This document shows, piece after piece, positions 1-64,000 of a stretch of DNA of 64,000 nt. Source of the stretch: Paramicrobacterium chengjingii (GTDB taxonomy: Bacteria; Actinomycetota; Actinomycetes; Actinomycetales; Microbacteriaceae). The position numbers were made by a program, and so were the translations under genes. Under the pieces are notes generated by a model. It was given only the letters and a program-made list of their open reading frames with translations, was not told where the DNA came from and searched no databases. The stretch is from positions 3,558,516 through 3,622,515 of the forward strand of contig NZ_CP061169.1 in the NCBI RefSeq assembly GCF_011751765.2. Direction: 5' to 3'. How positions within the stretch are numbered: the stretch's first letter is position 1; each line of letters begins with the position of its first letter.

Positions 1-443
1 CAAGCGGCAAGATCGCTGCAGGCAATGACATCGTCAAGCGGCTCATTCAGGGCGCCGACTTCACGAACGCTGCCAGAGCGATGATGATGGCGGTTGGATG
101 CATTCAGGCACAGCGCTGCCACACCGACAAGTGTCCGGTCGGCGTCACCACTCAGAACCCCCGCCGGGCTCGTGCACTCGACGTCGACAGCAAGAGCACG
201 CGGGTCACCAACTACCAGGCGGCTACCGTCGCGGAGGCCGTTCGCCTGATGGCATCCATGGGAGTAAGCGACCCATCGCAACTGACTCCACGGATGCTGC
301 GTCGCAACATCGACGTGCACGAGAGCCAGTCGTATGCCGAGCTGTACGACTGGCTGCGCCCCGATGAGCTTCTCGACAGCGCGCCGGAATCCTGGGCGGC
401 CGACTGGAACAGGGCGAGCGCAGACGTCTTCCCGACGCCGTGA
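1..443 (+). CDS. FMN-binding glutamate synthase family protein, 3' part
   Basis: The reading frame is open from the window edge and ends at TGA 441-443, so the 5' part is missing. The visible C-terminal ~146 residues read GADFTNAARAMMMAVGCIQAQRC..., followed by HTDKCPVGVTTQ. This is the conserved end of the FMN/Fe-S domain of glutamate-synthase large-subunit-like proteins, in which cysteines of the CxxxxCP type bind the Fe-S cluster. The family transfers glutamine-derived ammonia to 2-oxoglutarate in true GOGAT. Stand-alone single-domain versions like this one are of uncertain substrate. The C-terminal tail (SYAELYDWLRPDELL) is typical of the stand-alone subfamily. Reaction not proven from this fragment. 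Confidence 0.85.
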   Translation, partial: SGKIAAGNDIVKRLIQGADFTNAARAMMMAVGCIQAQRCHTDKCPVGVTTQNPRRARALDVDSKSTRVTNYQAATVAEAVRLMASMGVSDPSQLTPRMLRRNIDVHESQSYAELYDWLRPDELLDSAPESWAADWNRASADVFPTP

Positions 444-500
444 TGGAAACACACAGCCGACATCCGGCGTAACTGCATGCCCAGCATCCAGAATGGAGGC

Positions 501-773
501 ATGGAGCGCAAGTTTGTTGTCGTGACTGGAATCGTGCAGGGCGTCGGGTTTCGGTTCTTTGCGCAGCGCGAAGCAGCCCAGCTCGGTGTCACGGGCCGGG
601 TGCGTAATCGTGACGATGGTTCCGTCGAGATTGCCGTGCAGGGAACCGAGGAGCGAGTGACCGACATGCTGCGGTGGTTGCGCACCGGGCCCGAGTCCGC
701 CAACGTCCGCAGCTTCGAGGTGACCGACGTCGTGCCGATCGATGGCGAAACGCAGTTCTCGATCACGGACTGA
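501..773 (+). CDS. acyP: Acylphosphatase
   Basis: A 90-residue protein with the family signature GIVQGVGFRFF near the N terminus (phosphate-binding loop with the catalytic Arg) and the later GRVRNRDDGSVEI segment with the conserved Asn. It hydrolyses the carboxyl-phosphate bond of acyl phosphates in the cytoplasm. The full length matches the usual 90-95 residues if the ATG at 501 is used. An in-frame ATG at 477 would add eight residues, and the GGAGG at 495-499 is very close to 501, so the start is not certain. It stands alone between the glutamate-synthase-like gene and the GntR regulator. Confidence 0.92.
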   Translation: MERKFVVVTGIVQGVGFRFFAQREAAQLGVTGRVRNRDDGSVEIAVQGTEERVTDMLRWLRTGPESANVRSFEVTDVVPIDGETQFSITD

Positions 774-817
774 CATGCGGGGCTATGACATGCGCTCTCC
801 CATGCCTACGGTATATA

Positions 818-829
818 TTGTCTATACAA
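818..829 (+). promoter_or_regulatory. GntR-type palindromic operator upstream of the GntR gene
   Basis: TTGTCTATACAA has TTGT/ACAA arms and sits 28 bp before the GTG start of the GntR regulator, inside an AT-rich stretch (GTATATATTG...) that probably includes the promoter. The position suggests autoregulation. The site shares the pattern WTGTC-N4-ACAW with sites at 8322, 9765, 22016 and 31806. Site assignment is by pattern only. Confidence 0.6.
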
Positions 830-857
830 ACTGACGGCTCACAATGGAGGTGCCCGC

Positions 858-1622
858 GTGGCGCAGCTGGAAGAGAAGACGCTGCCACTGAGCGTCTTCG
901 TCGATCTTGACCGCAACGGCCCCGTTCCCCTCTACTATCAGATCTCTCAACGTCTCGAGAAGGCGATCCGCGAAGACGTGCTCCCCGCGGGCTCGCGGCT
1001 CGAAAACGAGGTGGCGCTGGCTCAGCGCCTCGGTCTGTCGCGCCCCACCATCCGCCGAGCGATCCAGGAGCTCGTCGACAAGGGCCTGCTCGTACGCCGC
1101 CGAGGCATTGGCACTCAGGTCGTTCATGGCCGCGTGACGCGCAACGTCGAGCTGACGAGCCTCTTCGACGACCTTGAGCGCTCGGGGCAGACTCCGAAAA
1201 CCGTTGTGCTCTCCAGCGAGCGGGGCACAGCGGATGCGGAGACCGCAGAGCTCCTTGGCGTTGAGGCTGGCAGCCCCGTGCTGCACATTACACGTCTGCG
1301 CTCAGCCGACGACGTCCCCCTCGCGATTCTCGACAACGTCCTGCCTGAGGAGTTCATCGACCTGAGCATCGATGACCTCGCAAAGTATGGTCTTTATCAG
1401 ATGCTGCGCACCCGCGGCGTGACCATGCGTGTCGCCAAGCAGACGATCGGAGCCCGGGCCGCGTCGCAGCGCGAGTCTGAGCTTCTCGATGTTGATAAGG
1501 GCGGCCCCGTCCTGACGATGTCGCGCACAGCATTCGATAATTCGGGCAAGGCCATCGAGCACGGCCGCCACTGCTATCGCCCCGACCTCTATTCGTTCGA
1601 GATCACGCTCGTCGACCGCTGA
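858..1622 (+). CDS. GntR/HutC-family transcriptional regulator with UTRA domain
   Basis: A 254-residue protein. Residues ~15-85 form a winged helix (PLYYQISQRLEKAIRE..., then LAQRLGLSRPTIRRAIQEL) and residues ~100-250 form a UTRA/chorismate-lyase-like effector domain ending KAIEHGRHCYRPDLYSFE. The start is GTG at 858 with GGAGG at 847-851. A palindrome TTGTCTATACAA precedes it. Because almost the same palindrome occurs at the iol promoter and at phosphatase/transport genes of this window, this protein is a candidate for the regulator of the inositol-phosphate region (inference). In Corynebacterium the iol genes are controlled by a GntR-type IolR. The effector is unknown; a sugar or sugar/inositol phosphate is typical for UTRA domains. 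Confidence 0.9.
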   Translation: MAQLEEKTLPLSVFVDLDRNGPVPLYYQISQRLEKAIREDVLPAGSRLENEVALAQRLGLSRPTIRRAIQELVDKGLLVRRRGIGTQVVHGRVTRNVELTSLFDDLERSGQTPKTVVLSSERGTADAETAELLGVEAGSPVLHITRLRSADDVPLAILDNVLPEEFIDLSIDDLAKYGLYQMLRTRGVTMRVAKQTIGARAASQRESELLDVDKGGPVLTMSRTAFDNSGKAIEHGRHCYRPDLYSFEITLVDR

Positions 1623-1772
1623 TTCTGGGCCGTTCTCCACAGCATCCGTGAACTCGCCGTTCTGCTGTTCCTGCCGGTGAGAGACGGACGCGCTCTTTAA
1701 CGAGCCGCAGACGGAAACGACCTCAGCAACCTCGGCAGCCGAGCTCTTCGCGCTTGGCAATGGCGGCTAGAA

Positions 1773-2330
1773 CTACCCCACGTCGGGCCGGGTCTGTTGC
1801 TCGAAGAAACCGGGCAACTCGTCGAGCCAGCCGAGCGTGCTGCGTTCATAAGCGATGCCGAGAGCGAGTGTGGCGAGCCGCGGCCCGCCACGAACTGTGT
1901 CGTCACCGTGCAACTCACGCCAGTTCTGCTCATAGCGGGTGAGCCGCTCAGCGTGTCGGCGGCGCTGGGCTGCGAGGAGTTCGTCAAATCGCTCCCGCGG
2001 CATGTCGTCCATGAAAGCGACCTTCAGCAAGAACGGAACCCGCACGCTCTCGTCGGCAGGCATCTCTTGCAGCCATTCCAGATAAGCTGCCCGGCCAGCG
2101 TCGGTGATCCGATAGGGCCGACGGTGCCGTGCTTCTTCTGGCAGCGCCTCCACGTGTCCGTTCGCGGCGAGCTGGGCAAGCTCGCGGTAGGCCTGACTAC
2201 GTTGGATCGTCCAGAAGTTACCCACCCTGACACCAGTCTCATCGACGAGCTCCCACCCGGTCATCGGGCGCTCAGCGAGCAGGCCGAGCAAGGTTCCAGC
2301 GGTGGGGTTCAGCCCTGTCTGCCTCGTCAT
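1773..2330 (-). CDS. PadR-family transcriptional regulator
   Basis: 185 residues from ATG 2330, preceded by GAGGAGG. The N-terminal winged helix reads NPTAGTLLGLLAERPMTGWELVDETG...FWTIQRSQAYRELAQLAANGHVE, the PadR pattern. The C-terminal half, with the YLEWLQEMPADESVR and LLAAQRRRHAERLTRYEQNW helices, is the PadR dimerisation segment (PF10400-like). The ATG overlaps the TGA of the preceding membrane-protein gene (ATGA), so it is the last gene of a three-gene operon and probably regulates it. Family members usually repress a neighbouring membrane-protein or efflux gene. Confidence 0.88.
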   Translation of the reverse strand: MTRQTGLNPTAGTLLGLLAERPMTGWELVDETGVRVGNFWTIQRSQAYRELAQLAANGHVEALPEEARHRRPYRITDAGRAAYLEWLQEMPADESVRVPFLLKVAFMDDMPRERFDELLAAQRRRHAERLTRYEQNWRELHGDDTVRGGPRLATLALGIAYERSTLGWLDELPGFFEQQTRPDVG

Positions 2331-3055
2331 ACCCCTCCTCGTGGGAAATTCGCCGCCTTCCTCAGGGTATCGCCATGCCAATGCACATCCGGCACGCGCT
2401 GCCGATCCAGCAGCCATGCCACCGATGCGATGCCCGCATAGGCACCCACGTTGCTGACGGCAAGGAGAGTGACGGTCGTCGGCGAGGGAGCCACGGCCAC
2501 GTAGCCATTGAAGGCGACCAGCGCCACTGCCAGAGCGGGTATCCCAAGGCGTCCGATGAGGTCAACGGGAACTGTCGCTCGTGCGTAAAGCGCGGCGCCA
2601 GCGAGAACGAACAGGCTCTCCACCACAAGAATCGGGAGTACAGGCAGTCCGATTCCGACACGCGGGGTGGCGTCGAAAAGCGGAAGTGTGCCGTCTTCGA
2701 CGAGCGCGTCGAGCAGGTAATGGGACAGCACGACCACGGCGACAACGGCGGCGCTCTTGCAGAGACCGGACCGGCCGAGTTCGCGTCGATTCCGGTGCAG
2801 GAACATGACGCCGAGCGCCGCCGCGAGGGCTATGAGCACAGCGGCGACGAGACTGTGGCTGTAGGGGACATGCACCAGCTCGACACCGGCTGGCCCCGCA
2901 CCGTCCGGCACGATGCTGGCACGCTCAACCCCAATGAGCAGCAGGCCGCTGAAGACGATGTCCATGGCCTGGGTTGCCACGAACAGACCGCCCAGCGGCA
3001 GGTCCGGGCGGATGGCCTTGGCAGCGAACGCGACTCCGTAGTGACCGACGAACAC
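2327..3055 (-). CDS. YdjM/DUF457-like predicted membrane-bound hydrolase
   Basis: 242 residues from GTG 3055 (GGAGGTG 5 nt upstream), with about five to six hydrophobic segments. The motifs VGHYGVAFAAKA at the N terminus, PYSHSLVAAVL in the middle and LSHYLLDALVEDG later resemble the His/Asp pattern (H, THSL, SHxLLDxxTxxG) of the YdjM/DUF457 family of membrane proteins thought to bind metal. The substrate is unknown. It is translationally coupled to the PadR regulator (4-bp overlap) and follows another membrane protein by 4 bp. Longer in-frame upstream sequence exists but is arginine/serine-rich shadow sequence, so the GTG with a good ribosome site was preferred. Confidence 0.7.
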   Translation of the reverse strand: MFVGHYGVAFAAKAIRPDLPLGGLFVATQAMDIVFSGLLLIGVERASIVPDGAGPAGVELVHVPYSHSLVAAVLIALAAALGVMFLHRNRRELGRSGLCKSAAVVAVVVLSHYLLDALVEDGTLPLFDATPRVGIGLPVLPILVVESLFVLAGAALYARATVPVDLIGRLGIPALAVALVAFNGYVAVAPSPTTVTLLAVSNVGAYAGIASVAWLLDRQRVPDVHWHGDTLRKAANFPRGGV

Positions 3056-3059
3056 GTCG

Positions 3060-3560
3060 TCACCTCCGCGTGATCGGGTCGCCGGCTGCGGGCGCCGTCG
3101 CAGCCCGCTTGGTACGCGGCACCACGCGATTGCGCAGCCACCGCACGCAGAAGTGACCGACCACGGGGACTCCGACAGCGACGAGAATGACGACGGCCGG
3201 CCCGGCACCCATGCGCAGGACGGCGACGGCCAGGAACCCCGTAGTGAGGCCGATGACGTTAAAGCCGAGGCAGTTGACGACGATGCGCCAGTGCGCATCG
3301 GAGCGCGAAGCTCGATTGGCGCGGAACGCCTGAATCACCATAAAGCACGACAGCACGACGAGCGCAACGAAGATTGGTCGCGTCACGGCGGTAAAACCCG
3401 CCCAGCCGGCAACGACGCTGAATGGGAGCGCCAAGCTCATGCCGATTATCGACCACAGATGAACCGGGAGAAGGCGGGGGTGACGCAGGCCAAGCACGCC
3501 AGCGACGAGTGCGACGGTAGCGAGCGCTGCGTGAAGACTGACGAACACGAGATGCCACAT
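3060..3560 (-). CDS. Small integral membrane protein, unknown function
   Basis: 166 residues from ATG 3560, with GGAGGTC 6 nt upstream. About five hydrophobic helices: LVFVSLHAALATVALVAG, SIIGMSLALPFSVVAG, IFVALVVLSCFMVIQ, CLGFNVIGLTTGFLAVAV and AVVILVAVGVPVVGHF. The C terminus is short and basic (RNRVVPRTKRAA). It is the first gene of the operon with the DUF457-like protein and PadR. I do not recognise a family with certainty; the topology recalls small DUF2306-type membrane proteins. Confidence 0.7.
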   Translation of the reverse strand: MWHLVFVSLHAALATVALVAGVLGLRHPRLLPVHLWSIIGMSLALPFSVVAGWAGFTAVTRPIFVALVVLSCFMVIQAFRANRASRSDAHWRIVVNCLGFNVIGLTTGFLAVAVLRMGAGPAVVILVAVGVPVVGHFCVRWLRNRVVPRTKRAATAPAAGDPITRR

Positions 3561-3800
3561 GATGACCTCCGATCTCGGTTGGTGATCAACGTAGCACCAA
3601 CCACAGTGACCGGTCAATGTTTCATGTTACGACAACCGGCAGCATGCATGGTCTCTCTTTGCGACAACTGTGCGAATAGTGGAGTGTACATGCGCATTCT
3701 GTACAGCATCCTGGCTGAAATGATCAGTCTCTTCTCTTGTTGGTGTGCAGGCTCGGCACCTATCGTGGAGGTCTAGCACGTCAGAGGGAGCAGGCTCGGA

Positions 3801-4838
3801 ATGGTTCGATTTGTTGGTGTTCAGAACGCGGTTCGGTGGATTCAGGCCACAGGACTCGAGACGATTCTCGGAGAGCTGAGCGAGTACGTCGCAGACGACT
3901 ATCGTCGCTGGGAGTCGTTTGACAAGAGTCCGCGAGTTGCCAACCACTCCCCGATCGGCGTCATCGAGCTCATGCCGACGAGCGACGGCCACCTGTATGG
4001 CTTTAAGTACGTCAATGGCCACCCGTCAAACCCGTCACGGGGCCTGCAGACAGTCACCGCGTTCGGCGTTCTCTCGGACGTAGCCAGCGGTTATCCGCTG
4101 CTCGTCGCCGAGATGACACTCCTCACGGCGCTGCGGACAGCTGCCACATCGGCGATGGCCGCCAAGCACCTCGCGCGTCCCGACTCGACGACGATGGCAA
4201 TGATCGGGGCAGGAACTCAGGCTGAGTTTCAGGCGATCGCCGTGCGAGAGACGCTCGGTATTCGCACACTGCGGGTGTTTGACACCGATCCGCTCGCCTC
4301 GGCAAAGCTCGTGCGCAACCTCACACCTCTCGGCTTTGACGTATACGTGGCCAGCGACTCGGCGGATGCTGTGGCGGGCGCCGATGTGATCACCACCTGC
4401 ACCGCCGACAAGGCGAATGCAACGGTGCTTACCGACGACATGGTGCAGCCGGGCGTGCACATTAACGCGATCGGCGGTGACTGCCCGGGAAAGACCGAGC
4501 TGGATGCCGCGATTCTGCGTCGCGCAGATGTCTTCGTCGAATTTCCGGAGCAGACGCGCATTGAGGGCGAGATTCAGCAGGTCGAGTCTGACTTCGCTGT
4601 CACCGAGCTGTGGCAGGTCGTGTCCGGCACGACAGCTGGCCGCGCATCAGCTGAGCAGATCACTGTCTTCGACTCCGTCGGCTTCGCCATCGAAGACTTC
4701 TCGGTGCTGCGCTACCTGCACGACAAGACGAACCACTCGGCATTCTCCATCGACATCGACCTGGTCGCCGACCCCGACGACCCGAAGGATCTCTTCGGAT
4801 TCGCACAGGGCTCTGACGCGCCAGTACCAGCCCTCTAG
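3801..4838 (+). CDS. ocd: Ornithine cyclodeaminase family protein
   Basis: 345 residues. It has the mu-crystallin/OCD fold: substrate-binding N terminus, then the Rossmann motif MIGAGTQAEFQAIAV (residues ~132-146), VHINAIGGDCPGKTEL, and DSVGFAIEDFSVLRY near the C terminus. The family converts L-ornithine to proline and ammonia with NAD+, though some members act on other amino or imino acids. It is followed after 9 bp by a CtlX-type hydrolase and then a convergent Lrp regulator, so a role in arginine/citrulline/ornithine breakdown is likely. The 345-residue length is typical of the longer bacterial OCD subgroup. Confidence 0.9.
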   Translation: MVRFVGVQNAVRWIQATGLETILGELSEYVADDYRRWESFDKSPRVANHSPIGVIELMPTSDGHLYGFKYVNGHPSNPSRGLQTVTAFGVLSDVASGYPLLVAEMTLLTALRTAATSAMAAKHLARPDSTTMAMIGAGTQAEFQAIAVRETLGIRTLRVFDTDPLASAKLVRNLTPLGFDVYVASDSADAVAGADVITTCTADKANATVLTDDMVQPGVHINAIGGDCPGKTELDAAILRRADVFVEFPEQTRIEGEIQQVESDFAVTELWQVVSGTTAGRASAEQITVFDSVGFAIEDFSVLRYLHDKTNHSAFSIDIDLVADPDDPKDLFGFAQGSDAPVPAL

Positions 4839-4847
4839 GGCGTGCGT

Positions 4848-5768
4848 ATGTCAATTCAAGCGCCATCGGCTGTGGTGCTCGTTCGACCACGCCATTTCAC
4901 GCCGAATCCGGCGACAGCGACAGACAACACATTCCAGACGTCGGCGTCGGGCGATCGCGAGTCCATCGCCCGCGCCGCGTGGCAGGAAGTAACGGATGCT
5001 GCGGCCGTGCTCGAGCGTCACGGCGTGACCGTTCATCTGTTTGACGACGAGCGCGATGACCGCGCCGACGCCGTGTTTCCGAACAACTGGTTCTCCACGC
5101 ACTCCGGCGGACACATAGCCGTGTACCCGATGCAGTCCCCGAGCCGCCGCGGCGAGCGCCGCGAAGACATCATCGAACTGCTCAAGCGCGAGTACCGCGT
5201 GCAGGACGTCATCGATTACTCCGGGCTGGAGTATGACGATGTCTTCCTCGAGGGAACCGGAGCCATGGTGCTCGACCACCTCAGCCGCATTGCATACACG
5301 GTGCGCTCCGCGCGAGCGGATCCCATTGCGCTTGAACGCTTTTGCACGAACTTCGGCTATGAACCCATGGTGTTCGATGCCATCGATGAATCGGGTCGCC
5401 CGATCTATCACTCAAACGTGCTCATGTGCCTGGCGACGGACTTCGCGTTGATCGGCCTCGACTTCATCGCAGACGACCGCCGCCGTGAGCAGATTCTTGA
5501 GCGGCTCAGTTCCCATGACCGCGAGGTGATCGCGTTGAGCCGCGAGCAGATTCGCGAGTTTGCGGGCAACGCCATCGAGCTGCAAGGCACCTATGGCCGC
5601 ATCCTTGCCCTATCGGTTCGGGCGCTCGAGTCGTTGACGACAGAACAGCGTGACGTGATCGAGAAGAGCTGCACGATTGTGCCGGTCTCGGTGCCGACGG
5701 TTGAGCTTGCGGGAGGTTCCGTGCGCTGCATGCTCGCGGGAATCCACCTCGACCGGCGAAGCCGCTGA
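4848..5768 (+). CDS. ctlX: Citrulline utilisation hydrolase CtlX (amidinotransferase superfamily)
   Basis: 306 residues from ATG 4848 (AGGG 7 nt upstream; a GTG at 4842 is possible). The penta-bladed guanidine-modifying fold is indicated by DAVFPNNWFSTH, EGTGAMVLD (catalytic Glu/Asp region), IYHSNVLMCL (catalytic His) and the C-terminal GGSVRCMLAGIHL, where the Cys is the nucleophile. CtlX proteins hydrolyse the ureido/guanidino group of citrulline or arginine-like compounds to give ornithine, which the upstream ornithine cyclodeaminase could consume. The two genes are 9 bp apart and form one operon. Confidence 0.87.
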   Translation: MSIQAPSAVVLVRPRHFTPNPATATDNTFQTSASGDRESIARAAWQEVTDAAAVLERHGVTVHLFDDERDDRADAVFPNNWFSTHSGGHIAVYPMQSPSRRGERREDIIELLKREYRVQDVIDYSGLEYDDVFLEGTGAMVLDHLSRIAYTVRSARADPIALERFCTNFGYEPMVFDAIDESGRPIYHSNVLMCLATDFALIGLDFIADDRRREQILERLSSHDREVIALSREQIREFAGNAIELQGTYGRILALSVRALESLTTEQRDVIEKSCTIVPVSVPTVELAGGSVRCMLAGIHLDRRSR

Positions 5769-5774
5769 GCCGGG

Positions 5775-6206
5775 TCAGCGCAGTGCTGAGCTCAGAAGCA
5801 GACTCGTCTCGCTGTTAATCACGCCCTCGACACCGCGAATGCGTGCCAGAAGTCGGTCGAATGACGCCAGGCTGTTGGTGCGCAGGTCGGCGACGAGATC
5901 CCAGCCGCCGTTCGTGGTGTGAAGCGCGTGAACTTCGGGAAAGCCGCGGAGCCTGTCGATGACGTCTGATGTGGTTCGGCCCTCCACCTCAATGAGGCTG
6001 ACCGCGCGCACCACGTCGGTGCTGACGTCTTCGCGCACGCGCACAGTGAAGCCGAGCACGATGCCGTCATCGACGAGCCGGTTGATGCGATTGTTGATCG
6101 TCGCGCGTGTCACGCCGAGCCGATGCGCCAGAGTTGCCACGGGCTCGCGTCCGTTGAGGCGCAGTTCGGCGATCAGCCGTTCGTCAAGCTCGTCAACGTC
6201 TCTCAT
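5775..6206 (-). CDS. Lrp/AsnC-family transcriptional regulator
   Basis: 143 residues. It has an N-terminal AsnC-type helix-turn-helix (LDERLIAELRLNGREPVATLAHRLGVTRATINNRINRLVDDG) and a C-terminal RAM/ACT-like effector domain (SLIEVEGRTTSDVIDRL...VHALHTTNGGWDLVADL). It converges on ctlX with a 6-bp gap and most likely senses an amino acid such as ornithine, arginine or proline to control the ocd-ctlX operon. That is inferred from position; no operator was identified. Confidence 0.92.
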   Translation of the reverse strand: MRDVDELDERLIAELRLNGREPVATLAHRLGVTRATINNRINRLVDDGIVLGFTVRVREDVSTDVVRAVSLIEVEGRTTSDVIDRLRGFPEVHALHTTNGGWDLVADLRTNSLASFDRLLARIRGVEGVINSETSLLLSSALR

Positions 6207-6215
6207 ACGCCGATT

Positions 6216-6935
6216 CTACGAGCGATCGTTCGCCTCGGCGCGTGTTGCCTCCGCGATTGCTTCGAACCTATTACTCGTAATCGAGTCAACGCCGATAGAA
6301 GCCAAATGTAGAGCGCGAGGCGTTTCATCCACGGTCCAGACTGCCACGTCAACACCCAGTGTGTGAACCTCATCCACAAAGCGTTGACCGACCAACGTAT
6401 GTTTCACGTTTATTGCTGATGGAGACAGGAACGCTATTTCAGACGCCATCGGAGGAGTGGACGAGTGCCATGGCATCCAGACCACGGCCTCCGGCATCAT
6501 TTCACGTATTGTTCGCATAGCGTCGATGTCACCGCACCACGCGGTTGCGACGTTTGACGTTGATGCTTGCACGACCCGAACCGATCCGATCGCTGGCTCC
6601 GCCGAGTCCATGTCTATGAGCAGTGTCGCTCCACCCCCATCAAGCGCAGTCAGAATGTCGCCGAGGAGTGGGATTCGATGCTCCCCTTCAGAGAGCTCTT
6701 GTACCTCAGCAAGTGTCACGTCCGAAACCGCACGGGAGTCACCCCATAACCGATCTAAGGTGGCGTCATGGAGCAACACAGCCGCACCATCCTGAGTGAC
6801 TCGTACATCGACCTCGACCCACGTGGCGCCAACTTCCAAAGCGTCTCGAACCGCCTCCACGGTGTTTTCCCTTGCGTGACCGCCCTCCTCATCATGTAGC
6901 CCACGATGCGCCACTAGCCGTACACCATTGGCCAC
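6216..6935 (-). CDS. Glycerophosphodiester phosphodiesterase (GDPD)
   Basis: 239 residues from GTG 6935, with GGAGGTA 7 nt upstream. GDPD TIM-barrel motifs: LVAHRG (His10-Arg11), ENT (Glu23), EVDVRVTQDG (Glu41, Asp43, metal ligands), LLHDATLDR (His56) and a C-terminal VDVAVWTVD. There is no signal peptide, so it should act in the cytoplasm, cleaving glycerophosphodiesters to glycerol 3-phosphate and an alcohol. It lies 113 bp downstream of a substrate-binding lipoprotein gene on the same strand, which suggests its substrate is imported. Glycerophosphoinositol would fit the inositol context, but that is inference. Confidence 0.88.
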   Translation of the reverse strand: MANGVRLVAHRGLHDEEGGHARENTVEAVRDALEVGATWVEVDVRVTQDGAAVLLHDATLDRLWGDSRAVSDVTLAEVQELSEGEHRIPLLGDILTALDGGGATLLIDMDSAEPAIGSVRVVQASTSNVATAWCGDIDAMRTIREMMPEAVVWMPWHSSTPPMASEIAFLSPSAINVKHTLVGQRFVDEVHTLGVDVAVWTVDETPRALHLASIGVDSITSNRFEAIAEATRAEANDRS

Positions 6936-7048
6936 AGAACTACCTCCTTCCACACGTAGAAACTGCACGACCGAGTTGGTACCAAAAGGACGAAATTTGC
7001 CGTCAACATCGGCGCCTACCGGGGAGCAACGAGAGCCTTCCTGAGGCA

Positions 7049-8245
7049 TCAGGACCTGATGCTTGCCCGCCAGAAGTCTTGCCATTCTTGCAAGTTATCG
7101 AAATCGTCAGCTGCGGTGGCCGAGTCGAAAACAAGAATCTGGTCCCAGACGGACTCAAGATGACTGGGATCATCGGACGGTAGCTTGATAGTGGAATTCG
7201 TCGAGACTTTGCCGTCTTCAGTCTGCGTTCCAATGCCCTCTTCTGTGAACATAAACCGCACGAAGAGCTTGGCCGCATTCGGACTCTCAGTACCGGTGGC
7301 AATAAGCGCGGCCTTCGTATAAGCCCGGCCGGCCCACGGGTCGAGGCCATCGCAAACACCAAGCTTGTATCCGCTGTCAACGTTGGCACGGAACTTTGCT
7401 GTGCTGAAGAACCCGATGAATGGGTCACTCTGCCCGGGAGCACCGACGGACTCCGCGATGTCATCATCGGAGTTGGTTAAGGCTGGCGAATTCATTGCTA
7501 AGCGCTTGACCCACTCAGCAGTAGCGCTGTCTTCTTCCGATTGCAGCTCATCACCGTATTCGTCCGCGTAAGCATCTGCCATCAGATCGTCGCCCTGGCT
7601 CTGCATCTGATTGAACCAATGGGCTTGATCAGTCAACAATGGATCCTGAAGGCTCACTCGGCCCGCCCACTGTTCATCCGTTAGTTGCCAAATATTGTCG
7701 ACAGGGCACACATCACCGTAAACTTCCGTGTTATATGCCCACACGTTCGTTTCTTGCGTAACCACCGCCGGATCCTGGAACTGCTCTTCAACAACATCGG
7801 TCATGTCGGGTGGAAACCACGACGCCGCAAAACCGCGAGGAATCAATTCAGATACAGCGGTAGGAACATCAGGGAGCAATATCACGTCATTCTTGACTGT
7901 GCCGGCAGTGCCCTCTCGGATCACGACCTCCGCCTGCTCTCCAGATTTCATCTTGACACCCGTAGCCTGAACGCCGTATTTCTCGCTAAATGCGCTGGCG
8001 ATATCCACGATCTTTCCCGTCGTATCCAAGACGACGATTGGATCCTCGTTCTTCGCAGCCTCAATAAGGGCCTCGAGGCTGTAGTCGCTGTCGGATATCC
8101 CGAGCTCGGCTTCTCCTCCGTCAGAGCTGTTCCCTGGTGCCGAGGACGGCGCACAGGCGCTGACCGCTAGCGCGACCGCAGCTGTTGCCGTCAACGCCCC
8201 GACGAGACCGGGACTCCGGCGCATCCCTTTTTGCTTATTCTTCAA
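7049..8245 (-). CDS. ABC transporter substrate-binding lipoprotein, paralogue A
   Basis: 398 residues. A TTG start at 8245 is preferred because it gives a basic n-region; ATG 8224 is possible. A lipobox AVSAC puts the lipidated Cys at 31, followed by a Ser/Gly-rich linker. The mature part is an Fe3+/AfuA-type periplasmic-binding fold with LGISDSDYSLE, VLDTTGKIVDIASAF, YGVQATGVKMKSGEQ, PRGFAASWFPPDM, CPVDNIW and TESPNAAKLFVRF. The same blocks occur in three other proteins of this window. The gene precedes the GDPD gene and has its own operator (8322-8333). It is probably served by the permease/ATPase at 17.3-20.3 kb, since no transporter lies beside it. AfuA-type proteins bind sugar phosphates rather than iron; the ligand here is inferred to be a phosphate ester. 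Confidence 0.85.
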   Translation of the reverse strand: MKNKQKGMRRSPGLVGALTATAAVALAVSACAPSSAPGNSSDGGEAELGISDSDYSLEALIEAAKNEDPIVVLDTTGKIVDIASAFSEKYGVQATGVKMKSGEQAEVVIREGTAGTVKNDVILLPDVPTAVSELIPRGFAASWFPPDMTDVVEEQFQDPAVVTQETNVWAYNTEVYGDVCPVDNIWQLTDEQWAGRVSLQDPLLTDQAHWFNQMQSQGDDLMADAYADEYGDELQSEEDSATAEWVKRLAMNSPALTNSDDDIAESVGAPGQSDPFIGFFSTAKFRANVDSGYKLGVCDGLDPWAGRAYTKAALIATGTESPNAAKLFVRFMFTEEGIGTQTEDGKVSTNSTIKLPSDDPSHLESVWDQILVFDSATAADDFDNLQEWQDFWRASIRS

Positions 8246-8321
8246 TGTCGCAATCCAGCCTCGGTGACGGCGGTACTTTTCACCATTTAACGCGTATAGC
8301 TACCGCCAAAATCAAAATAAA

Positions 8322-8340
8322 TTGTCTTGACAATAACACA
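8322..8340 (-). promoter_or_regulatory. Operator of binding-protein A operon
   Basis: TTGTCTTGACAA at 8322-8333 is a near-palindrome with TTGT/ACAA arms. It overlaps TGACAATAACACA (8328-8340), a 13-mer found again exactly at 22022-22034 before the phytase gene, in the same orientation to its gene. It lies 77 bp before the start of binding protein A. Pattern matches the sites at 818, 9765, 22016 and 31806. Confidence 0.6.
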
Positions 8341-8387
8341 TCCGTTGAGAACTCGCTTTGAAATACCGTCTTGAGCCGCGGGAAGTA

Positions 8388-8831
8388 TCAGTGTGTCTCA
8401 CCCGATGGGGCCCCTGCCTGAACCGGTAAAACATCTGGCACGCTGAGTTCTCCGGTGAGGTACTGAGCCCGACCGTAGCCGAAAGACCAGTCTTGGGGAC
8501 CGTTCTCCATATACCCGAGGAACAGCTCATTGCCTCGAACGCCTACGTCGTCAAGGCGCTGCGCGATTTCGGCGTAGAGCGCCTGCTTGGCAGCATCCGT
8601 TCGGCCAGCCTGAGTAAAGATCTGAATCATCACGACGTCGGTGCTGCGCTCGAACCCGAGGCCAGCGTCTTCGGCGATAATCTGCCTCGGGTGGTGCTCA
8701 GTGATGATTTGGAAGCGATCACGGCGCGGGATGCCGTACTCGGCAACAATTGCGTCATGGATGGCATCAGCGATGGCACAGATCTGCTCCGGGCTGCGAC
8801 CGACATTGACATCGATGCGAACAAGAGGCAT
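8388..8831 (-). CDS. Tautomerase-superfamily protein
   Basis: 147 residues starting MPLVRIDV, so Pro2 would be the catalytic N-terminal proline of the 4-oxalocrotonate tautomerase/MSAD superfamily after Met removal. The segments GRSPEQICAIADAIHDAIV and MIQIFTQAGRTDAAKQALYAEIAQRLDDVGV are the two halves of the beta-alpha-beta repeat of long tautomerases. The substrate is unknown. It lies 26 bp downstream of a metallophosphoesterase gene in the same direction. A role in the keto/enol chemistry of inositol-derived intermediates is conceivable but unsupported. Confidence 0.85.
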   Translation of the reverse strand: MPLVRIDVNVGRSPEQICAIADAIHDAIVAEYGIPRRDRFQIITEHHPRQIIAEDAGLGFERSTDVVMIQIFTQAGRTDAAKQALYAEIAQRLDDVGVRGNELFLGYMENGPQDWSFGYGRAQYLTGELSVPDVLPVQAGAPSGETH

Positions 8832-8857
8832 TCAGACTCCAATCCTCACGCGATTTG

Positions 8858-9718
8858 TCACCGCGAAGCTTCTGTCTCTGACTCAAGGTGCTGAAGTTGC
8901 GTGATCGACCGCGTCTCACGGTCGAACTCAAACAACGCAACCCACTCCGGAATGCCCTGCCCATAACGTCCGCGAACAAAGACCGAGACACCGTCGATGC
9001 AGAACTGGTCGGCACGGTGATAGTGGCCATGAAAGCTCGCACTCGGCCTCAGACGCGTCAGCAGCTCACGAACGTTCTCATCCCCAACAAGATCCCGTTT
9101 GTGGACAAACCCGCTGCCGCTTGGCCATTCATGTGTCAGCAGGATATCCACCGATTGCAGTTCCCGCACGGCACGAAGTTCCTCGGCGCAGTAGTAGTTA
9201 TTTTCCTTGATGGAGTTGCAGCTCGTCCGATCAACTGCACTTTCCAGCGCGCGACCGGGCCTTCTGATTCCCGAGAGGAACGCAATGTGAACATCAGCGA
9301 TAGTGACTGATCCGCTTCGGCCCAGAAAGTACACGTCCGGCGCCAACGGGGCACCACCGCGGCTGACACCTTTGTTGCGGTCGAGTGTCGCCCATGGTTC
9401 GTGGTTTCCGCCAATGAAGTACAGGGGAGCGCCGAACTGGATCTGCCCTTCGACCGCAAGATGAAAATCACTCAGACGATGCCTTTCCGGCTTGGCAAAC
9501 ACCTCTTGGAGTTCAGCCACGTCTCTCGTCGCTTCAGCGTCTCCGACTTGAAGAATCGCCTCAACTCGCTGTCCGCTCGGAAGAAATGCTCGCACCAGAT
9601 CCAGCTCACCGGCGAGCTCTTCCCACCGCCCATGAACATCCCCGACGACAACGAAGAAGACTTTTTGGCTCGATTCCTGAACACCGTCCGTCGGCTGAAG
9701 AGATGTTTCCCGACTCAT
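8858..9718 (-). CDS. Calcineurin-like metallophosphoesterase
   Basis: 286 residues from ATG 9718, preceded by GAGAGGG. The full set of dinuclear-metal motifs is present: GDVHG (Asp27, His29), QVGD (Asp60), GGNHE (Asn105, His106), LTHEWP (His196) and GHYH (His232, His234). There is no signal peptide, so it should act in the cytoplasm on a phosphomonoester or diester. It is the first gene of an operon with the tautomerase, divergent from mgtC - binding protein B. The shared promoter region carries an operator-like site. Substrate unknown; the region suggests a phosphorylated inositol or related ester. Confidence 0.85.
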   Translation of the reverse strand: MSRETSLQPTDGVQESSQKVFFVVVGDVHGRWEELAGELDLVRAFLPSGQRVEAILQVGDAEATRDVAELQEVFAKPERHRLSDFHLAVEGQIQFGAPLYFIGGNHEPWATLDRNKGVSRGGAPLAPDVYFLGRSGSVTIADVHIAFLSGIRRPGRALESAVDRTSCNSIKENNYYCAEELRAVRELQSVDILLTHEWPSGSGFVHKRDLVGDENVRELLTRLRPSASFHGHYHRADQFCIDGVSVFVRGRYGQGIPEWVALFEFDRETRSITQLQHLESETEASR

Positions 9719-9764
9719 GTCACCCTCTCGTTCCAAGTAAACATCGACGCTCATTCCGCATCGC

Positions 9765-9776
9765 ATGTAAAGACAT
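9765..9776 (+). promoter_or_regulatory. Operator-like site in divergent promoter region
   Basis: ATGTAAAGACAT (reverse strand ATGTCTTTACAT) lies between the metallophosphoesterase and mgtC starts. It keeps the WTGTC-N4-ACAW pattern of the sites at 818, 8322, 22016 and 31806, so both divergent operons may belong to the same regulon. Confidence 0.5.
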
Positions 9777-9825
9777 TGTGCTTAATCGTTGAACTCAGTA
9801 GTCAGCATCCGATACTCTTGATTAT

Positions 9826-10611
9826 ATGTCCTTACATTTAATCGTACATGAGGCGTTACTTCCGCTAATGCCCCCCACGGAGCTGGAGGTGGGAATTCGC
9901 ATAGCCTTCAGCCTCGCGATGGGAGCGTGCGTCGGGCTGGAACGTCAGTGGCGTGCGGGGCTTGCCGGGCTTCGCACCAACGCACTCGTTTCTGTTGGCG
10001 CCGCACTGTTCGTTGTGATGGGGGCTTACGGGTTCACACCAGATGGCAGCGCAGATCCTACCCGTGTGGCCGCGCAGGTGGTTTCCGGAATCGGGTTCCT
10101 CGGCGCCGGTGTAATGATTCGCGAAGGACTCAACATCCGCGGGCTGAATACGGCCGCAACACTCTGGTGTTCCGCAGCTATAGGCTGTCTTGCTGGAACC
10201 GGCATGTACGTCATCACCCTGATCGGGACCGCCGTCATTGTCGCGGCCAACACGCTGCTGCGCCCTCTTGGCCGCGCGGTGAACCGCAAGACTGGTCGAC
10301 TCCCTCTCCCGACTGCGTCGCCGTTGGGAGCAGATTTCGCGTTCGAAGTCATGACAAGCGATAAGGCCGAACCCCGTGTTCGTGCGTTGCTGTTGCAGAC
10401 TCTCAGCCGGCCAGAGTATCGGCTGAAGTCGGTCACTGCGTCGCACAACAAGCAGGGGAACTCCGTTGCGCTCCTCGCAGAGATCCATTCCACCGATCCT
10501 GATGCGTCGCCCCTCGAAAGGGCAGTGAGCAGAATGACGTTGGATCCAAAAGTCAGCTCTGCTCGCTGGTGGCCCGACGAGGAAGAAGGGAACGAAGAGG
10601 ACGAGTTTTAA
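9826..10611 (+). CDS. MgtC/SapB-family membrane protein
   Basis: 261 residues. The N-terminal ~155 residues carry four to five membrane helices with the family motifs GACVGLERQWRAGLAGLRTNALVSVGAALF and VVSGIGFLGAGVMIREG...GLNTAATLW. The C-terminal ~90 residues form a soluble ACT-like domain (AEPRVRALLLQTL...EYRLKSVTAS). MgtC proteins act under magnesium or phosphate limitation and influence membrane ATPase activity; they are not magnesium pumps. ATG 9826 has no clear ribosome site, so a leaderless transcript or the ATG at 9868 is possible. It lies 71 bp before binding protein B, probably in one operon. Confidence 0.87.
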   Translation: MSLHLIVHEALLPLMPPTELEVGIRIAFSLAMGACVGLERQWRAGLAGLRTNALVSVGAALFVVMGAYGFTPDGSADPTRVAAQVVSGIGFLGAGVMIREGLNIRGLNTAATLWCSAAIGCLAGTGMYVITLIGTAVIVAANTLLRPLGRAVNRKTGRLPLPTASPLGADFAFEVMTSDKAEPRVRALLLQTLSRPEYRLKSVTASHNKQGNSVALLAEIHSTDPDASPLERAVSRMTLDPKVSSARWWPDEEEGNEEDEF

Positions 10612-10682
10612 TGAGGACAATCTTCAATACTGATTTCATGGTCATCCGGCCCGGAGCAGAACTCTAATAAGGGAGCGCAGCA

Positions 10683-11870
10683 ATGCTAAGTGCACATTCA
10701 CGTACGATTTTGCGACACAGGCGTAAGGCCGCGCTACCGATGCTCGTAGCAGCATCATTCATGCTTGTTGCTTGTTCCCCGTCATCGACTCCCAGTGCGT
10801 CCGAATCGGCGGACCTGGGTATCTCCGACGAAGACTATTCGCTGGATTCACTCATTGATGCGGCGAAAGAGGAAGGCCCGATCACTGTCTACGATGTGAC
10901 GGGAAAGATCGTTGACACCGCCAAAAACTTTTCGGAAAAGTACGGCATCAAAGCGACCGGCGTGAAGGCCAAAGCAAATGAGCAACAGGAAATCCTGATT
11001 CGCGAAGCCCAAGGCGGGAATGTCAAGAGCGATGTCTTTTTCATGACGGACGCTCCTACGGTGAGTGCTCAGATACTGCCCGAAGGAATGGCCACGAGCT
11101 GGTTTCCGCCCGACCTCGCGGACGTCGTTCCTGAAGAGTTCCAAAATCCCGTCTCGGTCTCAACCGAAGTCGACGCGTGGAGTTATAACACGGAGGAGTA
11201 CGGGGACACGTGTCCGATTGACAACGTCTGGGCGCTGACCACGGATGACTGGCACGGCAAAGTCGCTCTGTCCGACCCACTGCTACGGTCTGACTTTCTC
11301 TACTGGGTCAACCAGATGCAGGCACACGCAGACGACCAACTGGCATCAGCGTATGAGGAGTTCTTTGGCAAAGCGCTGGACACCTCCGACGAAAGCGCCG
11401 CCGAGCAGTGGCTTAAGGCTCTCGCCGCGAACCAGCCAATCATCAAGAAGTCAGGTGGCGATGTTGCCGAGACAATTGGCGCATCCGGCCAAAGCGATCC
11501 TCCCGTCGGGATGGTGAGCACCGCAGAGTACCGGACTAACGTTGATTCCGGGTTTCACTTGGGTCTTTGTGAAGGCATCTCACCATGGCTTGGACGCTCG
11601 TACACGAAAGTCGCCGTCATCGCTAATGGAACCGCAAGCCCGAACGCTGCCAAACTCTTCGTCCACTACCTCCTGACTCAAGAGGGCATCGAGCCGCAAC
11701 TCGTCGATGGCAAATTCTCGACGAACTCGACAGTAGCTCCCTCCCCTGACGAACCGTCAGGAGTCGCCGATTTTCAAGACGCAGTCTTCGCCCCGGACCC
11801 TTCGACAGCCGCAGACGACTTCGATTCGCTTCCGGAGTGGCAGGACCTGTGGACAATCAACTCACACTGA
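10683..11870 (+). CDS. ABC transporter substrate-binding lipoprotein, paralogue B
   Basis: 395 residues from ATG 10683 (AAGGGAG upstream). Signal peptide with lipobox MLVAC (Cys31). It shares with paralogues A, C and D the blocks LGISDEDYSLDSLIDAAKEEGPI, VTGKIVDTAKNFSEKYGIKATGVKAKANEQ, TSWFPPDLADVVPEEFQ, GDTCPIDNVW, YWVNQMQ, and the C-terminal TASPNAAKLFVHYLL and FSTNSTV. It is encoded with MgtC and has no permease of its own. It ends before a strong hairpin terminator. Presumed to deliver a phosphorylated ligand to the shared ABC permease (inference from AfuA-type relatives and neighbours). Confidence 0.85.
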   Translation: MLSAHSRTILRHRRKAALPMLVAASFMLVACSPSSTPSASESADLGISDEDYSLDSLIDAAKEEGPITVYDVTGKIVDTAKNFSEKYGIKATGVKAKANEQQEILIREAQGGNVKSDVFFMTDAPTVSAQILPEGMATSWFPPDLADVVPEEFQNPVSVSTEVDAWSYNTEEYGDTCPIDNVWALTTDDWHGKVALSDPLLRSDFLYWVNQMQAHADDQLASAYEEFFGKALDTSDESAAEQWLKALAANQPIIKKSGGDVAETIGASGQSDPPVGMVSTAEYRTNVDSGFHLGLCEGISPWLGRSYTKVAVIANGTASPNAAKLFVHYLLTQEGIEPQLVDGKFSTNSTVAPSPDEPSGVADFQDAVFAPDPSTAADDFDSLPEWQDLWTINSH

Positions 11871-11890
11871 CGCACTCTCGTCTCTGACGT

Positions 11891-11929
11891 CGAGTCTGGC
11901 ACCCGTCAAGACGGGTGCCAGACTCGTTT
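11891..11929 (+). terminator. Intrinsic terminator after binding protein B
   Basis: A 17-bp perfect stem (11891-11907 with 11910-11926, core GAGTCTGGCACCCGTC) is followed by TTT, 20 bp after the stop of the mgtC - binding-protein-B operon. Confidence 0.85.
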
Positions 11930-12191
11930 CATGTGCGGGCTCCTGTCAGTAACCGCGTCCGCCGCAGCAAATGCTCCCGTGACGTCGAGAGTTCTAGCGC
12001 CTTGCACTCGCCGACGCCATACCGGAGATGTAATGATGCTGGCGCATGGAGGACATCAGCGTTCCACAGCAAGCGGTTTGTTCAATGAGCCATGCCCGAG
12101 ACCACACATCAGGCTTTCTGCGACGAGTGGTCAGCTCCGTCTCTGGCGGCCGCCCGAGGGCAGCTATTGTTCCACATCTCCAGCAACGAGA
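11930..12191. other. Intergenic stretch with no gene seen
   Basis: Between the two convergent terminators. Short open frames exist on both strands, but none has a ribosome site plus coding-like composition. No tRNA, repeat or phage attachment pattern was recognised. Confidence 0.5.
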
Positions 12192-12225
12192 ATTCCCCAG
12201 GAGACAAAGCACGTCTCCTGGGGAT
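12192..12225 (-). terminator. Intrinsic terminator of the phosphatase/transport operon
   Basis: Inverted repeat TCCCCAGGAGAC - 7 nt - GTCTCCTGGGGA (12-bp stem) just after the stop of the inositol-monophosphatase-family gene at 12238, followed on the minus strand by AATTCTCGTTG. Confidence 0.75.
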
Positions 12226-12237
12226 TCAGCCAGTTCT

Positions 12238-13104
12238 CTATCCGCGAGCGGCGATGTCACGCGCAATCGCCATCAGCTTCGGGTACCTGCCATCTCCAGC
12301 GGTGGCCACATAGCCTTTATGGAGATAGCGGGCGTCGAGCCTCTCGCTCTGCCCGACGGGCAGAGGAACGTAGGTTCCTCCGGCCTGGCGAACGATGAGA
12401 TCAGCAGCGCATATGTCCCACGGGTTCACGTTGAATCCAGCTGCGGCATCCGCCCAGCCTGCCGCGACGTGCGCGAGCGTGAGTGCAGCACTTCCCGGGC
12501 GACGAAGTGCTCTGAAGGCGAGCACGAGCTGTGCGAAGTCGCCAAGCGCAGGCGCGCCATGAGCCTCGAGCTGCCGGGCGTTGGGGTATCCGGTGATGAG
12601 AGTGGCCTCGCCTTCAGTCGGCGCTCCGACGGAATGCAGCGTTTCACCATTCAGCCATGCTCCGTCCAGATCAGCGGAAAAAAGGTCGTCAGCCATCGGG
12701 TCGAGGATTGCGCCGGCGACAACCTCACCATCAATCGCTGCAGCGACGGAGATACACCAGAATGCAATCCCATCGACGAAATTGCTCGTCCCATCAATCG
12801 GATCGACGAACCACGACACTCTCCCCTCCCCCACAGAACCACCTTCTTCTCCGAGGAGGCGCGAGTCAGGTACGTGTTCGAAGATGTAGGTCGAGATGGT
12901 CGCTTCCGCGCGCTTGTCGTGTTCGGTCACGACGTCCCGGGCGTCACGCTTGTGCCCAATTGACATCGACGTGCGAAAGGCCGCTCTCAGTTGCTCTTGG
13001 ACGGCGCGCGCCGCCCCTTCCGCGACGCCTCGAAGTCGTTGCGATTCGCCTCTCTGCTCAGGTGTCGGACGAGTCCTGGGTGCCTGCGTAGCCTCGGTGT
13101 TCAT
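12238..13104 (-). CDS. Inositol monophosphatase family protein (second copy)
   Basis: 288 residues. IMPase motifs: GEEGG (Glu86-Glu87), DPIDGTSNF (Asp101, Asp104; Mg2+ ligands) and NPWDICAAD (Trp229-Asp230). The family removes phosphate from inositol monophosphates, fructose 1,6-bisphosphate, PAP or histidinol phosphate. The neighbouring phytase, transporter and iol genes favour an inositol phosphate here. Its ATG overlaps the TGA of the HAD gene (13101-13104), so it is the last gene of the leftward operon before a terminator. It is about half identical by eye to the enzyme at 13989-14837 (similar RAAFR...KRDA core), indicating duplication. Confidence 0.88.
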   Translation of the reverse strand: MNTEATQAPRTRPTPEQRGESQRLRGVAEGAARAVQEQLRAAFRTSMSIGHKRDARDVVTEHDKRAEATISTYIFEHVPDSRLLGEEGGSVGEGRVSWFVDPIDGTSNFVDGIAFWCISVAAAIDGEVVAGAILDPMADDLFSADLDGAWLNGETLHSVGAPTEGEATLITGYPNARQLEAHGAPALGDFAQLVLAFRALRRPGSAALTLAHVAAGWADAAAGFNVNPWDICAADLIVRQAGGTYVPLPVGQSERLDARYLHKGYVATAGDGRYPKLMAIARDIAARG

Positions 13105-13892
13105 GCGACCTCGCGGTTCGTTGCTTTTTCGAGGAGGTCAAGCAACCCCCATGGGTCAGCGACGATTGCATCGGCAGTCACCGGGAGATCGTAGGGAAGA
13201 TCGTACGTGCTGCGCGCCTCCATCAGAATATTGCCCCCGACGCGAGCGCGAGCGCCACACAGGACGTCACGGTCAAAGTTGTCCCCGACATACCAGCACT
13301 GCTCCGCCGTCAAGGCAACCGCTTGGGCACCTCGGTGAATCATCTCTGGGTTGGGCTTCCGAACCCGGACCTCGTCGCTGTAGATCTGCTCTGCGAACCG
13401 CTCCGTGAGACCGACCTGGTCAAGATAGTCACGGTGCACAACTCCCATAAGCGTGTTACTCACGATCACGACCGGGATTCCCGAGCCCTCGGCAGCATCA
13501 AGCACTTCGATAAACCCTTCACGCGTTTTTCGCTCTTGCTTGATCTCTCCCATCACTCGACACAGCTCACGTGCATTTCTCCCGACAAAGTCACGCGGGG
13601 GGGCAGGCCAATCACCGGCGACAAAGTCGACCCAGAACTGTTCGTATCGCAGCTCGGTCGGTGCAAATGGCCGAGACATGGCGTCTTTCCACTTCGAGTC
13701 GGCCTTTCCGCCAGCTCGAATGTCGCGCTCGATATCCTCCAGTGTCAGTCCGTTGAGGCTAACGCCTGCACTGGAAAACTCATCTAGAACGTGCTCCGCC
13801 ATTCGCCGCTGCCAATTGGGTCGATTACGGGTTTCCACAATGACACCGCCGAAATCAACCAGAAGTGCCTGTGGCCTGATTAGCCCGCTCAT
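13101..13892 (-). CDS. HAD-superfamily hydrolase (phosphatase-like)
   Basis: 263 residues from ATG 13892, with AAGGAG 6 nt upstream; 28 extra upstream in-frame residues lack a better start. HAD motif I is LLVDFGGVIVE (nucleophile Asp13), motif II VVIVSNT, motif III around VRVRKPNPEMIH (Lys), and motif IV WYVGDNFDRDVLCG. Motif I has Gly rather than Asp at the +2 position, a variant known in some HAD-IA members and one that may lower classical phosphatase acid/base catalysis. It sits between two inositol-monophosphatase-family genes, with an ATGA overlap to the downstream one. A role in dephosphorylating imported inositol phosphates is inferred. Confidence 0.82.
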   Translation of the reverse strand: MSGLIRPQALLVDFGGVIVETRNRPNWQRRMAEHVLDEFSSAGVSLNGLTLEDIERDIRAGGKADSKWKDAMSRPFAPTELRYEQFWVDFVAGDWPAPPRDFVGRNARELCRVMGEIKQERKTREGFIEVLDAAEGSGIPVVIVSNTLMGVVHRDYLDQVGLTERFAEQIYSDEVRVRKPNPEMIHRGAQAVALTAEQCWYVGDNFDRDVLCGARARVGGNILMEARSTYDLPYDLPVTADAIVADPWGLLDLLEKATNREVA

Positions 13893-13988
13893 GTCTTTCT
13901 CCTTATTAGTCATTCTTCCGTTCTCTGTCCGAAACAACGGCTCTTTAGAATCCCCGGGCGACGCAGGCTGCGCCATACCACGGGAAGG

Positions 13989-14837
13989 TCATGCTTGCGT
14001 CTTCATGTCCGCAGGTACGTATTGCGCTGACCACTCCTGCATCACGCCGCTGAGTGTCTTGTACGTCACGTCGCCCCCGATGGCGTAATAGTCCGGGGCG
14101 CTGAAATACGGTTCTACGGGCAGCCCTCTCTCCAAGGCGTAGAACTTGCCTCCTGCCTGCTGCAGGATGAATCCCCCGGCTGCGATATCCCAGGAGTTCG
14201 TGTAGAAGCCCATCGTGGCATCGGCCCAGCCTGCCGCAACGTGCGCGAGGTTCAACGCACCGCTGCCCAAGTTCCTCACTGCCTGGAATGCCTCGATCAG
14301 ACGCGCCTGAGCGTCAAACGCTGTTGAGCCGAACAGCCACGTGTCCTTTGCATTTGGGAAGCTCGAGACGATCGTTGCTCGCATCTCGTCGCCTGCGGCA
14401 TGCACATGAATCGGATCGTCGCCGAGCCACGCACCTGTGAGGTCCGCGTGAAAGAGATTGCCCGAAACAGGATCGAAGACAACGCCCGCGATGGTCGTGT
14501 TCTCAACGACGGCAGCTATCGAGACGCACCAGAGCGCGATTCCACGCGCAAAATTGGATGTCCCATCAATCGGGTCAATGTGCCATTCCACACGGCCGGC
14601 ACCTCGAGTCCCGCCTTCCTCACCGACAATCACAGAATCTGGACAGTCGGCGAGCAGAACCTTGACAATTTTTTCCTCTGCCGCCTTGTCGTGGAGAGTC
14701 ACAATATCGTGCGCATCACGTTTGAAGTCCTTGTCCATGGGGCTTCGGAAAGCGGCGCGCAGTTGGTCACCAACGCTGCGCGCCGCTCGTTCCGCCAGGG
14801 ACCTCAGGTGGCGCGACTCATCAATCTTTCCATTCAT
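13989..14837 (-). CDS. Inositol monophosphatase family protein (first copy)
   Basis: 282 residues from ATG 14837; AAAGGA lies about 15 nt upstream, so the start is moderately sure. IMPase signature: VGEEGG (Glu73-Glu74), IDPIDGTSNFARG (Asp88, Asp91) and TNSWDIAAGG (Asp217). It lies directly downstream of binding protein C (64-bp gap) and upstream of the HAD gene. Expected reaction: cytoplasmic, Mg2+-dependent hydrolysis of a phosphomonoester such as myo-inositol 1-phosphate to inositol, feeding the Iol pathway encoded at 22-32 kb. The exact substrate is not readable from sequence. Confidence 0.88.
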   Translation of the reverse strand: MNGKIDESRHLRSLAERAARSVGDQLRAAFRSPMDKDFKRDAHDIVTLHDKAAEEKIVKVLLADCPDSVIVGEEGGTRGAGRVEWHIDPIDGTSNFARGIALWCVSIAAVVENTTIAGVVFDPVSGNLFHADLTGAWLGDDPIHVHAAGDEMRATIVSSFPNAKDTWLFGSTAFDAQARLIEAFQAVRNLGSGALNLAHVAAGWADATMGFYTNSWDIAAGGFILQQAGGKFYALERGLPVEPYFSAPDYYAIGGDVTYKTLSGVMQEWSAQYVPADMKTQA

Positions 14838-14901
14838 CGAGTTAATGACATGTCCTTTCGAATCGCACCGACGCATCGGAGCCTGAGGCCGTTGGAATGA
14901 A

Positions 14902-16101
14902 CTACTTGTGGTTGTTGATTGTCCAGAAGTCGATCCACTCGGGAAGTGCGTTGAAGTCATTGTCCAGAGTGGCCCGATCGGGGAGATAGACCTCGTCCCA
15001 AATGTCCGCAATTCCAGACGGCTCTGACGGATCGCTCGGAACGTCAGGGTTCGACGAGAACTTGCCGTCTTCAACCTGCGGCATGATTCCGTCTTCGGTC
15101 AACATATAGTGCAGGAAGAGCTTGGCTGCGTTTGGGCTCTTAGTGCCATTAGCGATGAGCCCAACCTTCGTATACCCGATTGCGGAGTAAGGAGCTATGT
15201 GCTTGCAGAGGCCCAGTTTGTATCCGCTGTCTTCGTTTTCACGGAACTTGGCCGTACTCATCAACCCCATAAAGGCCTCGGTTTGCCCGGGAGCACCTGC
15301 CGACTCAGCAGAGTCGCCACCGCTCTTGACGAGGAGAGGCTTGTTGAGCGCCAATCGCTTCAGCCATTCCGCAGATGCCGAGTCTTCGCCTGTAGAGAGA
15401 GCGTCGCCGAAGTAATCTTCGTAAGCTTCAGCCATGGCATCGTCATCGTGCTCCGCCATCTGGTTGACCCAATAGAGAATGGCAGCCTTGATCGTCGGAT
15501 CTTCCATAACGACGTGGCTCTTCCACTCCTCATCCGTCAATGCCCACAGGTTGTCGATCGGGCACTCATCACCATAGATGTCGGTGTTGTATCCCCACGC
15601 GAGAACGTCAGTCGTAATGACCTGAGGGTCTTGGTATTCAGGGGGAATCGTGTCTGCCAGATCTGGAGGCGTCCATGTCGATGTGATCCCACGCTCGATC
15701 AGCGCACTTTGAGCTGCCGGAGCATCGCTGAGAATGAATACATCAGTTTTGATGTTGCTTGCTTCAGACTCACGGATGGCGACTTCTTGAGCGTCGCCGG
15801 CTTTCATCTTGACGCCGGTCGTCTCGATCCCGTACTCGCTCGTAAAGTTCTTCGCGATATCCTTGATCTTCCCTGTGCTGTCAGAGACGGTCAGCGGCCC
15901 CTCCTTCTTCGCCGCTTCGATCAATTTGTCCAGCGAGTAGTCATCGTCTGAAATACCAAGCTGCACAGCTTCCGCTGCATCGTCCTGTCCCTCAGATTGT
16001 GCCGATGAGGGCGTACACGCGCTGACGCCCAGTGCGAGGGATGCTGTCATAGCGATCAGGCACACAGATTGCGCCCGGAACGCCTTAGTGGAGAACTTCA
16101 T
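14902..16101 (-). CDS. ABC transporter substrate-binding lipoprotein, paralogue C
   Basis: 399 residues from ATG 16101 (AGGAAGGA upstream). Lipobox GVSAC puts the lipidated Cys at 29. The mature protein has the shared blocks LGISDDDYSLDKLIEAAKKEGPL, STGKIKDIAKNF, YGIETTGVKMKAGDAQ, STWTPPDLADTIPPEYQ, GDECPIDNLW, YWVNQM, and TKSPNAAKLFLHYML. It differs from A, B and D at several pocket-side positions (SWFPPD becomes TWTPPD; PWAGR becomes PYSAIG), which suggests a different ligand. It lies 51 bp downstream of paralogue D and upstream of the IMPase gene, in the transporter operon. Confidence 0.86.
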   Translation of the reverse strand: MKFSTKAFRAQSVCLIAMTASLALGVSACTPSSAQSEGQDDAAEAVQLGISDDDYSLDKLIEAAKKEGPLTVSDSTGKIKDIAKNFTSEYGIETTGVKMKAGDAQEVAIRESEASNIKTDVFILSDAPAAQSALIERGITSTWTPPDLADTIPPEYQDPQVITTDVLAWGYNTDIYGDECPIDNLWALTDEEWKSHVVMEDPTIKAAILYWVNQMAEHDDDAMAEAYEDYFGDALSTGEDSASAEWLKRLALNKPLLVKSGGDSAESAGAPGQTEAFMGLMSTAKFRENEDSGYKLGLCKHIAPYSAIGYTKVGLIANGTKSPNAAKLFLHYMLTEDGIMPQVEDGKFSSNPDVPSDPSEPSGIADIWDEVYLPDRATLDNDFNALPEWIDFWTINNHK

Positions 16102-16152
16102 TGTTCCTTCCTCCGGTCTTGTTGGTGCATGGGGTTCGCGCACATGTGCGCT

Positions 16153-17349
16153 TTAATCTCTGACGTGGGTACGCCAGAAGTCTTGCCAGTCCTGCAGAGC
16201 ATTGAAGTCCTCCTCCGCAGTCTCGGAATCGAACACGAGAATCTGATCCCACACAGATTCGAGATCACTCGGCTCGTCGGCGGGAAAGCCGATCGTGGAG
16301 TTGGTGGACTTCTTGCCATCGGCTACCTGAGGGCCCACGCCTTCGTCGGTGAACATGAAGTGTACGAAGAGCTTTGCCGCGTTGGGACTTGCGGTGCCAG
16401 CCGCGATGAGCGCCGTCTTCGTGTACGCACGCCCAGCCCACGGCTCGAGACCATCGCAAATCCCCAGCTTGTATCCGCTTGATTCGTTCTCACGGAATTT
16501 CGCCGTGCTGATAAATCCCATGAAGGGCTCGTCCTGCCCGGGAGCACCCACAGCCTGGGCGGCATCATCATCCGAATTTGTCACGACGACGTCATTTGAC
16601 GCTAACCGCTTCACCCACTCGGCAGTGGCGCTGTCCTCATCGGTAGTCAGCTCCTCGCCAAACTCATCCTCATAGGCATCGGCGACGAGGTCATCCCCTT
16701 GATTCTGCATTTGGTTGAACCAATAGGGGTAGTCAGATTTCAAGAGCGGATCCTGGAAGCTGATGCGTCCCTTCCATTGATCCTCAGTGAGTTGCCAGAT
16801 GTTGTCGACAGGGCAGGTGTCGCCATAGACCTCGGTGTTGTATGCCCACACGTTCGTCTCCTGCGTGACGATCGCGGGATCCTGAAACTTTTCCGGTACG
16901 ACGGAAGCCATATCTGGGGGAAACCAGGAGGTCACGTATCCGCGGGGCATCATGTCGGCGACCGCCGTTTGTGTGTCGGGCATGAGGATGACGTCGTTCT
17001 TGACGTTTCCCGCTGCGCCTTCGCGAATGATGACCTCGGCTTGCTCTCCGGCTTTCATCTTGACGCCTGTGGCTTCGATACCGTATTTCTCTGTGAACGT
17101 CTTAGCGATATCCACGATTTTGCCTGTCGTGTCAAGAACGACGATTGGCCCTTCGTCTTTCGCCGCTTCCACGAGCTTGTCGAGGCTGTAATCCGCATCG
17201 GATATGCCGAGGTCATCCCCGTCGACGGTATCCGACGGTGCCGACGACGGTGAGCACGCGACGAGCGCAAGCAGCGAGGCCGCGGCCAGCGCGATCCCCG
17301 CCACGCCTTTGCTCACCCTCTTTTGCAAAAAGCTACGATTTTGCGTCAT
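16153..17349 (-). CDS. ABC transporter substrate-binding lipoprotein, paralogue D
   Basis: 398 residues from ATG 17349. Lipobox ALVAC, Cys32. It carries the same blocks as paralogue A and is the closest to it by eye (VLDTTGKIVDIA, PRGYVTSWFPPDMASVVPEKFQ, ETNVWAYNTEVYGDTCPVDNIWQLT, YWFNQMQNQGDDL). Its ATG overlaps the TGA of the ATPase gene (17346-17349), so it is the cognate binding protein of the transporter. The family (FbpA/AfuA) was first named for iron, but members bind sugar phosphates. The tyrosine-pair iron site typical of true FbpA is not obvious here. Confidence 0.87.
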   Translation of the reverse strand: MTQNRSFLQKRVSKGVAGIALAAASLLALVACSPSSAPSDTVDGDDLGISDADYSLDKLVEAAKDEGPIVVLDTTGKIVDIAKTFTEKYGIEATGVKMKAGEQAEVIIREGAAGNVKNDVILMPDTQTAVADMMPRGYVTSWFPPDMASVVPEKFQDPAIVTQETNVWAYNTEVYGDTCPVDNIWQLTEDQWKGRISFQDPLLKSDYPYWFNQMQNQGDDLVADAYEDEFGEELTTDEDSATAEWVKRLASNDVVVTNSDDDAAQAVGAPGQDEPFMGFISTAKFRENESSGYKLGICDGLEPWAGRAYTKTALIAAGTASPNAAKLFVHFMFTDEGVGPQVADGKKSTNSTIGFPADEPSDLESVWDQILVFDSETAEEDFNALQDWQDFWRTHVRD

Positions 17350-18482
17350 TTGACGAGTCCCACCTCGGAGAGCACGAGTTCAGCCTGGGGCGCGCGATTT
17401 CCGTCGACGTCGAACAGGTGCAGGTCTTCGGGGCGCACCCAAAAATAGACCTCTTCTCCCGCTTTGACGCTGGGGAGTTCACTCGTAACGGAGAAGATCT
17501 TGCGCTCGGCAACCTCAAGCTCGATAATCCAGCTTCCTCCCGTAGGAAGAACCCCGGTAACTCGCGAACGAGCCTTGAAGGCAGCGTCGGGAACGTCGAT
17601 TTCATGCACGGCAACGTGAACTGTTTCTGGACGGATCCCGAGCGATCCGAGCGACTCGATCTTCGCGTATCGATGGGACAGAAACTGCATCGCCCACAGA
17701 GACAGCCCACCGGTCTCATCGTCGGCCAATTGAATGATGTTGATAGGAGGACTTCCCACAAATTCTGCGACAAACCGGTTCGCCGGAGCTCCGTAGATCT
17801 CGTCCGGCGTCCCGAGCTGCTGCAATTCACCGTCACTCATGACGCCGATCTTTGTAGCCAGCGTCATGGCTTCCCACTGGTCGTGCGTCACGAAGACGAT
17901 TGTGGTGTTGAATTCCTCATGGATGCGCTTCAGCTCAGCACGCATTTCCAGACGGAGCCGTGCATCGAGGTTCGACAGCGGTTCATCGAGAAGCAGAACA
18001 CCCGGGTTCACAGCAAGCATGCGAGCGAGCGCAACACGCTGCTGCTGACCACCCGAAAGCTCGGAAGGGTACCGTTTGCGGTACTTCGCAATCCCCATCT
18101 TTTCCATGACTTCTGTGGTCCGTGATTCACGCTCGGCCCGTGGAATCTTTCGCAAGCGGAGCCCGAAGTCGACGTTGTTCTCAATAGTGAGATGTGGCCA
18201 GAGCGCGTAGCTCTGGAAGACCAGTCCGAGTTCTCGCTTTTCCGGCGGGACGAACACGCCATCCGTGACGGAGTCGACGACGCGATTCCCGATTGTGATC
18301 TTGCCTCCTGTGGGATGCTCGAGCCCACTGATCATTCGCAGTGTCGTCGTTTTGCCGCATCCCGACGGCCCAAGAAGACACATGAACTCTCCGTCGCCGA
18401 TCTCCAGATTCAGGTTCTCGACGGCGTTCGGGGAGCCCCCGCCGTAGTTTTTCTGGATATTGCTCAAAGTAATGTTTGGCAT
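17346..18482 (-). CDS. ABC transporter ATP-binding protein (AfuC/FbpC type)
   Basis: 378 residues. Walker A GPSGCGKTT (38-46), Q-loop FQSYALWPH (89-97), signature LSGGQQQR (142-149), Walker B LLLDEPLSNLD (163-173) and H-loop VFVTHD (His200). The C-terminal ~130 residues form a TOBE-like regulatory domain (LGIRPETVHV, VTGVLPTGGSWIIEL, YFWVRPEDLHLFD). It powers the two-domain permease encoded 2 bp upstream and is coupled to binding protein D downstream. As the only ATPase in the region, it probably serves all four binding proteins. Confidence 0.93.
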   Translation of the reverse strand: MPNITLSNIQKNYGGGSPNAVENLNLEIGDGEFMCLLGPSGCGKTTTLRMISGLEHPTGGKITIGNRVVDSVTDGVFVPPEKRELGLVFQSYALWPHLTIENNVDFGLRLRKIPRAERESRTTEVMEKMGIAKYRKRYPSELSGGQQQRVALARMLAVNPGVLLLDEPLSNLDARLRLEMRAELKRIHEEFNTTIVFVTHDQWEAMTLATKIGVMSDGELQQLGTPDEIYGAPANRFVAEFVGSPPINIIQLADDETGGLSLWAMQFLSHRYAKIESLGSLGIRPETVHVAVHEIDVPDAAFKARSRVTGVLPTGGSWIIELEVAERKIFSVTSELPSVKAGEEVYFWVRPEDLHLFDVDGNRAPQAELVLSEVGLVK

Positions 18483-18484
18483 TT

Positions 18485-20347
18485 CTAGCCACCTAGTCCT
18501 TCTGCCAAGTTGCTTTTTGTCAATTTCTGCCCGAGGAGCGTTCCGAAGAATGCAATCGCTGCGACCATGAGTACCGCTGCGTTTGCGGCCTGGTCATATC
18601 CGTAATCCACCAATTGAAGTGAATACGTGGTCAGAACGTTTGTGCCTGGAACCGCAAGGATCACGACGAGGCTCAGTCCTTTGACGCCCGAGATGAACGG
18701 GAGCAGAACCCCTGTGGTCAATGACCCCTTCTGAATTGGTATGACGACTTTCGTCATGCGCTTCCACCACCCAGCGCCCGCAACTTGCGCCGCCTCTTCT
18801 GGATCCTTGCCGAGCTGCATCATCGCCGAGATTCCGGCGCGAGAGGCGTAGGGCATCTGCTCAGCGATAAACGCCAGCACAAGGATCGCGGCCGTGCCAT
18901 ACAGTGCGGGGACCGGGCCTCGCTGCACCGCGAACAGTGAAAGATATGCCACGGCGAACGCAATGCCAGGAACGAGGTAGGGGAAGAACGTGACTTGCCT
19001 CAAGAATGAGCCGACGAACTTCACCGGAGTGCGGACGACGACGTAGCCAACCAGAAGTCCCAAAATCCCCGACGTGATTGCGGCAAGTCCGACGATCCAC
19101 AACGTGTTCCAGGCCGCTGCCCAGAACTCTGGCGTGAACAGTATTCCCTGTCTGAGAGCTACGGTGTCGAGATTCTGCCCGATCCAGAAATCCAGGGTGA
19201 AGTTACTCGCTTCGAAGACCCCGGGGAACCGCATGACCGTCGAGAGGAACAAGGTGCCAAGAGGGAGAACAACGCTTACGCCGAACACCAGACTTGCTGC
19301 GACCGTTGCTGGCAGGCGCCATTTCCCCAATTGCGACAGCCGGTTCATTGACCCCTTGGAGCCTACTGTGACAAATCTCTTTCCCTCTTTCACAAGCCGC
19401 GCGTCAATGAGAAGGGAGATCACGCCGATGATGATGATGGCGCCGGCGAGGACGGCGGCAACGCCTGTTTGCCGCGATGAAATATTTCGATAAAGGGATG
19501 TCGCAAGCACCTCGTATTGCACGGGCATACCCAGAACATAGGCGACTCCGAACTCCCCAAGACATTTGGCGAACACCAAGATCGTTGCGGACACAAGCGA
19601 CGGCTTCATAAGCGGAAGCACCACTCGCCAGGTGACGGTGAAACGGCGAGCACCGAGCACTCGGGCCGAGTCCTCCAGCTGGGAGTCAAATCGCCGCAGC
19701 GCATTTCCGAAGAGGAGAATGACGAAGGGCGCGTAGTGCAGGGCCAGGACAACAGTGATGGGGAACTGTCCATAGGACAGCCAGTCCGGCGGCTCGAATC
19801 CCAGAGCCTCAAGCCATCCAGCTTGGCCGCCAACCTTCCGGTTCTTGAAGAGGTTCGTCCAAGCGAGTGCAAACGTCCACGCTGGCAGCATGTATGGGAC
19901 GATGAGCGCAGTTGCGAACCATTTGCGGCCCCAGAGGTTCGTGCGGCTGAGCAGCCACGCCATCGTCCCGCCGATGATCAGGGCGAAGAAAATCGCCCCG
20001 ATAGCGATCGATAGCGTGTTTCCGAGTGGTCGCCAAAACACGTCCACGGAGAGCGGCGACGCAAACACCCGATGGAGATAGTAGAGCGTGAGTTCGCCGA
20101 AGTTCTGGTCCGCTCTGCCCTCGTCGCCGTACTGGACCATCATCGCGTCGCTCAGCATCGTGATGATGGGCACGATGATCAAGTACGTGAACAGTATGGC
20201 CGCGAGTACGCCAACAATCGTGGTTGGCTCTCGGAGCGCAATTTTCAACTTGTAGGCAAGTCGTTTGCCGGCCCCGACCTGAGGCTCTCTGCCTATCGGC
20301 TCGGGGCGAGGTTCGCTCTTCTCCCTTTCAAGGAGCCCGTTGCTCAT
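18485..20347 (-). CDS. ABC transporter two-domain permease (AfuB/FbpB type)
   Basis: 620 residues from ATG 20347, with GAGGAGC upstream. It has roughly 12 membrane helices in two homologous halves, each ending in an EAA loop: first LEDSARVLGARRFTVTWRVVLPLMKP, second GKDPEEAAQVAGAGWWKRMTKVVIPI. This fused architecture is typical of Fe3+/thiamine/hexose-phosphate importers (FbpB, ThiP, AfuB). The N-terminal ~55 residues are hydrophilic and cytoplasmic. It lies 157 bp downstream of the phytase gene in the same direction; no terminator is seen in the gap, so read-through is likely. Confidence 0.92.
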   Translation of the reverse strand: MSNGLLEREKSEPRPEPIGREPQVGAGKRLAYKLKIALREPTTIVGVLAAILFTYLIIVPIITMLSDAMMVQYGDEGRADQNFGELTLYYLHRVFASPLSVDVFWRPLGNTLSIAIGAIFFALIIGGTMAWLLSRTNLWGRKWFATALIVPYMLPAWTFALAWTNLFKNRKVGGQAGWLEALGFEPPDWLSYGQFPITVVLALHYAPFVILLFGNALRRFDSQLEDSARVLGARRFTVTWRVVLPLMKPSLVSATILVFAKCLGEFGVAYVLGMPVQYEVLATSLYRNISSRQTGVAAVLAGAIIIIGVISLLIDARLVKEGKRFVTVGSKGSMNRLSQLGKWRLPATVAASLVFGVSVVLPLGTLFLSTVMRFPGVFEASNFTLDFWIGQNLDTVALRQGILFTPEFWAAAWNTLWIVGLAAITSGILGLLVGYVVVRTPVKFVGSFLRQVTFFPYLVPGIAFAVAYLSLFAVQRGPVPALYGTAAILVLAFIAEQMPYASRAGISAMMQLGKDPEEAAQVAGAGWWKRMTKVVIPIQKGSLTTGVLLPFISGVKGLSLVVILAVPGTNVLTTYSLQLVDYGYDQAANAAVLMVAAIAFFGTLLGQKLTKSNLAEGLGG

Positions 20348-20504
20348 CGAGTTGCTCCTCTGCAAATTCGCGACGTCATCGTCTTCCAAACTCTTGTCGG
20401 ATTGGGGGCAGCTGCACGGTGGCACTGGCCCGGTATTCAGACCACTGGGATTCTGTTACAGGTGGTTTCTATGGTGGTTGGATAAAGTTCATATCTCGTG
20501 CGTT

Positions 20505-21944
20505 TCACCCCCGAAGCGGCGCTAGGCAGCTCTCCAGTTCGTCCGCCTCGTAGAAATAGCTGCCGTCAGCAATCGGCGTGCAGTCAAACCCGAATGCTGT
20601 CTCAGCTTCGTTGTAGAGCATCCGGACGATCACATCACCGTCCGAATTCTCAAATGCATCCCACTGGATATTGGCGGCCATCGGCGCCACCTGTGCACCA
20701 CGCCACGGATTATTGTCATACGTGTAGGGATCGCCCTCGGCTGCCTGCTTTGTGCTGCCCGGGAGCTGCAGCAATGTCGCAAAGGGGATCACTTCTTCCG
20801 CGTGCGCAAATCGGAAGTCGGCGACTTGTGTGGTCTCACCGGTTGAAATCCCCGCAATGGCGTCCAAGAAGGAGTCCAAAAGCACGTTCGACATCCGATA
20901 TGTGACATCGCGGCCTTCAAAGCCAGGGCCCTTCTCGTAAAAGTCATTGGCATCGGAAATATAGGCGAGTACTTCAGCGTCCTCTTCAGTGATGTATGCA
21001 TCGAAGTCGACATCGGCCTCTTCGGACATCAGAGGTGCAATCACGTAGAGCTCATAGAGGTAGCTCGCTGTGTCGACGACACTCGTCAAGTGTTTCTTGC
21101 CTTTACCGTTGTCGACGAGGTCGAATTCTCCATCGTCAATACGCGAGATGAATTCTTCGGTGAACAGCTGTGACACGATGTCCCGCGCCACTTCTTCCAC
21201 CTCTGGACCACTCTCGATCTGATCGAGGACGTCACTGAGATCTTCGTCGTTGTCCTTGTACTCAAGGTACTCAGGGTCCGACTTGTGGAAGTACAGAAGA
21301 TCGGGATCATCGATCCGCGGCGCTACGATCTGCTCGATCGAGCCGTTCTCGGATTCGAGACCGATGAAGAAATTGTCACCGCTCTTTGTCGCGCGGTCCT
21401 GCCCAGAACTCGTGAAAGTGATCGAACCTTGGCTGTCGGCGGCTCCGTCAAAGAGGTCCTGCATTCGCTGGTAAGCACGCAGGCCGATCCCCTGCTCTTC
21501 CGTCGCACCCAGACCACTTAAAGTGCCGTACCCGACCTCGTCGTGCACCGCGATAATCGTTTCGAGATCCTCGCCGAGCTGTTCACCGAGGTCGGTCAAG
21601 CCGTCAGACGCCTCCGCGATCTCCCAGAGCTGGTAAAGAAGGTCGTCATACTTCTTGCTCGAAAGGAGCCGGGAGCCATGACGCCCGAGGTGCTCCACGA
21701 GTACAGGCTCGTACCCGTCAGGTATGGGAGCGTAGTCTTCCATTTCTTCAAACGGCACGTAGGGCGCCTTTGTGCCGTATTGATTACCCGTGGTCCTGAC
21801 ATCCGTTGCCGTCTCATCGGCAGCTGCTTGTGCGCTGTCGGCATCCGGTGACGAGCAGCCCGCTAACATGACTGCGAGGGTTGTTGCCGCGCCAACCGCG
21901 GTGAACCACGAGCGTGATGATCGCCTCGTTGCTGTGATTGTCAT
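20505..21944 (-). CDS. MINPP-type histidine phosphatase (phytase) lipoprotein
   Basis: 479 residues. Signal peptide with lipobox VMLAGC (Cys30) and a linker rich in Ser/Asp/Ala, so it is membrane-anchored on the outside. Catalytic motif GRHGSR (Arg88, His89, Arg92; His89 is the phospho-acceptor), SSGQDRA (Arg184 region) and the proton-donor motif FAHAEE (His381-Ala382-Glu383). The HAE form, instead of HD, marks the multiple inositol polyphosphate phosphatase group, whose bacterial members (Bifidobacterium, Bacteroides) are phytases. Expected role: stepwise dephosphorylation of extracellular inositol hexakisphosphate. It precedes the ABC permease operon and carries an operator upstream. Confidence 0.88.
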   Translation of the reverse strand: MTITATRRSSRSWFTAVGAATTLAVMLAGCSSPDADSAQAAADETATDVRTTGNQYGTKAPYVPFEEMEDYAPIPDGYEPVLVEHLGRHGSRLLSSKKYDDLLYQLWEIAEASDGLTDLGEQLGEDLETIIAVHDEVGYGTLSGLGATEEQGIGLRAYQRMQDLFDGAADSQGSITFTSSGQDRATKSGDNFFIGLESENGSIEQIVAPRIDDPDLLYFHKSDPEYLEYKDNDEDLSDVLDQIESGPEVEEVARDIVSQLFTEEFISRIDDGEFDLVDNGKGKKHLTSVVDTASYLYELYVIAPLMSEEADVDFDAYITEEDAEVLAYISDANDFYEKGPGFEGRDVTYRMSNVLLDSFLDAIAGISTGETTQVADFRFAHAEEVIPFATLLQLPGSTKQAAEGDPYTYDNNPWRGAQVAPMAANIQWDAFENSDGDVIVRMLYNEAETAFGFDCTPIADGSYFYEADELESCLAPLRG

Positions 21945-22015
21945 CGTGCGTCCTTTTGCTTCATTGCCCGGAACGCGACTTCACAGATCGTGAACTGCGC
22001 ACCGAAGGATTTGTA

Positions 22016-22034
22016 ATGTAATGACAATAACACA
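22016..22034 (-). promoter_or_regulatory. Operator upstream of the phytase gene
   Basis: On the minus strand the site reads TTGTCATTACAT (22016-22027). It overlaps the 13-mer TGACAATAACACA (22022-22034), which occurs identically before binding protein A (8328-8340). A wider symmetrical TTGT...ACAA frame spans 22011-22035. It lies about 72 bp before the phytase start. Confidence 0.55.
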
Positions 22035-22216
22035 ACCGGTGCAATTTGACGATAGTCGAGGGACATGTTGTGTTCGGCGACGCAGTTACAGTTCACCCGA
22101 GCGTGACCGCTCTCCCGAAGCGTCCGCGTGCTAACCCCGCCGCTTTCGCATGGTGCCTCAGCGCCCGCTGTCTCGAACCACTGACTGCGCGCTGGATCTT
22201 GTGTATGACTGAGCAC

Positions 22217-23407
22217 TTAGACCCCGTCCCGCGCCGCAGGCGAGTGCGCGACGCTCACTCGCTCCCCCAGATGCGCCGAGCGCTCTGCTGCATCGACAAC
22301 GCGCGCTGCCGCAAGCCCGTGCAGCACTGAGGGGCCATACTGTTCACCGGAGAGAACGGACTTAAGGAACGTTGCCGCTTCGATCGTCTTGAGGTCGTCA
22401 AATCCCATGGCAGTGCCACCCCCGGGCTGAAAGCGCCCGAACTCCCCCATCCCCGGCTCCATGTATAAGGTCGAATACCCGTAGTGCGCGTCTCGACGCA
22501 GGCTGACCTGCAACTCATTCAGTCGCTGAAAGTCCCACCGCAATGACCCTTCGGTGCCGTACACCTCGATGACGTACTCCGCTCGCGGGCCGACCGCAAC
22601 GCGGCTCGACTCGAACGCCCCAATCGCGCCCGACGCGAACGTGGCGATGACGAGGGCAACATCTTCATTCTCGACTGGCCCCTTCTCGCCGCCAGCGGAC
22701 GTGCTGAAGTGGCTGGCGTTCGGCGAGGTCGGCTTCGCCCGCTCCGTGATGTGGGTACTCGTCATCGCCGATACCTCCTCGATATCGCCCACAAGATGGG
22801 TTGCAAGGTCGAAGCCGTGCGACAGCAGGTCGCCAAGAACACCAGAACCCGCGCGATCTCGCTCAAAGCGCCAGGTCAGTGCACCCTGGGGGTCCGAAGA
22901 GTAGTCAGCGAGAAATGACGTGCGCACGTTCGTAACCGTGCCGAGCTCGCCTCGCGCAATGAGGTCGCGGGCGTACGCGATTGCCGGCGCATTGCGGTAG
23001 TTGAAGCCGACGGTCGTGACGAGACCGGCATCGGATGCTGCCTGCGCGATCTCGGCGCTTTCGGCAAGGCACCGCCCCATGGGTTTCTCGATCCAAAACG
23101 GCTTACCGGCCTCGGCCGCGGCGAGCGCGAACTCTTTGTGCAGGAAGTTCGGGGCACAGATCGAGACGACGTCGACGTCGGGGTCGGCGAGCACTTCACG
23201 GTAGTCGGTTGTCGCGCGCTCATAGCCCAGCTGACCGATGGCCTCCTGCGCAGCTTCGACGACGGCATCCGCTGCGATCGCCAATCGCGGCTGAACGCCG
23301 AGCTCAGGATACCGTTCGGGAATCGCCTTGTACGAGCGTGTATGGAGGCGCCCCATCCAGCCCACGCTGATGAGGCCGACGCCGAGACGGAGCTTCGATG
23401 TCGCCAT
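22217..23407 (-). CDS. Gfo/Idh/MocA-family oxidoreductase
   Basis: 396 residues. The N-terminal NAD-binding domain reads LGVGLISVGWMGRLHTRSYKA, followed by SICAPNFLHKEFA and the family motif WIEKPMGR (catalytic-site Lys). The C-terminal alpha/beta domain includes LLSHGFDLATHLVGD. Substrates in inositol operons are myo- or scyllo-inositol, keto-inositols or related cyclitols. The gene lies 9 bp downstream of iolG and ends the iol operon. A second dehydrogenase could widen the range of inositol isomers, including scyllo-inositol derived from other inositol phosphates. Confidence 0.88.
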   Translation of the reverse strand: MATSKLRLGVGLISVGWMGRLHTRSYKAIPERYPELGVQPRLAIAADAVVEAAQEAIGQLGYERATTDYREVLADPDVDVVSICAPNFLHKEFALAAAEAGKPFWIEKPMGRCLAESAEIAQAASDAGLVTTVGFNYRNAPAIAYARDLIARGELGTVTNVRTSFLADYSSDPQGALTWRFERDRAGSGVLGDLLSHGFDLATHLVGDIEEVSAMTSTHITERAKPTSPNASHFSTSAGGEKGPVENEDVALVIATFASGAIGAFESSRVAVGPRAEYVIEVYGTEGSLRWDFQRLNELQVSLRRDAHYGYSTLYMEPGMGEFGRFQPGGGTAMGFDDLKTIEAATFLKSVLSGEQYGPSVLHGLAAARVVDAAERSAHLGERVSVAHSPAARDGV

Positions 23408-23416
23408 GGGTCACAC

Positions 23417-24436
23417 TCACGCGTAGAACGCCGGGCGTTCCTCGTGCGGAATCTGCACAATGCCTCCCTCGTTCAGTGCCGTCACCCCGGCCTCGCACGC
23501 GAGCGCCACCTTGTAGCCGTCCCACGCGTTGGGGCCGTCGACATTCGTGCCGTTCTGCACCGCACGCACCCAGCGCTGAACCTCAGTGTCGTAGGCGTCG
23601 GCGAATCGCGTGGTGAAGTCGGCGTGCTCACGCTGGAACACCCGGCCGTCTTGCCACCGCTCAAGACCACTCGGCTGACCGATGCGCGCAGTGCCCTTCT
23701 CGAACACAGCCTCGGTCGCCACCTGGTAGCCGAACTGGATGCTCACATTCATCTCGACATCAACCAGCACACCGTTCGCGAGCTCGATGATCACGAGGAT
23801 CGGCTCCTTCAGTCGTTCGGGAGCGAGCGAGTTGCGGCGCGGATGCTTCACCTCGACGCTCGTGACGTCACTGCCCGCAAGCCAGGGTGCAACGTCGAAC
23901 TCGTGCACGACGGAGTCGGTGATAAGCATGTTCTGGTGATACGCGTCAGGAACGCTCGGGTTGCGGTGAACGCATCGCAGCATCACGAGTTCGCCCGCGT
24001 CGTTGGAGGTGACGAGCTCACGAAGCTGTTCGTACTCTCTGTCGAAGCGGCGCATGAACCCCACCTGAATATGGGGCTTGTCGAGCTTCTGCTCCGCCTC
24101 GAGCACGCGCCGTGACGACTCCGGCTCCTGGGTGAGCGGCTTCTCGCACAGAATCGGCAGATTCGCCTCAAGCGCCGGCAGGATCACCGGCTCGTGAAAC
24201 TGCCCGGGAGTGGCGATGAGCACCGCGTCGACGATGTCTGCCGAGATCGCTTGCTCGAGCGACGCGAACGTCTGGGCACCGGGCGCTTTCGCTGCCGCTG
24301 CGTCGGCGCGAGCAGCATCCGGTTCGACGATCGCCGAGACGAAGGCCCCACTGACGCGGTGCGTCAGACGACTGATGTGATCTGCGCCCATCATTCCCGC
24401 GCCGACGACGGCGACGCGAACATCGTTCTGTGTCAT
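23417..24436 (-). CDS. iolG: Inositol 2-dehydrogenase
   Basis: 339 residues from ATG 24436, with AAGGAG upstream. Rossmann motif VVGAGMMGADHISRL, motif CEKPLTQ (Lys ~97), and HQNMLITDSVVHEFDVAPWL with the catalytic Asp/His pair typical of IolG. It oxidises myo-inositol to scyllo-inosose with NAD+, the first step of inositol catabolism. It lies between iolE and a second Gfo/Idh gene; the order iolC-aldolase-mmsA-iolB-iolD-iolE-iolG matches the corynebacterial iol cluster. Confidence 0.93.
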   Translation of the reverse strand: MTQNDVRVAVVGAGMMGADHISRLTHRVSGAFVSAIVEPDAARADAAAAKAPGAQTFASLEQAISADIVDAVLIATPGQFHEPVILPALEANLPILCEKPLTQEPESSRRVLEAEQKLDKPHIQVGFMRRFDREYEQLRELVTSNDAGELVMLRCVHRNPSVPDAYHQNMLITDSVVHEFDVAPWLAGSDVTSVEVKHPRRNSLAPERLKEPILVIIELANGVLVDVEMNVSIQFGYQVATEAVFEKGTARIGQPSGLERWQDGRVFQREHADFTTRFADAYDTEVQRWVRAVQNGTNVDGPNAWDGYKVALACEAGVTALNEGGIVQIPHEERPAFYA

Positions 24437-24471
24437 GAATGTGCTCCTTAGCCGGGTGGTCTGTGTATGGC

Positions 24472-25380
24472 TCAGTCGAGACGGGCGGCCGACGTCGACG
24501 AGAGTAGATGCTCGCGCGTGCGCTGGGCGATAGGAAGCGGGTGGTCGACGGCGCAGCCGTACATGTCTTGCTCCACGATGCCGAAGATGTTCGGGTCGAG
24601 CGCAGCAACCTTCTCGATGATCGGCGCGAGCGGCGGCACACCGTTTGGCGGCTCAATCATGATGCCGTCGGCCACGGCGTCTTTAAACGACACGTCATTC
24701 TTGAGCACGTCGAACAGTTGCGTCTGGTCCACCTGCTTGAGGTGAAGGTAACCGATGCGCGACGGATACGCGTCGATGAGCGCGAGGTTGTCTCCCCCGT
24801 AGTACGCGAAGTGTCCCGTGTCGAGGCACAGGTTCGTATAGTGCTCGTCGGTCTCAGTGAGAAAGCGCTCCACTTCGCGATACGTGCCAATGTGGCTGTC
24901 GGCGTGCGAGTGGAACTGCTGCTTCATTCCGAACTCCTCAAGCAGCGCCTTGCCGAGACGATCGTGTGCCGCGGCGAGCTTTGCCCACTGATCGGCGTCG
25001 AGCGTGCGTGGTTCGAGTGCCTCGCCCGTTGCGTCACTGCGCCAGAGGTCGGGGATCACCACGAGGTGCTCTGCCCCCAGCTTCGACGCGAGTCCTGCGA
25101 CGGCGAGCGCCTGATCCCATGCGCGCTTCCACTGGTCGTCTCCCTTGTGAAAACCGGTGAACACGGTGCCGGCCGAGAGCTTCAACCCGCGCTTTCCAAG
25201 TTCGTCCTGCAGCCGGTTCGGATCGGTGGGAAGGTACCCGTACGGCCCCAGCTCGATCCAGATGTAACCCGCTTCGACAACCTCGTCTAAAAACCGCTCC
25301 CACGGCACTTGATTCGGGTCGTCGGGAAACCACACACCCCACGAGTCGGGGGCGGTGCCGATGCGAATTCCGTTCGACAT
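24472..25380 (-). CDS. iolE: Inosose dehydratase (IolE-type TIM barrel)
   Basis: 302 residues. Starts IRIGTAPDSWGVWFPDDP, the IolE hallmark. The xylose-isomerase-like TIM barrel carries FHSHADSHIGTY, LCLDTGHFAYYGG and YLHLKQVD (metal-binding His/Asp/Glu residues), and ends with EQDMYG. It dehydrates scyllo-inosose to 3D-trihydroxycyclohexane-1,2-dione, which the next enzyme, IolD, hydrolyses. It is in the same operon, 54 bp after iolD. Confidence 0.93.
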   Translation of the reverse strand: MSNGIRIGTAPDSWGVWFPDDPNQVPWERFLDEVVEAGYIWIELGPYGYLPTDPNRLQDELGKRGLKLSAGTVFTGFHKGDDQWKRAWDQALAVAGLASKLGAEHLVVIPDLWRSDATGEALEPRTLDADQWAKLAAAHDRLGKALLEEFGMKQQFHSHADSHIGTYREVERFLTETDEHYTNLCLDTGHFAYYGGDNLALIDAYPSRIGYLHLKQVDQTQLFDVLKNDVSFKDAVADGIMIEPPNGVPPLAPIIEKVAALDPNIFGIVEQDMYGCAVDHPLPIAQRTREHLLSSTSAARLD

Positions 25381-25434
25381 GTGAATGTCGTCCTCTCTGA
25401 CGTGACGTTCTTTCGTGTGTGGTGGCGGATGCTG

Positions 25435-27351
25435 TCAGCCGAGCAGCGGCCTTTGCCGCGCCTTCTGCGTTTGGTAGTCCGTGTACGCGTTCCGGGTGGA
25501 CTCAAGCTCGGCGACGGGCGCGACGGGAACGTCCCACCAGACCTCGCCGTCCGGTGCGTAGAGCAGCGGATCGCTGTTAATGTGGATCACGGTTGAGGTG
25601 TCCGACGCCTTTGCCGTGGCGATCGCCTCCGAGAGGTCATCAATCGCGGATGCTGTCTGCTCGACCTCGATCACGTCGACCCCGTAGCTTCGCGCATTCG
25701 CCGCGAGATCGATCGGCAGAGTCTGCTCGCCCTGGAAGTTGCGTGCTCGCTCGTCGAGGGTGCGGTATTGGGTGCCGAACCGGGCGGACCCGGTGGTCTC
25801 CGACAGGTGCCCGATCGACGCGTACCCGTGATTCTGCACGATGATCACGATGATCTTGAGTCCCTCGGCGACGGCGGTGACGAGCTCGGTGTGAAGCATG
25901 AGGTACGACCCGTCGCCCACCATGACAATGACGTCGCGGTCGTTCTCACCCGCGGCATCCGCTCCCCTGCGCACGCCGAGGCCGCCCGCGATCTCGTAGC
26001 CCATGCATGAGAACGCGTACTCGACGTGGTAGCCGAGGGCGTCTCTCACTCGCCACAGCTTGTGCAGGTCTCCCGGAAGTGAACCGGCGGCCTGCACGAT
26101 AACGTCGCGCGGGTCGCTCGCGCCCTGCACCGCTCCGATGATCTCTGACTGGCCGGGCAGCGCGAGGCCGCTCGGCTCGAACGCGGCATCAACCGAGGCA
26201 TCCCATGTCTGCTTTTCGGATGCCGCTCGCGCGGCGAACTCGGACGGCACCGCGTAGTCGTCGAGCAGCTCGCGCAGGCTGCGCAGAGCCTCCGCAGCAT
26301 CCGCGATCACGGGCAGCTGGCTGCCGTGCTTGTAGGCGTCGAACGAGGTGATGTTGATGTTCACGAACGTCACATCGGGGTTCTGAAACACGGTGCGGCT
26401 CGCCGTCGTGAAGTCGCTGTAGCGCGTGCCGATGCCGATCACCACGTCGGCGTCTGCCGCGAGGCGGTTCGCCGCCGTGGTGCCGGTCGAGCCGATTCCG
26501 CCGAGGTAATTAGCGTGGTCCCACGGCAGCACTCCCCCACCGGCCTGCGACGTGCCGACGGGAATGCCCGAGTGCTCGACAAAGTCGCGCAGGTCATTCT
26601 CGGCTCCCGAGTAGAGCACGCCTCCCCCGGCAACGATGATCGGTGCCTTCGCCTCTCGAATCGCCGCCGCGGCGCGCTCGATGGGCCCCCGCTCGGGCAG
26701 CGGTCTGCGAATGTGCCATTCGCGGTCAGCGAGAAACTCGTCGGGCACGTCGAGCACCTCGGCCTGCACGTCCTCGGGAAGTGCGATCGTGACGGCGCCG
26801 GTTTCGGCCGGGTCGGTGAGCACGCGCATCGCCGCGAGCGCGATGGAGAAGAGCTGCTCTGGCCTGTCGACGCGGTCGAAGAACTTCGACAGCGGCTTGA
26901 ACGCGTCGGTCACCTGCACCGATGTGTCGTGCGGCATCTCAAGTTGCTGCAGCACCGGGTCGGCGACCCGTGTGGCGAACGTGTCGCTGGGCAACAGCAG
27001 AGCGGGCAGCCGGTTCGCCGTGGCAAGAGCAGCGCCGGTGAGCATGTTGGCAGCACCAGGCCCAACCGATGCTGCGCACGCAAACGTGCCGCGGCGCCGG
27101 TGCATGCGCGCGTAGCCGACGGCCTGATGCACCATCGCCTGCTCGTTGCGCGCCTGGTGGTAGGGAAGCAGATCGGGTTCACGAGCGTTCGCCTGCGCGA
27201 TCGCCTGCCCGAGTCCGGCGACGTTGCCGTGACCGAAGATGCCGAAGATTCCCGGGATGGTGCGCTCGCGCACGTCGCCGTCAACTGTCCACTGGTGGCC
27301 GAGAAACCCAACGAGAGCCTGGCCCACCGTCATTTGCCGTGACATCGTCAC
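25435..27351 (-). CDS. iolD: 3D-(3,5/4)-trihydroxycyclohexane-1,2-dione acylhydrolase
   Basis: 638 residues. Thiamine-diphosphate enzyme: N-terminal PYR domain (QALVGFLGHQWTVDG...GIFGIFGHGNVAGLGQAI), central domain with GGGVLYSGAEN, and C-terminal PP domain with MGYEIAGGLGVRRG and VGDGSYLMLHTEL (GDG...N-type cofactor motif, followed by QNHGYASIG). It opens the cyclohexanedione ring to 5-deoxy-D-glucuronate. The GTG at 27351 overlaps the iolB stop (GTGA); ATG 27345 is an alternative with better ribosome-site spacing. Confidence 0.94.
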   Translation of the reverse strand: MTMSRQMTVGQALVGFLGHQWTVDGDVRERTIPGIFGIFGHGNVAGLGQAIAQANAREPDLLPYHQARNEQAMVHQAVGYARMHRRRGTFACAASVGPGAANMLTGAALATANRLPALLLPSDTFATRVADPVLQQLEMPHDTSVQVTDAFKPLSKFFDRVDRPEQLFSIALAAMRVLTDPAETGAVTIALPEDVQAEVLDVPDEFLADREWHIRRPLPERGPIERAAAAIREAKAPIIVAGGGVLYSGAENDLRDFVEHSGIPVGTSQAGGGVLPWDHANYLGGIGSTGTTAANRLAADADVVIGIGTRYSDFTTASRTVFQNPDVTFVNINITSFDAYKHGSQLPVIADAAEALRSLRELLDDYAVPSEFAARAASEKQTWDASVDAAFEPSGLALPGQSEIIGAVQGASDPRDVIVQAAGSLPGDLHKLWRVRDALGYHVEYAFSCMGYEIAGGLGVRRGADAAGENDRDVIVMVGDGSYLMLHTELVTAVAEGLKIIVIIVQNHGYASIGHLSETTGSARFGTQYRTLDERARNFQGEQTLPIDLAANARSYGVDVIEVEQTASAIDDLSEAIATAKASDTSTVIHINSDPLLYAPDGEVWWDVPVAPVAELESTRNAYTDYQTQKARQRPLLG

Positions 27352-28277
27352 TGCCCTTCTGATTCGCGATACGGGAGCCGGGAGTCAAACTCCTGCCCTT
27401 CCCAGCTGGAGCGCACCCACCCGTGCGCGGGGTCGTCTGTGATGTTCCATACCCGCTCAGTGTCGGGCCCGGCCATGACGTTGAGGTAGTACATGTCGTA
27501 TCCGGGAGCGGCAGCCGCCGGCCCGTGGTACCCATACGGAACGAGCGCGATGTCGCCGGTGCGCACAATAGCGTTGATGTCGATGTCGCCCGCGTTCGAC
27601 GAGTACGTCGCGAAGAGTCCGAACGGGTCAGCCTCGGGCGGCGCCGCGAGCCCACGGGAGACTGCCGTCTCGAAGTAGTAGATCTCCTCGAGCCGCGACT
27701 CGGTGCCCGGCACGTTCGTGTCGTGCTTGTGTGCGGGGAACGACGACCAGTTCTCGGCGGGTGTGATCACCTCGCACACGATGAACTTCGATGCAGCGAG
27801 CGCTGCTGGCGTTCCGTAGTTGTGCACCTGCCGACTCGATCGCCCGGCACCACGCAGCTCGACGGGAACATCCGCCTTCGAAATGTACGTGACCGGATGC
27901 GGCTCGGCAGCAAGCTTCTCAGAAACCGGCGCCTCGGCAACGGCAACGCGGCCTGTGCCTGTCACCGTCGCCGATGCGCCGACCGGCAGGTAGAGAACGT
28001 CGGGCGGCCCGTCGAACACCGATCGGCGGCCGCCAAGCTTTACGGCGTTCGTCTCGACAGCATCCGTTCGTGTACCTGTCGTGTATTCCACGTGAAACGA
28101 TCCGGCCAGCGGAATCACGAGCCGCTCGATGTCTCCCGACTCCAGCGGCGCGCTGTCTCCATCGGCGAGCTGCGCAATGCGCAGTCCCGTGTGCCGCCAG
28201 CCCTCAAGGCTCGCATCCACGACGCTCTGCCAACCGTCGCGGGCGAGTTCGCCGTTGCGGAAGAACCACTGCGTCAT
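27348..28277 (-). CDS. iolB: 5-deoxy-glucuronate isomerase
   Basis: 309 residues from ATG 28277, with AAAGGAG upstream. The KduI/IolB bicupin fold shows CEVITPAENWSSFPAHKHD (metal-binding His residues), EEIYYFETAVSRG and ALVPYGYHGPAAAAPGYDMYYLNVMAGP. It converts 5-deoxy-D-glucuronate to 2-deoxy-5-keto-D-gluconate, the substrate of IolC. It overlaps iolD by 4 bp and follows mmsA by 69 bp. Confidence 0.95.
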   Translation of the reverse strand: MTQWFFRNGELARDGWQSVVDASLEGWRHTGLRIAQLADGDSAPLESGDIERLVIPLAGSFHVEYTTGTRTDAVETNAVKLGGRRSVFDGPPDVLYLPVGASATVTGTGRVAVAEAPVSEKLAAEPHPVTYISKADVPVELRGAGRSSRQVHNYGTPAALAASKFIVCEVITPAENWSSFPAHKHDTNVPGTESRLEEIYYFETAVSRGLAAPPEADPFGLFATYSSNAGDIDINAIVRTGDIALVPYGYHGPAAAAPGYDMYYLNVMAGPDTERVWNITDDPAHGWVRSSWEGQEFDSRLPYRESEGQ

Positions 28278-28346
28278 GAGTCTGCTCCTTTACGTGGTTT
28301 GCGGGTGCTGTCGGTGGGTCGTTTTGTCGGGCTGTTCGTTGTTGTT

Positions 28347-29858
28347 CTAGTCGTTTTCGGGGAAGCCGAGGTTGATGCCGCCGTGGGTCGCGGGATCGAG
28401 CCAGCGCGAGGTGATCGCTTTCTCCTGGGTGAAGAAATCGAACCCGTGCACACCATAGGCTTTGGAGCTGCCGAACAGTGACTGCTTCCACCCGCCGAAC
28501 GAGTGATACGCCACCGGCACCGGGATCGGAACATTGATGCCGATCATGCCCACCTGCACCTCGTTCTGAAACCGCCGTGCCGCACCCCCGTCATTAGTGA
28601 AGATCGCCGTGCCATTACCGAACTGTCCCGAGTTGATCAGATCCATTCCCTCCTGGAACGTGCCCACCCGAACAATCGAGAGCACCGGCCCGAAGATCTC
28701 CTCGTCATACGCCTTCGAGGTCAACGGGATATTGTCGATCAGCGTCGGACCCAACCAGAACCCATCCTCGGCACCATCCACAGTGAACCCGCGCCCGTCA
28801 ACAACAATGTCGGCACCGTCCTGCTCAGCAATATCAATGTAGCTGGCCACCTTGTCCCGGTGCGCCGCCGTGACAAGCGGCCCCATGTCGGGATTCTCCC
28901 GCCCATCACCGACCTTCAGCTTCGCCATGCGGTCCGTGATCTTCTCGATCAGCTGATCGGCAACCGGCTCCACAGCAATCACCACAGACTGCGCCATGCA
29001 CCGCTCACCCGCCGACCCGAACCCCGAATTGATCGCCTGATCCGCCACCAACTCCAGGTCAGCATCCGGCAACACAAGCATGTGGTTATTCGCCCCACCC
29101 AACGCCTGCACCCGCTTGCCATGCTTCGCCGCAGTCTCGTAAATGTACTGCGCAATCGGCGTCGACCCCACAAACGAAATCGAACGCACCTCCGCAGCCT
29201 CCAGCAGACCATCCACAGCCTGCTTATCACCCTGCAACACATTGAACACACCAGCAGGCAGCCCAGCCTCAGCCCACAGCCGCGCCATCCACAAAGCCGC
29301 AGACGGATCCTTCTCACTCGGCTTCAACACCACAGTGTTCCCCGCAGCGATCGCGATCGGGAAAAACCACAACGGCACCATCGCCGGAAAATTAAACGGA
29401 CTGATAATCCCCACAACACCCAACGGCTGCTTAATCGAATACACATCAACACCCGTCGACACGTTCTCCGAAAACTCACCCTTAATCAGATGCGGAAACC
29501 CACACGCCAGATCCACAACCTCCAAACCACGCTGAATCTCACCCGCAGCATCAGAGACAACCTTCCCATGCTCACTCGTGATGATCTCCGCCAACTCCAC
29601 CTTGCGCTCATTCAACAACTCACGAAACCGGAAAACAATGCCCTGACGCTTCGCCATCGACAAATCACGCCACCCCGGAAAAGCCCCAGACGCCGCCGTG
29701 ACCGCCGCACGAATCTCACCATCACCCGCCAACGCAAGACTCTTCGTCTGCTGCCCAGTAGCCGGATTAAACACCGCAGACACACGCCCACCAGACGACG
29801 CAAACTCCACACCCCCAATCCAATGCGAAACAACAGGAAGATCAGTAGTGGTGGTCAT
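28347..29858 (-). CDS. iolA: Methylmalonate/malonate-semialdehyde dehydrogenase (CoA-acylating)
   Basis: 503 residues from ATG 29858, with AAGGAGAAG upstream. Aldehyde dehydrogenase fold with ISPFNFPAMVPLWFFPIAIAAGN, LGGANNHMLVLPDAD, GSAGERCMAQSVVIA (catalytic Cys) and the MMSDH-type end YGVHGFDFFTQEKAITSRW. It oxidises malonate semialdehyde from the Iol pathway to acetyl-CoA and CO2. Base usage in most of the gene (about 28500-29860) differs from its neighbours: many GTG/GCG/GGT and ATT/TTT codons, and an unusually long open antisense frame, suggesting replacement by recombination. Confidence 0.95.
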   Translation of the reverse strand: MTTTTDLPVVSHWIGGVEFASSGGRVSAVFNPATGQQTKSLALAGDGEIRAAVTAASGAFPGWRDLSMAKRQGIVFRFRELLNERKVELAEIITSEHGKVVSDAAGEIQRGLEVVDLACGFPHLIKGEFSENVSTGVDVYSIKQPLGVVGIISPFNFPAMVPLWFFPIAIAAGNTVVLKPSEKDPSAALWMARLWAEAGLPAGVFNVLQGDKQAVDGLLEAAEVRSISFVGSTPIAQYIYETAAKHGKRVQALGGANNHMLVLPDADLELVADQAINSGFGSAGERCMAQSVVIAVEPVADQLIEKITDRMAKLKVGDGRENPDMGPLVTAAHRDKVASYIDIAEQDGADIVVDGRGFTVDGAEDGFWLGPTLIDNIPLTSKAYDEEIFGPVLSIVRVGTFQEGMDLINSGQFGNGTAIFTNDGGAARRFQNEVQVGMIGINVPIPVPVAYHSFGGWKQSLFGSSKAYGVHGFDFFTQEKAITSRWLDPATHGGINLGFPEND

Positions 29859-29879
29859 GTGCTTCTCCTTTGACAAGTC

Positions 29880-30800
29880 TTAGTGTGTGCTCGTGTGCAC
29901 GAGCGCTGCTGCTGTATCGACGGCGCGGGCAACATCGCCGTCTGGCGGGTAGACAAGGGTGCGCCCGACGACGAGCCCGCGCACTCCGGGGAGCGTGAGG
30001 GCGTCGGCCCAGCGCGCGTAGGTCCCGTCGGGGCTTCCCGAGGGGTCGCCGCCGAGCAGAAGTGTCGGCAGCGTCGTCGACGCCATCACCCGCTCCATGT
30101 CGTCGACGACGGGCAGCTTCAGCCAGGTGTATGCGGAACTCGTTCCGAGCCCCTGGGCAATGGCTACGCTCGTGATGACGGCAGCCGTCGACAGGTCATT
30201 CACAACGGATCCGCCGGTCCAATCGCTCATGAACGGCTCGACCATAATGGGAACGGATGCTGCCGCGGCATCCGACACCGCCTGCGCATTCGCCTCGAGG
30301 GTTCGCGCCGAGCCGGCGTCGTCGAGATTCACGCGCAGAAGCGTCTTGGCAAAGTCGAGTCTGTCGCGAACGATCGAATTGATGTCGTAGGCGGTGACGC
30401 GATCGTCCATTTCGAACGCAGCGCCCTTGAGTCCTCCGCGGTTCATGGAGCCGACGACCACTTTGTCATCGAGAACACCGAGAAGGGCGAGGTCATCGAT
30501 AATGTCGGGAGTACCGAGCACACCGTCGACGCCCGGGCGACTGACGGCGAGCGCCAGACGATTCAGCAGGTCGTAGCGGTCGGCCATGGCCATGGGTTCG
30601 CCGCGCACCCCGAGCGCTCCGCGTGCCGGGTGATCGGCGGCCACAATGAACAGGCGACCGTCGGTCAGCAGCGGACGACGCGTGCGTGCCGCGTGCGCTG
30701 CCGCCACCTTTTCTGGGTGGAACGCGCGCGTCTCGCGCAGCTGGTGGAATTGCTGGGGCGTGATCATCGGCTCTGCGGTCACGGTGTCAGTTGCCGACAT
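29880..30800 (-). CDS. Cgl0159-family (beta/alpha)8 aldolase-like protein of the iol operon
   Basis: 306 residues from ATG 30800, with AAGGAGAGC upstream. A TIM-barrel aldolase-like protein with LFIVAADHPARGALG, GVLGTPDIIDDLALLG, VPIMVEPFMSDW and LPTLLLGGDPSG...VVGRTLVYP. Homologues sit beside iolC in actinobacterial iol clusters and probably supply the aldolase step, in which 6-phospho-5-dehydro-2-deoxygluconate is split to dihydroxyacetone phosphate and malonate semialdehyde. No separate iolJ is seen in the window, which agrees. It overlaps the iolC stop by 14 bp. Confidence 0.85.
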   Translation of the reverse strand: MSATDTVTAEPMITPQQFHQLRETRAFHPEKVAAAHAARTRRPLLTDGRLFIVAADHPARGALGVRGEPMAMADRYDLLNRLALAVSRPGVDGVLGTPDIIDDLALLGVLDDKVVVGSMNRGGLKGAAFEMDDRVTAYDINSIVRDRLDFAKTLLRVNLDDAGSARTLEANAQAVSDAAAASVPIMVEPFMSDWTGGSVVNDLSTAAVITSVAIAQGLGTSSAYTWLKLPVVDDMERVMASTTLPTLLLGGDPSGSPDGTYARWADALTLPGVRGLVVGRTLVYPPDGDVARAVDTAAALVHTSTH

Positions 30801-31755
30801 AGTCGCTCTCCTTCAGCACCTCATCGATTTCATGTGTCTCCGGCATCGCCGTTGAGCATTCGCGGCGCGACGCGACGATCGCACCCGCAACGTTGGCGAA
30901 GCGAAGTGTGCGCTCGAGCGACCACCCGCTCAGCAGCCCGTAGTTCAGCGCTCCCCCGAAGCTGTCGCCGGCGCCGAGGCCGTTGACGACGTCGACGAAG
31001 TACGGCGGCACCTCAACGCTCTCGTCCCGCGTCTTGGCGAGCACGCCCTTCGGCCCCTGTTTGACGATGGCAATCTCGACCCCTCGATCGAGCAACGCAT
31101 CGGCTGCGCGCTGCGGGTCGGTCTCTCCCACGGCGACTTCGCACTCTTCGCGATTGCCGACAGCGACGGTCACGTGCGCAAGGGCCTTCTGCACATGTTC
31201 GCGGGCAATCTCGGCCGATTCCCAGAACATGGGGCGGTAGTCGAGGTCGAGAACCGTGTGCTCGCGGCGGCCTCGAGCATCCCAGGCGGCAAAGTGCGAG
31301 CTGCGACTGGGTTCCTCTGACAGACCGGTCACCGTCGACCAGTAGATGCGGGCGTTGCGGATCGCGTCGATGTCGAGGTTCTCCTCCCTGATGTTCAGGT
31401 CGGGAGCCTGTGGCTTGCGATAGAAGTAGAGCGGAAAGTCGTCTGGCGGGAAGATCTCGCAGAATGTGACAGGCGTCGGGTTCTCCTCATCGACGAAGAT
31501 GTATCGGTTGTCAACGCCGAGCCTTCCCGCTTCGCGAATGCAGAATCGGCCGAAGGGGTCATTCCCCACCCCCGTGACAACGGCGGTGCGCAACCCGTGA
31601 CGGGCCGCGGCCACGGCCACGTTTGTGGCGCTTCCGCCAAGGTACTTGCCAAACGTCTCGACGTCCTCAAGGCCCACGCCGTCCTGGAGTGGGTAGATGT
31701 CTGTGCCGATTCGACCGATGGTAATGAGGTCGAATGCTTCGTTCTGCATTGTCAT
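30787..31755 (-). CDS. iolC: 5-dehydro-2-deoxygluconokinase
   Basis: 322 residues, PfkB/ribokinase fold. N-terminal signature GKYLGGSATNVAVAAARHG, C-terminal signature VVNGLGAGDSFGGALNYGLL, whose DxxG-type Asp is the catalytic base. It starts FDLITIGRIGTDIYPLQDG, typical of IolC. It phosphorylates 2-deoxy-5-keto-D-gluconate, the last carbohydrate step before aldol cleavage. It is the first gene of the iol operon, preceded by a sigma-A-like promoter with an embedded operator (31800-31829). An ATG six bases downstream (31749) is an alternative start. Confidence 0.94.
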   Translation of the reverse strand: MTMQNEAFDLITIGRIGTDIYPLQDGVGLEDVETFGKYLGGSATNVAVAAARHGLRTAVVTGVGNDPFGRFCIREAGRLGVDNRYIFVDEENPTPVTFCEIFPPDDFPLYFYRKPQAPDLNIREENLDIDAIRNARIYWSTVTGLSEEPSRSSHFAAWDARGRREHTVLDLDYRPMFWESAEIAREHVQKALAHVTVAVGNREECEVAVGETDPQRAADALLDRGVEIAIVKQGPKGVLAKTRDESVEVPPYFVDVVNGLGAGDSFGGALNYGLLSGWSLERTLRFANVAGAIVASRRECSTAMPETHEIDEVLKESDYVGN

Positions 31756-31799
31756 ACGTCGATGTATCGCTCTCTCGTGAAGTGCTCAAGCTTGCTTAC

Positions 31800-31829
31800 A
31801 TCCTATTGTCTTAACAAATGAATCGTCAA
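31800..31829 (-). promoter_or_regulatory. iol operon promoter with operator between -35 and -10
   Basis: Minus strand: -35 TTGACG (31824-31829), 18-bp spacer, -10 TAGGAT (31800-31805). The near-palindrome TTGTTAAGACAA (31806-31817) fills the spacer next to the -10, a position where a bound regulator would block RNA polymerase. It shares WTGTC-N4-ACAW with four other sites of the window. Confidence 0.7.
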
Positions 31830-31917
31830 GGCGAGAAGCCGACTCAGGTCATCCGCACAGGAATAGGGTGGAGTCCAGGAGCTCCCAGGCAGGATGCTCC
31901 ACTGTAAAGGAGCATCA

Positions 31918-32853
31918 ATGACCCGCGTCGCCGCCATCGACTGTGGCACCAACTCCATCCGCCTGCTCATTGCCGATGTGGTGGACGGAAAGCTCACAGA
32001 CATCGTGCGCACCCTCGAGGTCGTGCGCCTCGGGCAAGGCGTTGACCGCACAGGTCGCTTCGACGATGCCGCACTCGATCGCACTCTCGACGCCACACGC
32101 GACTACGCGGCTCAGTGTCAGAAACACGGGGTCGAACGCGTACGCTTTGTCGCGACGTCGGCGACCCGGGATGCCGCCAACCGGCTCGTCTTCATCGATG
32201 CCGTTCGCGACATCATCGGCGTCGAGCCCGAAGTTCTCTCGGGCACCGAAGAAGCCGAAATGTCGTTTCGCGGCGCCACGAGCGTGCTGCCACCAGGAAC
32301 CGGCCGCCTCGTCGTCGACCTCGGGGGCGGCTCAACAGAGCTCGTGCTCGGTGACGGCGACGCCCTCTCGTCCTACTCCATGAACGTCGGCTGCGTGCGC
32401 ATGACCGAGCGCAACATCTCGAACGATCCGCCAACAGCGCAGCAGCGGGCCGGCGTCGTGCGCGACGTGAACGCCGCAATCGACATCGCTGCCGAGTCAG
32501 TGGACCTCGACCGAGTACGCGAAATCGTCGGGGTCGCGGGGACCATCACAACCCTCACAGCGCACGCCCTCGGTCTCGACAGCTACGACCCTGAAGCCAT
32601 CAATGGGACTCGCCTGAGCATGCAGGCGATGCTCGATGCCTGCGACGACCTCGCGAGCATGCCACGCGAGCAGCGGGCCGCACTCCCCTACATGCACCCA
32701 GGCCGCGTCGACGTCATCGCCGCAGGCTCGCTCACCTGGCACACGGTGCTCACGCGCACCGTCGAGGCGGTCTCGGCGGCGGGATCCACGCTCGATTCCG
32801 TCGTCACGAGTGAGCACGACATTCTCGATGGAGTCGCTCTCTCCCTCGCCTGA
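31918..32853 (+). CDS. Ppx/GppA-family exopolyphosphatase / guanosine pentaphosphatase
   Basis: 311 residues from ATG 31918, with AAAGGAGCATCA upstream. Actin-like ATPase fold: AAIDCGTNSIRLLIADV (phosphate loop 1), VRFVATSATRDAANR, EVLSGTEEAEMSFRGA, VVDLGGGSTELVLG (phosphate loop 2) and VGVAGTITTLTA. It removes terminal phosphate from polyphosphate or pppGpp. The short length, lacking the C-terminal HD domain, is normal for actinobacterial paralogues. Divergent from the iol operon. Confidence 0.92.
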   Translation: MTRVAAIDCGTNSIRLLIADVVDGKLTDIVRTLEVVRLGQGVDRTGRFDDAALDRTLDATRDYAAQCQKHGVERVRFVATSATRDAANRLVFIDAVRDIIGVEPEVLSGTEEAEMSFRGATSVLPPGTGRLVVDLGGGSTELVLGDGDALSSYSMNVGCVRMTERNISNDPPTAQQRAGVVRDVNAAIDIAAESVDLDRVREIVGVAGTITTLTAHALGLDSYDPEAINGTRLSMQAMLDACDDLASMPREQRAALPYMHPGRVDVIAAGSLTWHTVLTRTVEAVSAAGSTLDSVVTSEHDILDGVALSLA

Positions 32854-32859
32854 CCCCGG

Positions 32860-33081
32860 TCACTCCCGCGGCTGGAAAGGATCAGGGTCCTCCCCCGGGC
32901 CGTCACCGGAGTCGTTGTGTTGCGGATGGTTGTTGAAGCCGGCACCGAACGCGATTCCCAGCGCGATGCCAATGGACACTCCCGCGGCCATGTTGTCCAG
33001 CGCCACACCAAGAGCCATCCCGATGCCCACTCCGATTGCCATCCCTGCACCGAGATTTATGCTGCCCTTGCGCCCGCCCAT
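32860..33081 (-). CDS. Small glycine-zipper membrane protein
   Basis: 73 residues if ATG 33081 is used (GGGAG about 9 nt upstream; ATG 33090 is the alternative). The centre is a long GxxxG/AxxxG-rich hydrophobic run (LGAGMAIGVGIGMALGVALD, then VSIGIALGIAFGAGF), and the tail is short, acidic and His/Pro-rich (HPQHNDSGDGPGEDPDP). Proteins of this type are small membrane proteins of unknown function. It converges on the Ppx gene. Confidence 0.6.
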   Translation of the reverse strand: MGGRKGSINLGAGMAIGVGIGMALGVALDNMAAGVSIGIALGIAFGAGFNNHPQHNDSGDGPGEDPDPFQPRE

Positions 33082-33176
33082 CACCGTCATCTCCCGCTGG
33101 TCTCGCCGTGCATCCCGCAACCGTGGCACCAGGCTAGCCAGGGCGCAATCTCGTCGCATCCCCCGCGCGACGGAGA

Positions 33177-34160
33177 TCAGACCAGATGGATGCTGTTCTG
33201 AAGCCGCGTGCGCACCTCGAACATGTCGGTGCCCGCTGGCCTCGTCGCATCGGGAACTCCCGTGCGCAGAAAGTGCCCGACAACCGAGCGCTGCACAGCG
33301 AATGACGCGATGCCGCGGTTACGGCCGAGTGCTGTAATCGCAGCGTCGAGCGCCTCGTCTGGCAGCACGATCACGAGCGCCGTGAACGTGACGCGAGCCG
33401 CACGAGCAACAGCCTTCGCACGCGTCGCGAGTGCATGCATCGGCTTCTCCCCCTTGCCGAGGGCCTCGCTGATGAGATCAGCGCGCCGAACTCTCGCGGG
33501 CGCGCCCCAGTCCTCCGATTGCACGGCAAACAGGCCACTCGGCCCCAGCACGACATGGTCGATCTTGCGGGTGTCGCTTGCTGCCGCATCCGCGTCGACA
33601 ACCCACCTATCACTTCCTCTGTCCGTCGCCACCCCGTGCCACACGGTGTACCCCATGCCAAGTTCGCCCAGTGCTCGGGCCGTTGCCTCTTCGGCGAGAG
33701 CGTCGGCGAGCGAGTGCCGAATCTCGGTCGGGGCACGACGGATGAGCGCCTCGTCATAGATATCAATGGGCTCCGTGCCGCGGCCGACCCACTCGCGCAT
33801 CAGTGTGGTGAAGCGATCGCGTGCTCGCCCGCCTGGATGCCCGTACATACGGGCCTTCGGCCGCGAATCTCGTTGCGTCGACTGCGTGCGTCCGGTGCTC
33901 CAGACATGGTCTGCCTCGTCCGTATCGGCAGCGGATGCCGGGCGAGCAGACGAGCGCTTGTCGTACTGCGCCCGTGCTTCGGGCGTTCCCACGTGCTCCC
34001 AGGCAAGCTGCACGGCGTTGAAGAGCGCAGCGCTTCCTCCGAGATCGGGGTGCGTCTGCCGCGCCCGACGCCGATAGGCGCGGCGAAGCTGCGCATCGCT
34101 CACTGAGCGGTCGACGCCGAGCACGTCGTACGGGCTCTCGTCGAGGGGGCTTTCAGTCAT
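33177..34160 (-). CDS. J-domain protein with NERD-like C-terminal region
   Basis: 327 residues from ATG 34160. Residues ~10-68 are a J domain: YDVLGVDRSVSDAQLRRAYRRRARQ, then the HPD motif (37-39) needed to stimulate DnaK. Residues ~150-250 resemble a NERD nuclease core: EATARALGELGMGYTVWHG...KIDHVVLGPSGLFAVQ. The usual catalytic ExK after the IDH strand is replaced by Q-S-E (214-216), so nuclease activity is doubtful. The linker is Arg/Ser-rich. It stands alone. Function unknown beyond probable partnership with an Hsp70. Confidence 0.8.
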   Translation of the reverse strand: MTESPLDESPYDVLGVDRSVSDAQLRRAYRRRARQTHPDLGGSAALFNAVQLAWEHVGTPEARAQYDKRSSARPASAADTDEADHVWSTGRTQSTQRDSRPKARMYGHPGGRARDRFTTLMREWVGRGTEPIDIYDEALIRRAPTEIRHSLADALAEEATARALGELGMGYTVWHGVATDRGSDRWVVDADAAASDTRKIDHVVLGPSGLFAVQSEDWGAPARVRRADLISEALGKGEKPMHALATRAKAVARAARVTFTALVIVLPDEALDAAITALGRNRGIASFAVQRSVVGHFLRTGVPDATRPAGTDMFEVRTRLQNSIHLV

Positions 34161-34292
34161 GAAGAGCTTTCCGATCGGGGACGACAAAAAACACTATCGC
34201 GACAGGCTGTGCCGGTCATGAATCCGGTGCCATCCTGACCTCAGCGTTCGTTCGGGCTATCGTATGGGAGCGCGTTTAAATGGGGGAAGTGA

Positions 34293-35006
34293 ATGACGAT
34301 TGAGGCAATCGCCCTTCTCGCGATCTCGGTCTGCGTTGGCGCGTTTCTGCAGGGCACCGTAGGGGTCGGCTTTGCAATGCTCGTAGCCCCGATTGCTGCA
34401 CTCGTCGAGCCCAGCCTTGTGCCTGTGGCGATTCTGATCTGGATGCTGCCGCTCAACGCCCTCGTCGCATGGCGGGAGCGCCGTCATATCGACCTCCGCG
34501 GGGCCGGGTGGATCACAGTCGCGAGGGTGCTCGCGACGCCACTTGGCATCTGGTTGCTTCTGCTTATCCCGGAAAACCACCTTGGGTACCTCATCGGAGG
34601 CACCACGATCCTCGCGGCATTGGTCAGCTTCGCCGCGCCGAGTTTCACGCCGCGTCCCGCGGCGTTCCTCGCCGCGGGCGCTGTAACGGCGCTCAGCGAA
34701 ACCGCGACGGGCGTCGGTGGTCCGCCACTTGCTCTCGTCTACCAGCACAGACCTGCTGCCGAACTCCGTGCGACTGTCGCACTCTGCTTTCTCATAGGCG
34801 AGGTGATCTCGCTGATCGCACTCGCGCTCGGTGGCCAGTTCGGTGGCAGCGGCACGAATCTAGCCTTATGGCTTCTGCCCGCTGTCATTGTTGGCGTGTG
34901 GATCAGCTCCGTCACGCACAAGCGAGTCGGAGGCGCGGCGTTGCGTTACGGCATCCTGCTCTTTGCCCTTGCCTCAGGCATCGCTGTCATCATTGGAACG
35001 TTGTGA
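34293..35006 (+). CDS. Sulfite exporter TauE/SafE (TSUP) family permease
   Basis: 237 residues from ATG 34293, with GGGGGAAG upstream. About seven to eight membrane helices in two halves, with family motifs GAFLQGTVGVGFAMLVAPIAAL and, in the second half, ETATGVGGPPLALVYQH. TSUP proteins export or import small organic or sulfur anions (sulfite, sulfoacetate, taurine-related). The substrate cannot be told from sequence. It is a single gene followed by a hairpin shared with the convergent hsp20 gene. Confidence 0.88.
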   Translation: MTIEAIALLAISVCVGAFLQGTVGVGFAMLVAPIAALVEPSLVPVAILIWMLPLNALVAWRERRHIDLRGAGWITVARVLATPLGIWLLLLIPENHLGYLIGGTTILAALVSFAAPSFTPRPAAFLAAGAVTALSETATGVGGPPLALVYQHRPAAELRATVALCFLIGEVISLIALALGGQFGGSGTNLALWLLPAVIVGVWISSVTHKRVGGAALRYGILLFALASGIAVIIGTL

Positions 35007-35044
35007 CGCGGTCAGTCGTGGATGGGTGGCCGCGATGCGCGCAC

Positions 35045-35076
35045 AACGGCCGCCGACCAAGCGGTCGACGGCCGTT
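35045..35076. terminator. Putative bidirectional terminator between TSUP and hsp20
   Basis: AACGGCCG (35045-35052) pairs with CGGCCGTT (35069-35076), with an inner GACC/GGTC pairing. It lies between two convergent genes. Confidence 0.6.
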
Positions 35077-35082
35077 CTCCGA

Positions 35083-35523
35083 TTACGCTGAGGCCACGTC
35101 GTTCAGCTCCGGGGCCGATTCGGCGCTCACCGAGTTCACGGTGATCTTGCGAGGTTTTGCGCGTTCGCTCACCGGGATCATGATGCTGAGCACGCCGTTG
35201 TCATAGCTTGCGCTGATCATCTCGGTGTCAATGCCTTGACCGAGGCTGAGCTGGCGCACGTATGAAGCAGTCCCCCGCTCACGCGTGATCCACTTCACCC
35301 CGTCACCGCTCGACACCGTGCGCTCCGCGCGAATCGTCAGAAGCTGACCGTCCACGTCAATATCGACCGAACCCGGGTCAATTCCGGGCAGATCTGCGTT
35401 GAGCACGTAGGTGTCGCCGTCGCGGTAGAGATCCATGGGCATCTTCCGCGGCCCAGCGGGCGAGTCGGCGAATGCGCCGGCGAGCGATGCGAACTCTCGG
35501 AACGGGTCAAATGTTGCAGTCAT
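35083..35523 (-). CDS. Hsp20/alpha-crystallin small heat-shock protein
   Basis: 146 residues from ATG 35523, with GGGAGG upstream. The alpha-crystallin domain spans residues ~40-130 (MDLYRDGDTYVLNADLPGIDPGSVDIDVDGQLLTIRAERT ... GILS-like DNGVLSIMIPV, ending ERAKPRKITV). It acts as an ATP-independent holdase against aggregation. Both a HAIR and a CIRCE element lie in its promoter region, indicating repression by HspR and HrcA. Confidence 0.95.
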   Translation of the reverse strand: MTATFDPFREFASLAGAFADSPAGPRKMPMDLYRDGDTYVLNADLPGIDPGSVDIDVDGQLLTIRAERTVSSGDGVKWITRERGTASYVRQLSLGQGIDTEMISASYDNGVLSIMIPVSERAKPRKITVNSVSAESAPELNDVASA

Positions 35524-35539
35524 TAGGTAACCTCCCAAA

Positions 35540-35560
35540 CTTGAGTGTGTACTACTCAAC
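35540..35560. promoter_or_regulatory. HAIR element (HspR operator)
   Basis: CTTGAGT-N7-ACTCAAC, one base off the HAIR consensus CTTGAGT-N7-ACTCAAG. It lies 17 bp before the hsp20 start. Confidence 0.88.
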
Positions 35561-35571
35561 TGCAACTGAGA

Positions 35572-35598
35572 TTAGCACTCCCCTATTCCGAGTGCTAA
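35572..35598. promoter_or_regulatory. CIRCE element (HrcA operator)
   Basis: TTAGCACTC-N9-GAGTGCTAA, a perfect CIRCE inverted repeat. On the minus strand a candidate -35 TTAGCA and -10 TAATCT (18-bp spacer) lie within it, so HrcA would cover the promoter. Confidence 0.93.
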
Positions 35599-35693
35599 CT
35601 TTTTGACCTCGCCGACAGCGAACATCGCGTTCGGGGTCACGAAAACATCGGCACTCTGCCACGAGCCGATGCGAAGAAGGCGACAAGCGCCGA

Positions 35694-36182
35694 TTACATG
35701 GGTCCGGTTGTCATTCCGAACCGTCGGTCGGGGTCGAGGCGATCGAGCACTTTGGCCATAATGCGTCGCATATCGTCAATGTCGCGCTCGTCGAGGGCGT
35801 CTATCACGCTCTGCCGCACGGTATCGACGTGGCCCGGGGCCGTGTCGAGTACCTTCCGCCACCCCTCATCGGTAAGTTGGGCGTTGATGGCGCGACGATC
35901 GTCGACGTCCGGAACCCGGCGCACATAGTTCCGGCGCTCCAATCGTGAGACGACGTGTGACAAGCGGGGGAGCGTGGCGTTCGTGCGGGACGCGAGTGCG
36001 GTCATGCGCAGTGACCGCCCCTCGGCCTCCGAAAGCATAGCCAGCGTGAAATACTCGAAGTGAGTCAGGTCAGCATCGTGCTGAAGCTGGGTGTCGAGGG
36101 CACCGGGCAGCAGTTCAACGACCGCAACCAGTCGAGTCCACGCGGCGAGCTGCTCAGGCGAGAGCCAGTGTGGTTCTGTCAT
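35694..36182 (-). CDS. MarR-family transcriptional regulator
   Basis: 162 residues. The MarR winged helix is visible: HFEYFTLAMLSEAEGRSLRMTALASRTNATLPRLSHVVSRLERRNYVRRVPDVDDRRAINAQLTDEG. The DDRR wing is characteristic. The intergenic region to the divergent F420-type reductase contains an 18-bp perfect palindrome, a probable operator for both genes. Family members respond to phenolic or oxidative compounds; the ligand here is unknown. Confidence 0.93.
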   Translation of the reverse strand: MTEPHWLSPEQLAAWTRLVAVVELLPGALDTQLQHDADLTHFEYFTLAMLSEAEGRSLRMTALASRTNATLPRLSHVVSRLERRNYVRRVPDVDDRRAINAQLTDEGWRKVLDTAPGHVDTVRQSVIDALDERDIDDMRRIMAKVLDRLDPDRRFGMTTGPM

Positions 36183-36206
36183 CTCCCCATTCTACAGTTA
36201 CTTGAC

Positions 36207-36247
36207 GCAACAACTAATTTCTATTACTTTAGTTGTTGCAACAACTA
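36207..36247. promoter_or_regulatory. MarR operator region
   Basis: TAGTTGTTGCAACAACTA (36230-36247) is a perfect 18-bp palindrome. A second half-site GCAACAACTA lies at 36207-36216. It lies in the 127-bp divergent gap, and AT-rich TTTCTATTACTTT lies between the two sites. Confidence 0.8.
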
Positions 36248-36309
36248 TGAAACAGTGAGACGCTCGGTACACGACCCCGCGATCCATTCGGACTATCTGG
36301 AGGAAGAAC

Positions 36310-36924
36310 ATGACGACAATCTCGATCATCGGCGCGGGCAACATGGGCACAGCTATCGCGACACTTGGATTGACGGGCGGGCATTCCGTTCAGGTCATCG
36401 GCCGCGACATCGAAAAGGCACGCGTCACAGAAGCGGTTACCGCTGGCGTGATCGGCGACGAACTCTCAGGCGACATCGTAATCCTCGCGCTGCCACATCC
36501 AGCCGTTGACGAGGTGCTCGCCACGTATGGCTCACAACTCGCCGGCAAGACCGTCGTCGACATCACGAACCCCGTCGACTTCGAGTCCTTCGATTCGCTC
36601 GTCGTTCCATCGGATTCCTCGAAGACAGCCGAGATCGCCGCCAAGCTTCCCGACACCGCGGTGCTCAAGGCGTTCAACACGAATTTCGCGGCGACCCTAA
36701 TCGGCGGCACTGTGGGCACCGTGCAGACAGCCGTCCTGATCGCGGGTGACGACACCGAAGCGAAGAGCGTTCTGTCCGACGTCGTCATTTCAGGGGGCCT
36801 CCGCGCCGTTGACGCCGGCTCACTCAAGCGAGCCCGTGAGCTCGAGTCGCTCGGCTTCCTGCAGCTCACTCTCGCTGCAGGTGAGAAGACGAGCTGGACA
36901 ACCGGATTCGCTCTGGAGAAGTAG
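36310..36924 (+). CDS. NADPH-dependent F420 reductase-like oxidoreductase
   Basis: 204 residues. N-terminal Rossmann motif ISIIGAGNMGTAIATLGLTGGHSVQVIGRD, then VILALPHPAVDEVL, VVDITNPVDFE and VLKAFNTNFAATL. These match the F420H2:NADP+ oxidoreductase / YffE-like family (PF03807), in which many bacterial members have no proven F420 use. It is divergent from the MarR regulator and ends before a strong hairpin, so it is the single MarR target visible. Confidence 0.88.
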   Translation: MTTISIIGAGNMGTAIATLGLTGGHSVQVIGRDIEKARVTEAVTAGVIGDELSGDIVILALPHPAVDEVLATYGSQLAGKTVVDITNPVDFESFDSLVVPSDSSKTAEIAAKLPDTAVLKAFNTNFAATLIGGTVGTVQTAVLIAGDDTEAKSVLSDVVISGGLRAVDAGSLKRARELESLGFLQLTLAAGEKTSWTTGFALEK

Positions 36925-36950
36925 AACATTGTAACTCTCTAGTCCAGTTG

Positions 36951-36983
36951 CGATGCCCGAGATCGAGCCGATCTCGGGCATCG
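36951..36983 (+). terminator. Intrinsic terminator after the reductase gene
   Basis: A 15-bp perfect stem (CGATGCCCGAGATCG at 36951-36965 with its complement at 36969-36983) and a 3-nt loop. Confidence 0.8.
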
Positions 36984-37030
36984 TCGTCTCGCGCCCCTGG
37001 CCGTAGACTAGCGAGTGAAAAGGGGGTCCA

Positions 37031-38740
37031 TTGGGCGATTCAGACGACATCCGATTCGACAGGGATACAGCACCGGCGTTCCGGTCGAGAGAGCACGCGA
37101 GCGACTCCGCAGATCCGACAGCCCCCGAGCCCGTCCACGATGCGCCGCGATTCTCTATCGACGAACCAGTTATTCGGGTAGATGATCGGAAGCGTTTTGA
37201 TCGTGACGATGTCGTGCACCGCAAGGGCCTCTATTCGCTCGCAACGGGAACATTCACCCCCCGCGATGCGATGGTCTCAGACCTGATCGCCATCGCCGAA
37301 GCGCTTGAACAGGCGGATATCGACTACCTCCTCGTGCGTGGTGAGGATGACCAAGAGACGATCGCGGTTGACCGCCGCGACCGCCGCGCTGTAGAAGCAG
37401 CGTTTGCCACGGCTTTTGCGAATGAGCCGTTCTACGCACTGACCTTGCCGAAGAAGCACGATCACGACCGCTCTGCGGCGCCCTTCTATACCGTGGACAA
37501 AGACGCGCGCTCTGTGCTCATTGCCGACGGAGCGTTATCGACAGATCCGAAGGCTAAGGTTCTCAGGCTCTATCGCCCGCGCGTCGAACCGATCGGGCGA
37601 CTCCGGTATGGCCCGAAGTCAGCACCGCAGCTCGAATTCTGGAGTTTCGGAGACCAGACGATCGTCGCTCCCACCCCCAACGCTCTGACACGGCAACAGC
37701 TTGATCGCTCCGAAGCGGTGATCGCGACGGTCACACGATTCGGCAGGGAGTGGCCGACGCTCGAGAACATGTTCGCGGAGCTCGCAAGTGACATCGGCTT
37801 CGATATCGATGTTGTCTTCTCGTGGGTTGATGGCACGAGTGCCGACTACCAGAAGGCGCGTGCAGAGCAGATGGACGGTGTGGTCGTGGGGGAGGGGGAC
37901 GACTCCGTCGCCCGCTTTCGGCAGATCGATGAGTTGAAATATGCCCTTAGAAGTATTTATCTCTTTGCGCCCTGGGTTCGTCGCATTTTTATCGCGTCAG
38001 ACTCGCCGCCACCCGCATGGCTTCAGCACCATCCCAAGGTGACCTTCGTACCGGCCGATAAGCACTTTGCCGATCCGAGTGTGCTGCCAACGCACAACTC
38101 TCACGCCGTCGAAAGCCAGCTCCAACACATCCCTGGCCTGGCTGAGCACTTCTTATATTCCAATGACGACATGTTCTTTGGGCGCACCGTCAGCCCCGAT
38201 CTCTTCTTCTCGCCGGGCGGTGTCACCAAGTTTGTCGAGGCACGCACGCGTATTGGGCTCGGAGACACCGATCCCACGCGCAGCGGGCATGAGAACGCCG
38301 CCCGAGTAAATCGGGAAGTCTTGCACGCCCGATTCGGCAAGGTGACGACGCGCCACCTCGAGCACTGCGCCGCGCCGTTACGGGTAAGCGTGCTGAGCGA
38401 GATGGAACGCGAGTTTCCCGAGGAGTTCCGTCGCACTGCAGCCGCACGGTTCCGCTCAGCCACCGACATATCGGTAACGAATTCCTTCTACCACTACTAC
38501 GCGCTCATGACGGGGCGAGCCGTGGAGCAGAGGCAAGCGAAGGTGAAGTACATCGAGACGACGTTGAAGAGCGCTGTTCCTGCCTTAGAGCGGCTGCTGC
38601 GCAAACGGGATCAGGACATGTTCTGTCTCAATGACGGGTCGAACCCCGAGCTCAGTGATGCCGAACGCACGCGGGCCGTGCTGAACTTCCTCAATCGCTA
38701 CTTCCCGTTCCCAGCGCCCTGGGAGAAGGAAGAGATATAG
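37031..38740 (+). CDS. Stealth-family sugar-phosphate transferase
   Basis: 569 residues from TTG 37031, with AGGGGG upstream. Stealth conserved regions in order: CR1 DIDVVFSWVDGTSADYQ (~257), CR2 ARFRQIDELKYALRSIYLFAPWVRRIFIASD (~295), CR3 HNSHAVESQLQHIPGLAEHFLYSNDDMFFG (~355), and CR4 near SVTNSFYHYYALMTG. The N-terminal ~230 residues are a less conserved extension. Stealth proteins transfer hexose 1-phosphate to cell-surface glycans (capsule or wall polysaccharide). No other glycan genes are adjacent, so the acceptor is unknown. Confidence 0.9.
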   Translation: MGDSDDIRFDRDTAPAFRSREHASDSADPTAPEPVHDAPRFSIDEPVIRVDDRKRFDRDDVVHRKGLYSLATGTFTPRDAMVSDLIAIAEALEQADIDYLLVRGEDDQETIAVDRRDRRAVEAAFATAFANEPFYALTLPKKHDHDRSAAPFYTVDKDARSVLIADGALSTDPKAKVLRLYRPRVEPIGRLRYGPKSAPQLEFWSFGDQTIVAPTPNALTRQQLDRSEAVIATVTRFGREWPTLENMFAELASDIGFDIDVVFSWVDGTSADYQKARAEQMDGVVVGEGDDSVARFRQIDELKYALRSIYLFAPWVRRIFIASDSPPPAWLQHHPKVTFVPADKHFADPSVLPTHNSHAVESQLQHIPGLAEHFLYSNDDMFFGRTVSPDLFFSPGGVTKFVEARTRIGLGDTDPTRSGHENAARVNREVLHARFGKVTTRHLEHCAAPLRVSVLSEMEREFPEEFRRTAAARFRSATDISVTNSFYHYYALMTGRAVEQRQAKVKYIETTLKSAVPALERLLRKRDQDMFCLNDGSNPELSDAERTRAVLNFLNRYFPFPAPWEKEEI

Positions 38741-38875
38741 CTTCACGGGCTTCAGCTCCTGGCCTGCGTTTGTCTCGCTTTGTCGTCCACAGGCAACAAG
38801 TTTTGCGAGTTATCCACATTGGTGGTGTGATCGGGGGTTTGTGTCGGTAGGAATGTCGGTGGCTACTGGCAAACT

Positions 38876-40336
38876 ATGGTCATGCAAAACACAGCGACAG
38901 TCTCCGATTTCGAGCCTGTGGAGGGTCCGGATGCTGCAGCTGTGCGTGCCGCGGAGAACACGCTTGCTAGCGCTGCTGAGCTTGCCAGGATTGATCCGGC
39001 CGCACTGTCTGCCGACGCCCTCCTGACCTATACCGGGCTGTTGGGGAACATCACCCGTGTTATCGAGGGCCGCCAAATCTCCAACGTCGGAGACATTGCC
39101 CGGCGCTCCAATACCGATGCTGGATTTGATGGTCTTGCTGCCCGTCACGGATCATCCAGCCCGACAGCGTTGTTTGAGAAGGTGACGGGGGTGAAGAACT
39201 CCACAGCGCACCGGTACGCGAAGGTCGCCGAGCAGACGACTCCGCGGGTGTCTGACACGGGGCTGCCGTTGGATCCGGTGTTCTCGCTGACGGCGGATGC
39301 TCTTGCTGAGGGCACGATCGGTTTGGATGTTGCTGAGGTGATCACATCGGCGTTGGCGCCGGTACTGTCTCGGGTGGCACCGGAACAAGCAGAGTGGGCC
39401 GAGGCGACACTGTTGGGCAACGCCACGGGTGCATTCGGTGAGATCCCCGTCACGGCTGATGTTCTGCGTCAGCAGGCCCGCATGTTTTGTGTTGCTTTGG
39501 ATCCGGATGGTGTGGAACCCACAGCGGAAGAACTCCATGAAGCACGTGCTCTGGTGTTTCGTCACCAGGACGACGGGAGTATGAGAATCACCGGCACCCT
39601 GTCCCCGGAACAGGCGGCACAGGTGACACCGGTGTTTGACGCATTCATGTCCAAGAGAACGTCACCGAAGTTCATGGAGACCGAAGAACTCGCAGCCCAC
39701 GGTGAAGAACCGGAAGCACGGTCGAGGCAGCAGGAACGTGCTGACGTGTTCACAGCGATCATCGGCGGCACCGGGAAACAGAAGTCTGCACCGAAACTCC
39801 ACGGCAGAGGACCCACCGTGCTCGTCACCGTGAAAAACGATGACCTCGAAGCAGGCACGGGTGCTGCCTGGTCACCGGGAACACCAGCACCGTTACCCAT
39901 GTCGTTTGTGAAGCAGATGCGATGCGACGGCGACACCCGACAGGTGCGTATCGATGAGCACGGTGACGTGTTGAACCTCGGGTATGCCAGACGTGAGTTC
40001 ACCCCGAAGCAACGCCTCGCCCTGATCGCACGCGATGGCGGCACGTGTGTTGCCGCTGACTGTGGCATCCCCGCCTGGCTGTGTGAAGCTCACCATGTTC
40101 AGGGGTGGGCGAAAGACGGGAAGACCGACGCCACCAACGGTGTCATGTTGTGTTGGTTTCATCACAGGCTTGTCGAACGAGGCGAATGGGCTCTCACCCG
40201 CGACAACACAGGGCAACCGAGACTGATTCCACCAGACTGGTACGTCAATCGACGGTATTTAGGACGCCGGCGCAAGACCGGAGACGATAACGACACCGGA
40301 CCCGACCCTGGCCGAGATACCAGGCCGCGCACCTGA
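38876..40336 (+). CDS. DUF222 / HNH endonuclease domain protein (REP13E12-like)
   Basis: 486 residues. The N-terminal DUF222 region (~30-330) is followed by a C-terminal HNH nuclease: TPKQRLALIARDGGTCVAADCGIPAWLCEAHHVQGWAKDGKTDATNGVMLCWFHHRL (AHH...N...H pattern with Cys pairs). Such genes are multi-copy in many actinobacteria, some within mobile repeats such as mycobacterial REP13E12. Codon use is visibly different from flanking genes (TTG, GTT, GGT and CAC-rich), suggesting lateral origin. The biological role is unproven. ATG 38882 is an alternative start. Confidence 0.9.
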   Translation: MVMQNTATVSDFEPVEGPDAAAVRAAENTLASAAELARIDPAALSADALLTYTGLLGNITRVIEGRQISNVGDIARRSNTDAGFDGLAARHGSSSPTALFEKVTGVKNSTAHRYAKVAEQTTPRVSDTGLPLDPVFSLTADALAEGTIGLDVAEVITSALAPVLSRVAPEQAEWAEATLLGNATGAFGEIPVTADVLRQQARMFCVALDPDGVEPTAEELHEARALVFRHQDDGSMRITGTLSPEQAAQVTPVFDAFMSKRTSPKFMETEELAAHGEEPEARSRQQERADVFTAIIGGTGKQKSAPKLHGRGPTVLVTVKNDDLEAGTGAAWSPGTPAPLPMSFVKQMRCDGDTRQVRIDEHGDVLNLGYARREFTPKQRLALIARDGGTCVAADCGIPAWLCEAHHVQGWAKDGKTDATNGVMLCWFHHRLVERGEWALTRDNTGQPRLIPPDWYVNRRYLGRRRKTGDDNDTGPDPGRDTRPRT

Positions 40337-40584
40337 CGTACGCGGCGGCCCCGGGGGAACAGACACGCACGAGTCACACCACTCGACGCGCTACACGGAG
40401 TGCGCCCGGCAGTTGCTGCACGAGTTCAACCGCTCGAAGTGCCACGTGGCCCGCCCAGGGCAGCCGGCGCCGATGAGCCGCACCCAGACGCTACGGACGG
40501 GTGACGAAACGACACGTGGAGCGCGCCGGGCAGGAACGACGAGTGCAGAAGAACCGTCCACCTCTGCATTGCGTTCGGGAAGCG

Positions 40585-41517
40585 CTAACCGACGGGCGTC
40601 GGAACCCTGCGTGACGCAGCCTCGGCAGCCTGCGTACGCGAAAGCGGAAACTCGATTCCGTCTGCATCGAGCCGCCGCGCAGTCTCGTCAGCATCGATAT
40701 AGTCGAGCGCACGATACTGCCCCAGCGGCACGACCGAGTGCAGCACAGTGCTCTCGTATACATGAACAAGATTGAACGCTCGCGCACCGTCGTGGCCACG
40801 CGTTCCGCCCACCGGCACATTGAGATCCTGCGTATAGCAACTCGCCGAGGCCACAGATACCGGAATGCCCTCAAACGTCGCCATCGACGAGTAGTGAAGG
40901 TGTCCGGCAATGATGCTGCGCACATCCGATCCGCGCAGCACCTCAGCCAGCTCATGCTGATCGCGAAGCTCAACGCTGACGGCAAGATCGAGAACGCTTG
41001 GAATCGGGGGATGGTGCATGGCGAGAATGGTGCCATGCGGCGCAGGCACAGCGAGCTGCTCACGCAGCCAGACAAGCTGCTCTGCCGTCAGGTCACCGTA
41101 GTGTTCACCGGGAACACTGGTGTCAATGGTGATGACCCGCAACCCATTGAGGTCGTAGACCCGATTGACCGGACGCATGCTCGGCGGCTCACCGAGCAGC
41201 TCGACACGCAGCGCGGCACGGTTGTCATGGTTGCCCATCGCCCAGATCACGCGGGCGCCAAGCCTCTCTGCCGCCGGCTCGACAATGTTTCGAAGCAGAT
41301 CGTATGCTTCGGGCTCTCCCTTGTCGGCGAGATCACCGGTGAAAATGATTGCCTCGGGGCGGCCCTCAGAGGCCTCGACCTCATCAAACAGCTCACGCAA
41401 CTGTGCTGCAGGATCGACGACATCGTAGAGTCGGCGCCCCCCACCCAGAAGGTGAGTGTCGCTGATGTGCAGAAGAAAGTGGTCCGGCCTCGGGTATTCG
41501 GCCGTTCGTGGAGTCAC
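40585..41517 (-). CDS. Metallophosphoesterase, 3',5'-cyclic-AMP phosphodiesterase (CpdA/Icc) type
   Basis: 310 residues. Class III phosphodiesterase motifs: [13 protein letters not shown] (Asp, His), [16 protein letters not shown] (Asp), [12 protein letters not shown] (Asn, His), AMHHPPIPS and [10 protein letters not shown] (His, His). It hydrolyses cyclic nucleotides or other phosphodiesters in the cytoplasm. The C-terminal ~50 residues extend beyond the core. It lies 84 bp before the LuxR-type regulator gene but is transcribed in the same, leftward, direction. Confidence 0.88.
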
Positions 41518-41601
41518 GACGCATCCATTCGCTGGCTTCTTCGGATACCCACATCACAGCACATCTCTCCGAACAGACGGTGAATGGGGGACGGCGCGCC
41601 G

Positions 41602-44527
<2,926 letters not shown>

Positions 44528-44541
<14 letters not shown>

Positions 44542-44764
44542 CCACGCCCGTCATCGTTGCGGCCCTCCGCGCCTGTCGACCGTCGCGGCGACGCTCAACG
44601 ACACCTTTCAACCAGGTTACAAGGCGCGAGAACATCGAGACATACGGCACGACCTGCTCGGGACTGAGCTCAGCAACGCGCCGCTGCTCGGCCGCGTGCT
44701 CCACGGCACGCTCATGCTGACGATATTCAATTTCGTAGTACAGCTCCGGCGATGCGTTCATCAT
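44528..44764 (-). CDS. Small helical protein upstream of the LAL regulator
   Basis: 78 residues from ATG 44764, with GGAG 5 nt upstream. N-terminal MMNASPELYYEIEYRQHERAVEHAAEQRRVAEL is a charged amphipathic helix, followed by QVVPYVSMFSRLVTWLKGVVERRRDGRQARRA with one weakly hydrophobic helix and a basic end. No family was recognised. It overlaps the LAL regulator start by 14 bp. Confidence 0.6.
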
Positions 44765-44860
44765 TCCCACTCCAGATATCTCGTTCGATACCTCAAGAGT
44801 GCGAGCTAAGGTAGGCACCCCTCATCGGGCAGGTGCCCTATCTTCTCTTTCAGCTGGGCC

Positions 44861-46390
44861 TTAGTGAGCGGGAAGAGTCAGGATGCCGTCGTCGACGAGG
44901 TCCCGCACACGGGGGAGCAGCTGCCTCCGCAGCGCCGATTCGTCGACGTCGAGCAACTGGGAGAGTGCGCCGACGATCGCCGCGATCGCGAGGTCGCCGT
45001 CACAGGCTCCGATGAGCGCGGCAAGCGCTGTGTCGATGGGAATGCTGCGACCGAATCCGCCGCCTTGGCGCAGAATGATTGCCGTAGGATCGTCGCTTCC
45101 CGGCCAGTAGTGCTGCTCAAATGTCACATCTCCGGTGACGACGAGAGTCGTGGCTGCGAACGCCTCGTCTGAGAGGTTGCTCTGCGCGTCGTGCGCAGCG
45201 ACGCATGCAGCAATGTGCATGCCAAGCCCAGTTTCGTTGCTTCCCTGCGCGGTCAGTAACCGTTCATGACGGTTCCAGGAAGTGGATGCTGAATCGCGCC
45301 GCCTTCGCAGGTAGACGTACCCGAAGCCGACGGAACGCACGCCGCGCTGCTCGAAGTCCTCGAGCCATGCGGCATACAGTTCGTCAAAGCGTTCTGTGCC
45401 CTCACGCGTTCCGCCGTCGCGAATCCAGGTTTCGGCGTACTCGTCTGGAGACTGCACCTCACGCTCAATCACCCACGAATCGAGAGCGCCGGCAGCATCC
45501 TCCTGCAGCCAGGCTGCAACTCGATCACGCCCAGAAGTTCCAACGTGGTACTCCCAGTTCGCCAGCATCTGAACGGTGCCCCCCGGGGTCAGGTGGTCGA
45601 CGCTGCCCACAATGACGGAGCGCACGATCTCGTCGCCGACAAGACCGCCGTCGCGGTATTCGTACGCGGGAACACCGGGTTGCCGGGGTGTGATCACGAA
45701 CGGGGGATTGCTGACGATCTGGTCGAATCGTTCACCCGCAACGGGTTCGAAGAGGCTCCCAAGGCGAAACTCGATGTTCGTGACCGCATTCAGGTCGGCA
45801 TTCAGCTGCGCCATCGCCAGAGCGCGCTGCGAGATGTCGGTCGCGACGACCCGCCGGGCATGACGCGCCGCATGCAGCGCTTGAATGCCGCATCCAGTCC
45901 CCAGATCGAGAACGCTGTCGACCGGAGTTTGCACCATAAGCCCCGCGAGCGAGAGCGAGGCTCCGCCCACGCCGAGCACGTGGTCTTCGTCGAGTGCCCC
46001 GTGGCGGGCGAGCTCACCGAGATCCGACACGATCCACCAGCTGCAGGCGCCGTCAGCGTCGACGAAACTATAGGGCCGCAGATCTCTCAGAGGACGGATG
46101 CTGTCGCCCGCTGCACTGACGAGCTCGAGCTCCTCCGCGCCCGCAATGCCCAGTGACGGCACGGCCCCCTCAAAATCGGAACGTGTCACGTCGCTGCCCA
46201 GCACAAAGAGTCGCGCGAGAGTGGCTGCGGGTGTCGCCGGCTGCCGCGCGAGTTGGCGCAAAGCGGGAACGCGTTGGTTGCGGTGCAGGGCAGCCTCGGC
46301 CTCGGCACCCCACAAGGCCGTGAGTGTCGATACCGAGTAGGCGGCGGCCGTCAGGTCCATTCTCAACTGCTGTGCGAGCGTTTCTGTCAC
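44861..46390 (-). CDS. Class I SAM-dependent methyltransferase (PrmC/RsmC-like)
   Basis: 509 residues. Residues ~155-260 hold the methyltransferase core: VDSVLDLGTGCGIQALHAARHARRVVATDIS (SAM-binding motif I), ALAMAQLNADLN and the N6-type catalytic motif IVSNPPFVITP. NPPF-type enzymes methylate glutamine, adenine or guanine amino groups. The N-terminal ~150 residues and C-terminal ~200 residues are extensions common in actinobacterial homologues (DUF7059/DUF7782-like from memory). The substrate is unknown. Confidence 0.88.
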   Translation of the reverse strand: MTETLAQQLRMDLTAAAYSVSTLTALWGAEAEAALHRNQRVPALRQLARQPATPAATLARLFVLGSDVTRSDFEGAVPSLGIAGAEELELVSAAGDSIRPLRDLRPYSFVDADGACSWWIVSDLGELARHGALDEDHVLGVGGASLSLAGLMVQTPVDSVLDLGTGCGIQALHAARHARRVVATDISQRALAMAQLNADLNAVTNIEFRLGSLFEPVAGERFDQIVSNPPFVITPRQPGVPAYEYRDGGLVGDEIVRSVIVGSVDHLTPGGTVQMLANWEYHVGTSGRDRVAAWLQEDAAGALDSWVIEREVQSPDEYAETWIRDGGTREGTERFDELYAAWLEDFEQRGVRSVGFGYVYLRRRRDSASTSWNRHERLLTAQGSNETGLGMHIAACVAAHDAQSNLSDEAFAATTLVVTGDVTFEQHYWPGSDDPTAIILRQGGGFGRSIPIDTALAALIGACDGDLAIAAIVGALSQLLDVDESALRRQLLPRVRDLVDDGILTLPAH

Positions 46391-46485
46391 TGAGCCATTC
46401 TCTCAGCCGACGCGGGTGCTTCCGTGATAGATATCGCCACGGACTTTGTGTCGGCAGCACAGCTCTTCTCCGCATCCGGAAAGGA

Positions 46486-46502
46486 AACCTGCTTCACAGG
46501 TT
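46486..46502 (-). terminator. Weak hairpin at the end of the 46501 gene
   Basis: AACCTG-CTTCA-CAGGTT overlaps the stop codon region, and TTCCTTTCC follows on the minus strand. Confidence 0.4.
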
Positions 46503-46935
46503 ACGGTGCAGCGCGGTAGCCCTCGTAGTCATCGGGCGCGAGCCAGCGAACGCCGGTTCGGTGACTGATCAGCTGCGCTCGCACTCGGATTCCTCGATCA
46601 CGTGCCGCCTGCGCCATCGAGCTTGCCCACACGCGATCGGGCAGCGTGACCGTCGATCCCGTTGGTCTCTCCGACACGAGAATCACCTCGGCGGCCCCGG
46701 TCTCCTCCATGATGGCGTGCAGACCCTCGATGCTGTGCTGTGTCGCGGCCTCATCTGGCACAAGCGGCGCTCCCTCAACCGGAACGATCATCGGCAGTTG
46801 CACGCCGTTCTCGTCGAGAAAGAAGATCCACCATTTGCGTTTGATGGCGCGCCCGATGAGATCTGCCACCCTGTCTTCAATCTGCTTGTCGCTCACGAGT
46901 GGCATGCGAGCGGCTTCCTCTGCACTGATGGTCAT
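46501..46935 (-). CDS. Conserved hypothetical protein
   Basis: 144 residues from ATG 46935; no clear ribosome site, and ATG 46905 is possible. Soluble, alpha/beta-looking: DKQIEDRVADLIGRAIKRKWWIFFLDENGVQLPMIVPVEGAP, then IMEETGAAEVILVSERPTGSTVTLPDRVWASSMAQAARDRGIRVRAQLISHRTGVRWLAPDDY. The pattern recalls JAB/RadC-like or DUF domains of actinobacteria, but no motif is conclusive. It is divergent from the RecQ-like helicase. Confidence 0.65.
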   Translation of the reverse strand: MTISAEEAARMPLVSDKQIEDRVADLIGRAIKRKWWIFFLDENGVQLPMIVPVEGAPLVPDEAATQHSIEGLHAIMEETGAAEVILVSERPTGSTVTLPDRVWASSMAQAARDRGIRVRAQLISHRTGVRWLAPDDYEGYRAAP

Positions 46936-47122
46936 GCAACGATGGTGCCCGGATGCCGCAGGGCCAGGCGCCCCACAGGGCACATCTGTGGACGGCGCGG
47001 AGTTCTCCACAGGCGTGCTTTTGCACTCCCCTCATTCGCCCACAGTTCCGCTCCGCCTGACCGCGATCCACAACTGCCGCAAACCCGGCCGCGTTGTCAG
47101 TTGCATCTGATTGGCTGGGGGA

Positions 47123-49234
47123 GTGACTGACAGCACCCGAACAGCGGCACTTGAGAAGCTCCGAGCACTTGTTGGGCGCGATGACGCTGATTTTCACGAC
47201 GGGCAGTTCGAGGCGATCTCGGCGCTCGTCGACGACCGCGAACGCACGCTCGTTGTGCAACGCACGGGGTGGGGCAAATCTGCCGTGTACTTCGTCGCAA
47301 CGCTGCTTTTGCGACGCGCCGGCGCAGGTCCGACGCTGCTCGTCTCTCCGCTTCTCGCACTCATGCGCGACCAGATCGCCGCTGCCGCTCGCGCCGGAGT
47401 GCGCGCGGCATCCATCAGTTCCGCAAACGCACACGAGTGGGGCGACGTACTCGTCGCACTCGAACGTGACGAGATTGACGTGCTGCTCGTGTCACCGGAA
47501 CGACTGAACAACCCGTCGTTTCGCGATGAGCAGCTGCCGCAACTTGTCGGTCGCACGGGGTTGCTGGTGGTCGACGAGGCGCACTGCATCTCAGATTGGG
47601 GCCATGACTTCCGCCCCGACTACCGCAGGCTGCGCGATCTGGTCGCCCGCATGCCGGCGAATGTTCCCGTACTCGCCACGACGGCCACGGCAAACAAGCG
47701 CGTCGTCATTGACGTCGAAGAGCAACTGAGCGCTGGGGGAAAGCCGGTCACGACGATCAGAGGCCCGCTCGCACGCCGATCGCTGCGCCTTGGCGTTCTT
47801 CAGCTACCCGACAACGCAGCGCGACTCGCGTGGCTGCTCAGCCACCTCGGCGAGCTCTCCGGCAGCGGCATCATCTATGCGCTGACCGTCTCGGCCGCTG
47901 AAGACACCGCGCAGCTGCTCAGGGAGGCGGGACACAACGTGCTCGCCTACACCGGTCGCACCGATCCAGCCGAACGCGAGCGGGCCGAAGCGGCTCTCAA
48001 GGGAAACGGGGTAAAGGCTCTCGTTGCCACCAGTGCCCTCGGCATGGGTTTCGACAAGCCCGACCTCGGCTTCGTCGTTCACCTCGGTGCACCGTCTTCG
48101 CCCGTCGCGTATTACCAGCAGGTGGGTCGCGCGGGCCGGGCAACTCAGCACGCCGATGTGCTGCTTCTGCCCGGGGAGGAAGATCGCGCGATCTGGCGCT
48201 ATTTTGCGACAGCGTCCATGCCCGACGAGCACTCTGCAACGGCCGTCCTCTCCGTTCTCGGCGAGTCGGATCGCCCGTTGTCGACGCCGGCCATCGAGTC
48301 TCGAGTCGATCTCAAGCGCAACGCACTCGAGCTGTTACTGAAGGTGCTCGACGTCGACGGAGCGGTGCAACGTGTTCAAGGTGGCTGGCTCGCGACGGGT
48401 CAGTCGTGGCAATACGACCGGGAGCGCTACGAGCGCATCTCGGCCGAACGCGTTGCCGAGCAGAACGCCATGATCGAATATGAAGCGGGCAGCGAGTGCC
48501 GCATGGCGTTTCTGCAACGTCAACTTGACGATGACACAGCTCTCGCCTGCGGACGCTGCGATGTCTGCGCAGGCGCGTGGTACCCGGTCGACGCCGATGC
48601 GCCATCACGAGACGCCGCGTCGAAGAGCCTCGCGCGCGTCGGCGTCGTGATCGAGCCCCGAGCCCAGTGGCCGACGGGTTCCGCGCAAGTGGGCCTTCCG
48701 GTCAAAGGGCGCATTTCTGCAGAACACCGTCTCGAACCCGGCCGTGCACTTGCCCGTCTCACCGACCTCGGCTGGGGCGGGCGACTGCGCGAGATCTTCG
48801 CTCCGAACGCTGCCGATGGTGTTGTCGATGGGGCGCTTCTCGACGCCTGCGTGCGCGTACTTGCCGACTGGACGTGGAACGAACGCCCGGGCGCTGTCGT
48901 CTCCGTGCCCTCGCAGAGCCGCCCAGAGCTCGTCGGCTCTCTTGCGGCCGGGCTGTCGTCGATTGGGAGAATTCCCTACCTCGGTGCGCTTGAGGCCGAA
49001 ACGACGACTCCGGCGTCGCGCAGCATGAACAGCGTTTTTCGACTCGCATCGGTCTGGGGACGATTTCGCATCGGCCCGGATGTGGCGCGCGGCCTCGATG
49101 AGCACGCGGGCTCACCGATTCTGCTCGTCGACGACCGTTCCGACAGCAGATGGACACTCACCGTCGCGGGTCAGACGCTGCTCGCAGGCGGCGCCAGCTC
49201 CGTTCTCCCGTTTACTCTCGCGCTCCAAGCCTGA
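47123..49234 (+). CDS. RecQ-like DEAD/DEAH-box helicase
   Basis: 703 residues from GTG 47123 (TTG 47111 possible). Helicase motifs: [14 protein letters not shown] (I), [11 protein letters not shown] (Ia), [21 protein letters not shown] (II), ATTATAN (III), [18 protein letters not shown] (IV), [40 protein letters not shown] (V-VI). A RecQ zinc-binding segment follows ([19 protein letters not shown]...CGRCDVC). The C-terminal ~190 residues are not a typical HRDC domain and include [26 protein letters not shown], which resembles a phosphoribosyltransferase-like fold. DNA unwinding and repair role. Confidence 0.9.
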
Positions 49235-49273
49235 CCTGCCTGAAATCACCCGCAGCAGATCAGGCCAACAGGT

Positions 49274-49657
49274 TCAGCCGTGTGATTCGGCCTTGCGTGC
49301 GCAGTCAATGCACAGCGTCGCGTAGGGCCGCGCCTCGAGACGTGGGCGCCCAATGGCGTTGCCGCACGATTCGCACATGCCAAACTCGTGATTCTTGATG
49401 CGCTCAAGTGCAGCATCGAGCTCCCTGAGCTCGTTCTCGCCCTCGGTCTGCAACCCAGTGAGTTTCGACCACTCATCCGACATCGTCGGGCCTTCGGGAT
49501 CATGCTCGTCGTCATTCGTGCCCTCACCGAGGGATTCGCGCACTTCGTCCAGCGCCTCATCGTTCGACGCCATGAGGTGCACAAGTTCGTCTCTGCGACG
49601 GTGCAGAACATTGGCGAAGTGCTCAAGTGTGCTGTCGCTCAATCGTGAAGTGGCCAT
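49274..49657 (-). CDS. TraR/DksA-family C4 zinc-finger protein
   Basis: 127 residues. The N-terminal coiled-coil (DSTLEHFANVLHRRRDELVHLMASNDEALDEV...) is followed by an acidic loop (NDDEHDPEGPTMSDEW) and the DksA zinc finger FGMCESCGNAIGRPRLEARPYATLCIDC near the C terminus (four Cys). Such proteins bind RNA polymerase through the secondary channel or act as related regulators. It converges on the RecQ-like gene with a 39-bp gap. Confidence 0.9.
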   Translation of the reverse strand: MATSRLSDSTLEHFANVLHRRRDELVHLMASNDEALDEVRESLGEGTNDDEHDPEGPTMSDEWSKLTGLQTEGENELRELDAALERIKNHEFGMCESCGNAIGRPRLEARPYATLCIDCARKAESHG

Positions 49658-49773
49658 AGACCATCGTGACACATTGTTGCCGAATCACACGGAACGGCAA
49701 GCACCCCACGAGACACTCGCCGTGAAGGTCGTACCCTGGAAGGGCACGTCGACCCGATTGAAAGCGAGCCGAA

Positions 49774-50163
49774 ATGAGTGAGTCTCTCGCCCGTTTGCGG
49801 GCAGACGCGCGTCTCGAGCTCGATGTGCTCATCGAGCACCGCTCCCGTGATGGCCAAGATCCGTGGGACTTTCTTCAGTTTCTTCCGACCGTCGACCAGC
49901 TCGTTGTTCGAGCGCTTCGAGATGACGAGCTCGATCGCACGGGAAAGACCGCAGAATTTCTACTCGCGCGGCTCGGCGAGAAGACACAACGCCCGGATGC
50001 CGCCCGGCTCCGCATCGAGGCGGACCGCCTTGAGTATGGCATTCTCCGCGAGATCGCACACCGTCATCCCGAACTCACGCAGGCTGTTTGGACGCTGGCA
50101 GGCGACCTTGACCACGCTCAGATCTCGCCAGCCGAACCCGCCACACGTCGTGGCGAGGAGTAG
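49774..50163 (+). CDS. Conserved hypothetical protein
   Basis: 129 residues, soluble and mostly helical and acidic/basic mixed: MSESLARLRADARLELDVLIEHRSRDGQDPWDFLQFLPTVDQLVVRALRDDELDRTGK, then a helical C terminus (RLRIEADRLEYGILREIAHRHPELTQAVWTLAGDLD). No family was recognised. ATG 49774 has GAGCCGAA upstream. It lies before the DUF6049 gene and may share its transcript. Confidence 0.6.
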   Translation: MSESLARLRADARLELDVLIEHRSRDGQDPWDFLQFLPTVDQLVVRALRDDELDRTGKTAEFLLARLGEKTQRPDAARLRIEADRLEYGILREIAHRHPELTQAVWTLAGDLDHAQISPAEPATRRGEE

Positions 50164-50251
50164 GGCGCTCCGAACACGCTCAGGCAAGGTGAGCCTGGTG
50201 CATCGTAGAATCGGCTGAGCCCTCGCCCGTCGCGAGAGGCTCACCACTACT

Positions 50252-52444
50252 ATGACTCTTCCTTCGACTCTTGCGCGCGCGGCCGTTGTCGCAGCCGTCG
50301 GCTTGTCGTCCCTCGCGCTCACACCGTCAGCGACGGCCGGTGGCCACGTGTCGACTGCTGCCGAGTCCGAGGGCGACGTCGTGCTGACTGTTGAACTGCT
50401 CGACACCCCTCTGCTGCCCGACAGCGAGATAAGAGCGAGCATCACTGTCACCAACCCCACGGATGACTCCCTCTCGTCCGGGCACGTCGTCTTGTCTGCA
50501 GGGGACCGCCCTATCGACTCCCGCGGTGAACTGAGCGCGTTTCTCGACCCCACCACAGCCGACACCGAGTCATCCACGACTCTCGACACGCTCGACATTC
50601 CGCCGATCGACCCCAACTCCACGTGGACGAGCACACCGGTCACAGTGACAAGCGAAGACCTCGAACTACCTGAGACATTCGGTGCATATGCCTTTGCGGG
50701 AACATATGTGTCCGGCGCGGTAACCGCGCAGTCTCGCGATGCATTTGTCTTTGAGGCGGGAACGCTTCCGCAACCAGCGACTGTGTCCGTCGCCGTACCG
50801 ATAACACTGCCCCCGGCGGCAAACAGCCTTATCACCGCGGGGGACCTTGAGGCGTACACCTCTCCGTCCGGACTGCTCTCCCAACAGCTAGACGGCGTCA
50901 TCGGTCACGATGTCGCCCTAGGCATAGACCCGCGCATCATTGCGTCCATTCGCGTGCTCGGTTCGGCCGCCCCCGATTCAGCGGTGGAATGGCTTGACCG
51001 TTTGGAAAGCTCCCCAAACGAAATATTCCCTCTGCAGTATGCGGATGCCGATCCGACGGCTCAGCTTCAGGCCGGTGCTGAATCGCTGCAGAAACCAACG
51101 TCGCTGATGTTCGGCATCGAACCGAAGAATTTCACTCCACCCGAGAATGAGGAGCCCGAAGCACCGACGCCGACGGGCACCTCGACGCCGAGCACCAACG
51201 ACGTCGGCCCAACATCGACACCGACGCCTCCCGTGGACCCCGACGGAATCCCGTCTCTCGAATCACTTCTCGACTTTCCCTATGCATTCCCTTCCGCCGT
51301 CTGGCCTGCCGACGACACAGTGACCGCTGCCGACCTCGCGGGCTTCGAGCAGTCCAAGCTGGGCCCCGTGATCATCTCGTCATCGAATACGTCGGCCGGG
51401 CCTCACACGACTGTCGATGCCAAGATCACACTCGGCGACACGACGGCGTTCATCTCAGACGCCGCTGCATCTCACGATCTGAGAGCTGCGGCCACAGCGG
51501 CGAGCGACACTGCGCAAAGCGACGCTCTTGCAGCCCTCGGGGCAAAACTTGCCGTGATCGCAAGCGAATCCGGCGCGAGCAATCGCAGCATCCTGCTCAC
51601 GCTTGATCGCACGTGGCCAACGAACGCCGAGCGGATGTCGTCTGTGCTGTCCACACTGGAGTCAGCCCCGGGCATCACGATGGGTTCTCTCGGCTCGCTC
51701 GAGACCTCGGATCGGGGAGACGTCAAGCTTGTCGACAAACCGCAGTCCGACGAACGGCTGTCGGCGTTCAGCCAAATCGCCTCGTTTGACGACGACATCG
51801 CTTCCTTCGCCACCGCGATTTCGGACCCTAGCCTCCTCGTCGGCCGGCATGACGCCGCCAAGCTTTCTGCGTACTCCATTGGCTGGCGCTCAGACTCCAC
51901 GGATTGGGCTGCTGAGGTTGCATCATTCGAGGAGGGCACTCACGATGTGCTCACGTCGGTGACCATTGTGCAATCGAGCCCGATTTTGATGATCGCTGAC
52001 CAGATTTCGATCAAGATCTCTGTGCGCAATAGCCTCGATCTTCCCGTGCACGTGGTGATGAAGGCCGCGCCAGATAATCCGAGACTCGCCGTCGAGTCGT
52101 CCGAGCTCACTGAGATTCCTGCGCAAACTCAGCAGTCCGTCGCCATTCCTGTCACGGCGAGACTGGGCAACGGCGACGTGAACCTGCGGCTCAACCTGTA
52201 TACGGAAGACGGTGTATCGCTCACCAACAGTTCGACTGTTCCTGTCACCGTGCGCGCCGACTGGGAGCGCATTGGCACCATCATCCTCATAGGAGGCGTC
52301 AGTCTGCTCTTCGTGTTCGGCGTGATCCGCACCGTGCTACGTCGCCGCCGCGAGCGGGCGGCTGTCGCCACGACGTCAGACACCTCGAAGTCCGGTGACG
52401 CAGAGCACGACGACGAGACTCTGGAAGGGCGCAACGATGGCTGA
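50252..52444 (+). CDS. DUF6049-family exported membrane protein
   Basis: 730 residues. Sec signal peptide (AAVVAAVGLSSLALTPSATAGG), a long extracytoplasmic region with beta-sandwich-like segments (VTVELLDTPLL-type start; late VHVVMKAAPDNPRLAVES...VPVTARLGNGDVNL), a Thr/Pro/Ser-rich linker near residue 305, and one C-terminal membrane helix (IGTIILIGGVSLLFVFGVI) followed by a basic/charged tail. Proteins of this family sit directly upstream of murJ in many actinobacteria. The stop overlaps the murJ start, so a cell-envelope role linked to lipid II export is likely. Exact function unknown. Confidence 0.88.
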   Translation: MTLPSTLARAAVVAAVGLSSLALTPSATAGGHVSTAAESEGDVVLTVELLDTPLLPDSEIRASITVTNPTDDSLSSGHVVLSAGDRPIDSRGELSAFLDPTTADTESSTTLDTLDIPPIDPNSTWTSTPVTVTSEDLELPETFGAYAFAGTYVSGAVTAQSRDAFVFEAGTLPQPATVSVAVPITLPPAANSLITAGDLEAYTSPSGLLSQQLDGVIGHDVALGIDPRIIASIRVLGSAAPDSAVEWLDRLESSPNEIFPLQYADADPTAQLQAGAESLQKPTSLMFGIEPKNFTPPENEEPEAPTPTGTSTPSTNDVGPTSTPTPPVDPDGIPSLESLLDFPYAFPSAVWPADDTVTAADLAGFEQSKLGPVIISSSNTSAGPHTTVDAKITLGDTTAFISDAAASHDLRAAATAASDTAQSDALAALGAKLAVIASESGASNRSILLTLDRTWPTNAERMSSVLSTLESAPGITMGSLGSLETSDRGDVKLVDKPQSDERLSAFSQIASFDDDIASFATAISDPSLLVGRHDAAKLSAYSIGWRSDSTDWAAEVASFEEGTHDVLTSVTIVQSSPILMIADQISIKISVRNSLDLPVHVVMKAAPDNPRLAVESSELTEIPAQTQQSVAIPVTARLGNGDVNLRLNLYTEDGVSLTNSSTVPVTVRADWERIGTIILIGGVSLLFVFGVIRTVLRRRRERAAVATTSDTSKSGDAEHDDETLEGRNDG

Positions 52445-54077
52445 TCCCGAGCCGAGCGCTCGCGACAACATTGGCCGTGCCAGCCTGTTTTTGGCCTCGG
52501 GCACCATTGTCAGCCGCATTCTTGGGTTCGCCAAGGCCGTGCTGCTCGCCGCGGCGATCGGCAGCGTCGGCAGCGCGAGCGCCGACGCGTTCGGCGTCGC
52601 CAACGCGCTGCCGAATCAGATCTACTCGATCGTCGCCGGAGGAGTTCTCAGCGCCATTCTCGTACCCACGATCGTGCGGGCGATCGTGGGGGAGGACCGC
52701 GGACGGGCGTACATTAACAAGCTGCTGACCGTTGCGCTCGTACTGCTCGTCGCCGTGACCCTTGTCGTCACACTCGCGGCTCCATTCATCATCAACCTGT
52801 ACCTGAGCAGCGGGGATATCGATCCCGCTGCACGGGCTCTCGCCACAGCGTTCGCCTACTGGTGTCTTCCCCAGGTGCTGTTTTACGGACTCTACTCACT
52901 GCTCGGCGAGATTCTCAACGCACACAAGCTCTTCGGCCCGTTCACCTGGGCACCAGCGGTCAATAATGTCATCGCAATGGCAGGGCTCATCGCCTTTATG
53001 ATGATTTTCGGGGCGGATGCCGCGGGATCACGTCTTGTCACCGAGTGGTCTCCCGACATGATTCTTCTGCTGGCTGGTTCGGCGACCGCCGGGATCGTCG
53101 CGCAGGCATTGATTCTCTTCCTTTTCTGGCGCCGCATCGGTCTTTCATATCGCCCCGACTTCCGTTGGCGAGGAATCGGTCTGCGCGCGACGGGTAAGCT
53201 CGCCGGTTGGACGTTCGCGTCGCTTCTTCTCACGCAGTTGGGCGGTCTCGTTCAGACGAACGTGGCATTCCTCGCGGCTGGACACGGAGCGTCAACGGCG
53301 ACGCTTCAGGCGTCGTGGCTCATCATTATGCTGCCGCACTCGGTGATCGCCGTTTCGGTGGCGACAGCCTACTTCACGCGTATGGCGGAGCACGTGCACG
53401 CGGGGAGAGTCGAACGTATGAAGGAGGATGTGGCGCGCGCCGCGCGACAGATCACGCTGCTCATCGTGCTCGCCGGAGCTGTTATCGCCGTTGTCGCATT
53501 GCCCTTCTCAAGTCTTTTCACAGGCACTCTCGGCCAGGCAGGCCAGATGGCAATGGTGATTCTCGCCTATATGGGCGACCTGCTTCCCTTCACGCTGCTG
53601 TTTGTCGTTCAACGCACGTTCTTCGCCCTCGGAGACACCCGCACGCCGTTTCTCTCCACCGTCGTGCAGGCCACGGTGTTTATCGCACTCTGCCTGTTGT
53701 GCTCGATGCTCCCGCCCGAATGGATCGGCGTTGGGCTCGCAGCATCCATCTCGGTCGCCGGCGTCGTTCAGCTGATCGTCGGTTACCTCTTGCTGAGGCG
53801 CAAGATCGGCGGGCTCGGTGCCCGACCCGTTCTGCTCGCCATTCTCAGGTTCGTGTTGGCAGCGCTCCCCGCCGCGGCCGTGGGCTGGCTCATCACCTGG
53901 CTGCTCGGGGCCACGACCGAAGGCGGCTTCGCCGTCGGCTCAGCTCTCGGTGCGATCGCCACGATGGCCATCGTCGGAACAGCCATGGCCGCCGTCTACT
54001 TCGGCATCCTCATTCTCACGCGCACCCCAGACCTCAAGGGCGCTCTCGCCCCACTGCGCCGTCGCCTCGGTCGATGA
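52437..54077 (+). CDS. murJ: Lipid II flippase MurJ
   Basis: 546 residues from ATG 52437, with GGAAGGG upstream; it overlaps the DUF6049 gene by 8 bp. MATE-like/MVF protein with about 14 membrane helices; landmarks are NIGRASLFLASGTIVSRILGFAKAVLLAAAIG at the N terminus, the NALPNQIYSIVAGGVLSAILVP loop, and SLLGEILNAHKLFGPFTWAPAVNN. It flips the peptidoglycan precursor lipid II across the membrane. Actinobacterial MurJ often has a C-terminal kinase-like domain; this one ends soon after the last helix. Confidence 0.94.
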   Translation: MADPEPSARDNIGRASLFLASGTIVSRILGFAKAVLLAAAIGSVGSASADAFGVANALPNQIYSIVAGGVLSAILVPTIVRAIVGEDRGRAYINKLLTVALVLLVAVTLVVTLAAPFIINLYLSSGDIDPAARALATAFAYWCLPQVLFYGLYSLLGEILNAHKLFGPFTWAPAVNNVIAMAGLIAFMMIFGADAAGSRLVTEWSPDMILLLAGSATAGIVAQALILFLFWRRIGLSYRPDFRWRGIGLRATGKLAGWTFASLLLTQLGGLVQTNVAFLAAGHGASTATLQASWLIIMLPHSVIAVSVATAYFTRMAEHVHAGRVERMKEDVARAARQITLLIVLAGAVIAVVALPFSSLFTGTLGQAGQMAMVILAYMGDLLPFTLLFVVQRTFFALGDTRTPFLSTVVQATVFIALCLLCSMLPPEWIGVGLAASISVAGVVQLIVGYLLLRRKIGGLGARPVLLAILRFVLAALPAAAVGWLITWLLGATTEGGFAVGSALGAIATMAIVGTAMAAVYFGILILTRTPDLKGALAPLRRRLGR

Positions 54078-54231
54078 TCCGCTCCAGACGCACACGGTAA
54101 CTCTGCATCCTGGTTACATACCGGACTGCCCAGGTTCTCGACAGCATGATCGCAGGCAACACCCATCCGAGTGGAATAGTCGCTGGATACACTGTGTTCT
54201 ACTCGACAGAACCAAACGTCAGGAGACTTGG

Positions 54232-55206
54232 GTGCACAACGTCATCATCATCGGGTCCGGCCCCGCCGGATACACCGCGGCGATCTACGCGGCGCGCGCA
54301 GAACTCGAGCCGATCGTTATCGCCAGCTCCGTCGAGGCTGGCGGAGAACTCATGAACACGACAGATGTCGAGAACTTCCCTGGCTTTCCCGAGGGCATCC
54401 TCGGGCCCGACCTCATGGCCAAGATGCAGGCTCAAGCCGAGCGATTCGGAACAAAGGTCGTCTACGACGACGTCGACAGCATTCAGCTCGACGGCCCCGT
54501 GAAGACGGTGAAGACCATGCTGGGCGACACTTACGAAGCACGCTCCGTGATCATCGCAACGGGCTCTGCGTACCGCAAGATCGGCATCAGCGACGAAGAG
54601 CGCCTGTCGGGCCGCGGCGTCAGTTGGTGCGCCACATGCGACGGCTTCTTCTTCAAGGGCAAGACGATCGCCGTCGTCGGCGGCGGCGACTCCGCCATGG
54701 AAGAGGCGACCTTCCTCACCCGCTTCGCTGAGAAGGTCTACCTCGTCCACCGCCGTGACTCACTCCGGGCCTCCAAGATCATGCAGGAGCGGGCTTTTAC
54801 AAACCCCAAGATCGAGTTCGTGTGGAACAACGAGGTTGTCGGCATCACGGGCGAGGATGCTGTCACAGGGCTCACGCTGCGCAACACCACAGACGGCACC
54901 GAGTCGAAGCTTGACGTTCAGGGACTCTTCGTCGCCATCGGTAACGACCCCCGCACCCACCTCGTGCACGGTCAACTCGACCTCACGCCAGATGGCACGA
55001 TCGCCGTTGACGGCCGCTCATCGAAGACGAACGTTCCCGGTGTGTTCGCGGCCGGCGATGTCATCGACCCGACATACCGCCAGGCCGCGACGGCAGCGGG
55101 TAGCGGAACCGTCGCCGCGCTCGACGCGGAGCACTACCTCGCCGCTTTAGATGAAGCCGGTGAACCAGACACCGGGGCCGACCAACTCGCCGGTCACGTC
55201 GCCTGA
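54232..55206 (+). CDS. trxB: Thioredoxin-disulfide reductase
   Basis: 324 residues from GTG 54232, with AGGAG 6 nt upstream. FAD-binding NVIIIGSGPAGYTAAIYAARA, redox-active SWCATCDG (CxxC), NADPH-binding VVGGGDSAMEEATFLTRF, and the C-terminal FAD motif GVFAAGDVIDPTYRQAATAAGSG. It reduces thioredoxin with NADPH. It forms an operon with trxA 46 bp downstream. Confidence 0.96.
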   Translation: MHNVIIIGSGPAGYTAAIYAARAELEPIVIASSVEAGGELMNTTDVENFPGFPEGILGPDLMAKMQAQAERFGTKVVYDDVDSIQLDGPVKTVKTMLGDTYEARSVIIATGSAYRKIGISDEERLSGRGVSWCATCDGFFFKGKTIAVVGGGDSAMEEATFLTRFAEKVYLVHRRDSLRASKIMQERAFTNPKIEFVWNNEVVGITGEDAVTGLTLRNTTDGTESKLDVQGLFVAIGNDPRTHLVHGQLDLTPDGTIAVDGRSSKTNVPGVFAAGDVIDPTYRQAATAAGSGTVAALDAEHYLAALDEAGEPDTGADQLAGHVA

Positions 55207-55252
55207 CGGTGACCGACGGCATCCATTTATACCGATAATAAAAGGAGTCATC

Positions 55253-55576
55253 ATGACCGCTCGCAACGTAACCGAGCAGACTTTCGAGGCCGAGGTCTTG
55301 AAGTCGGATAAGCCCGTTCTCGTAGATTTCTGGGCCGAATGGTGCGGACCGTGCCGCATGGTTTCGCCGATTCTCGACGAGATAGCCACGGAGAACAGCG
55401 AGAAGATCGACATCGTCAAGGTGAACGTCGATGAGAACCCCAACCTGGCGATGAAGTACCAGATCACCTCGATTCCTGCCATGAAGGTATTCAAGGCCGG
55501 TGAGGTTGCGACGTCGATCGTCGGAGCGAAACCGAAGCCTGCTCTCGAAGCCGACCTCGCCGCCTACCTGTCGTAG
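55253..55576 (+). CDS. trxA: Thioredoxin
   Basis: 107 residues from ATG 55253, with AAAGGAG upstream. Active site FWAEWCGPCRM (CGPC), cis-Pro segment ITSIPAMKVFKAGE. Standard length. It is the partner of TrxB immediately upstream, and a hairpin follows the stop. Confidence 0.97.
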   Translation: MTARNVTEQTFEAEVLKSDKPVLVDFWAEWCGPCRMVSPILDEIATENSEKIDIVKVNVDENPNLAMKYQITSIPAMKVFKAGEVATSIVGAKPKPALEADLAAYLS

Positions 55577-55590
55577 CCGACGAGATTTCA

Positions 55591-55627
55591 TCGACCCGTC
55601 CGGCTCACCGGGCGGGTCGATTGTCTT
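55591..55627 (+). terminator. Intrinsic terminator after trxA
   Basis: TCGACCCG (55591-55598) pairs with CGGGTCGA (55613-55620), with an inner CCGG/CCGG pair, followed by TTGTCTT. Confidence 0.75.
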
Positions 55628-55690
55628 AACGGGCAATGCAGACGACTCCATCATGGGGCGCGTCCCTCGACGTTCCGTACGACGACTACC

Positions 55691-57040
55691 ATGAGCACAG
55701 AGAAGAAACGGAATCACGTGACACAACAAGGCCGACCCAGTTCACCCGGAAACAACCTCGATCCCTGGTACTCCAGCTACGCCGCGCGCGCAGCCGGCCT
55801 CGCCGCGAGCGAAGTTCGGGCCTTGTTCGCGGTGGCCTCCCGACCTGAAGTCGTCTCTCTCGCCGGTGGGATGCCTTACGTCTCGGCGCTTCCTGAAGAC
55901 CTCGTCACCGGTGCAATGGATCGCGTGATGCGCGAGCAGGGTCCCACCGCGTTGCAATATGGCTCTGGGCAGGGCGTGCCTGCTCTACGAGAGCAGATTC
56001 TCGACGTCATGGCCCTTGAGGGCATCTCGGCCAGGGCTTCTGACGTGGTCGTGACCACGGGCAGTCAGCACGCGCTTGAGCTGTTCAGCAAGCTGTTTCT
56101 CGACCCCGGTGACGTGGTGATCTCTGAGGGTCCGAGCTACGTCACGGCAATGGTGATCTTCAAGAGCTACCAGGCCGAGGTTTCACATGTTCCCATGGAC
56201 GCCGAGGGGCTCCAGCCCGAAGCTCTCAGACAGCGGATCGCAGCGCTCAAAGCCGAGGGCAAGCGCATCAAGTTTCTCTATACGATCCCTACGTTTCACA
56301 ATCCCGCAGGAGTCACGCTCGCAGAAAGCAGGCGGGCCGAGATTCTCGAGATCGCCAAGCAGAACGATATTCTCGTGCTCGAGGACAACCCGTACGGTCT
56401 TCTGTACTTCGACAAGGAGCCCCCGCAGGCACTGCGCTCGCTCGATGAGGATGGCGTCGTCTATCTCGGCACGTTCTCCAAGACCCTCGCTCCAGGTTTC
56501 CGCGTTGGCTGGGCACTGGCACCGCATGCAATTCGGGAGAAGCTGATTCTTGCAAATGAAGCGGCGATTCTGTGCCCGTCATCGTTCAGTCAGCTCGTGA
56601 TCTCCGAGTATTTGTCGAGTGCCGATTGGAAGGGTCAGATCGAAACCTTCCGCGGTGTCTATCGTGAGCGCAAGCAGACGATGATCTCGGCACTCGAAGA
56701 GCATCTGCCCACCTGCGCGTGGACGAACCCGGCCGGTGGATTCTACGTGTGGCTGACGCTTCCCGAGGGTCTCGATTCGAAGGCAATGCTCCCTCGCGCT
56801 GTGAAGGAGCTTGTTGCCTACACTCCGGGGACTGCCTTCTATGGTGACGGGGGAGGAGCACAGAATATGCGCCTCTCGTTCTGTTACCCCACTCCAAAGC
56901 AGATCCGCGTTGGCATCAGACGACTCGCAAATGTCATCAACGGGGAAGTTGATCTGCTGCAGACGTTCGGCGGGTCGGGCTCGCTTTCTGCACGCACCGG
57001 AGAGCGAACGTATAACGCGCCCCCACCAGACATGTCGTGA
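55691..57040 (+). CDS. PLP-dependent aminotransferase (class I/II, 2-aminoadipate type)
   Basis: 449 residues if ATG 55691 is used; GTG 55718 has a better ribosome site (GGA 6 nt upstream). Fold type I: SLAGGMPYVSALP, TALQYGSGQGVPALREQI, TTGSQHALELFSKL, IPTFHNPAGVTL, LEDNPYGLLYF, and the PLP-lysine motif YLGTFSKTLAPGFRVGW. It belongs to the LysN/AruH-like group without a GntR domain. The amino-acid substrate is uncertain. The location between trxA and ddl is conserved in the family Microbacteriaceae as far as I remember. Confidence 0.88.
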   Translation: MSTEKKRNHVTQQGRPSSPGNNLDPWYSSYAARAAGLAASEVRALFAVASRPEVVSLAGGMPYVSALPEDLVTGAMDRVMREQGPTALQYGSGQGVPALREQILDVMALEGISARASDVVVTTGSQHALELFSKLFLDPGDVVISEGPSYVTAMVIFKSYQAEVSHVPMDAEGLQPEALRQRIAALKAEGKRIKFLYTIPTFHNPAGVTLAESRRAEILEIAKQNDILVLEDNPYGLLYFDKEPPQALRSLDEDGVVYLGTFSKTLAPGFRVGWALAPHAIREKLILANEAAILCPSSFSQLVISEYLSSADWKGQIETFRGVYRERKQTMISALEEHLPTCAWTNPAGGFYVWLTLPEGLDSKAMLPRAVKELVAYTPGTAFYGDGGGAQNMRLSFCYPTPKQIRVGIRRLANVINGEVDLLQTFGGSGSLSARTGERTYNAPPPDMS

Positions 57041-57065
57041 AACCGAGATTGGAAAACACCTGATC

Positions 57066-58019
57066 ATGACGGAAAACTCCGCACTCGACATTACAGTTCT
57101 CGCTGGCGGCATCTCCCACGAGCGCGATGTCTCCCTTCGTTCCGGAGCGCGCCTGTCTGACGAACTTCGCCGCGCGGGCCATCGTGTGACAGTGCGCGAG
57201 CCCAACGCAACGCTGTTCGCAGACATCGCTGACAACGCTCCCGATGTCGTATGGCCAGCATTGCACGGCGCCAGCGGCGAAGACGGGGCGCTGCAAGCAC
57301 TGCTGCGTGCCCGCGACATCCGGTATGTAGGTTCTCATTCCGAAGCGGCTGGTCTCGCGTGGTTCAAGCCCACCGCGAAGGTGCTCGTTGATCGCGCCGG
57401 GTACGCGACACCGAAGTGGCTGTCCCTTCCTCAGGAAACATTCCGAGAACTCGGGGCCGGGGGAGTGTTGGGCGAGGTACTCGCTGGCATCGGGACTCCC
57501 GCCGTCGTCAAACCCGCCCAGGGTGGCTCTGCGCAGGGCGTGACGATCGTCGACGATTCACGTGCTCTGCCTCGCGCCATGGTCAACGCGTACACCTACT
57601 CAGACACGGCTCTTGTCGAGCGGAAGATCGATGGCATTGAGCTTGCGATTGCCGTGATCGACTCGGGGAGCGGCCCACAAGCTCTCCCCGCTGTCGAGAT
57701 TGAGCCCGTATCGGGTGTGTACAGCTTTGAGGCTCGGTACAACGCGGGCGAGACGATGTTTTACGCTCCCGCCCGCATCAGTGAACACGTGGCCTCTCGT
57801 GCATCGGAGACAGCGGTTGCGATTCACGAGTTGCTTGGGTTGCGACACATTTCTCGCATCGACGTCATTGTGGATGCCGAGGGCACCGTGTGGTTTCTTG
57901 AGGCGAACATGCTGCCAGGTCTGACCGAGACGTCGCTCGTTCCGCAGGCGATTGAGGCGGCCGGCCTCACGCTCAGTTCTGTCTACAGTGGCCTGGTGTC
58001 ACAGGCGCTCAGTGACTAA
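57066..58019 (+). CDS. ddl: D-alanine--D-alanine ligase
   Basis: 317 residues from ATG 57066. ATP-grasp enzyme: N-terminal ITVLAGGISHERDVSLRSGARL, DVVWPALHGASGEDGALQALL, VVKPAQGGSAQGVTIVD (ATP loop), VERKIDGIELAIAVI, and the C-terminal LRHISRIDVIVDAEGTVWFLEANMLPGLTETSLVPQA. It makes the D-Ala-D-Ala dipeptide for peptidoglycan. It is slightly short for the family but has all core blocks; it starts 25 bp after the aminotransferase. Confidence 0.92.
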   Translation: MTENSALDITVLAGGISHERDVSLRSGARLSDELRRAGHRVTVREPNATLFADIADNAPDVVWPALHGASGEDGALQALLRARDIRYVGSHSEAAGLAWFKPTAKVLVDRAGYATPKWLSLPQETFRELGAGGVLGEVLAGIGTPAVVKPAQGGSAQGVTIVDDSRALPRAMVNAYTYSDTALVERKIDGIELAIAVIDSGSGPQALPAVEIEPVSGVYSFEARYNAGETMFYAPARISEHVASRASETAVAIHELLGLRHISRIDVIVDAEGTVWFLEANMLPGLTETSLVPQAIEAAGLTLSSVYSGLVSQALSD

Positions 58020-58044
58020 GAGGCGCACTCCGCGTTCCCATCGA

Positions 58045-58079
58045 AAACGGGCAGTGACGACGATCGTCACTGCCCGTTT
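58045..58079. terminator. Bidirectional terminator between ddl and parB
   Basis: A 16-bp perfect stem (AAACGGGCAGTGACGA at 58045-58060 with its complement at 58064-58079), flanked by A- and T-runs, between two convergent genes. Confidence 0.9.
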
Positions 58080-58104
58080 CTAGCGCGTATGCACCGGCTT
58101 TTGC

Positions 58105-59091
58105 TTAGCCACTGTATGGGTCTTCACCGATTTCGCCGAGGATGCGGTTGAGGTCGCCTATTGTCGCGAAATCCACGACGATCTGGCCTTTCTTTGCACC
58201 GAGTGTAACTTTCACTCGTGTGTTGAGGCGATCTCCCAGTCGTTCACCTACCGAATCAAGCTGTCCGCGGCGAGTACCGGGCTTCGCCTTCGGACGCTTA
58301 CTCGCCGTCATGCGTTTTGCAGCCTCTTCAGCAGCGCGAACGGAGAGATCTTCATTGATGATCTTACCTGCCAACTGCGCCATGAGTTCAGGTTCGCCGA
58401 CCGAGAGGATTGTGCGCGCGTGACCCGCACTGAGCACGCCTGCCGCCACCTTCGTCTGCACGTCTGTCGGCAGCCGAAGCAGTCGAATGGTGTTCGTTAT
58501 CTGGGGGCGGGAGCGTCCGATGCGGTCAGCGAGCTGCTCCTGCGTGATCCCGAAGTCCTCAAGGAGCTGCTGGTAAGCAGACGCTTCCTCTAGTGGATTC
58601 AGTTCTGAACGGTGCAGGTTCTCCAGCAGCGCGTCGCGCAACATTGCATCGTCCGCTGTGTCTTTTATGACGGCGGGGATGCTGTCGAGCCGTGCTTCTT
58701 TTGCGGCTCTCAGGCGCCGTTCACCCATGATGAGTTCGTAGATTCCGGCGTCGGCGTCATGAGTTCTGACGACGATCGGCTGCAGCACACCGAATTCTCT
58801 GATGCTGTGGACCAGTTCGGCAAGGTCGTCCGGATCGAAGTTGCGTCGCGGCTGGTTCGCGTTCGGAATGATGTCGTTCGGGTCCAGCGCGACCAGCTGG
58901 GCACCAGGCACTGCCCTCAAGTCCGACTGAGTTGACGCGGGGGCGGTGTCGGGCGTGGGGATGTCCACTGCGATGGTCCGCGCTGAATCAGGGAAGAAGA
59001 CGTCCACGGGGCGCTCCGTCGATGCGCCCTCCGACTGTGTTGGGATCAGCGCGCCGATACCGCGGCCCAGGCCTGTTCGTCGAGTTGCCAT
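58105..59091 (-). CDS. parB: Chromosome partitioning protein ParB
   Basis: 328 residues. The start MATRRTGLGRGIGALIP is typical. N-terminal ParB/Srx CTPase domain: IIPNANQPRRNFDPDDLAELVHSIREFGVLQPIVVR, MGERRLRAAKEA, ENLHRSELNPLEEA. The helix-turn-helix (ITQEQLADRIGRSRPQITNTIRLL) binds parS. The C-terminal dimerisation end is VDFATIGDLNRILGEI. It loads on the four parS sites at 60.0-61.5 kb. It overlaps the parA stop by 1 bp. Confidence 0.96.
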   Translation of the reverse strand: MATRRTGLGRGIGALIPTQSEGASTERPVDVFFPDSARTIAVDIPTPDTAPASTQSDLRAVPGAQLVALDPNDIIPNANQPRRNFDPDDLAELVHSIREFGVLQPIVVRTHDADAGIYELIMGERRLRAAKEARLDSIPAVIKDTADDAMLRDALLENLHRSELNPLEEASAYQQLLEDFGITQEQLADRIGRSRPQITNTIRLLRLPTDVQTKVAAGVLSAGHARTILSVGEPELMAQLAGKIINEDLSVRAAEEAAKRMTASKRPKAKPGTRRGQLDSVGERLGDRLNTRVKVTLGAKKGQIVVDFATIGDLNRILGEIGEDPYSG

Positions 59092-60005
59092 TAGTTGCGT
59101 TCCTTCTTCTGATTCGATGCCCGACCGGCGATCTCCGCCGCCGCTTCTAGGTATGAGATAGCCCCGATGCCACTGGGATCATGACTGATCACTGACTGCC
59201 CAAAGCTCGGCGCTTCCGAAATTCGCACGGCGCGAGGAATGACGGCGCTTAGAACCTCATTGGGAAAGTGCGCACGAACGTCCTCTGCAACCTGGTTTGC
59301 AAGGTTCGTGCGGGAATCAAACATCGTCAGGAGAATCGTGGAGAGATGCAGCACGGGGTTCAGGTGTTTCTGAATGAGCTGGATGCTGTTGAGGAGCTGA
59401 CTCAGGCCCTCGAGCGCGTAGTACTCGCACTGAATCGGAATGAGCACTTCTGTTGCCGCAACAAAGCCGTTGATCGTCAGAAGCCCGAGTGATGGCGGGC
59501 AATCGATGAAGATGTAGTCCCATGACGTATCGTTCGCCCGTGCTCGCTTGACGAAGTCATCGAGTGCGGTGCGCAGGCGATGTTCGCGCGCAACCTGAGA
59601 AACCAGTTCTATCTCTGCGCCAGCTAGATGGATCGTTGACGGGACGCAATAGAGCTGGTCAAATTCGGGGCTCTTTTGAATGACGTCCTCCAACGGAAAG
59701 TCATCGATGAGGACGTCGTAGACGCTGGGAACCTCTGACGTGTGATCTACACCGAGCGCGGTCGATGCGTTCCCTTGAGGGTCAAGGTCGATCACGAGGA
59801 CTTTGAGCCCATGCTTGGCGAATGCGGCGGCGATATTAACGGTCGTCGTGGTCTTTCCCACTCCGCCCTTTTGGTTCGAGATCGTGAAGATTCGCGTGCT
59901 TTCGGGACGCTGCACGTTGACGTTCGCCAGGACCTTCCGGCGTTCGGTCAGCGCGGCGAGGTCACGAGCGAGGGGAGTGGACGCGTCAAACGAGACCTCC
60001 GTCAT
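59091..60005 (-). CDS. parA: Chromosome partitioning ATPase ParA
   Basis: 304 residues. Deviant Walker A ISNQKGGVGKTTTTVNIAAA, switch I-like VLVIDLDPQGNASTALG, Walker B YIFIDCPPSLGLLTING. The N-terminal ~35 residues precede the ATPase core. It drives separation of origin regions together with ParB. parS site 1 lies 24 bp before the start, so ParB could feed back on parAB expression. Confidence 0.96.
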   Translation of the reverse strand: MTEVSFDASTPLARDLAALTERRKVLANVNVQRPESTRIFTISNQKGGVGKTTTTVNIAAAFAKHGLKVLVIDLDPQGNASTALGVDHTSEVPSVYDVLIDDFPLEDVIQKSPEFDQLYCVPSTIHLAGAEIELVSQVAREHRLRTALDDFVKRARANDTSWDYIFIDCPPSLGLLTINGFVAATEVLIPIQCEYYALEGLSQLLNSIQLIQKHLNPVLHLSTILLTMFDSRTNLANQVAEDVRAHFPNEVLSAVIPRAVRISEAPSFGQSVISHDPSGIGAISYLEAAAEIAGRASNQKKERN

Positions 60006-60029
60006 GCGACAGTCACCACTTCATCCCCA

Positions 60030-60045
60030 TGTTTCACGTGAAACC
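60030..60045. other. parS site 1
   Basis: TGTTTCACGTGAAACC, one base off the 16-bp parS palindrome, upstream of parA. Confidence 0.9.
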
Positions 60046-60144
60046 TTCCGTCGAAACCGTACTTACCAACTGTACGCGTTGAGCGGGCCGCGCGCATGCC
60101 CTACATCAAGGTGCGCAGACAGTTTTTCGGCTCCTGTCGACGAA

Positions 60145-60160
60145 TGTTTCACGTGAAACA
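60145..60160. other. parS site 2
   Basis: TGTTTCACGTGAAACA, perfect 16-bp parS palindrome. Confidence 0.95.
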
Positions 60161-60617
60161 TGCTCACCCGGTCCGCGGGCCAGAATTGTGGTCACGACTG
60201 CGCCATTCAGACGAAAAGACACACGAAACTGTCGCTGCAGCACTCCTGAGGAATGGGCAGAATTGCTCCTGTAAAAAATGGGGATAAAAACTCCAGGTCA
60301 CGGCGAGAAACCAGCTTTCGTCAAATCCGACCATTTGAGGCCCGATTTCGCATTATCCGGTCGACGTTCCCCGCTCGCTTGCACGCAAGCACAACTCACA
60401 AAACTCGTGCCCGCCCAGGCCACCCGGCGGAGCGCGCGAAACGAGATCACAGGAATACGAGGCGTCTTATCAGCCGTGGAGTTACTGCCCCGCCCTGAAT
60501 ACATGATGGAAGTCGCTTCCGCTCATCATCCACGGTACTGAAAGGACCGGCGTCACGACACTCAACGCGTCGCGGACACTGTGCAACGCACGACGTTGCC
60601 GACGCTGGCTCTTCCGA

Positions 60618-60633
60618 TGTTTCACGTGAAACA
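60618..60633. other. parS site 3
   Basis: TGTTTCACGTGAAACA, perfect 16-bp parS palindrome. Confidence 0.95.
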
Positions 60634-60791
60634 CCAAGAAGCACTTCTCCACAGGGCGTCAATGCCTGTGGATAACTTCCATCACCACAGTCCACAACCC
60701 ACTCAGAGAACCGCGTGATTGCGCGGGTATTCGAAGGGTTTCACTGAGCGGAAGCAGCTCATCCCGCTAGTGAGATATCCACAAGCGGAGG

Positions 60792-61439
60792 TTAGGCGCG
60801 GACATCCCCGCGAATGACGCGTGTCGGTTCAGCGATGACGCCGGCGCCAACGATCTCGACGTGAGCGTTTGAGACCTTGAATTTACGAAGCTCCTTCTGT
60901 GACGCATCAATCTCAGCTTGAGCATTGATGCCCTTCATCAGAAGCAGCTCGCCCCCGTCGCGCGCGAGTGGCGCTGTGAGCCTCAGCAGCTTGCGAAGCG
61001 CGCTCACGGCGCGGGCGGTGACCTGATCCAGCGGCCGATCGAGCGCCGCCTCCTCAGCGCGCGCGCGCACGACAACGACGTTACCCAATTCGAGTTCGTT
61101 CACTTGCTCGGAAAGCCACGTCACTCGGCGCTCCATCGGCTCGATCAACGTGACGTGCACATCAGGGCGGGCAATCCCGAGCACAAGTCCGGGCAGCCCC
61201 GCCCCAGAACCTACGTCGCCGAGATATCCGGGCTTCAAGAGGGGAGCGACAACGCCACTGTTGAGAATATGACGGGTCCAGAGCCGAGGCAGCTCCAGCG
61301 GTCCGATTAGACCGCGCTCTTCGCCATGACGCGCGAGGTTCCCAGAGAACCGTCGTACAACGTCGAGTCGATCTCCGAAGACAACGCTCGCTTCAGCCGG
61401 CTCTTCTTCAAGCTCAGGCACAGGGGAGGAGTCCGTCAT
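60792..61439 (-). CDS. rsmG: 16S rRNA (guanine-527-N7)-methyltransferase
   Basis: 215 residues. GidB/RsmG motifs: RHILNSGVVAPLL, YLGDVGSGAGLPGLVLGIARPDVHVTLIEPMERRVTWL (SAM-binding), RAEEAALDRPLDQVTARAVSAL and LLLMKG. It methylates G527 of 16S rRNA. It is the last gene of the rpmH-rnpA-yidD-yidC-jag-rsmG operon. parS site 4 lies exactly in the 19-bp gap to jag. Confidence 0.95.
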   Translation of the reverse strand: MTDSSPVPELEEEPAEASVVFGDRLDVVRRFSGNLARHGEERGLIGPLELPRLWTRHILNSGVVAPLLKPGYLGDVGSGAGLPGLVLGIARPDVHVTLIEPMERRVTWLSEQVNELELGNVVVVRARAEEAALDRPLDQVTARAVSALRKLLRLTAPLARDGGELLLMKGINAQAEIDASQKELRKFKVSNAHVEIVGAGVIAEPTRVIRGDVRA

Positions 61440-61441
61440 AG

Positions 61442-61457
61442 TGTTTCACGTGAAACA
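61442..61457. other. parS site 4
   Basis: TGTTTCACGTGAAACA, perfect parS, filling the gap between jag and rsmG. Confidence 0.95.
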
Positions 61458-61458
61458 T

Positions 61459-61944
61459 TCATCGACGAGTGATCACGGTGTGGCGACCACGGCCCTCACC
61501 ATGAGACTCGGAAACAAATCCACGCTCCGAGACGATGTCATGAACAAGTTTGCGTTCGTAGCTCGACATCGGCGGCAGATCGGCCTCGGTCGAGCCGCCC
61601 TCGATGCGGGAAATGGCCTGGTCGACAAGATTCGCCAATTCAGCCTGCCGCGCTTCCCTGGAGCCAGCAATATCCAGAATCACCCGCGAGAACTCTCCGG
61701 TCTCACTCTGAACGGCAAGCCGGGTTAGCTCTTGTAAGGCATTGACAACGTCTGGCTTGGCCAACCGGGACAGGTCTCCGTCGGGATCCGAAACCGAGAC
61801 ATACGCTCGTTCGTTGCGCACGTCAATATCGATGTCTCCACCCAGATCGCAGATGTCCAGGAACTCTTCAATGTAATCCGCAGCTGCGTCACCTTCGCGA
61901 TCGATAGTGTCAGTGCTCTGGATATCGTTCATCGTCTCGGACAT
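61459..61944 (-). CDS. jag: Jag/KhpB-like R3H domain RNA-binding protein
   Basis: 161 residues. A KH-like central region (DYIEEFLDICDLGGDIDIDVRNERAYVSVSD) and a C-terminal R3H domain (LPPMSSYERKLVHDIVSERGFVSESHGEGRGRHTVITRR). The N-terminal Jag-N domain is absent, as usual in actinobacteria. RNA-binding partner of KhpA. It starts 2 bp after the yidC stop. Confidence 0.92.
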   Translation of the reverse strand: MSETMNDIQSTDTIDREGDAAADYIEEFLDICDLGGDIDIDVRNERAYVSVSDPDGDLSRLAKPDVVNALQELTRLAVQSETGEFSRVILDIAGSREARQAELANLVDQAISRIEGGSTEADLPPMSSYERKLVHDIVSERGFVSESHGEGRGRHTVITRR

Positions 61945-61946
61945 GT

Positions 61947-62984
61947 CTATTTTTTCCCTTGAGAGTCGGGGGCATTCGGCTTTGAGTCTGGATCGGTCTG
62001 CGGCTTCGGCTGCTGCGCGGGCTTGCCCTGCTGGGCAAGCTTCTTCGCTCTATTCTTACCAACCGGCTGCTGCCGCTGAGCAGGCTTCTTCTCTTCAACA
62101 ACAATCGTGTCGTCGCCTTTTGCTAACTTGTCCAGCTTGCCCTTGCGAGCGAGGCGGGCTTCGCGCTCGCGAGCAGCCTCTGTTCCCGGCATCGGCATGT
62201 TGCGAATGATAATAAACTGCTGCGCCATCGTCCAGATGTTGGAGACGAGCCAGTAGAACATCACGCCGAGAGGGAATGCAAAACCCGAGAAGAGAAAAAC
62301 AAACGGGAGCAAGTACAGCAAAATGCGCTGCTGCTTGAACATCGGAGACGCCTTCGTCTCTTCTGAAATGTTCTTCGACATGATCTGAAGCTGCGTAAAG
62401 AACTGTGAGCTGGTCATGAGCGCAACCATGATGGCTGCGATCACCATGACGGCGACAGCCGGGGGAGTGGCATTCATCGCATCTTGGAAGCTCGAGTGCA
62501 ACGGCGCCACGTTGAACAGCGACGCATCTCCAAAAAGCGACGCGAGGTCTTGGTTGAGAGGACCCACACCTTGCTTTCCGCTCGCGGCTTCACGAAGGAC
62601 GGAGAACAAAGCAAAGAAAATCGGCATCTGCACGAGCAACGGCAGACACGAACCCATCGGGTTTGTGCCTGTCTTCTTGTACAGCGCCATCGTCTCGCGG
62701 CTCATAGCCTCGCGAGACATCTGGTCACGCTTGCCCTTGTACTTATCTTGAATCTTCTTGAGCTGTGGTGCCACCTCCATCATTCTCCGCTGATTCTTGA
62801 TCTGTTTGACAAACAGAGGAATGAGCAGCGCGCGCACGACAAGCACAAGCCCGACAATCGAGAACACCCAGGTCAATCCTGCAGCAGGGTCCAATCCCAC
62901 GAATGAGAAGAAGGAGTGGAATGCTACGAGGATCAGCTCGACCGCCCATTTAAGCGGCCAGAGGATCGTACCAATGATGTCCAT
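61947..62984 (-). CDS. yidC: Membrane protein insertase YidC/Oxa1
   Basis: 345 residues with five membrane helices: WAVELILVAFHSFFSFVG, TWVFSIVGLVLVVRALLIP, SCLPLLVQMPIFFALFSVL, AVAVMVIAAIMVALMTSSQ and LYLLPFVFLFSGFAFPLGVMFYWLVSNIWTMAQQFII. Conserved Oxa1 region VKQIKNQRRMMEVAPQLKKIQDKYKGKRDQMSREAM. The C-terminal ~75 residues are a charged Lys/Gln/Pro tail for ribosome contact. It inserts membrane proteins with or without SecYEG. Confidence 0.96.
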   Translation of the reverse strand: MDIIGTILWPLKWAVELILVAFHSFFSFVGLDPAAGLTWVFSIVGLVLVVRALLIPLFVKQIKNQRRMMEVAPQLKKIQDKYKGKRDQMSREAMSRETMALYKKTGTNPMGSCLPLLVQMPIFFALFSVLREAASGKQGVGPLNQDLASLFGDASLFNVAPLHSSFQDAMNATPPAVAVMVIAAIMVALMTSSQFFTQLQIMSKNISEETKASPMFKQQRILLYLLPFVFLFSGFAFPLGVMFYWLVSNIWTMAQQFIIIRNMPMPGTEAAREREARLARKGKLDKLAKGDDTIVVEEKKPAQRQQPVGKNRAKKLAQQGKPAQQPKPQTDPDSKPNAPDSQGKK

Positions 62985-62991
62985 GGGGCGA

Positions 62992-63306
62992 TCAGTTCTT
63001 TCTGTCGGTAGGGGAGACCACGAACCCGTGGGGGGTCACGGCATAACGGAAGTTCTTCTTTGCGGGCACATCGTCGATTCCACCGGCCGCCCAGGGATGG
63101 CAACGGAGAATTCGTCGTACACCCATTACCGATCCGATCACGACACCGTGAATTTGAATCGCCTGAAGCGTGTACGCCGAACATGACGGGTAGTACCGAC
63201 AAACATCCCCATATAACGGGGAAACAATTCGTCGATAAACGTGGAGCACAGCGACAGCAAGATTGCGAGGAATGAGTAGAACAGTCCGAAGCACGTCACT
63301 GATCAT
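62992..63306 (-). CDS. yidD: Membrane protein insertion efficiency factor YidD
   Basis: 104 residues. Family block YRRIVSPLYGDVCRYYPSCSAYTLQAIQIHGVVIGSVMGVRRILRCHPWAAGGIDDVP, with the conserved Cys residues. The ATG overlaps the rnpA TGA (63303-63306). Acts with YidC at the inner membrane. Confidence 0.96.
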   Translation of the reverse strand: MISDVLRTVLLIPRNLAVAVLHVYRRIVSPLYGDVCRYYPSCSAYTLQAIQIHGVVIGSVMGVRRILRCHPWAAGGIDDVPAKKNFRYAVTPHGFVVSPTDRKN

Positions 63307-63659
63307 CGCGATGCCGCCAGAGAAACAGCTCGCTCAACATCGTCCCTCAGGTCGCTGAACGATGCGCTTGCCGAGGATGGAAGGGCGCGAAACACCAGGT
63401 CACACCCGAAAAGTGATTTCCTCGGTACAAATTCACCCTGCAAGGCAGCATACGAAAGTGCCTTCAACCGCCGGCGAACCCTGTTGCGTGCCACAGCATT
63501 TCCGACAGTTTTCGCAACAATGAACCCGAATCGTGGTTCCCCACCATTCGGGTTCTTCGTTGTGTAGGTCACGGTACTCCCGCCAGCGCTGCGACGACCC
63601 CGGCGCACGACATGCTTGTAGTCAGCAGCACTCGTGATGCGATGGGCCTTGTCGAGCAC
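63303..63659 (-). CDS. rnpA: Ribonuclease P protein component
   Basis: 118 residues from GTG 63659, starting VLDKAHRITSAADYKHVVRRGRR, as usual for RnpA. The RNR motif region reads FGFIVAKTVGNAVARNRVRRRLKALSY. It is the protein cofactor for tRNA 5' maturation. It follows rpmH by 20 bp. Confidence 0.94.
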   Translation of the reverse strand: MLDKAHRITSAADYKHVVRRGRRSAGGSTVTYTTKNPNGGEPRFGFIVAKTVGNAVARNRVRRRLKALSYAALQGEFVPRKSLFGCDLVFRALPSSASASFSDLRDDVERAVSLAASR

Positions 63660-63679
63660 TGTCGGCGTATTGCCGTCTG

Positions 63680-63817
63680 CTACGCAGAAAGCTCGGTACG
63701 GCCCTTGCGGCGGCGAGCCGACACAATGGCGCGGCCCGCGCGGGTGCGCATGCGCGCACGGAACCCATGAACCTTTGCACGACGACGGTTGTTCGGCTGG
63801 AACGTTCTCTTGCTCAT
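63680..63817 (-). CDS. rpmH: 50S ribosomal protein L34
   Basis: 45 residues from ATG 63817, with AGGAGAAA upstream: [38 protein letters not shown]. Complete and canonical. First gene of the operon running toward parAB. Confidence 0.98.
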
Positions 63818-63901
63818 AATTTCTCCTGGTGGACACCCACTGCATGGCCTTGCAACGGGAAAGCTGTGGCCCGACGACAATCGAGCTGCGTCAACTGATT
63901 A

Positions 63902-63930
63902 AAACTACGTGGTCGCACTGTCGCGGTCAA
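63902..63930 (-). promoter_or_regulatory. Putative rpmH promoter
   Basis: Minus strand -35 TTGACC (63925-63930), 17-bp spacer, -10 TAGTTT (63902-63907), 85 bp before rpmH. Confidence 0.6.
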
Positions 63931-63953
63931 ACTGCACGAGGCCAAAAGGGGAA

Positions 63954-63962
63954 TTATCCACA
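63954..63962 (+). other. DnaA box
   Basis: TTATCCACA, a perfect DnaA box, between rpmH and the window end where dnaA is expected; probably the edge of oriC. Confidence 0.75.
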
Positions 63963-64000
63963 ACTTTCACAGACTTGGTTGCAGCGACACACCGCGCCGC

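Follow-up and report, generated by a model that had tools for sequence, protein, structure and literature searches.

A 64,000-nucleotide stretch of DNA from the soil actinobacterium Paramicrobacterium chengjingii (the window) contains an island that we read, with a probability of roughly 0.78, as a pathway of phytate-to-inositol assimilation, in which inositol phosphates would be imported and catabolized. We infer the following route, together with its ligand and the latter's phosphorylation state, the direction in which material flows, where in the cell each step occurs and which regulator acts. A MINPP at the cell surface would strip phosphates off inositol polyphosphates such as phytate, a storage compound of plants. 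The products, while still phosphorylated, most likely as inositol mono- to trisphosphates, would be captured by binding lipoproteins and passed to an ABC importer of the AfuABC class with a fused permease. Cytosolic IMPases, aided by a HAD hydrolase and a metallophosphoesterase, would take off the remaining phosphates, and the freed inositol would be degraded by the products of the adjoining iol operon. A repressor, probably IolR-like, would read an operator of the TTGTYARGACAW type and switch the iol and import genes together.

The core of the island is an eight-gene candidate operon on the minus strand (12238-21944), in which the genes overlap or are separated by gaps of at most 80 bp; from MINPP through IMP2 they look like a single operon. 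It begins with a MINPP-type phytase lipoprotein (20505-21944; PF00328, E = 9.5e-15; lipobox-like VMLAGC), followed by a fused two-domain ABC permease resembling AfuB and PhnU2 (18485-20425; two PF00528 stretches; 140.8 bits with TIGR03262, below the cut-off; placed by a tree) and an ABC ATPase with a TOBE domain (17346-18482; similar to UgpC and PhnT2, below the cut-offs). The next genes encode the binding lipoproteins SBP_a (16153-17349; PF13531; model pLDDT 96) and SBP_b (14902-16143; PF13531; 52-53% identity to SBP_a), the IMPase-family enzyme IMP1 (13989 to about 14840; PF00459, E = 1.1e-46; placed in an IMPase tree), a HAD hydrolase (13101-13976; PF00702) and a second IMPase-family enzyme, IMP2 (12238-13104; PF00459, E = 2.1e-50; 56% identity to a transporter-linked IMPase of Microvirga). 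IMP1 was called as an open reading frame of 361 amino acids, and its true start is probably an internal ATG. Both IMPases score above the PF00459 cut-off and contain the DPIDGT metal site. A terminator-like 13-bp stem lies 3' of IMP2 (12194-12224, minus), in a region where such sites are not more numerous than expected by chance.

Near this operon are two further paralogous binding proteins, an MgtC and a metallophosphoesterase (MPE). Those with a counterpart in the sister genome are the binding lipoprotein SBP_c (10683-11870, plus; PF13531; 88% in the sister), the MgtC/SapB-type membrane protein (9826-10611, plus; PF02308; 97%) and the calcineurin-like MPE (8858-9766, minus; PF00149; 73%). 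The binding lipoprotein SBP_d (7049-8245, minus) and a GDPD (6216-7085, minus; PF03009), whose true start is probably internal, are absent from the sister, which keeps the rest; we therefore regard these two genes (6216-8245) as accessory. The four binding proteins are 51-73% identical to each other, and their N-termini appear lipobox-like by eye. Profile searches thus recovered each of the parts named in the earlier note: the MINPP lipoprotein, the AfuABC-type transporter, four related binding proteins, two IMPases, HAD, GDPD and MPE.

The iol operon that was said to adjoin them is indeed complete, with iolA, B, C, D, E and G in one operon on the minus strand (22217-31755), which is followed by the MINPP-to-IMP2 operon. 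It consists of an iolC-like PfkB kinase (30787-31755; PF00294; scanned with Pfam alone), a Cgl0159-type aldolase that would fill the iolJ role (29880-30800; PF22649), iolA of the methylmalonate-semialdehyde dehydrogenase family (28347-29876; TIGR01722), iolB (27348-28277; TIGR04378), iolD (25435-27351; TIGR04377, 817 bits), iolE (24472-25380; TIGR04379, 128 bits), an iolG-like inositol dehydrogenase (23417-24436) and, as the last gene, a GFO/IDH/MocA dehydrogenase (22217-23407; 82-86% in genus relatives). The NCBIfam cut-offs were passed by iolA, iolB and iolD and failed by iolE and iolG. The same six iol genes occur in the myo-inositol operons of Bacillus and Corynebacterium; unlike those, the window locus has no recognisable free-inositol transporter, and an organophosphate-type importer adjoins it instead.

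The closest solved relatives of the window MINPP are BlMINPP, the surface phytase of Bifidobacterium longum (6rxd, E = 1.3e-84), and 7zgf (E = 1.6e-83). The RHGxR nucleophile motif and the HAE proton-donor triplet, which define MINPPs according to PMC7762957, are both present, as RHGSR and HAE. Both enzymes share these motifs and a membrane anchor; unlike BlMINPP, the window enzyme shares its operon with an importer and IMPases. It is encoded by the only His_Phos_2 gene of the genome, which has four IMPase-family genes, two of them in the island. Among 80 named MINPP loci (13 of them less than 20 kb long), one alone, that of the sister L002, has a transporter or iol genes nearby in the flanks examined; the other 79 show nothing of the kind beyond generic ABC ATPases (24-46%) or aldehyde dehydrogenases (27-28%). 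MINPP was dropped as a conservation anchor for this reason, and the linkage was traced via the transporter instead. The link between MINPP and transporter was seen only in the window genome and one sister, and transporter loci of other lineages carry phytases of the AppA or PhyK type, or none that we found.

The recurrence of the gene group, for which the earlier note had proposed a search in other actinobacteria, was found, and it extends beyond them. In the permease tree, an IMPase is encoded at 18 of the 24 loci read in the window clade (17 of 23 without the locus that was found via its phytase) versus none of the eight loci of the sister clade, one of which is on a short contig; seven of these eight have a small histidine phosphatase in place of the IMPase. 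The six loci of the window clade without IMPase are two Leucobacter-like ones, with HAD only, and four rhizobial ones, two of them beside phnD. Relatives of the window HAD (47-48%) adjoin the transporter in two other genomes. In the Leucobacter-like genome G313, an iol operon lies about 11 kb from the transporter and IMPase. A phylum-wide search with the permease was positive in two of 396 genomes, including the window genome; the other match is a 33% relative.

Phytase-like genes occur at only five of 33 transporter loci, two of which (the Roseomonas locus and one Klebsiella plasmid) were found through the phytase. They represent three settings: the window and its sister with MINPP; Klebsiella plasmids, in which the transporter is accompanied by a PhyK-like phytase (2wnh, E = 8.5e-82); and a Roseomonas plasmid with a distant AfuABC-type transporter, an IMPase, iolC/iolG and a phosphatase that resembles AppA but scores below the cut-off of the model. 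At two Klebsiella phyK loci, phytase and IMPase are paired with a GlpT/UhpC-like carrier. This locus (LacI, IMPase, GlpT/UhpC-like MFS, PhyK) follows the same logic as the window, a phytase with an organophosphate-type carrier and an IMPase, but with a secondary carrier, which the K. aerogenes annotation splits into three pieces, in place of an ABC importer. The K. pneumoniae IMPase groups among the transporter-linked IMPases. An IMPase and a carrier are near the phytase in four of the five phytase-type plasmid matches that were read (of 35 records) and lacking in the Azospirillum one; megablast did not find the Klebsiella cassette in E. coli genomes. Gene sets of like logic thus occur in unrelated bacteria. 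No description of the Klebsiella locus as a pathway was found in the accessible parts of the literature searched. In the open literature searched, we also found no description of inositol-phosphate import by such a transporter and, in agreement with the earlier note, none of a system linking all of these parts. The linkage of transporter and IMPases recurs; GDPD and SBP_d are strain-specific and the MINPP linkage is restricted as described.

Within the genus, the syntenic iol locus of two relatives without the island (G004 and G001) contains sugar-type transporters instead. Orthologues of these transporters are missing from the window genome and the sister, where the best matches are 27-34% identical. 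Two unlinked sugar porters of the window genome (33-34%) could carry free inositol.

Next we consider the promoters. The iol-only motif TTGTYARGACAW derives from iolC of this genus, G212 and G121 and from a sugar porter after iol in G313; it was chosen post hoc, after all sites had been seen. The operator TTGTTAAGACAA (31806-31817, minus) lies between promoter-like hexamers of iolC, and the same letters precede iolC in three further members of the genus. The exact motif is present in the SBP_d promoter (TTGTCAAGACAA, 8322-8333, minus, 0 mismatches) and in permease promoters of three other genomes. Operator-like sites with two mismatches, both kept in the sister, precede MINPP (TTGTCATTACAT, 22016-22027, minus) and lie between MPE and MgtC (ATGTAAAGACAT, 9765-9776, plus). 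In 476 kb of sequence there are nine exact sites, four of them motif-defining, and 17 sites with at most one mismatch versus two in the reversed sequence; no such site was found at three of the six permease promoters of other genera, nor at iolC of G313. A broader motif, WTGTNAWKACAW, has four of its seven distinct places in the genome inside the island, versus two matches for a backwards-pattern control, a result that is partly circular because island sites, together with one site of G004, had served to define the motif. The test with the iol-only motif is fairer, yet weaker for MINPP and MgtC/MPE. The IolR consensus is KGWCHTRACA; with three matches in the window versus 2.1 expected it is not enriched. 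The PHO-box search gave eight matches at up to three mismatches versus 6.3 expected. One PHO-box match is located before MINPP and was not seen by eye in the sister's sequence.

The earlier note had proposed that imported inositol phosphates serve as both carbon and phosphate source. Their import is supported by the recurrence, by the motif shared with iol and by the different transporters of the relatives. As judged from the sequence, use as carbon is favoured because of the iol-type operator; use as phosphate source is possible, without regulatory support in the window.

The family of the transporter leaves room for other ligands. AfuABC of Actinobacillus and Citrobacter rodentium, labelled as an Fe3+ transporter, carries a phosphorylated ring, glucose-6-phosphate, according to PMC4546632, and its binding protein, permease and ATPase all have counterparts in the window, with a two-domain fused permease; unlike AfuABC, the window transporter is partnered by a phytase, IMPases and iol. 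The binding proteins are several in number and remote from AfuA (profile E about 2e-7, about 20% identity), and yet the best solved relatives of their profile are the glucose-6-phosphate binders VcA0625 and AfuA. A general scavenger of sugar phosphates or organophosphates, importing hexose phosphates for phosphate or carbon with promiscuous phosphatases and with iol as a mere neighbour, would fit this similarity. IMPase-family enzymes can be promiscuous, and the nearest NCBIfam model of the window IMPases is HisN, far below its cut-off. We nevertheless consider a scavenger unlikely: the transporter recurs in pairings with phytase-like genes, with iol and with certain clades of IMPases, and its genes share the motif with iol promoters. 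AfuA contacts the hexose through a His-Asp pair and a Glu (PMC4546632). This site is outside the profile alignment, and the presumed matching segment of the window proteins, for which residue correspondence is not established, reads STAKFRE or STAEYRT without the HD pair; in the Roseomonas protein, HD and a PCEG segment align with AfuA. The word inositol is absent from the main text of PMC4546632, as far as accessible. P5PAB, a pyridoxal-phosphate importer, likewise has an AfuA-related binding protein for a phosphorylated ring (PMC8427247), but its ligand and gene neighbours differ from those of the window.

Import of ferric iron or metal-citrate, as annotated, with a coincidental phosphatase association, agrees with the database names and with the top fold matches of SBP_a, which comprise MctA and HitA as well as VcA0625 and AfuA; the fold search could not tell binders of iron, metal-citrate and sugar phosphates apart and names no ligand. 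An adjacent tyrosine pair marks FbpA-type ferric binding proteins. It is found in none of the four window proteins and anywhere in only three of 51 rows of the family alignment, and most loci read have phosphatase partners, which makes iron a very remote prospect. Phosphonate (2-aminoethylphosphonate) import is just as improbable. PhnU2 and PhnT2 are the best or second-best models for permease and ATPase, far below the cut-offs, and two loci of a rhizobial subclade are beside phnD, one also near phnA; however, this subclade has no IMPase, and the island genes scanned include none of phosphonate catabolism. Somewhat less improbable, yet still doubtful, is the use of glycerophosphoinositol, imported from lipid breakdown and split by a cytosolic GDPD. 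That the GDPD is accompanied by a binding protein of its own, SBP_d, with an iol-type operator in front would suit it, but the sister lacks this pair and keeps the rest. Furthermore, MINPP and PhyK-type enzymes act on phosphomonoesters. Glycerophosphoinositol use may be an added branch in the window strain.

Beyond inositol-phosphate assimilation in this genome, we would give even odds to an exchangeable cassette for phytate as carbon across phyla. It would combine a surface phytase, a dedicated AfuABC-like (or, in Klebsiella, GlpT-like) importer for organophosphates and IMPases under inositol control, with phosphate as waste, and would capture the ring before competitors use free inositol; in this genus it would have replaced the sugar-type transporters at the iol locus. 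If so, phosphate relief could be the role of the window MgtC and of the Na/Pi-PhoU transporters that rhizobial and Martelella clusters contain. A dedicated route of entry for the ring in phosphorylated form would alter which cells benefit, since inositol would not be shared, and a set of 'iron' transporters, including that of S. meliloti pSymB, would need a new annotation. The reading yields directly testable ligands and operators.

At gathering scores, Rfam gave no match in window positions 1-40000. MgtC and a tautomerase (8388-8831) lie within the interval and went unmentioned in the earlier note; MgtC was not found at the corresponding position in two relatives that lack the island. The tautomerase, Ppx/GppA and AsnC, together with DDAH in G004, were rejected as members of the system, as they flank iol in island-less relatives. 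The Ppx/GppA gene, at 31894 in the window, flanks iol in two such genomes.

The gene families that the earlier note had named as parts of a proposed island for inositol phosphate uptake and catabolism are all present according to family scans. The locus lies in the final 64 kb of a complete 3.62-Mb Microbacteriaceae genome. On the minus strand, the iol operon begins with iolC (31755) and ends with a GFO/IDH dehydrogenase (22217). A gap of 272 bp separates it from a second operon, downstream on the same strand, with the order MINPP phytase, fused permease, ATPase, binding lipoproteins SBP_a and SBP_b, IMPase-family enzyme IMP1, HAD hydrolase and a second IMPase-family enzyme, IMP2. The genes of this operon overlap or are spaced by at most 80 bp, and a terminator-like stem (12194-12224) lies after IMP2. 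The paralogous binding protein SBP_c and MgtC are encoded on the plus strand; the metallophosphoesterase MPE, a tautomerase, the fourth binding protein SBP_d and GDPD are on the minus strand. In the pathway that we propose, MINPP probably acts outside the cell, the binding proteins and the importer would follow, and inside the cell the IMPases, HAD and MPE would act before the iol enzymes.

Judged by its sequence, the product of 20505-21944 is a MINPP. Among solved structures, BlMINPP (E 1.3e-84) and 7zgf (1.6e-83) are nearest to it; its N-terminus is lipobox-like, and it contains both RHGSR and HAE, motifs of the type given for MINPPs in PMC7762957. It is the one PF00328 protein found in the window genome. 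A search of relatives detected MINPP in 2 of 59 genomes, own genome counted; the nearest named relative by phytase is Microbacterium sp. MPKO10 (91%). Within the available flanks, transporter or iol neighbours occur at one of 80 named MINPP loci elsewhere (13 of the 80 are shorter than 20 kb), that of MPKO10, and therefore MINPP alone does not carry the argument.

That binding proteins of this kind, labelled "iron", can have phosphorylated rings as their ligands is shown by AfuABC (PMC4546632) and P5PA (PMC8427247). In the open literature that we searched, no description was found of a link between inositol phosphate import, IMPase and iol. Several binding proteins and several phosphatases would suit a substrate pool that varies in isomer and phosphorylation state. 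That the imported ligands are inositol mono- to trisphosphates is a guess, because for BlMINPP PMC7762957 mentions InsP3 intermediates, with InsP2 not visible and InsP1 unresolvable from phosphate. The predicted binding protein model is confident (pLDDT 96), and in fold it resembles binders of iron, metal-citrate and sugar phosphates alike; the assignment of the ligand therefore rests on genomic context.

Relatives of SBP_a occur in 10 of 299 Microbacteriaceae genomes (E up to 1e-20; own genome counted) and on 143 plasmid records, rhizobial for the most part; we hand-picked 20 of these records and read them. The 34 rows of the permease tree represent 33 loci: 13 actinobacterial, 18 from plasmids found with the binding protein and two (L155, L156) from the phytase search. 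Two loci were excluded before the count: S. meliloti ml59 (L133), which repeats the L102 locus, and an Agrobacterium one (L132) that looks truncated and gave no permease match. In the clade containing the window, IMPase is present at 18 of 24 loci. The actinobacterial ones are the window, its sister genome G003, G313b, G017b, G212 and G121 (G017, G313 and G121 share a genus label); the others are S. meliloti, Sinorhizobium B11, Devosia, Microvirga, Shinella, Thioclava, two Klebsiella plasmids, S. chiapasense, E. canadensis, E. adhaerens and Sinorhizobium RAC02. The six ingroup loci without IMPase are two Leucobacter-like ones, with HAD only, and a rhizobial subclade of four (L105, L107, L128, L166). 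In two of these four, the annotation places phnD and a two-component system next to the transporter, and one is near phnA and AEP transaminase; this subclade is possibly a phosphonate importer. The sister permease clade (L157-L161, L167-L169) has IMPase at none of its eight loci, an RpiR-type regulator at all eight and a small histidine phosphatase at seven, the eighth contig being short; one locus has a Na/Pi carrier. It may represent another uncharacterised organophosphate-type importer. Both far AfuB-like rows, Roseomonas and the second system of Shinella, have IMPase; the Shinella plasmid (L129) carries two different AfuABC-type systems and two IMPases in tandem. Because the rows of the permease tree are related and hand-picked, these counts are no independent trials. 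In a tree of only 21 rows, two supported clades (96/92 and 95/97) took in the transporter- or phytase-linked IMPases, and the remaining two IMPases of the window genome lay outside both, on long branches. Na/Pi-PhoU carriers occur in clusters of rhizobia and Martelella; with MgtC in the window, they may point to disposal of surplus phosphate.

The IolR consensus of C. glutamicum is KGWCHTRACA. In the upstream regions read, the candidate shared operator TTGTTAAGACAA was found between the promoter-like hexamers of iolC, identical in four genus members. The broad motif WTGTNAWKACAW, which was derived from island sites, has five matches at four places in the window versus 0.21 expected. Genome-wide it occurs at seven distinct places, four of them at island promoters, two inside ORFs and one at the 5' end of an ORF; a backward control gave two matches. 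Four other transporter genomes contain ten distinct places: four precede permeases (G313, G017 and two in G212), one precedes the G313 porter and five are elsewhere, including the sole one in G121. A fairer test is TTGTYARGACAW, built from iol-type promoters alone, albeit selected once all sites had been seen. It matches without mismatch at the SBP_d promoter and, in G313, G017 and G212, ahead of the permease (29-83 bp before the ORF or its aligned start); the MINPP and MgtC/MPE sites differ from it at two positions, and the permease promoters of G121 and of both HAD-type loci have no site at ≤1 mismatch. Around these loci, 476 kb of sequence taken from 26 sources contain nine exact matches: four define the motif, the four just named are new, and the ninth, in G001, precedes a DeoR-type regulator. 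Two palindromic or near-palindromic TGTCATGACA sites lie at G212:C7:406117 and 409857 (L193), flanking ORFs that by eye resemble a sugar-type ABC importer. C. glutamicum IolR is described in PMC8634428 as an inositol-released repressor of iolT1.

iolD scored above the cut-off in four of five genus genomes. The sister genome has a second SBP_b and lacks GDPD and SBP_d. The search of relatives found no MINPP in G004 and G001, where the locus flanks are kept (AsnC and tautomerase on one side, iol, Ppx and DnaJ on the other) and the interval is filled by other genes. At window 3801-5768, ornithine cyclodeaminase and DDAH-like genes adjoin an AsnC regulator, and this is kept in G004, DDAH included; a Stealth-family protein (37031-38740) lies beyond the island. 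The G004 interval includes a sugar porter, LacI, GFO dehydrogenases, TIM-barrel proteins and a CUT2 ABC importer; the binding protein of this importer has below-cut-off likeness to rhizopine-binding proteins. The G001 interval includes an SBP_bac_1-type binding protein. Neither the window genome nor G003 has an orthologue of the G004 porter (best match 31-34%), the CUT2 binding protein (27-31%) or the G001 binding protein (27-30%), and G001 also lacks the first two. We infer that these transporters carry free inositol.

Elsewhere, the distance between the transporter and IMPase of G313 and a complete iol operon (59-82% identity) is about 11 kb, and a sugar porter lies between them. The permease of G121 has iolC about 30 kb away and a 41% iolD paralogue nearer. 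On a Roseomonas plasmid, iolC, RpiR and iolG adjoin an AfuA-like binding protein (E 2.4e-88 to 4r72; HD and the PCEG segment align), permease, ATPase, IMPase and a His_Phos_2 protein, for which AppA is the nearest model with a score under the cut-off. The surroundings of an Azospirillum phytase-type gene contained no IMPase or carrier neighbours. A PhyK-like phytase is found at ≥93% on four Klebsiella plasmids. The two that we read encode a KdgM-type porin, the phytase (2wnh, E 8.5e-82), permease, ATPase, binding protein, a LacI-type regulator and an IMPase fused to a dual-specificity-phosphatase-like part. PhyK-type genes also occur with LacI, IMPase and a GlpT/UhpC-like MFS carrier on a chromosome-size K. 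pneumoniae record and in K. aerogenes, where the carrier is annotated as three pieces; this arrangement (L152, L153) is apparently a parallel solution using a secondary carrier.
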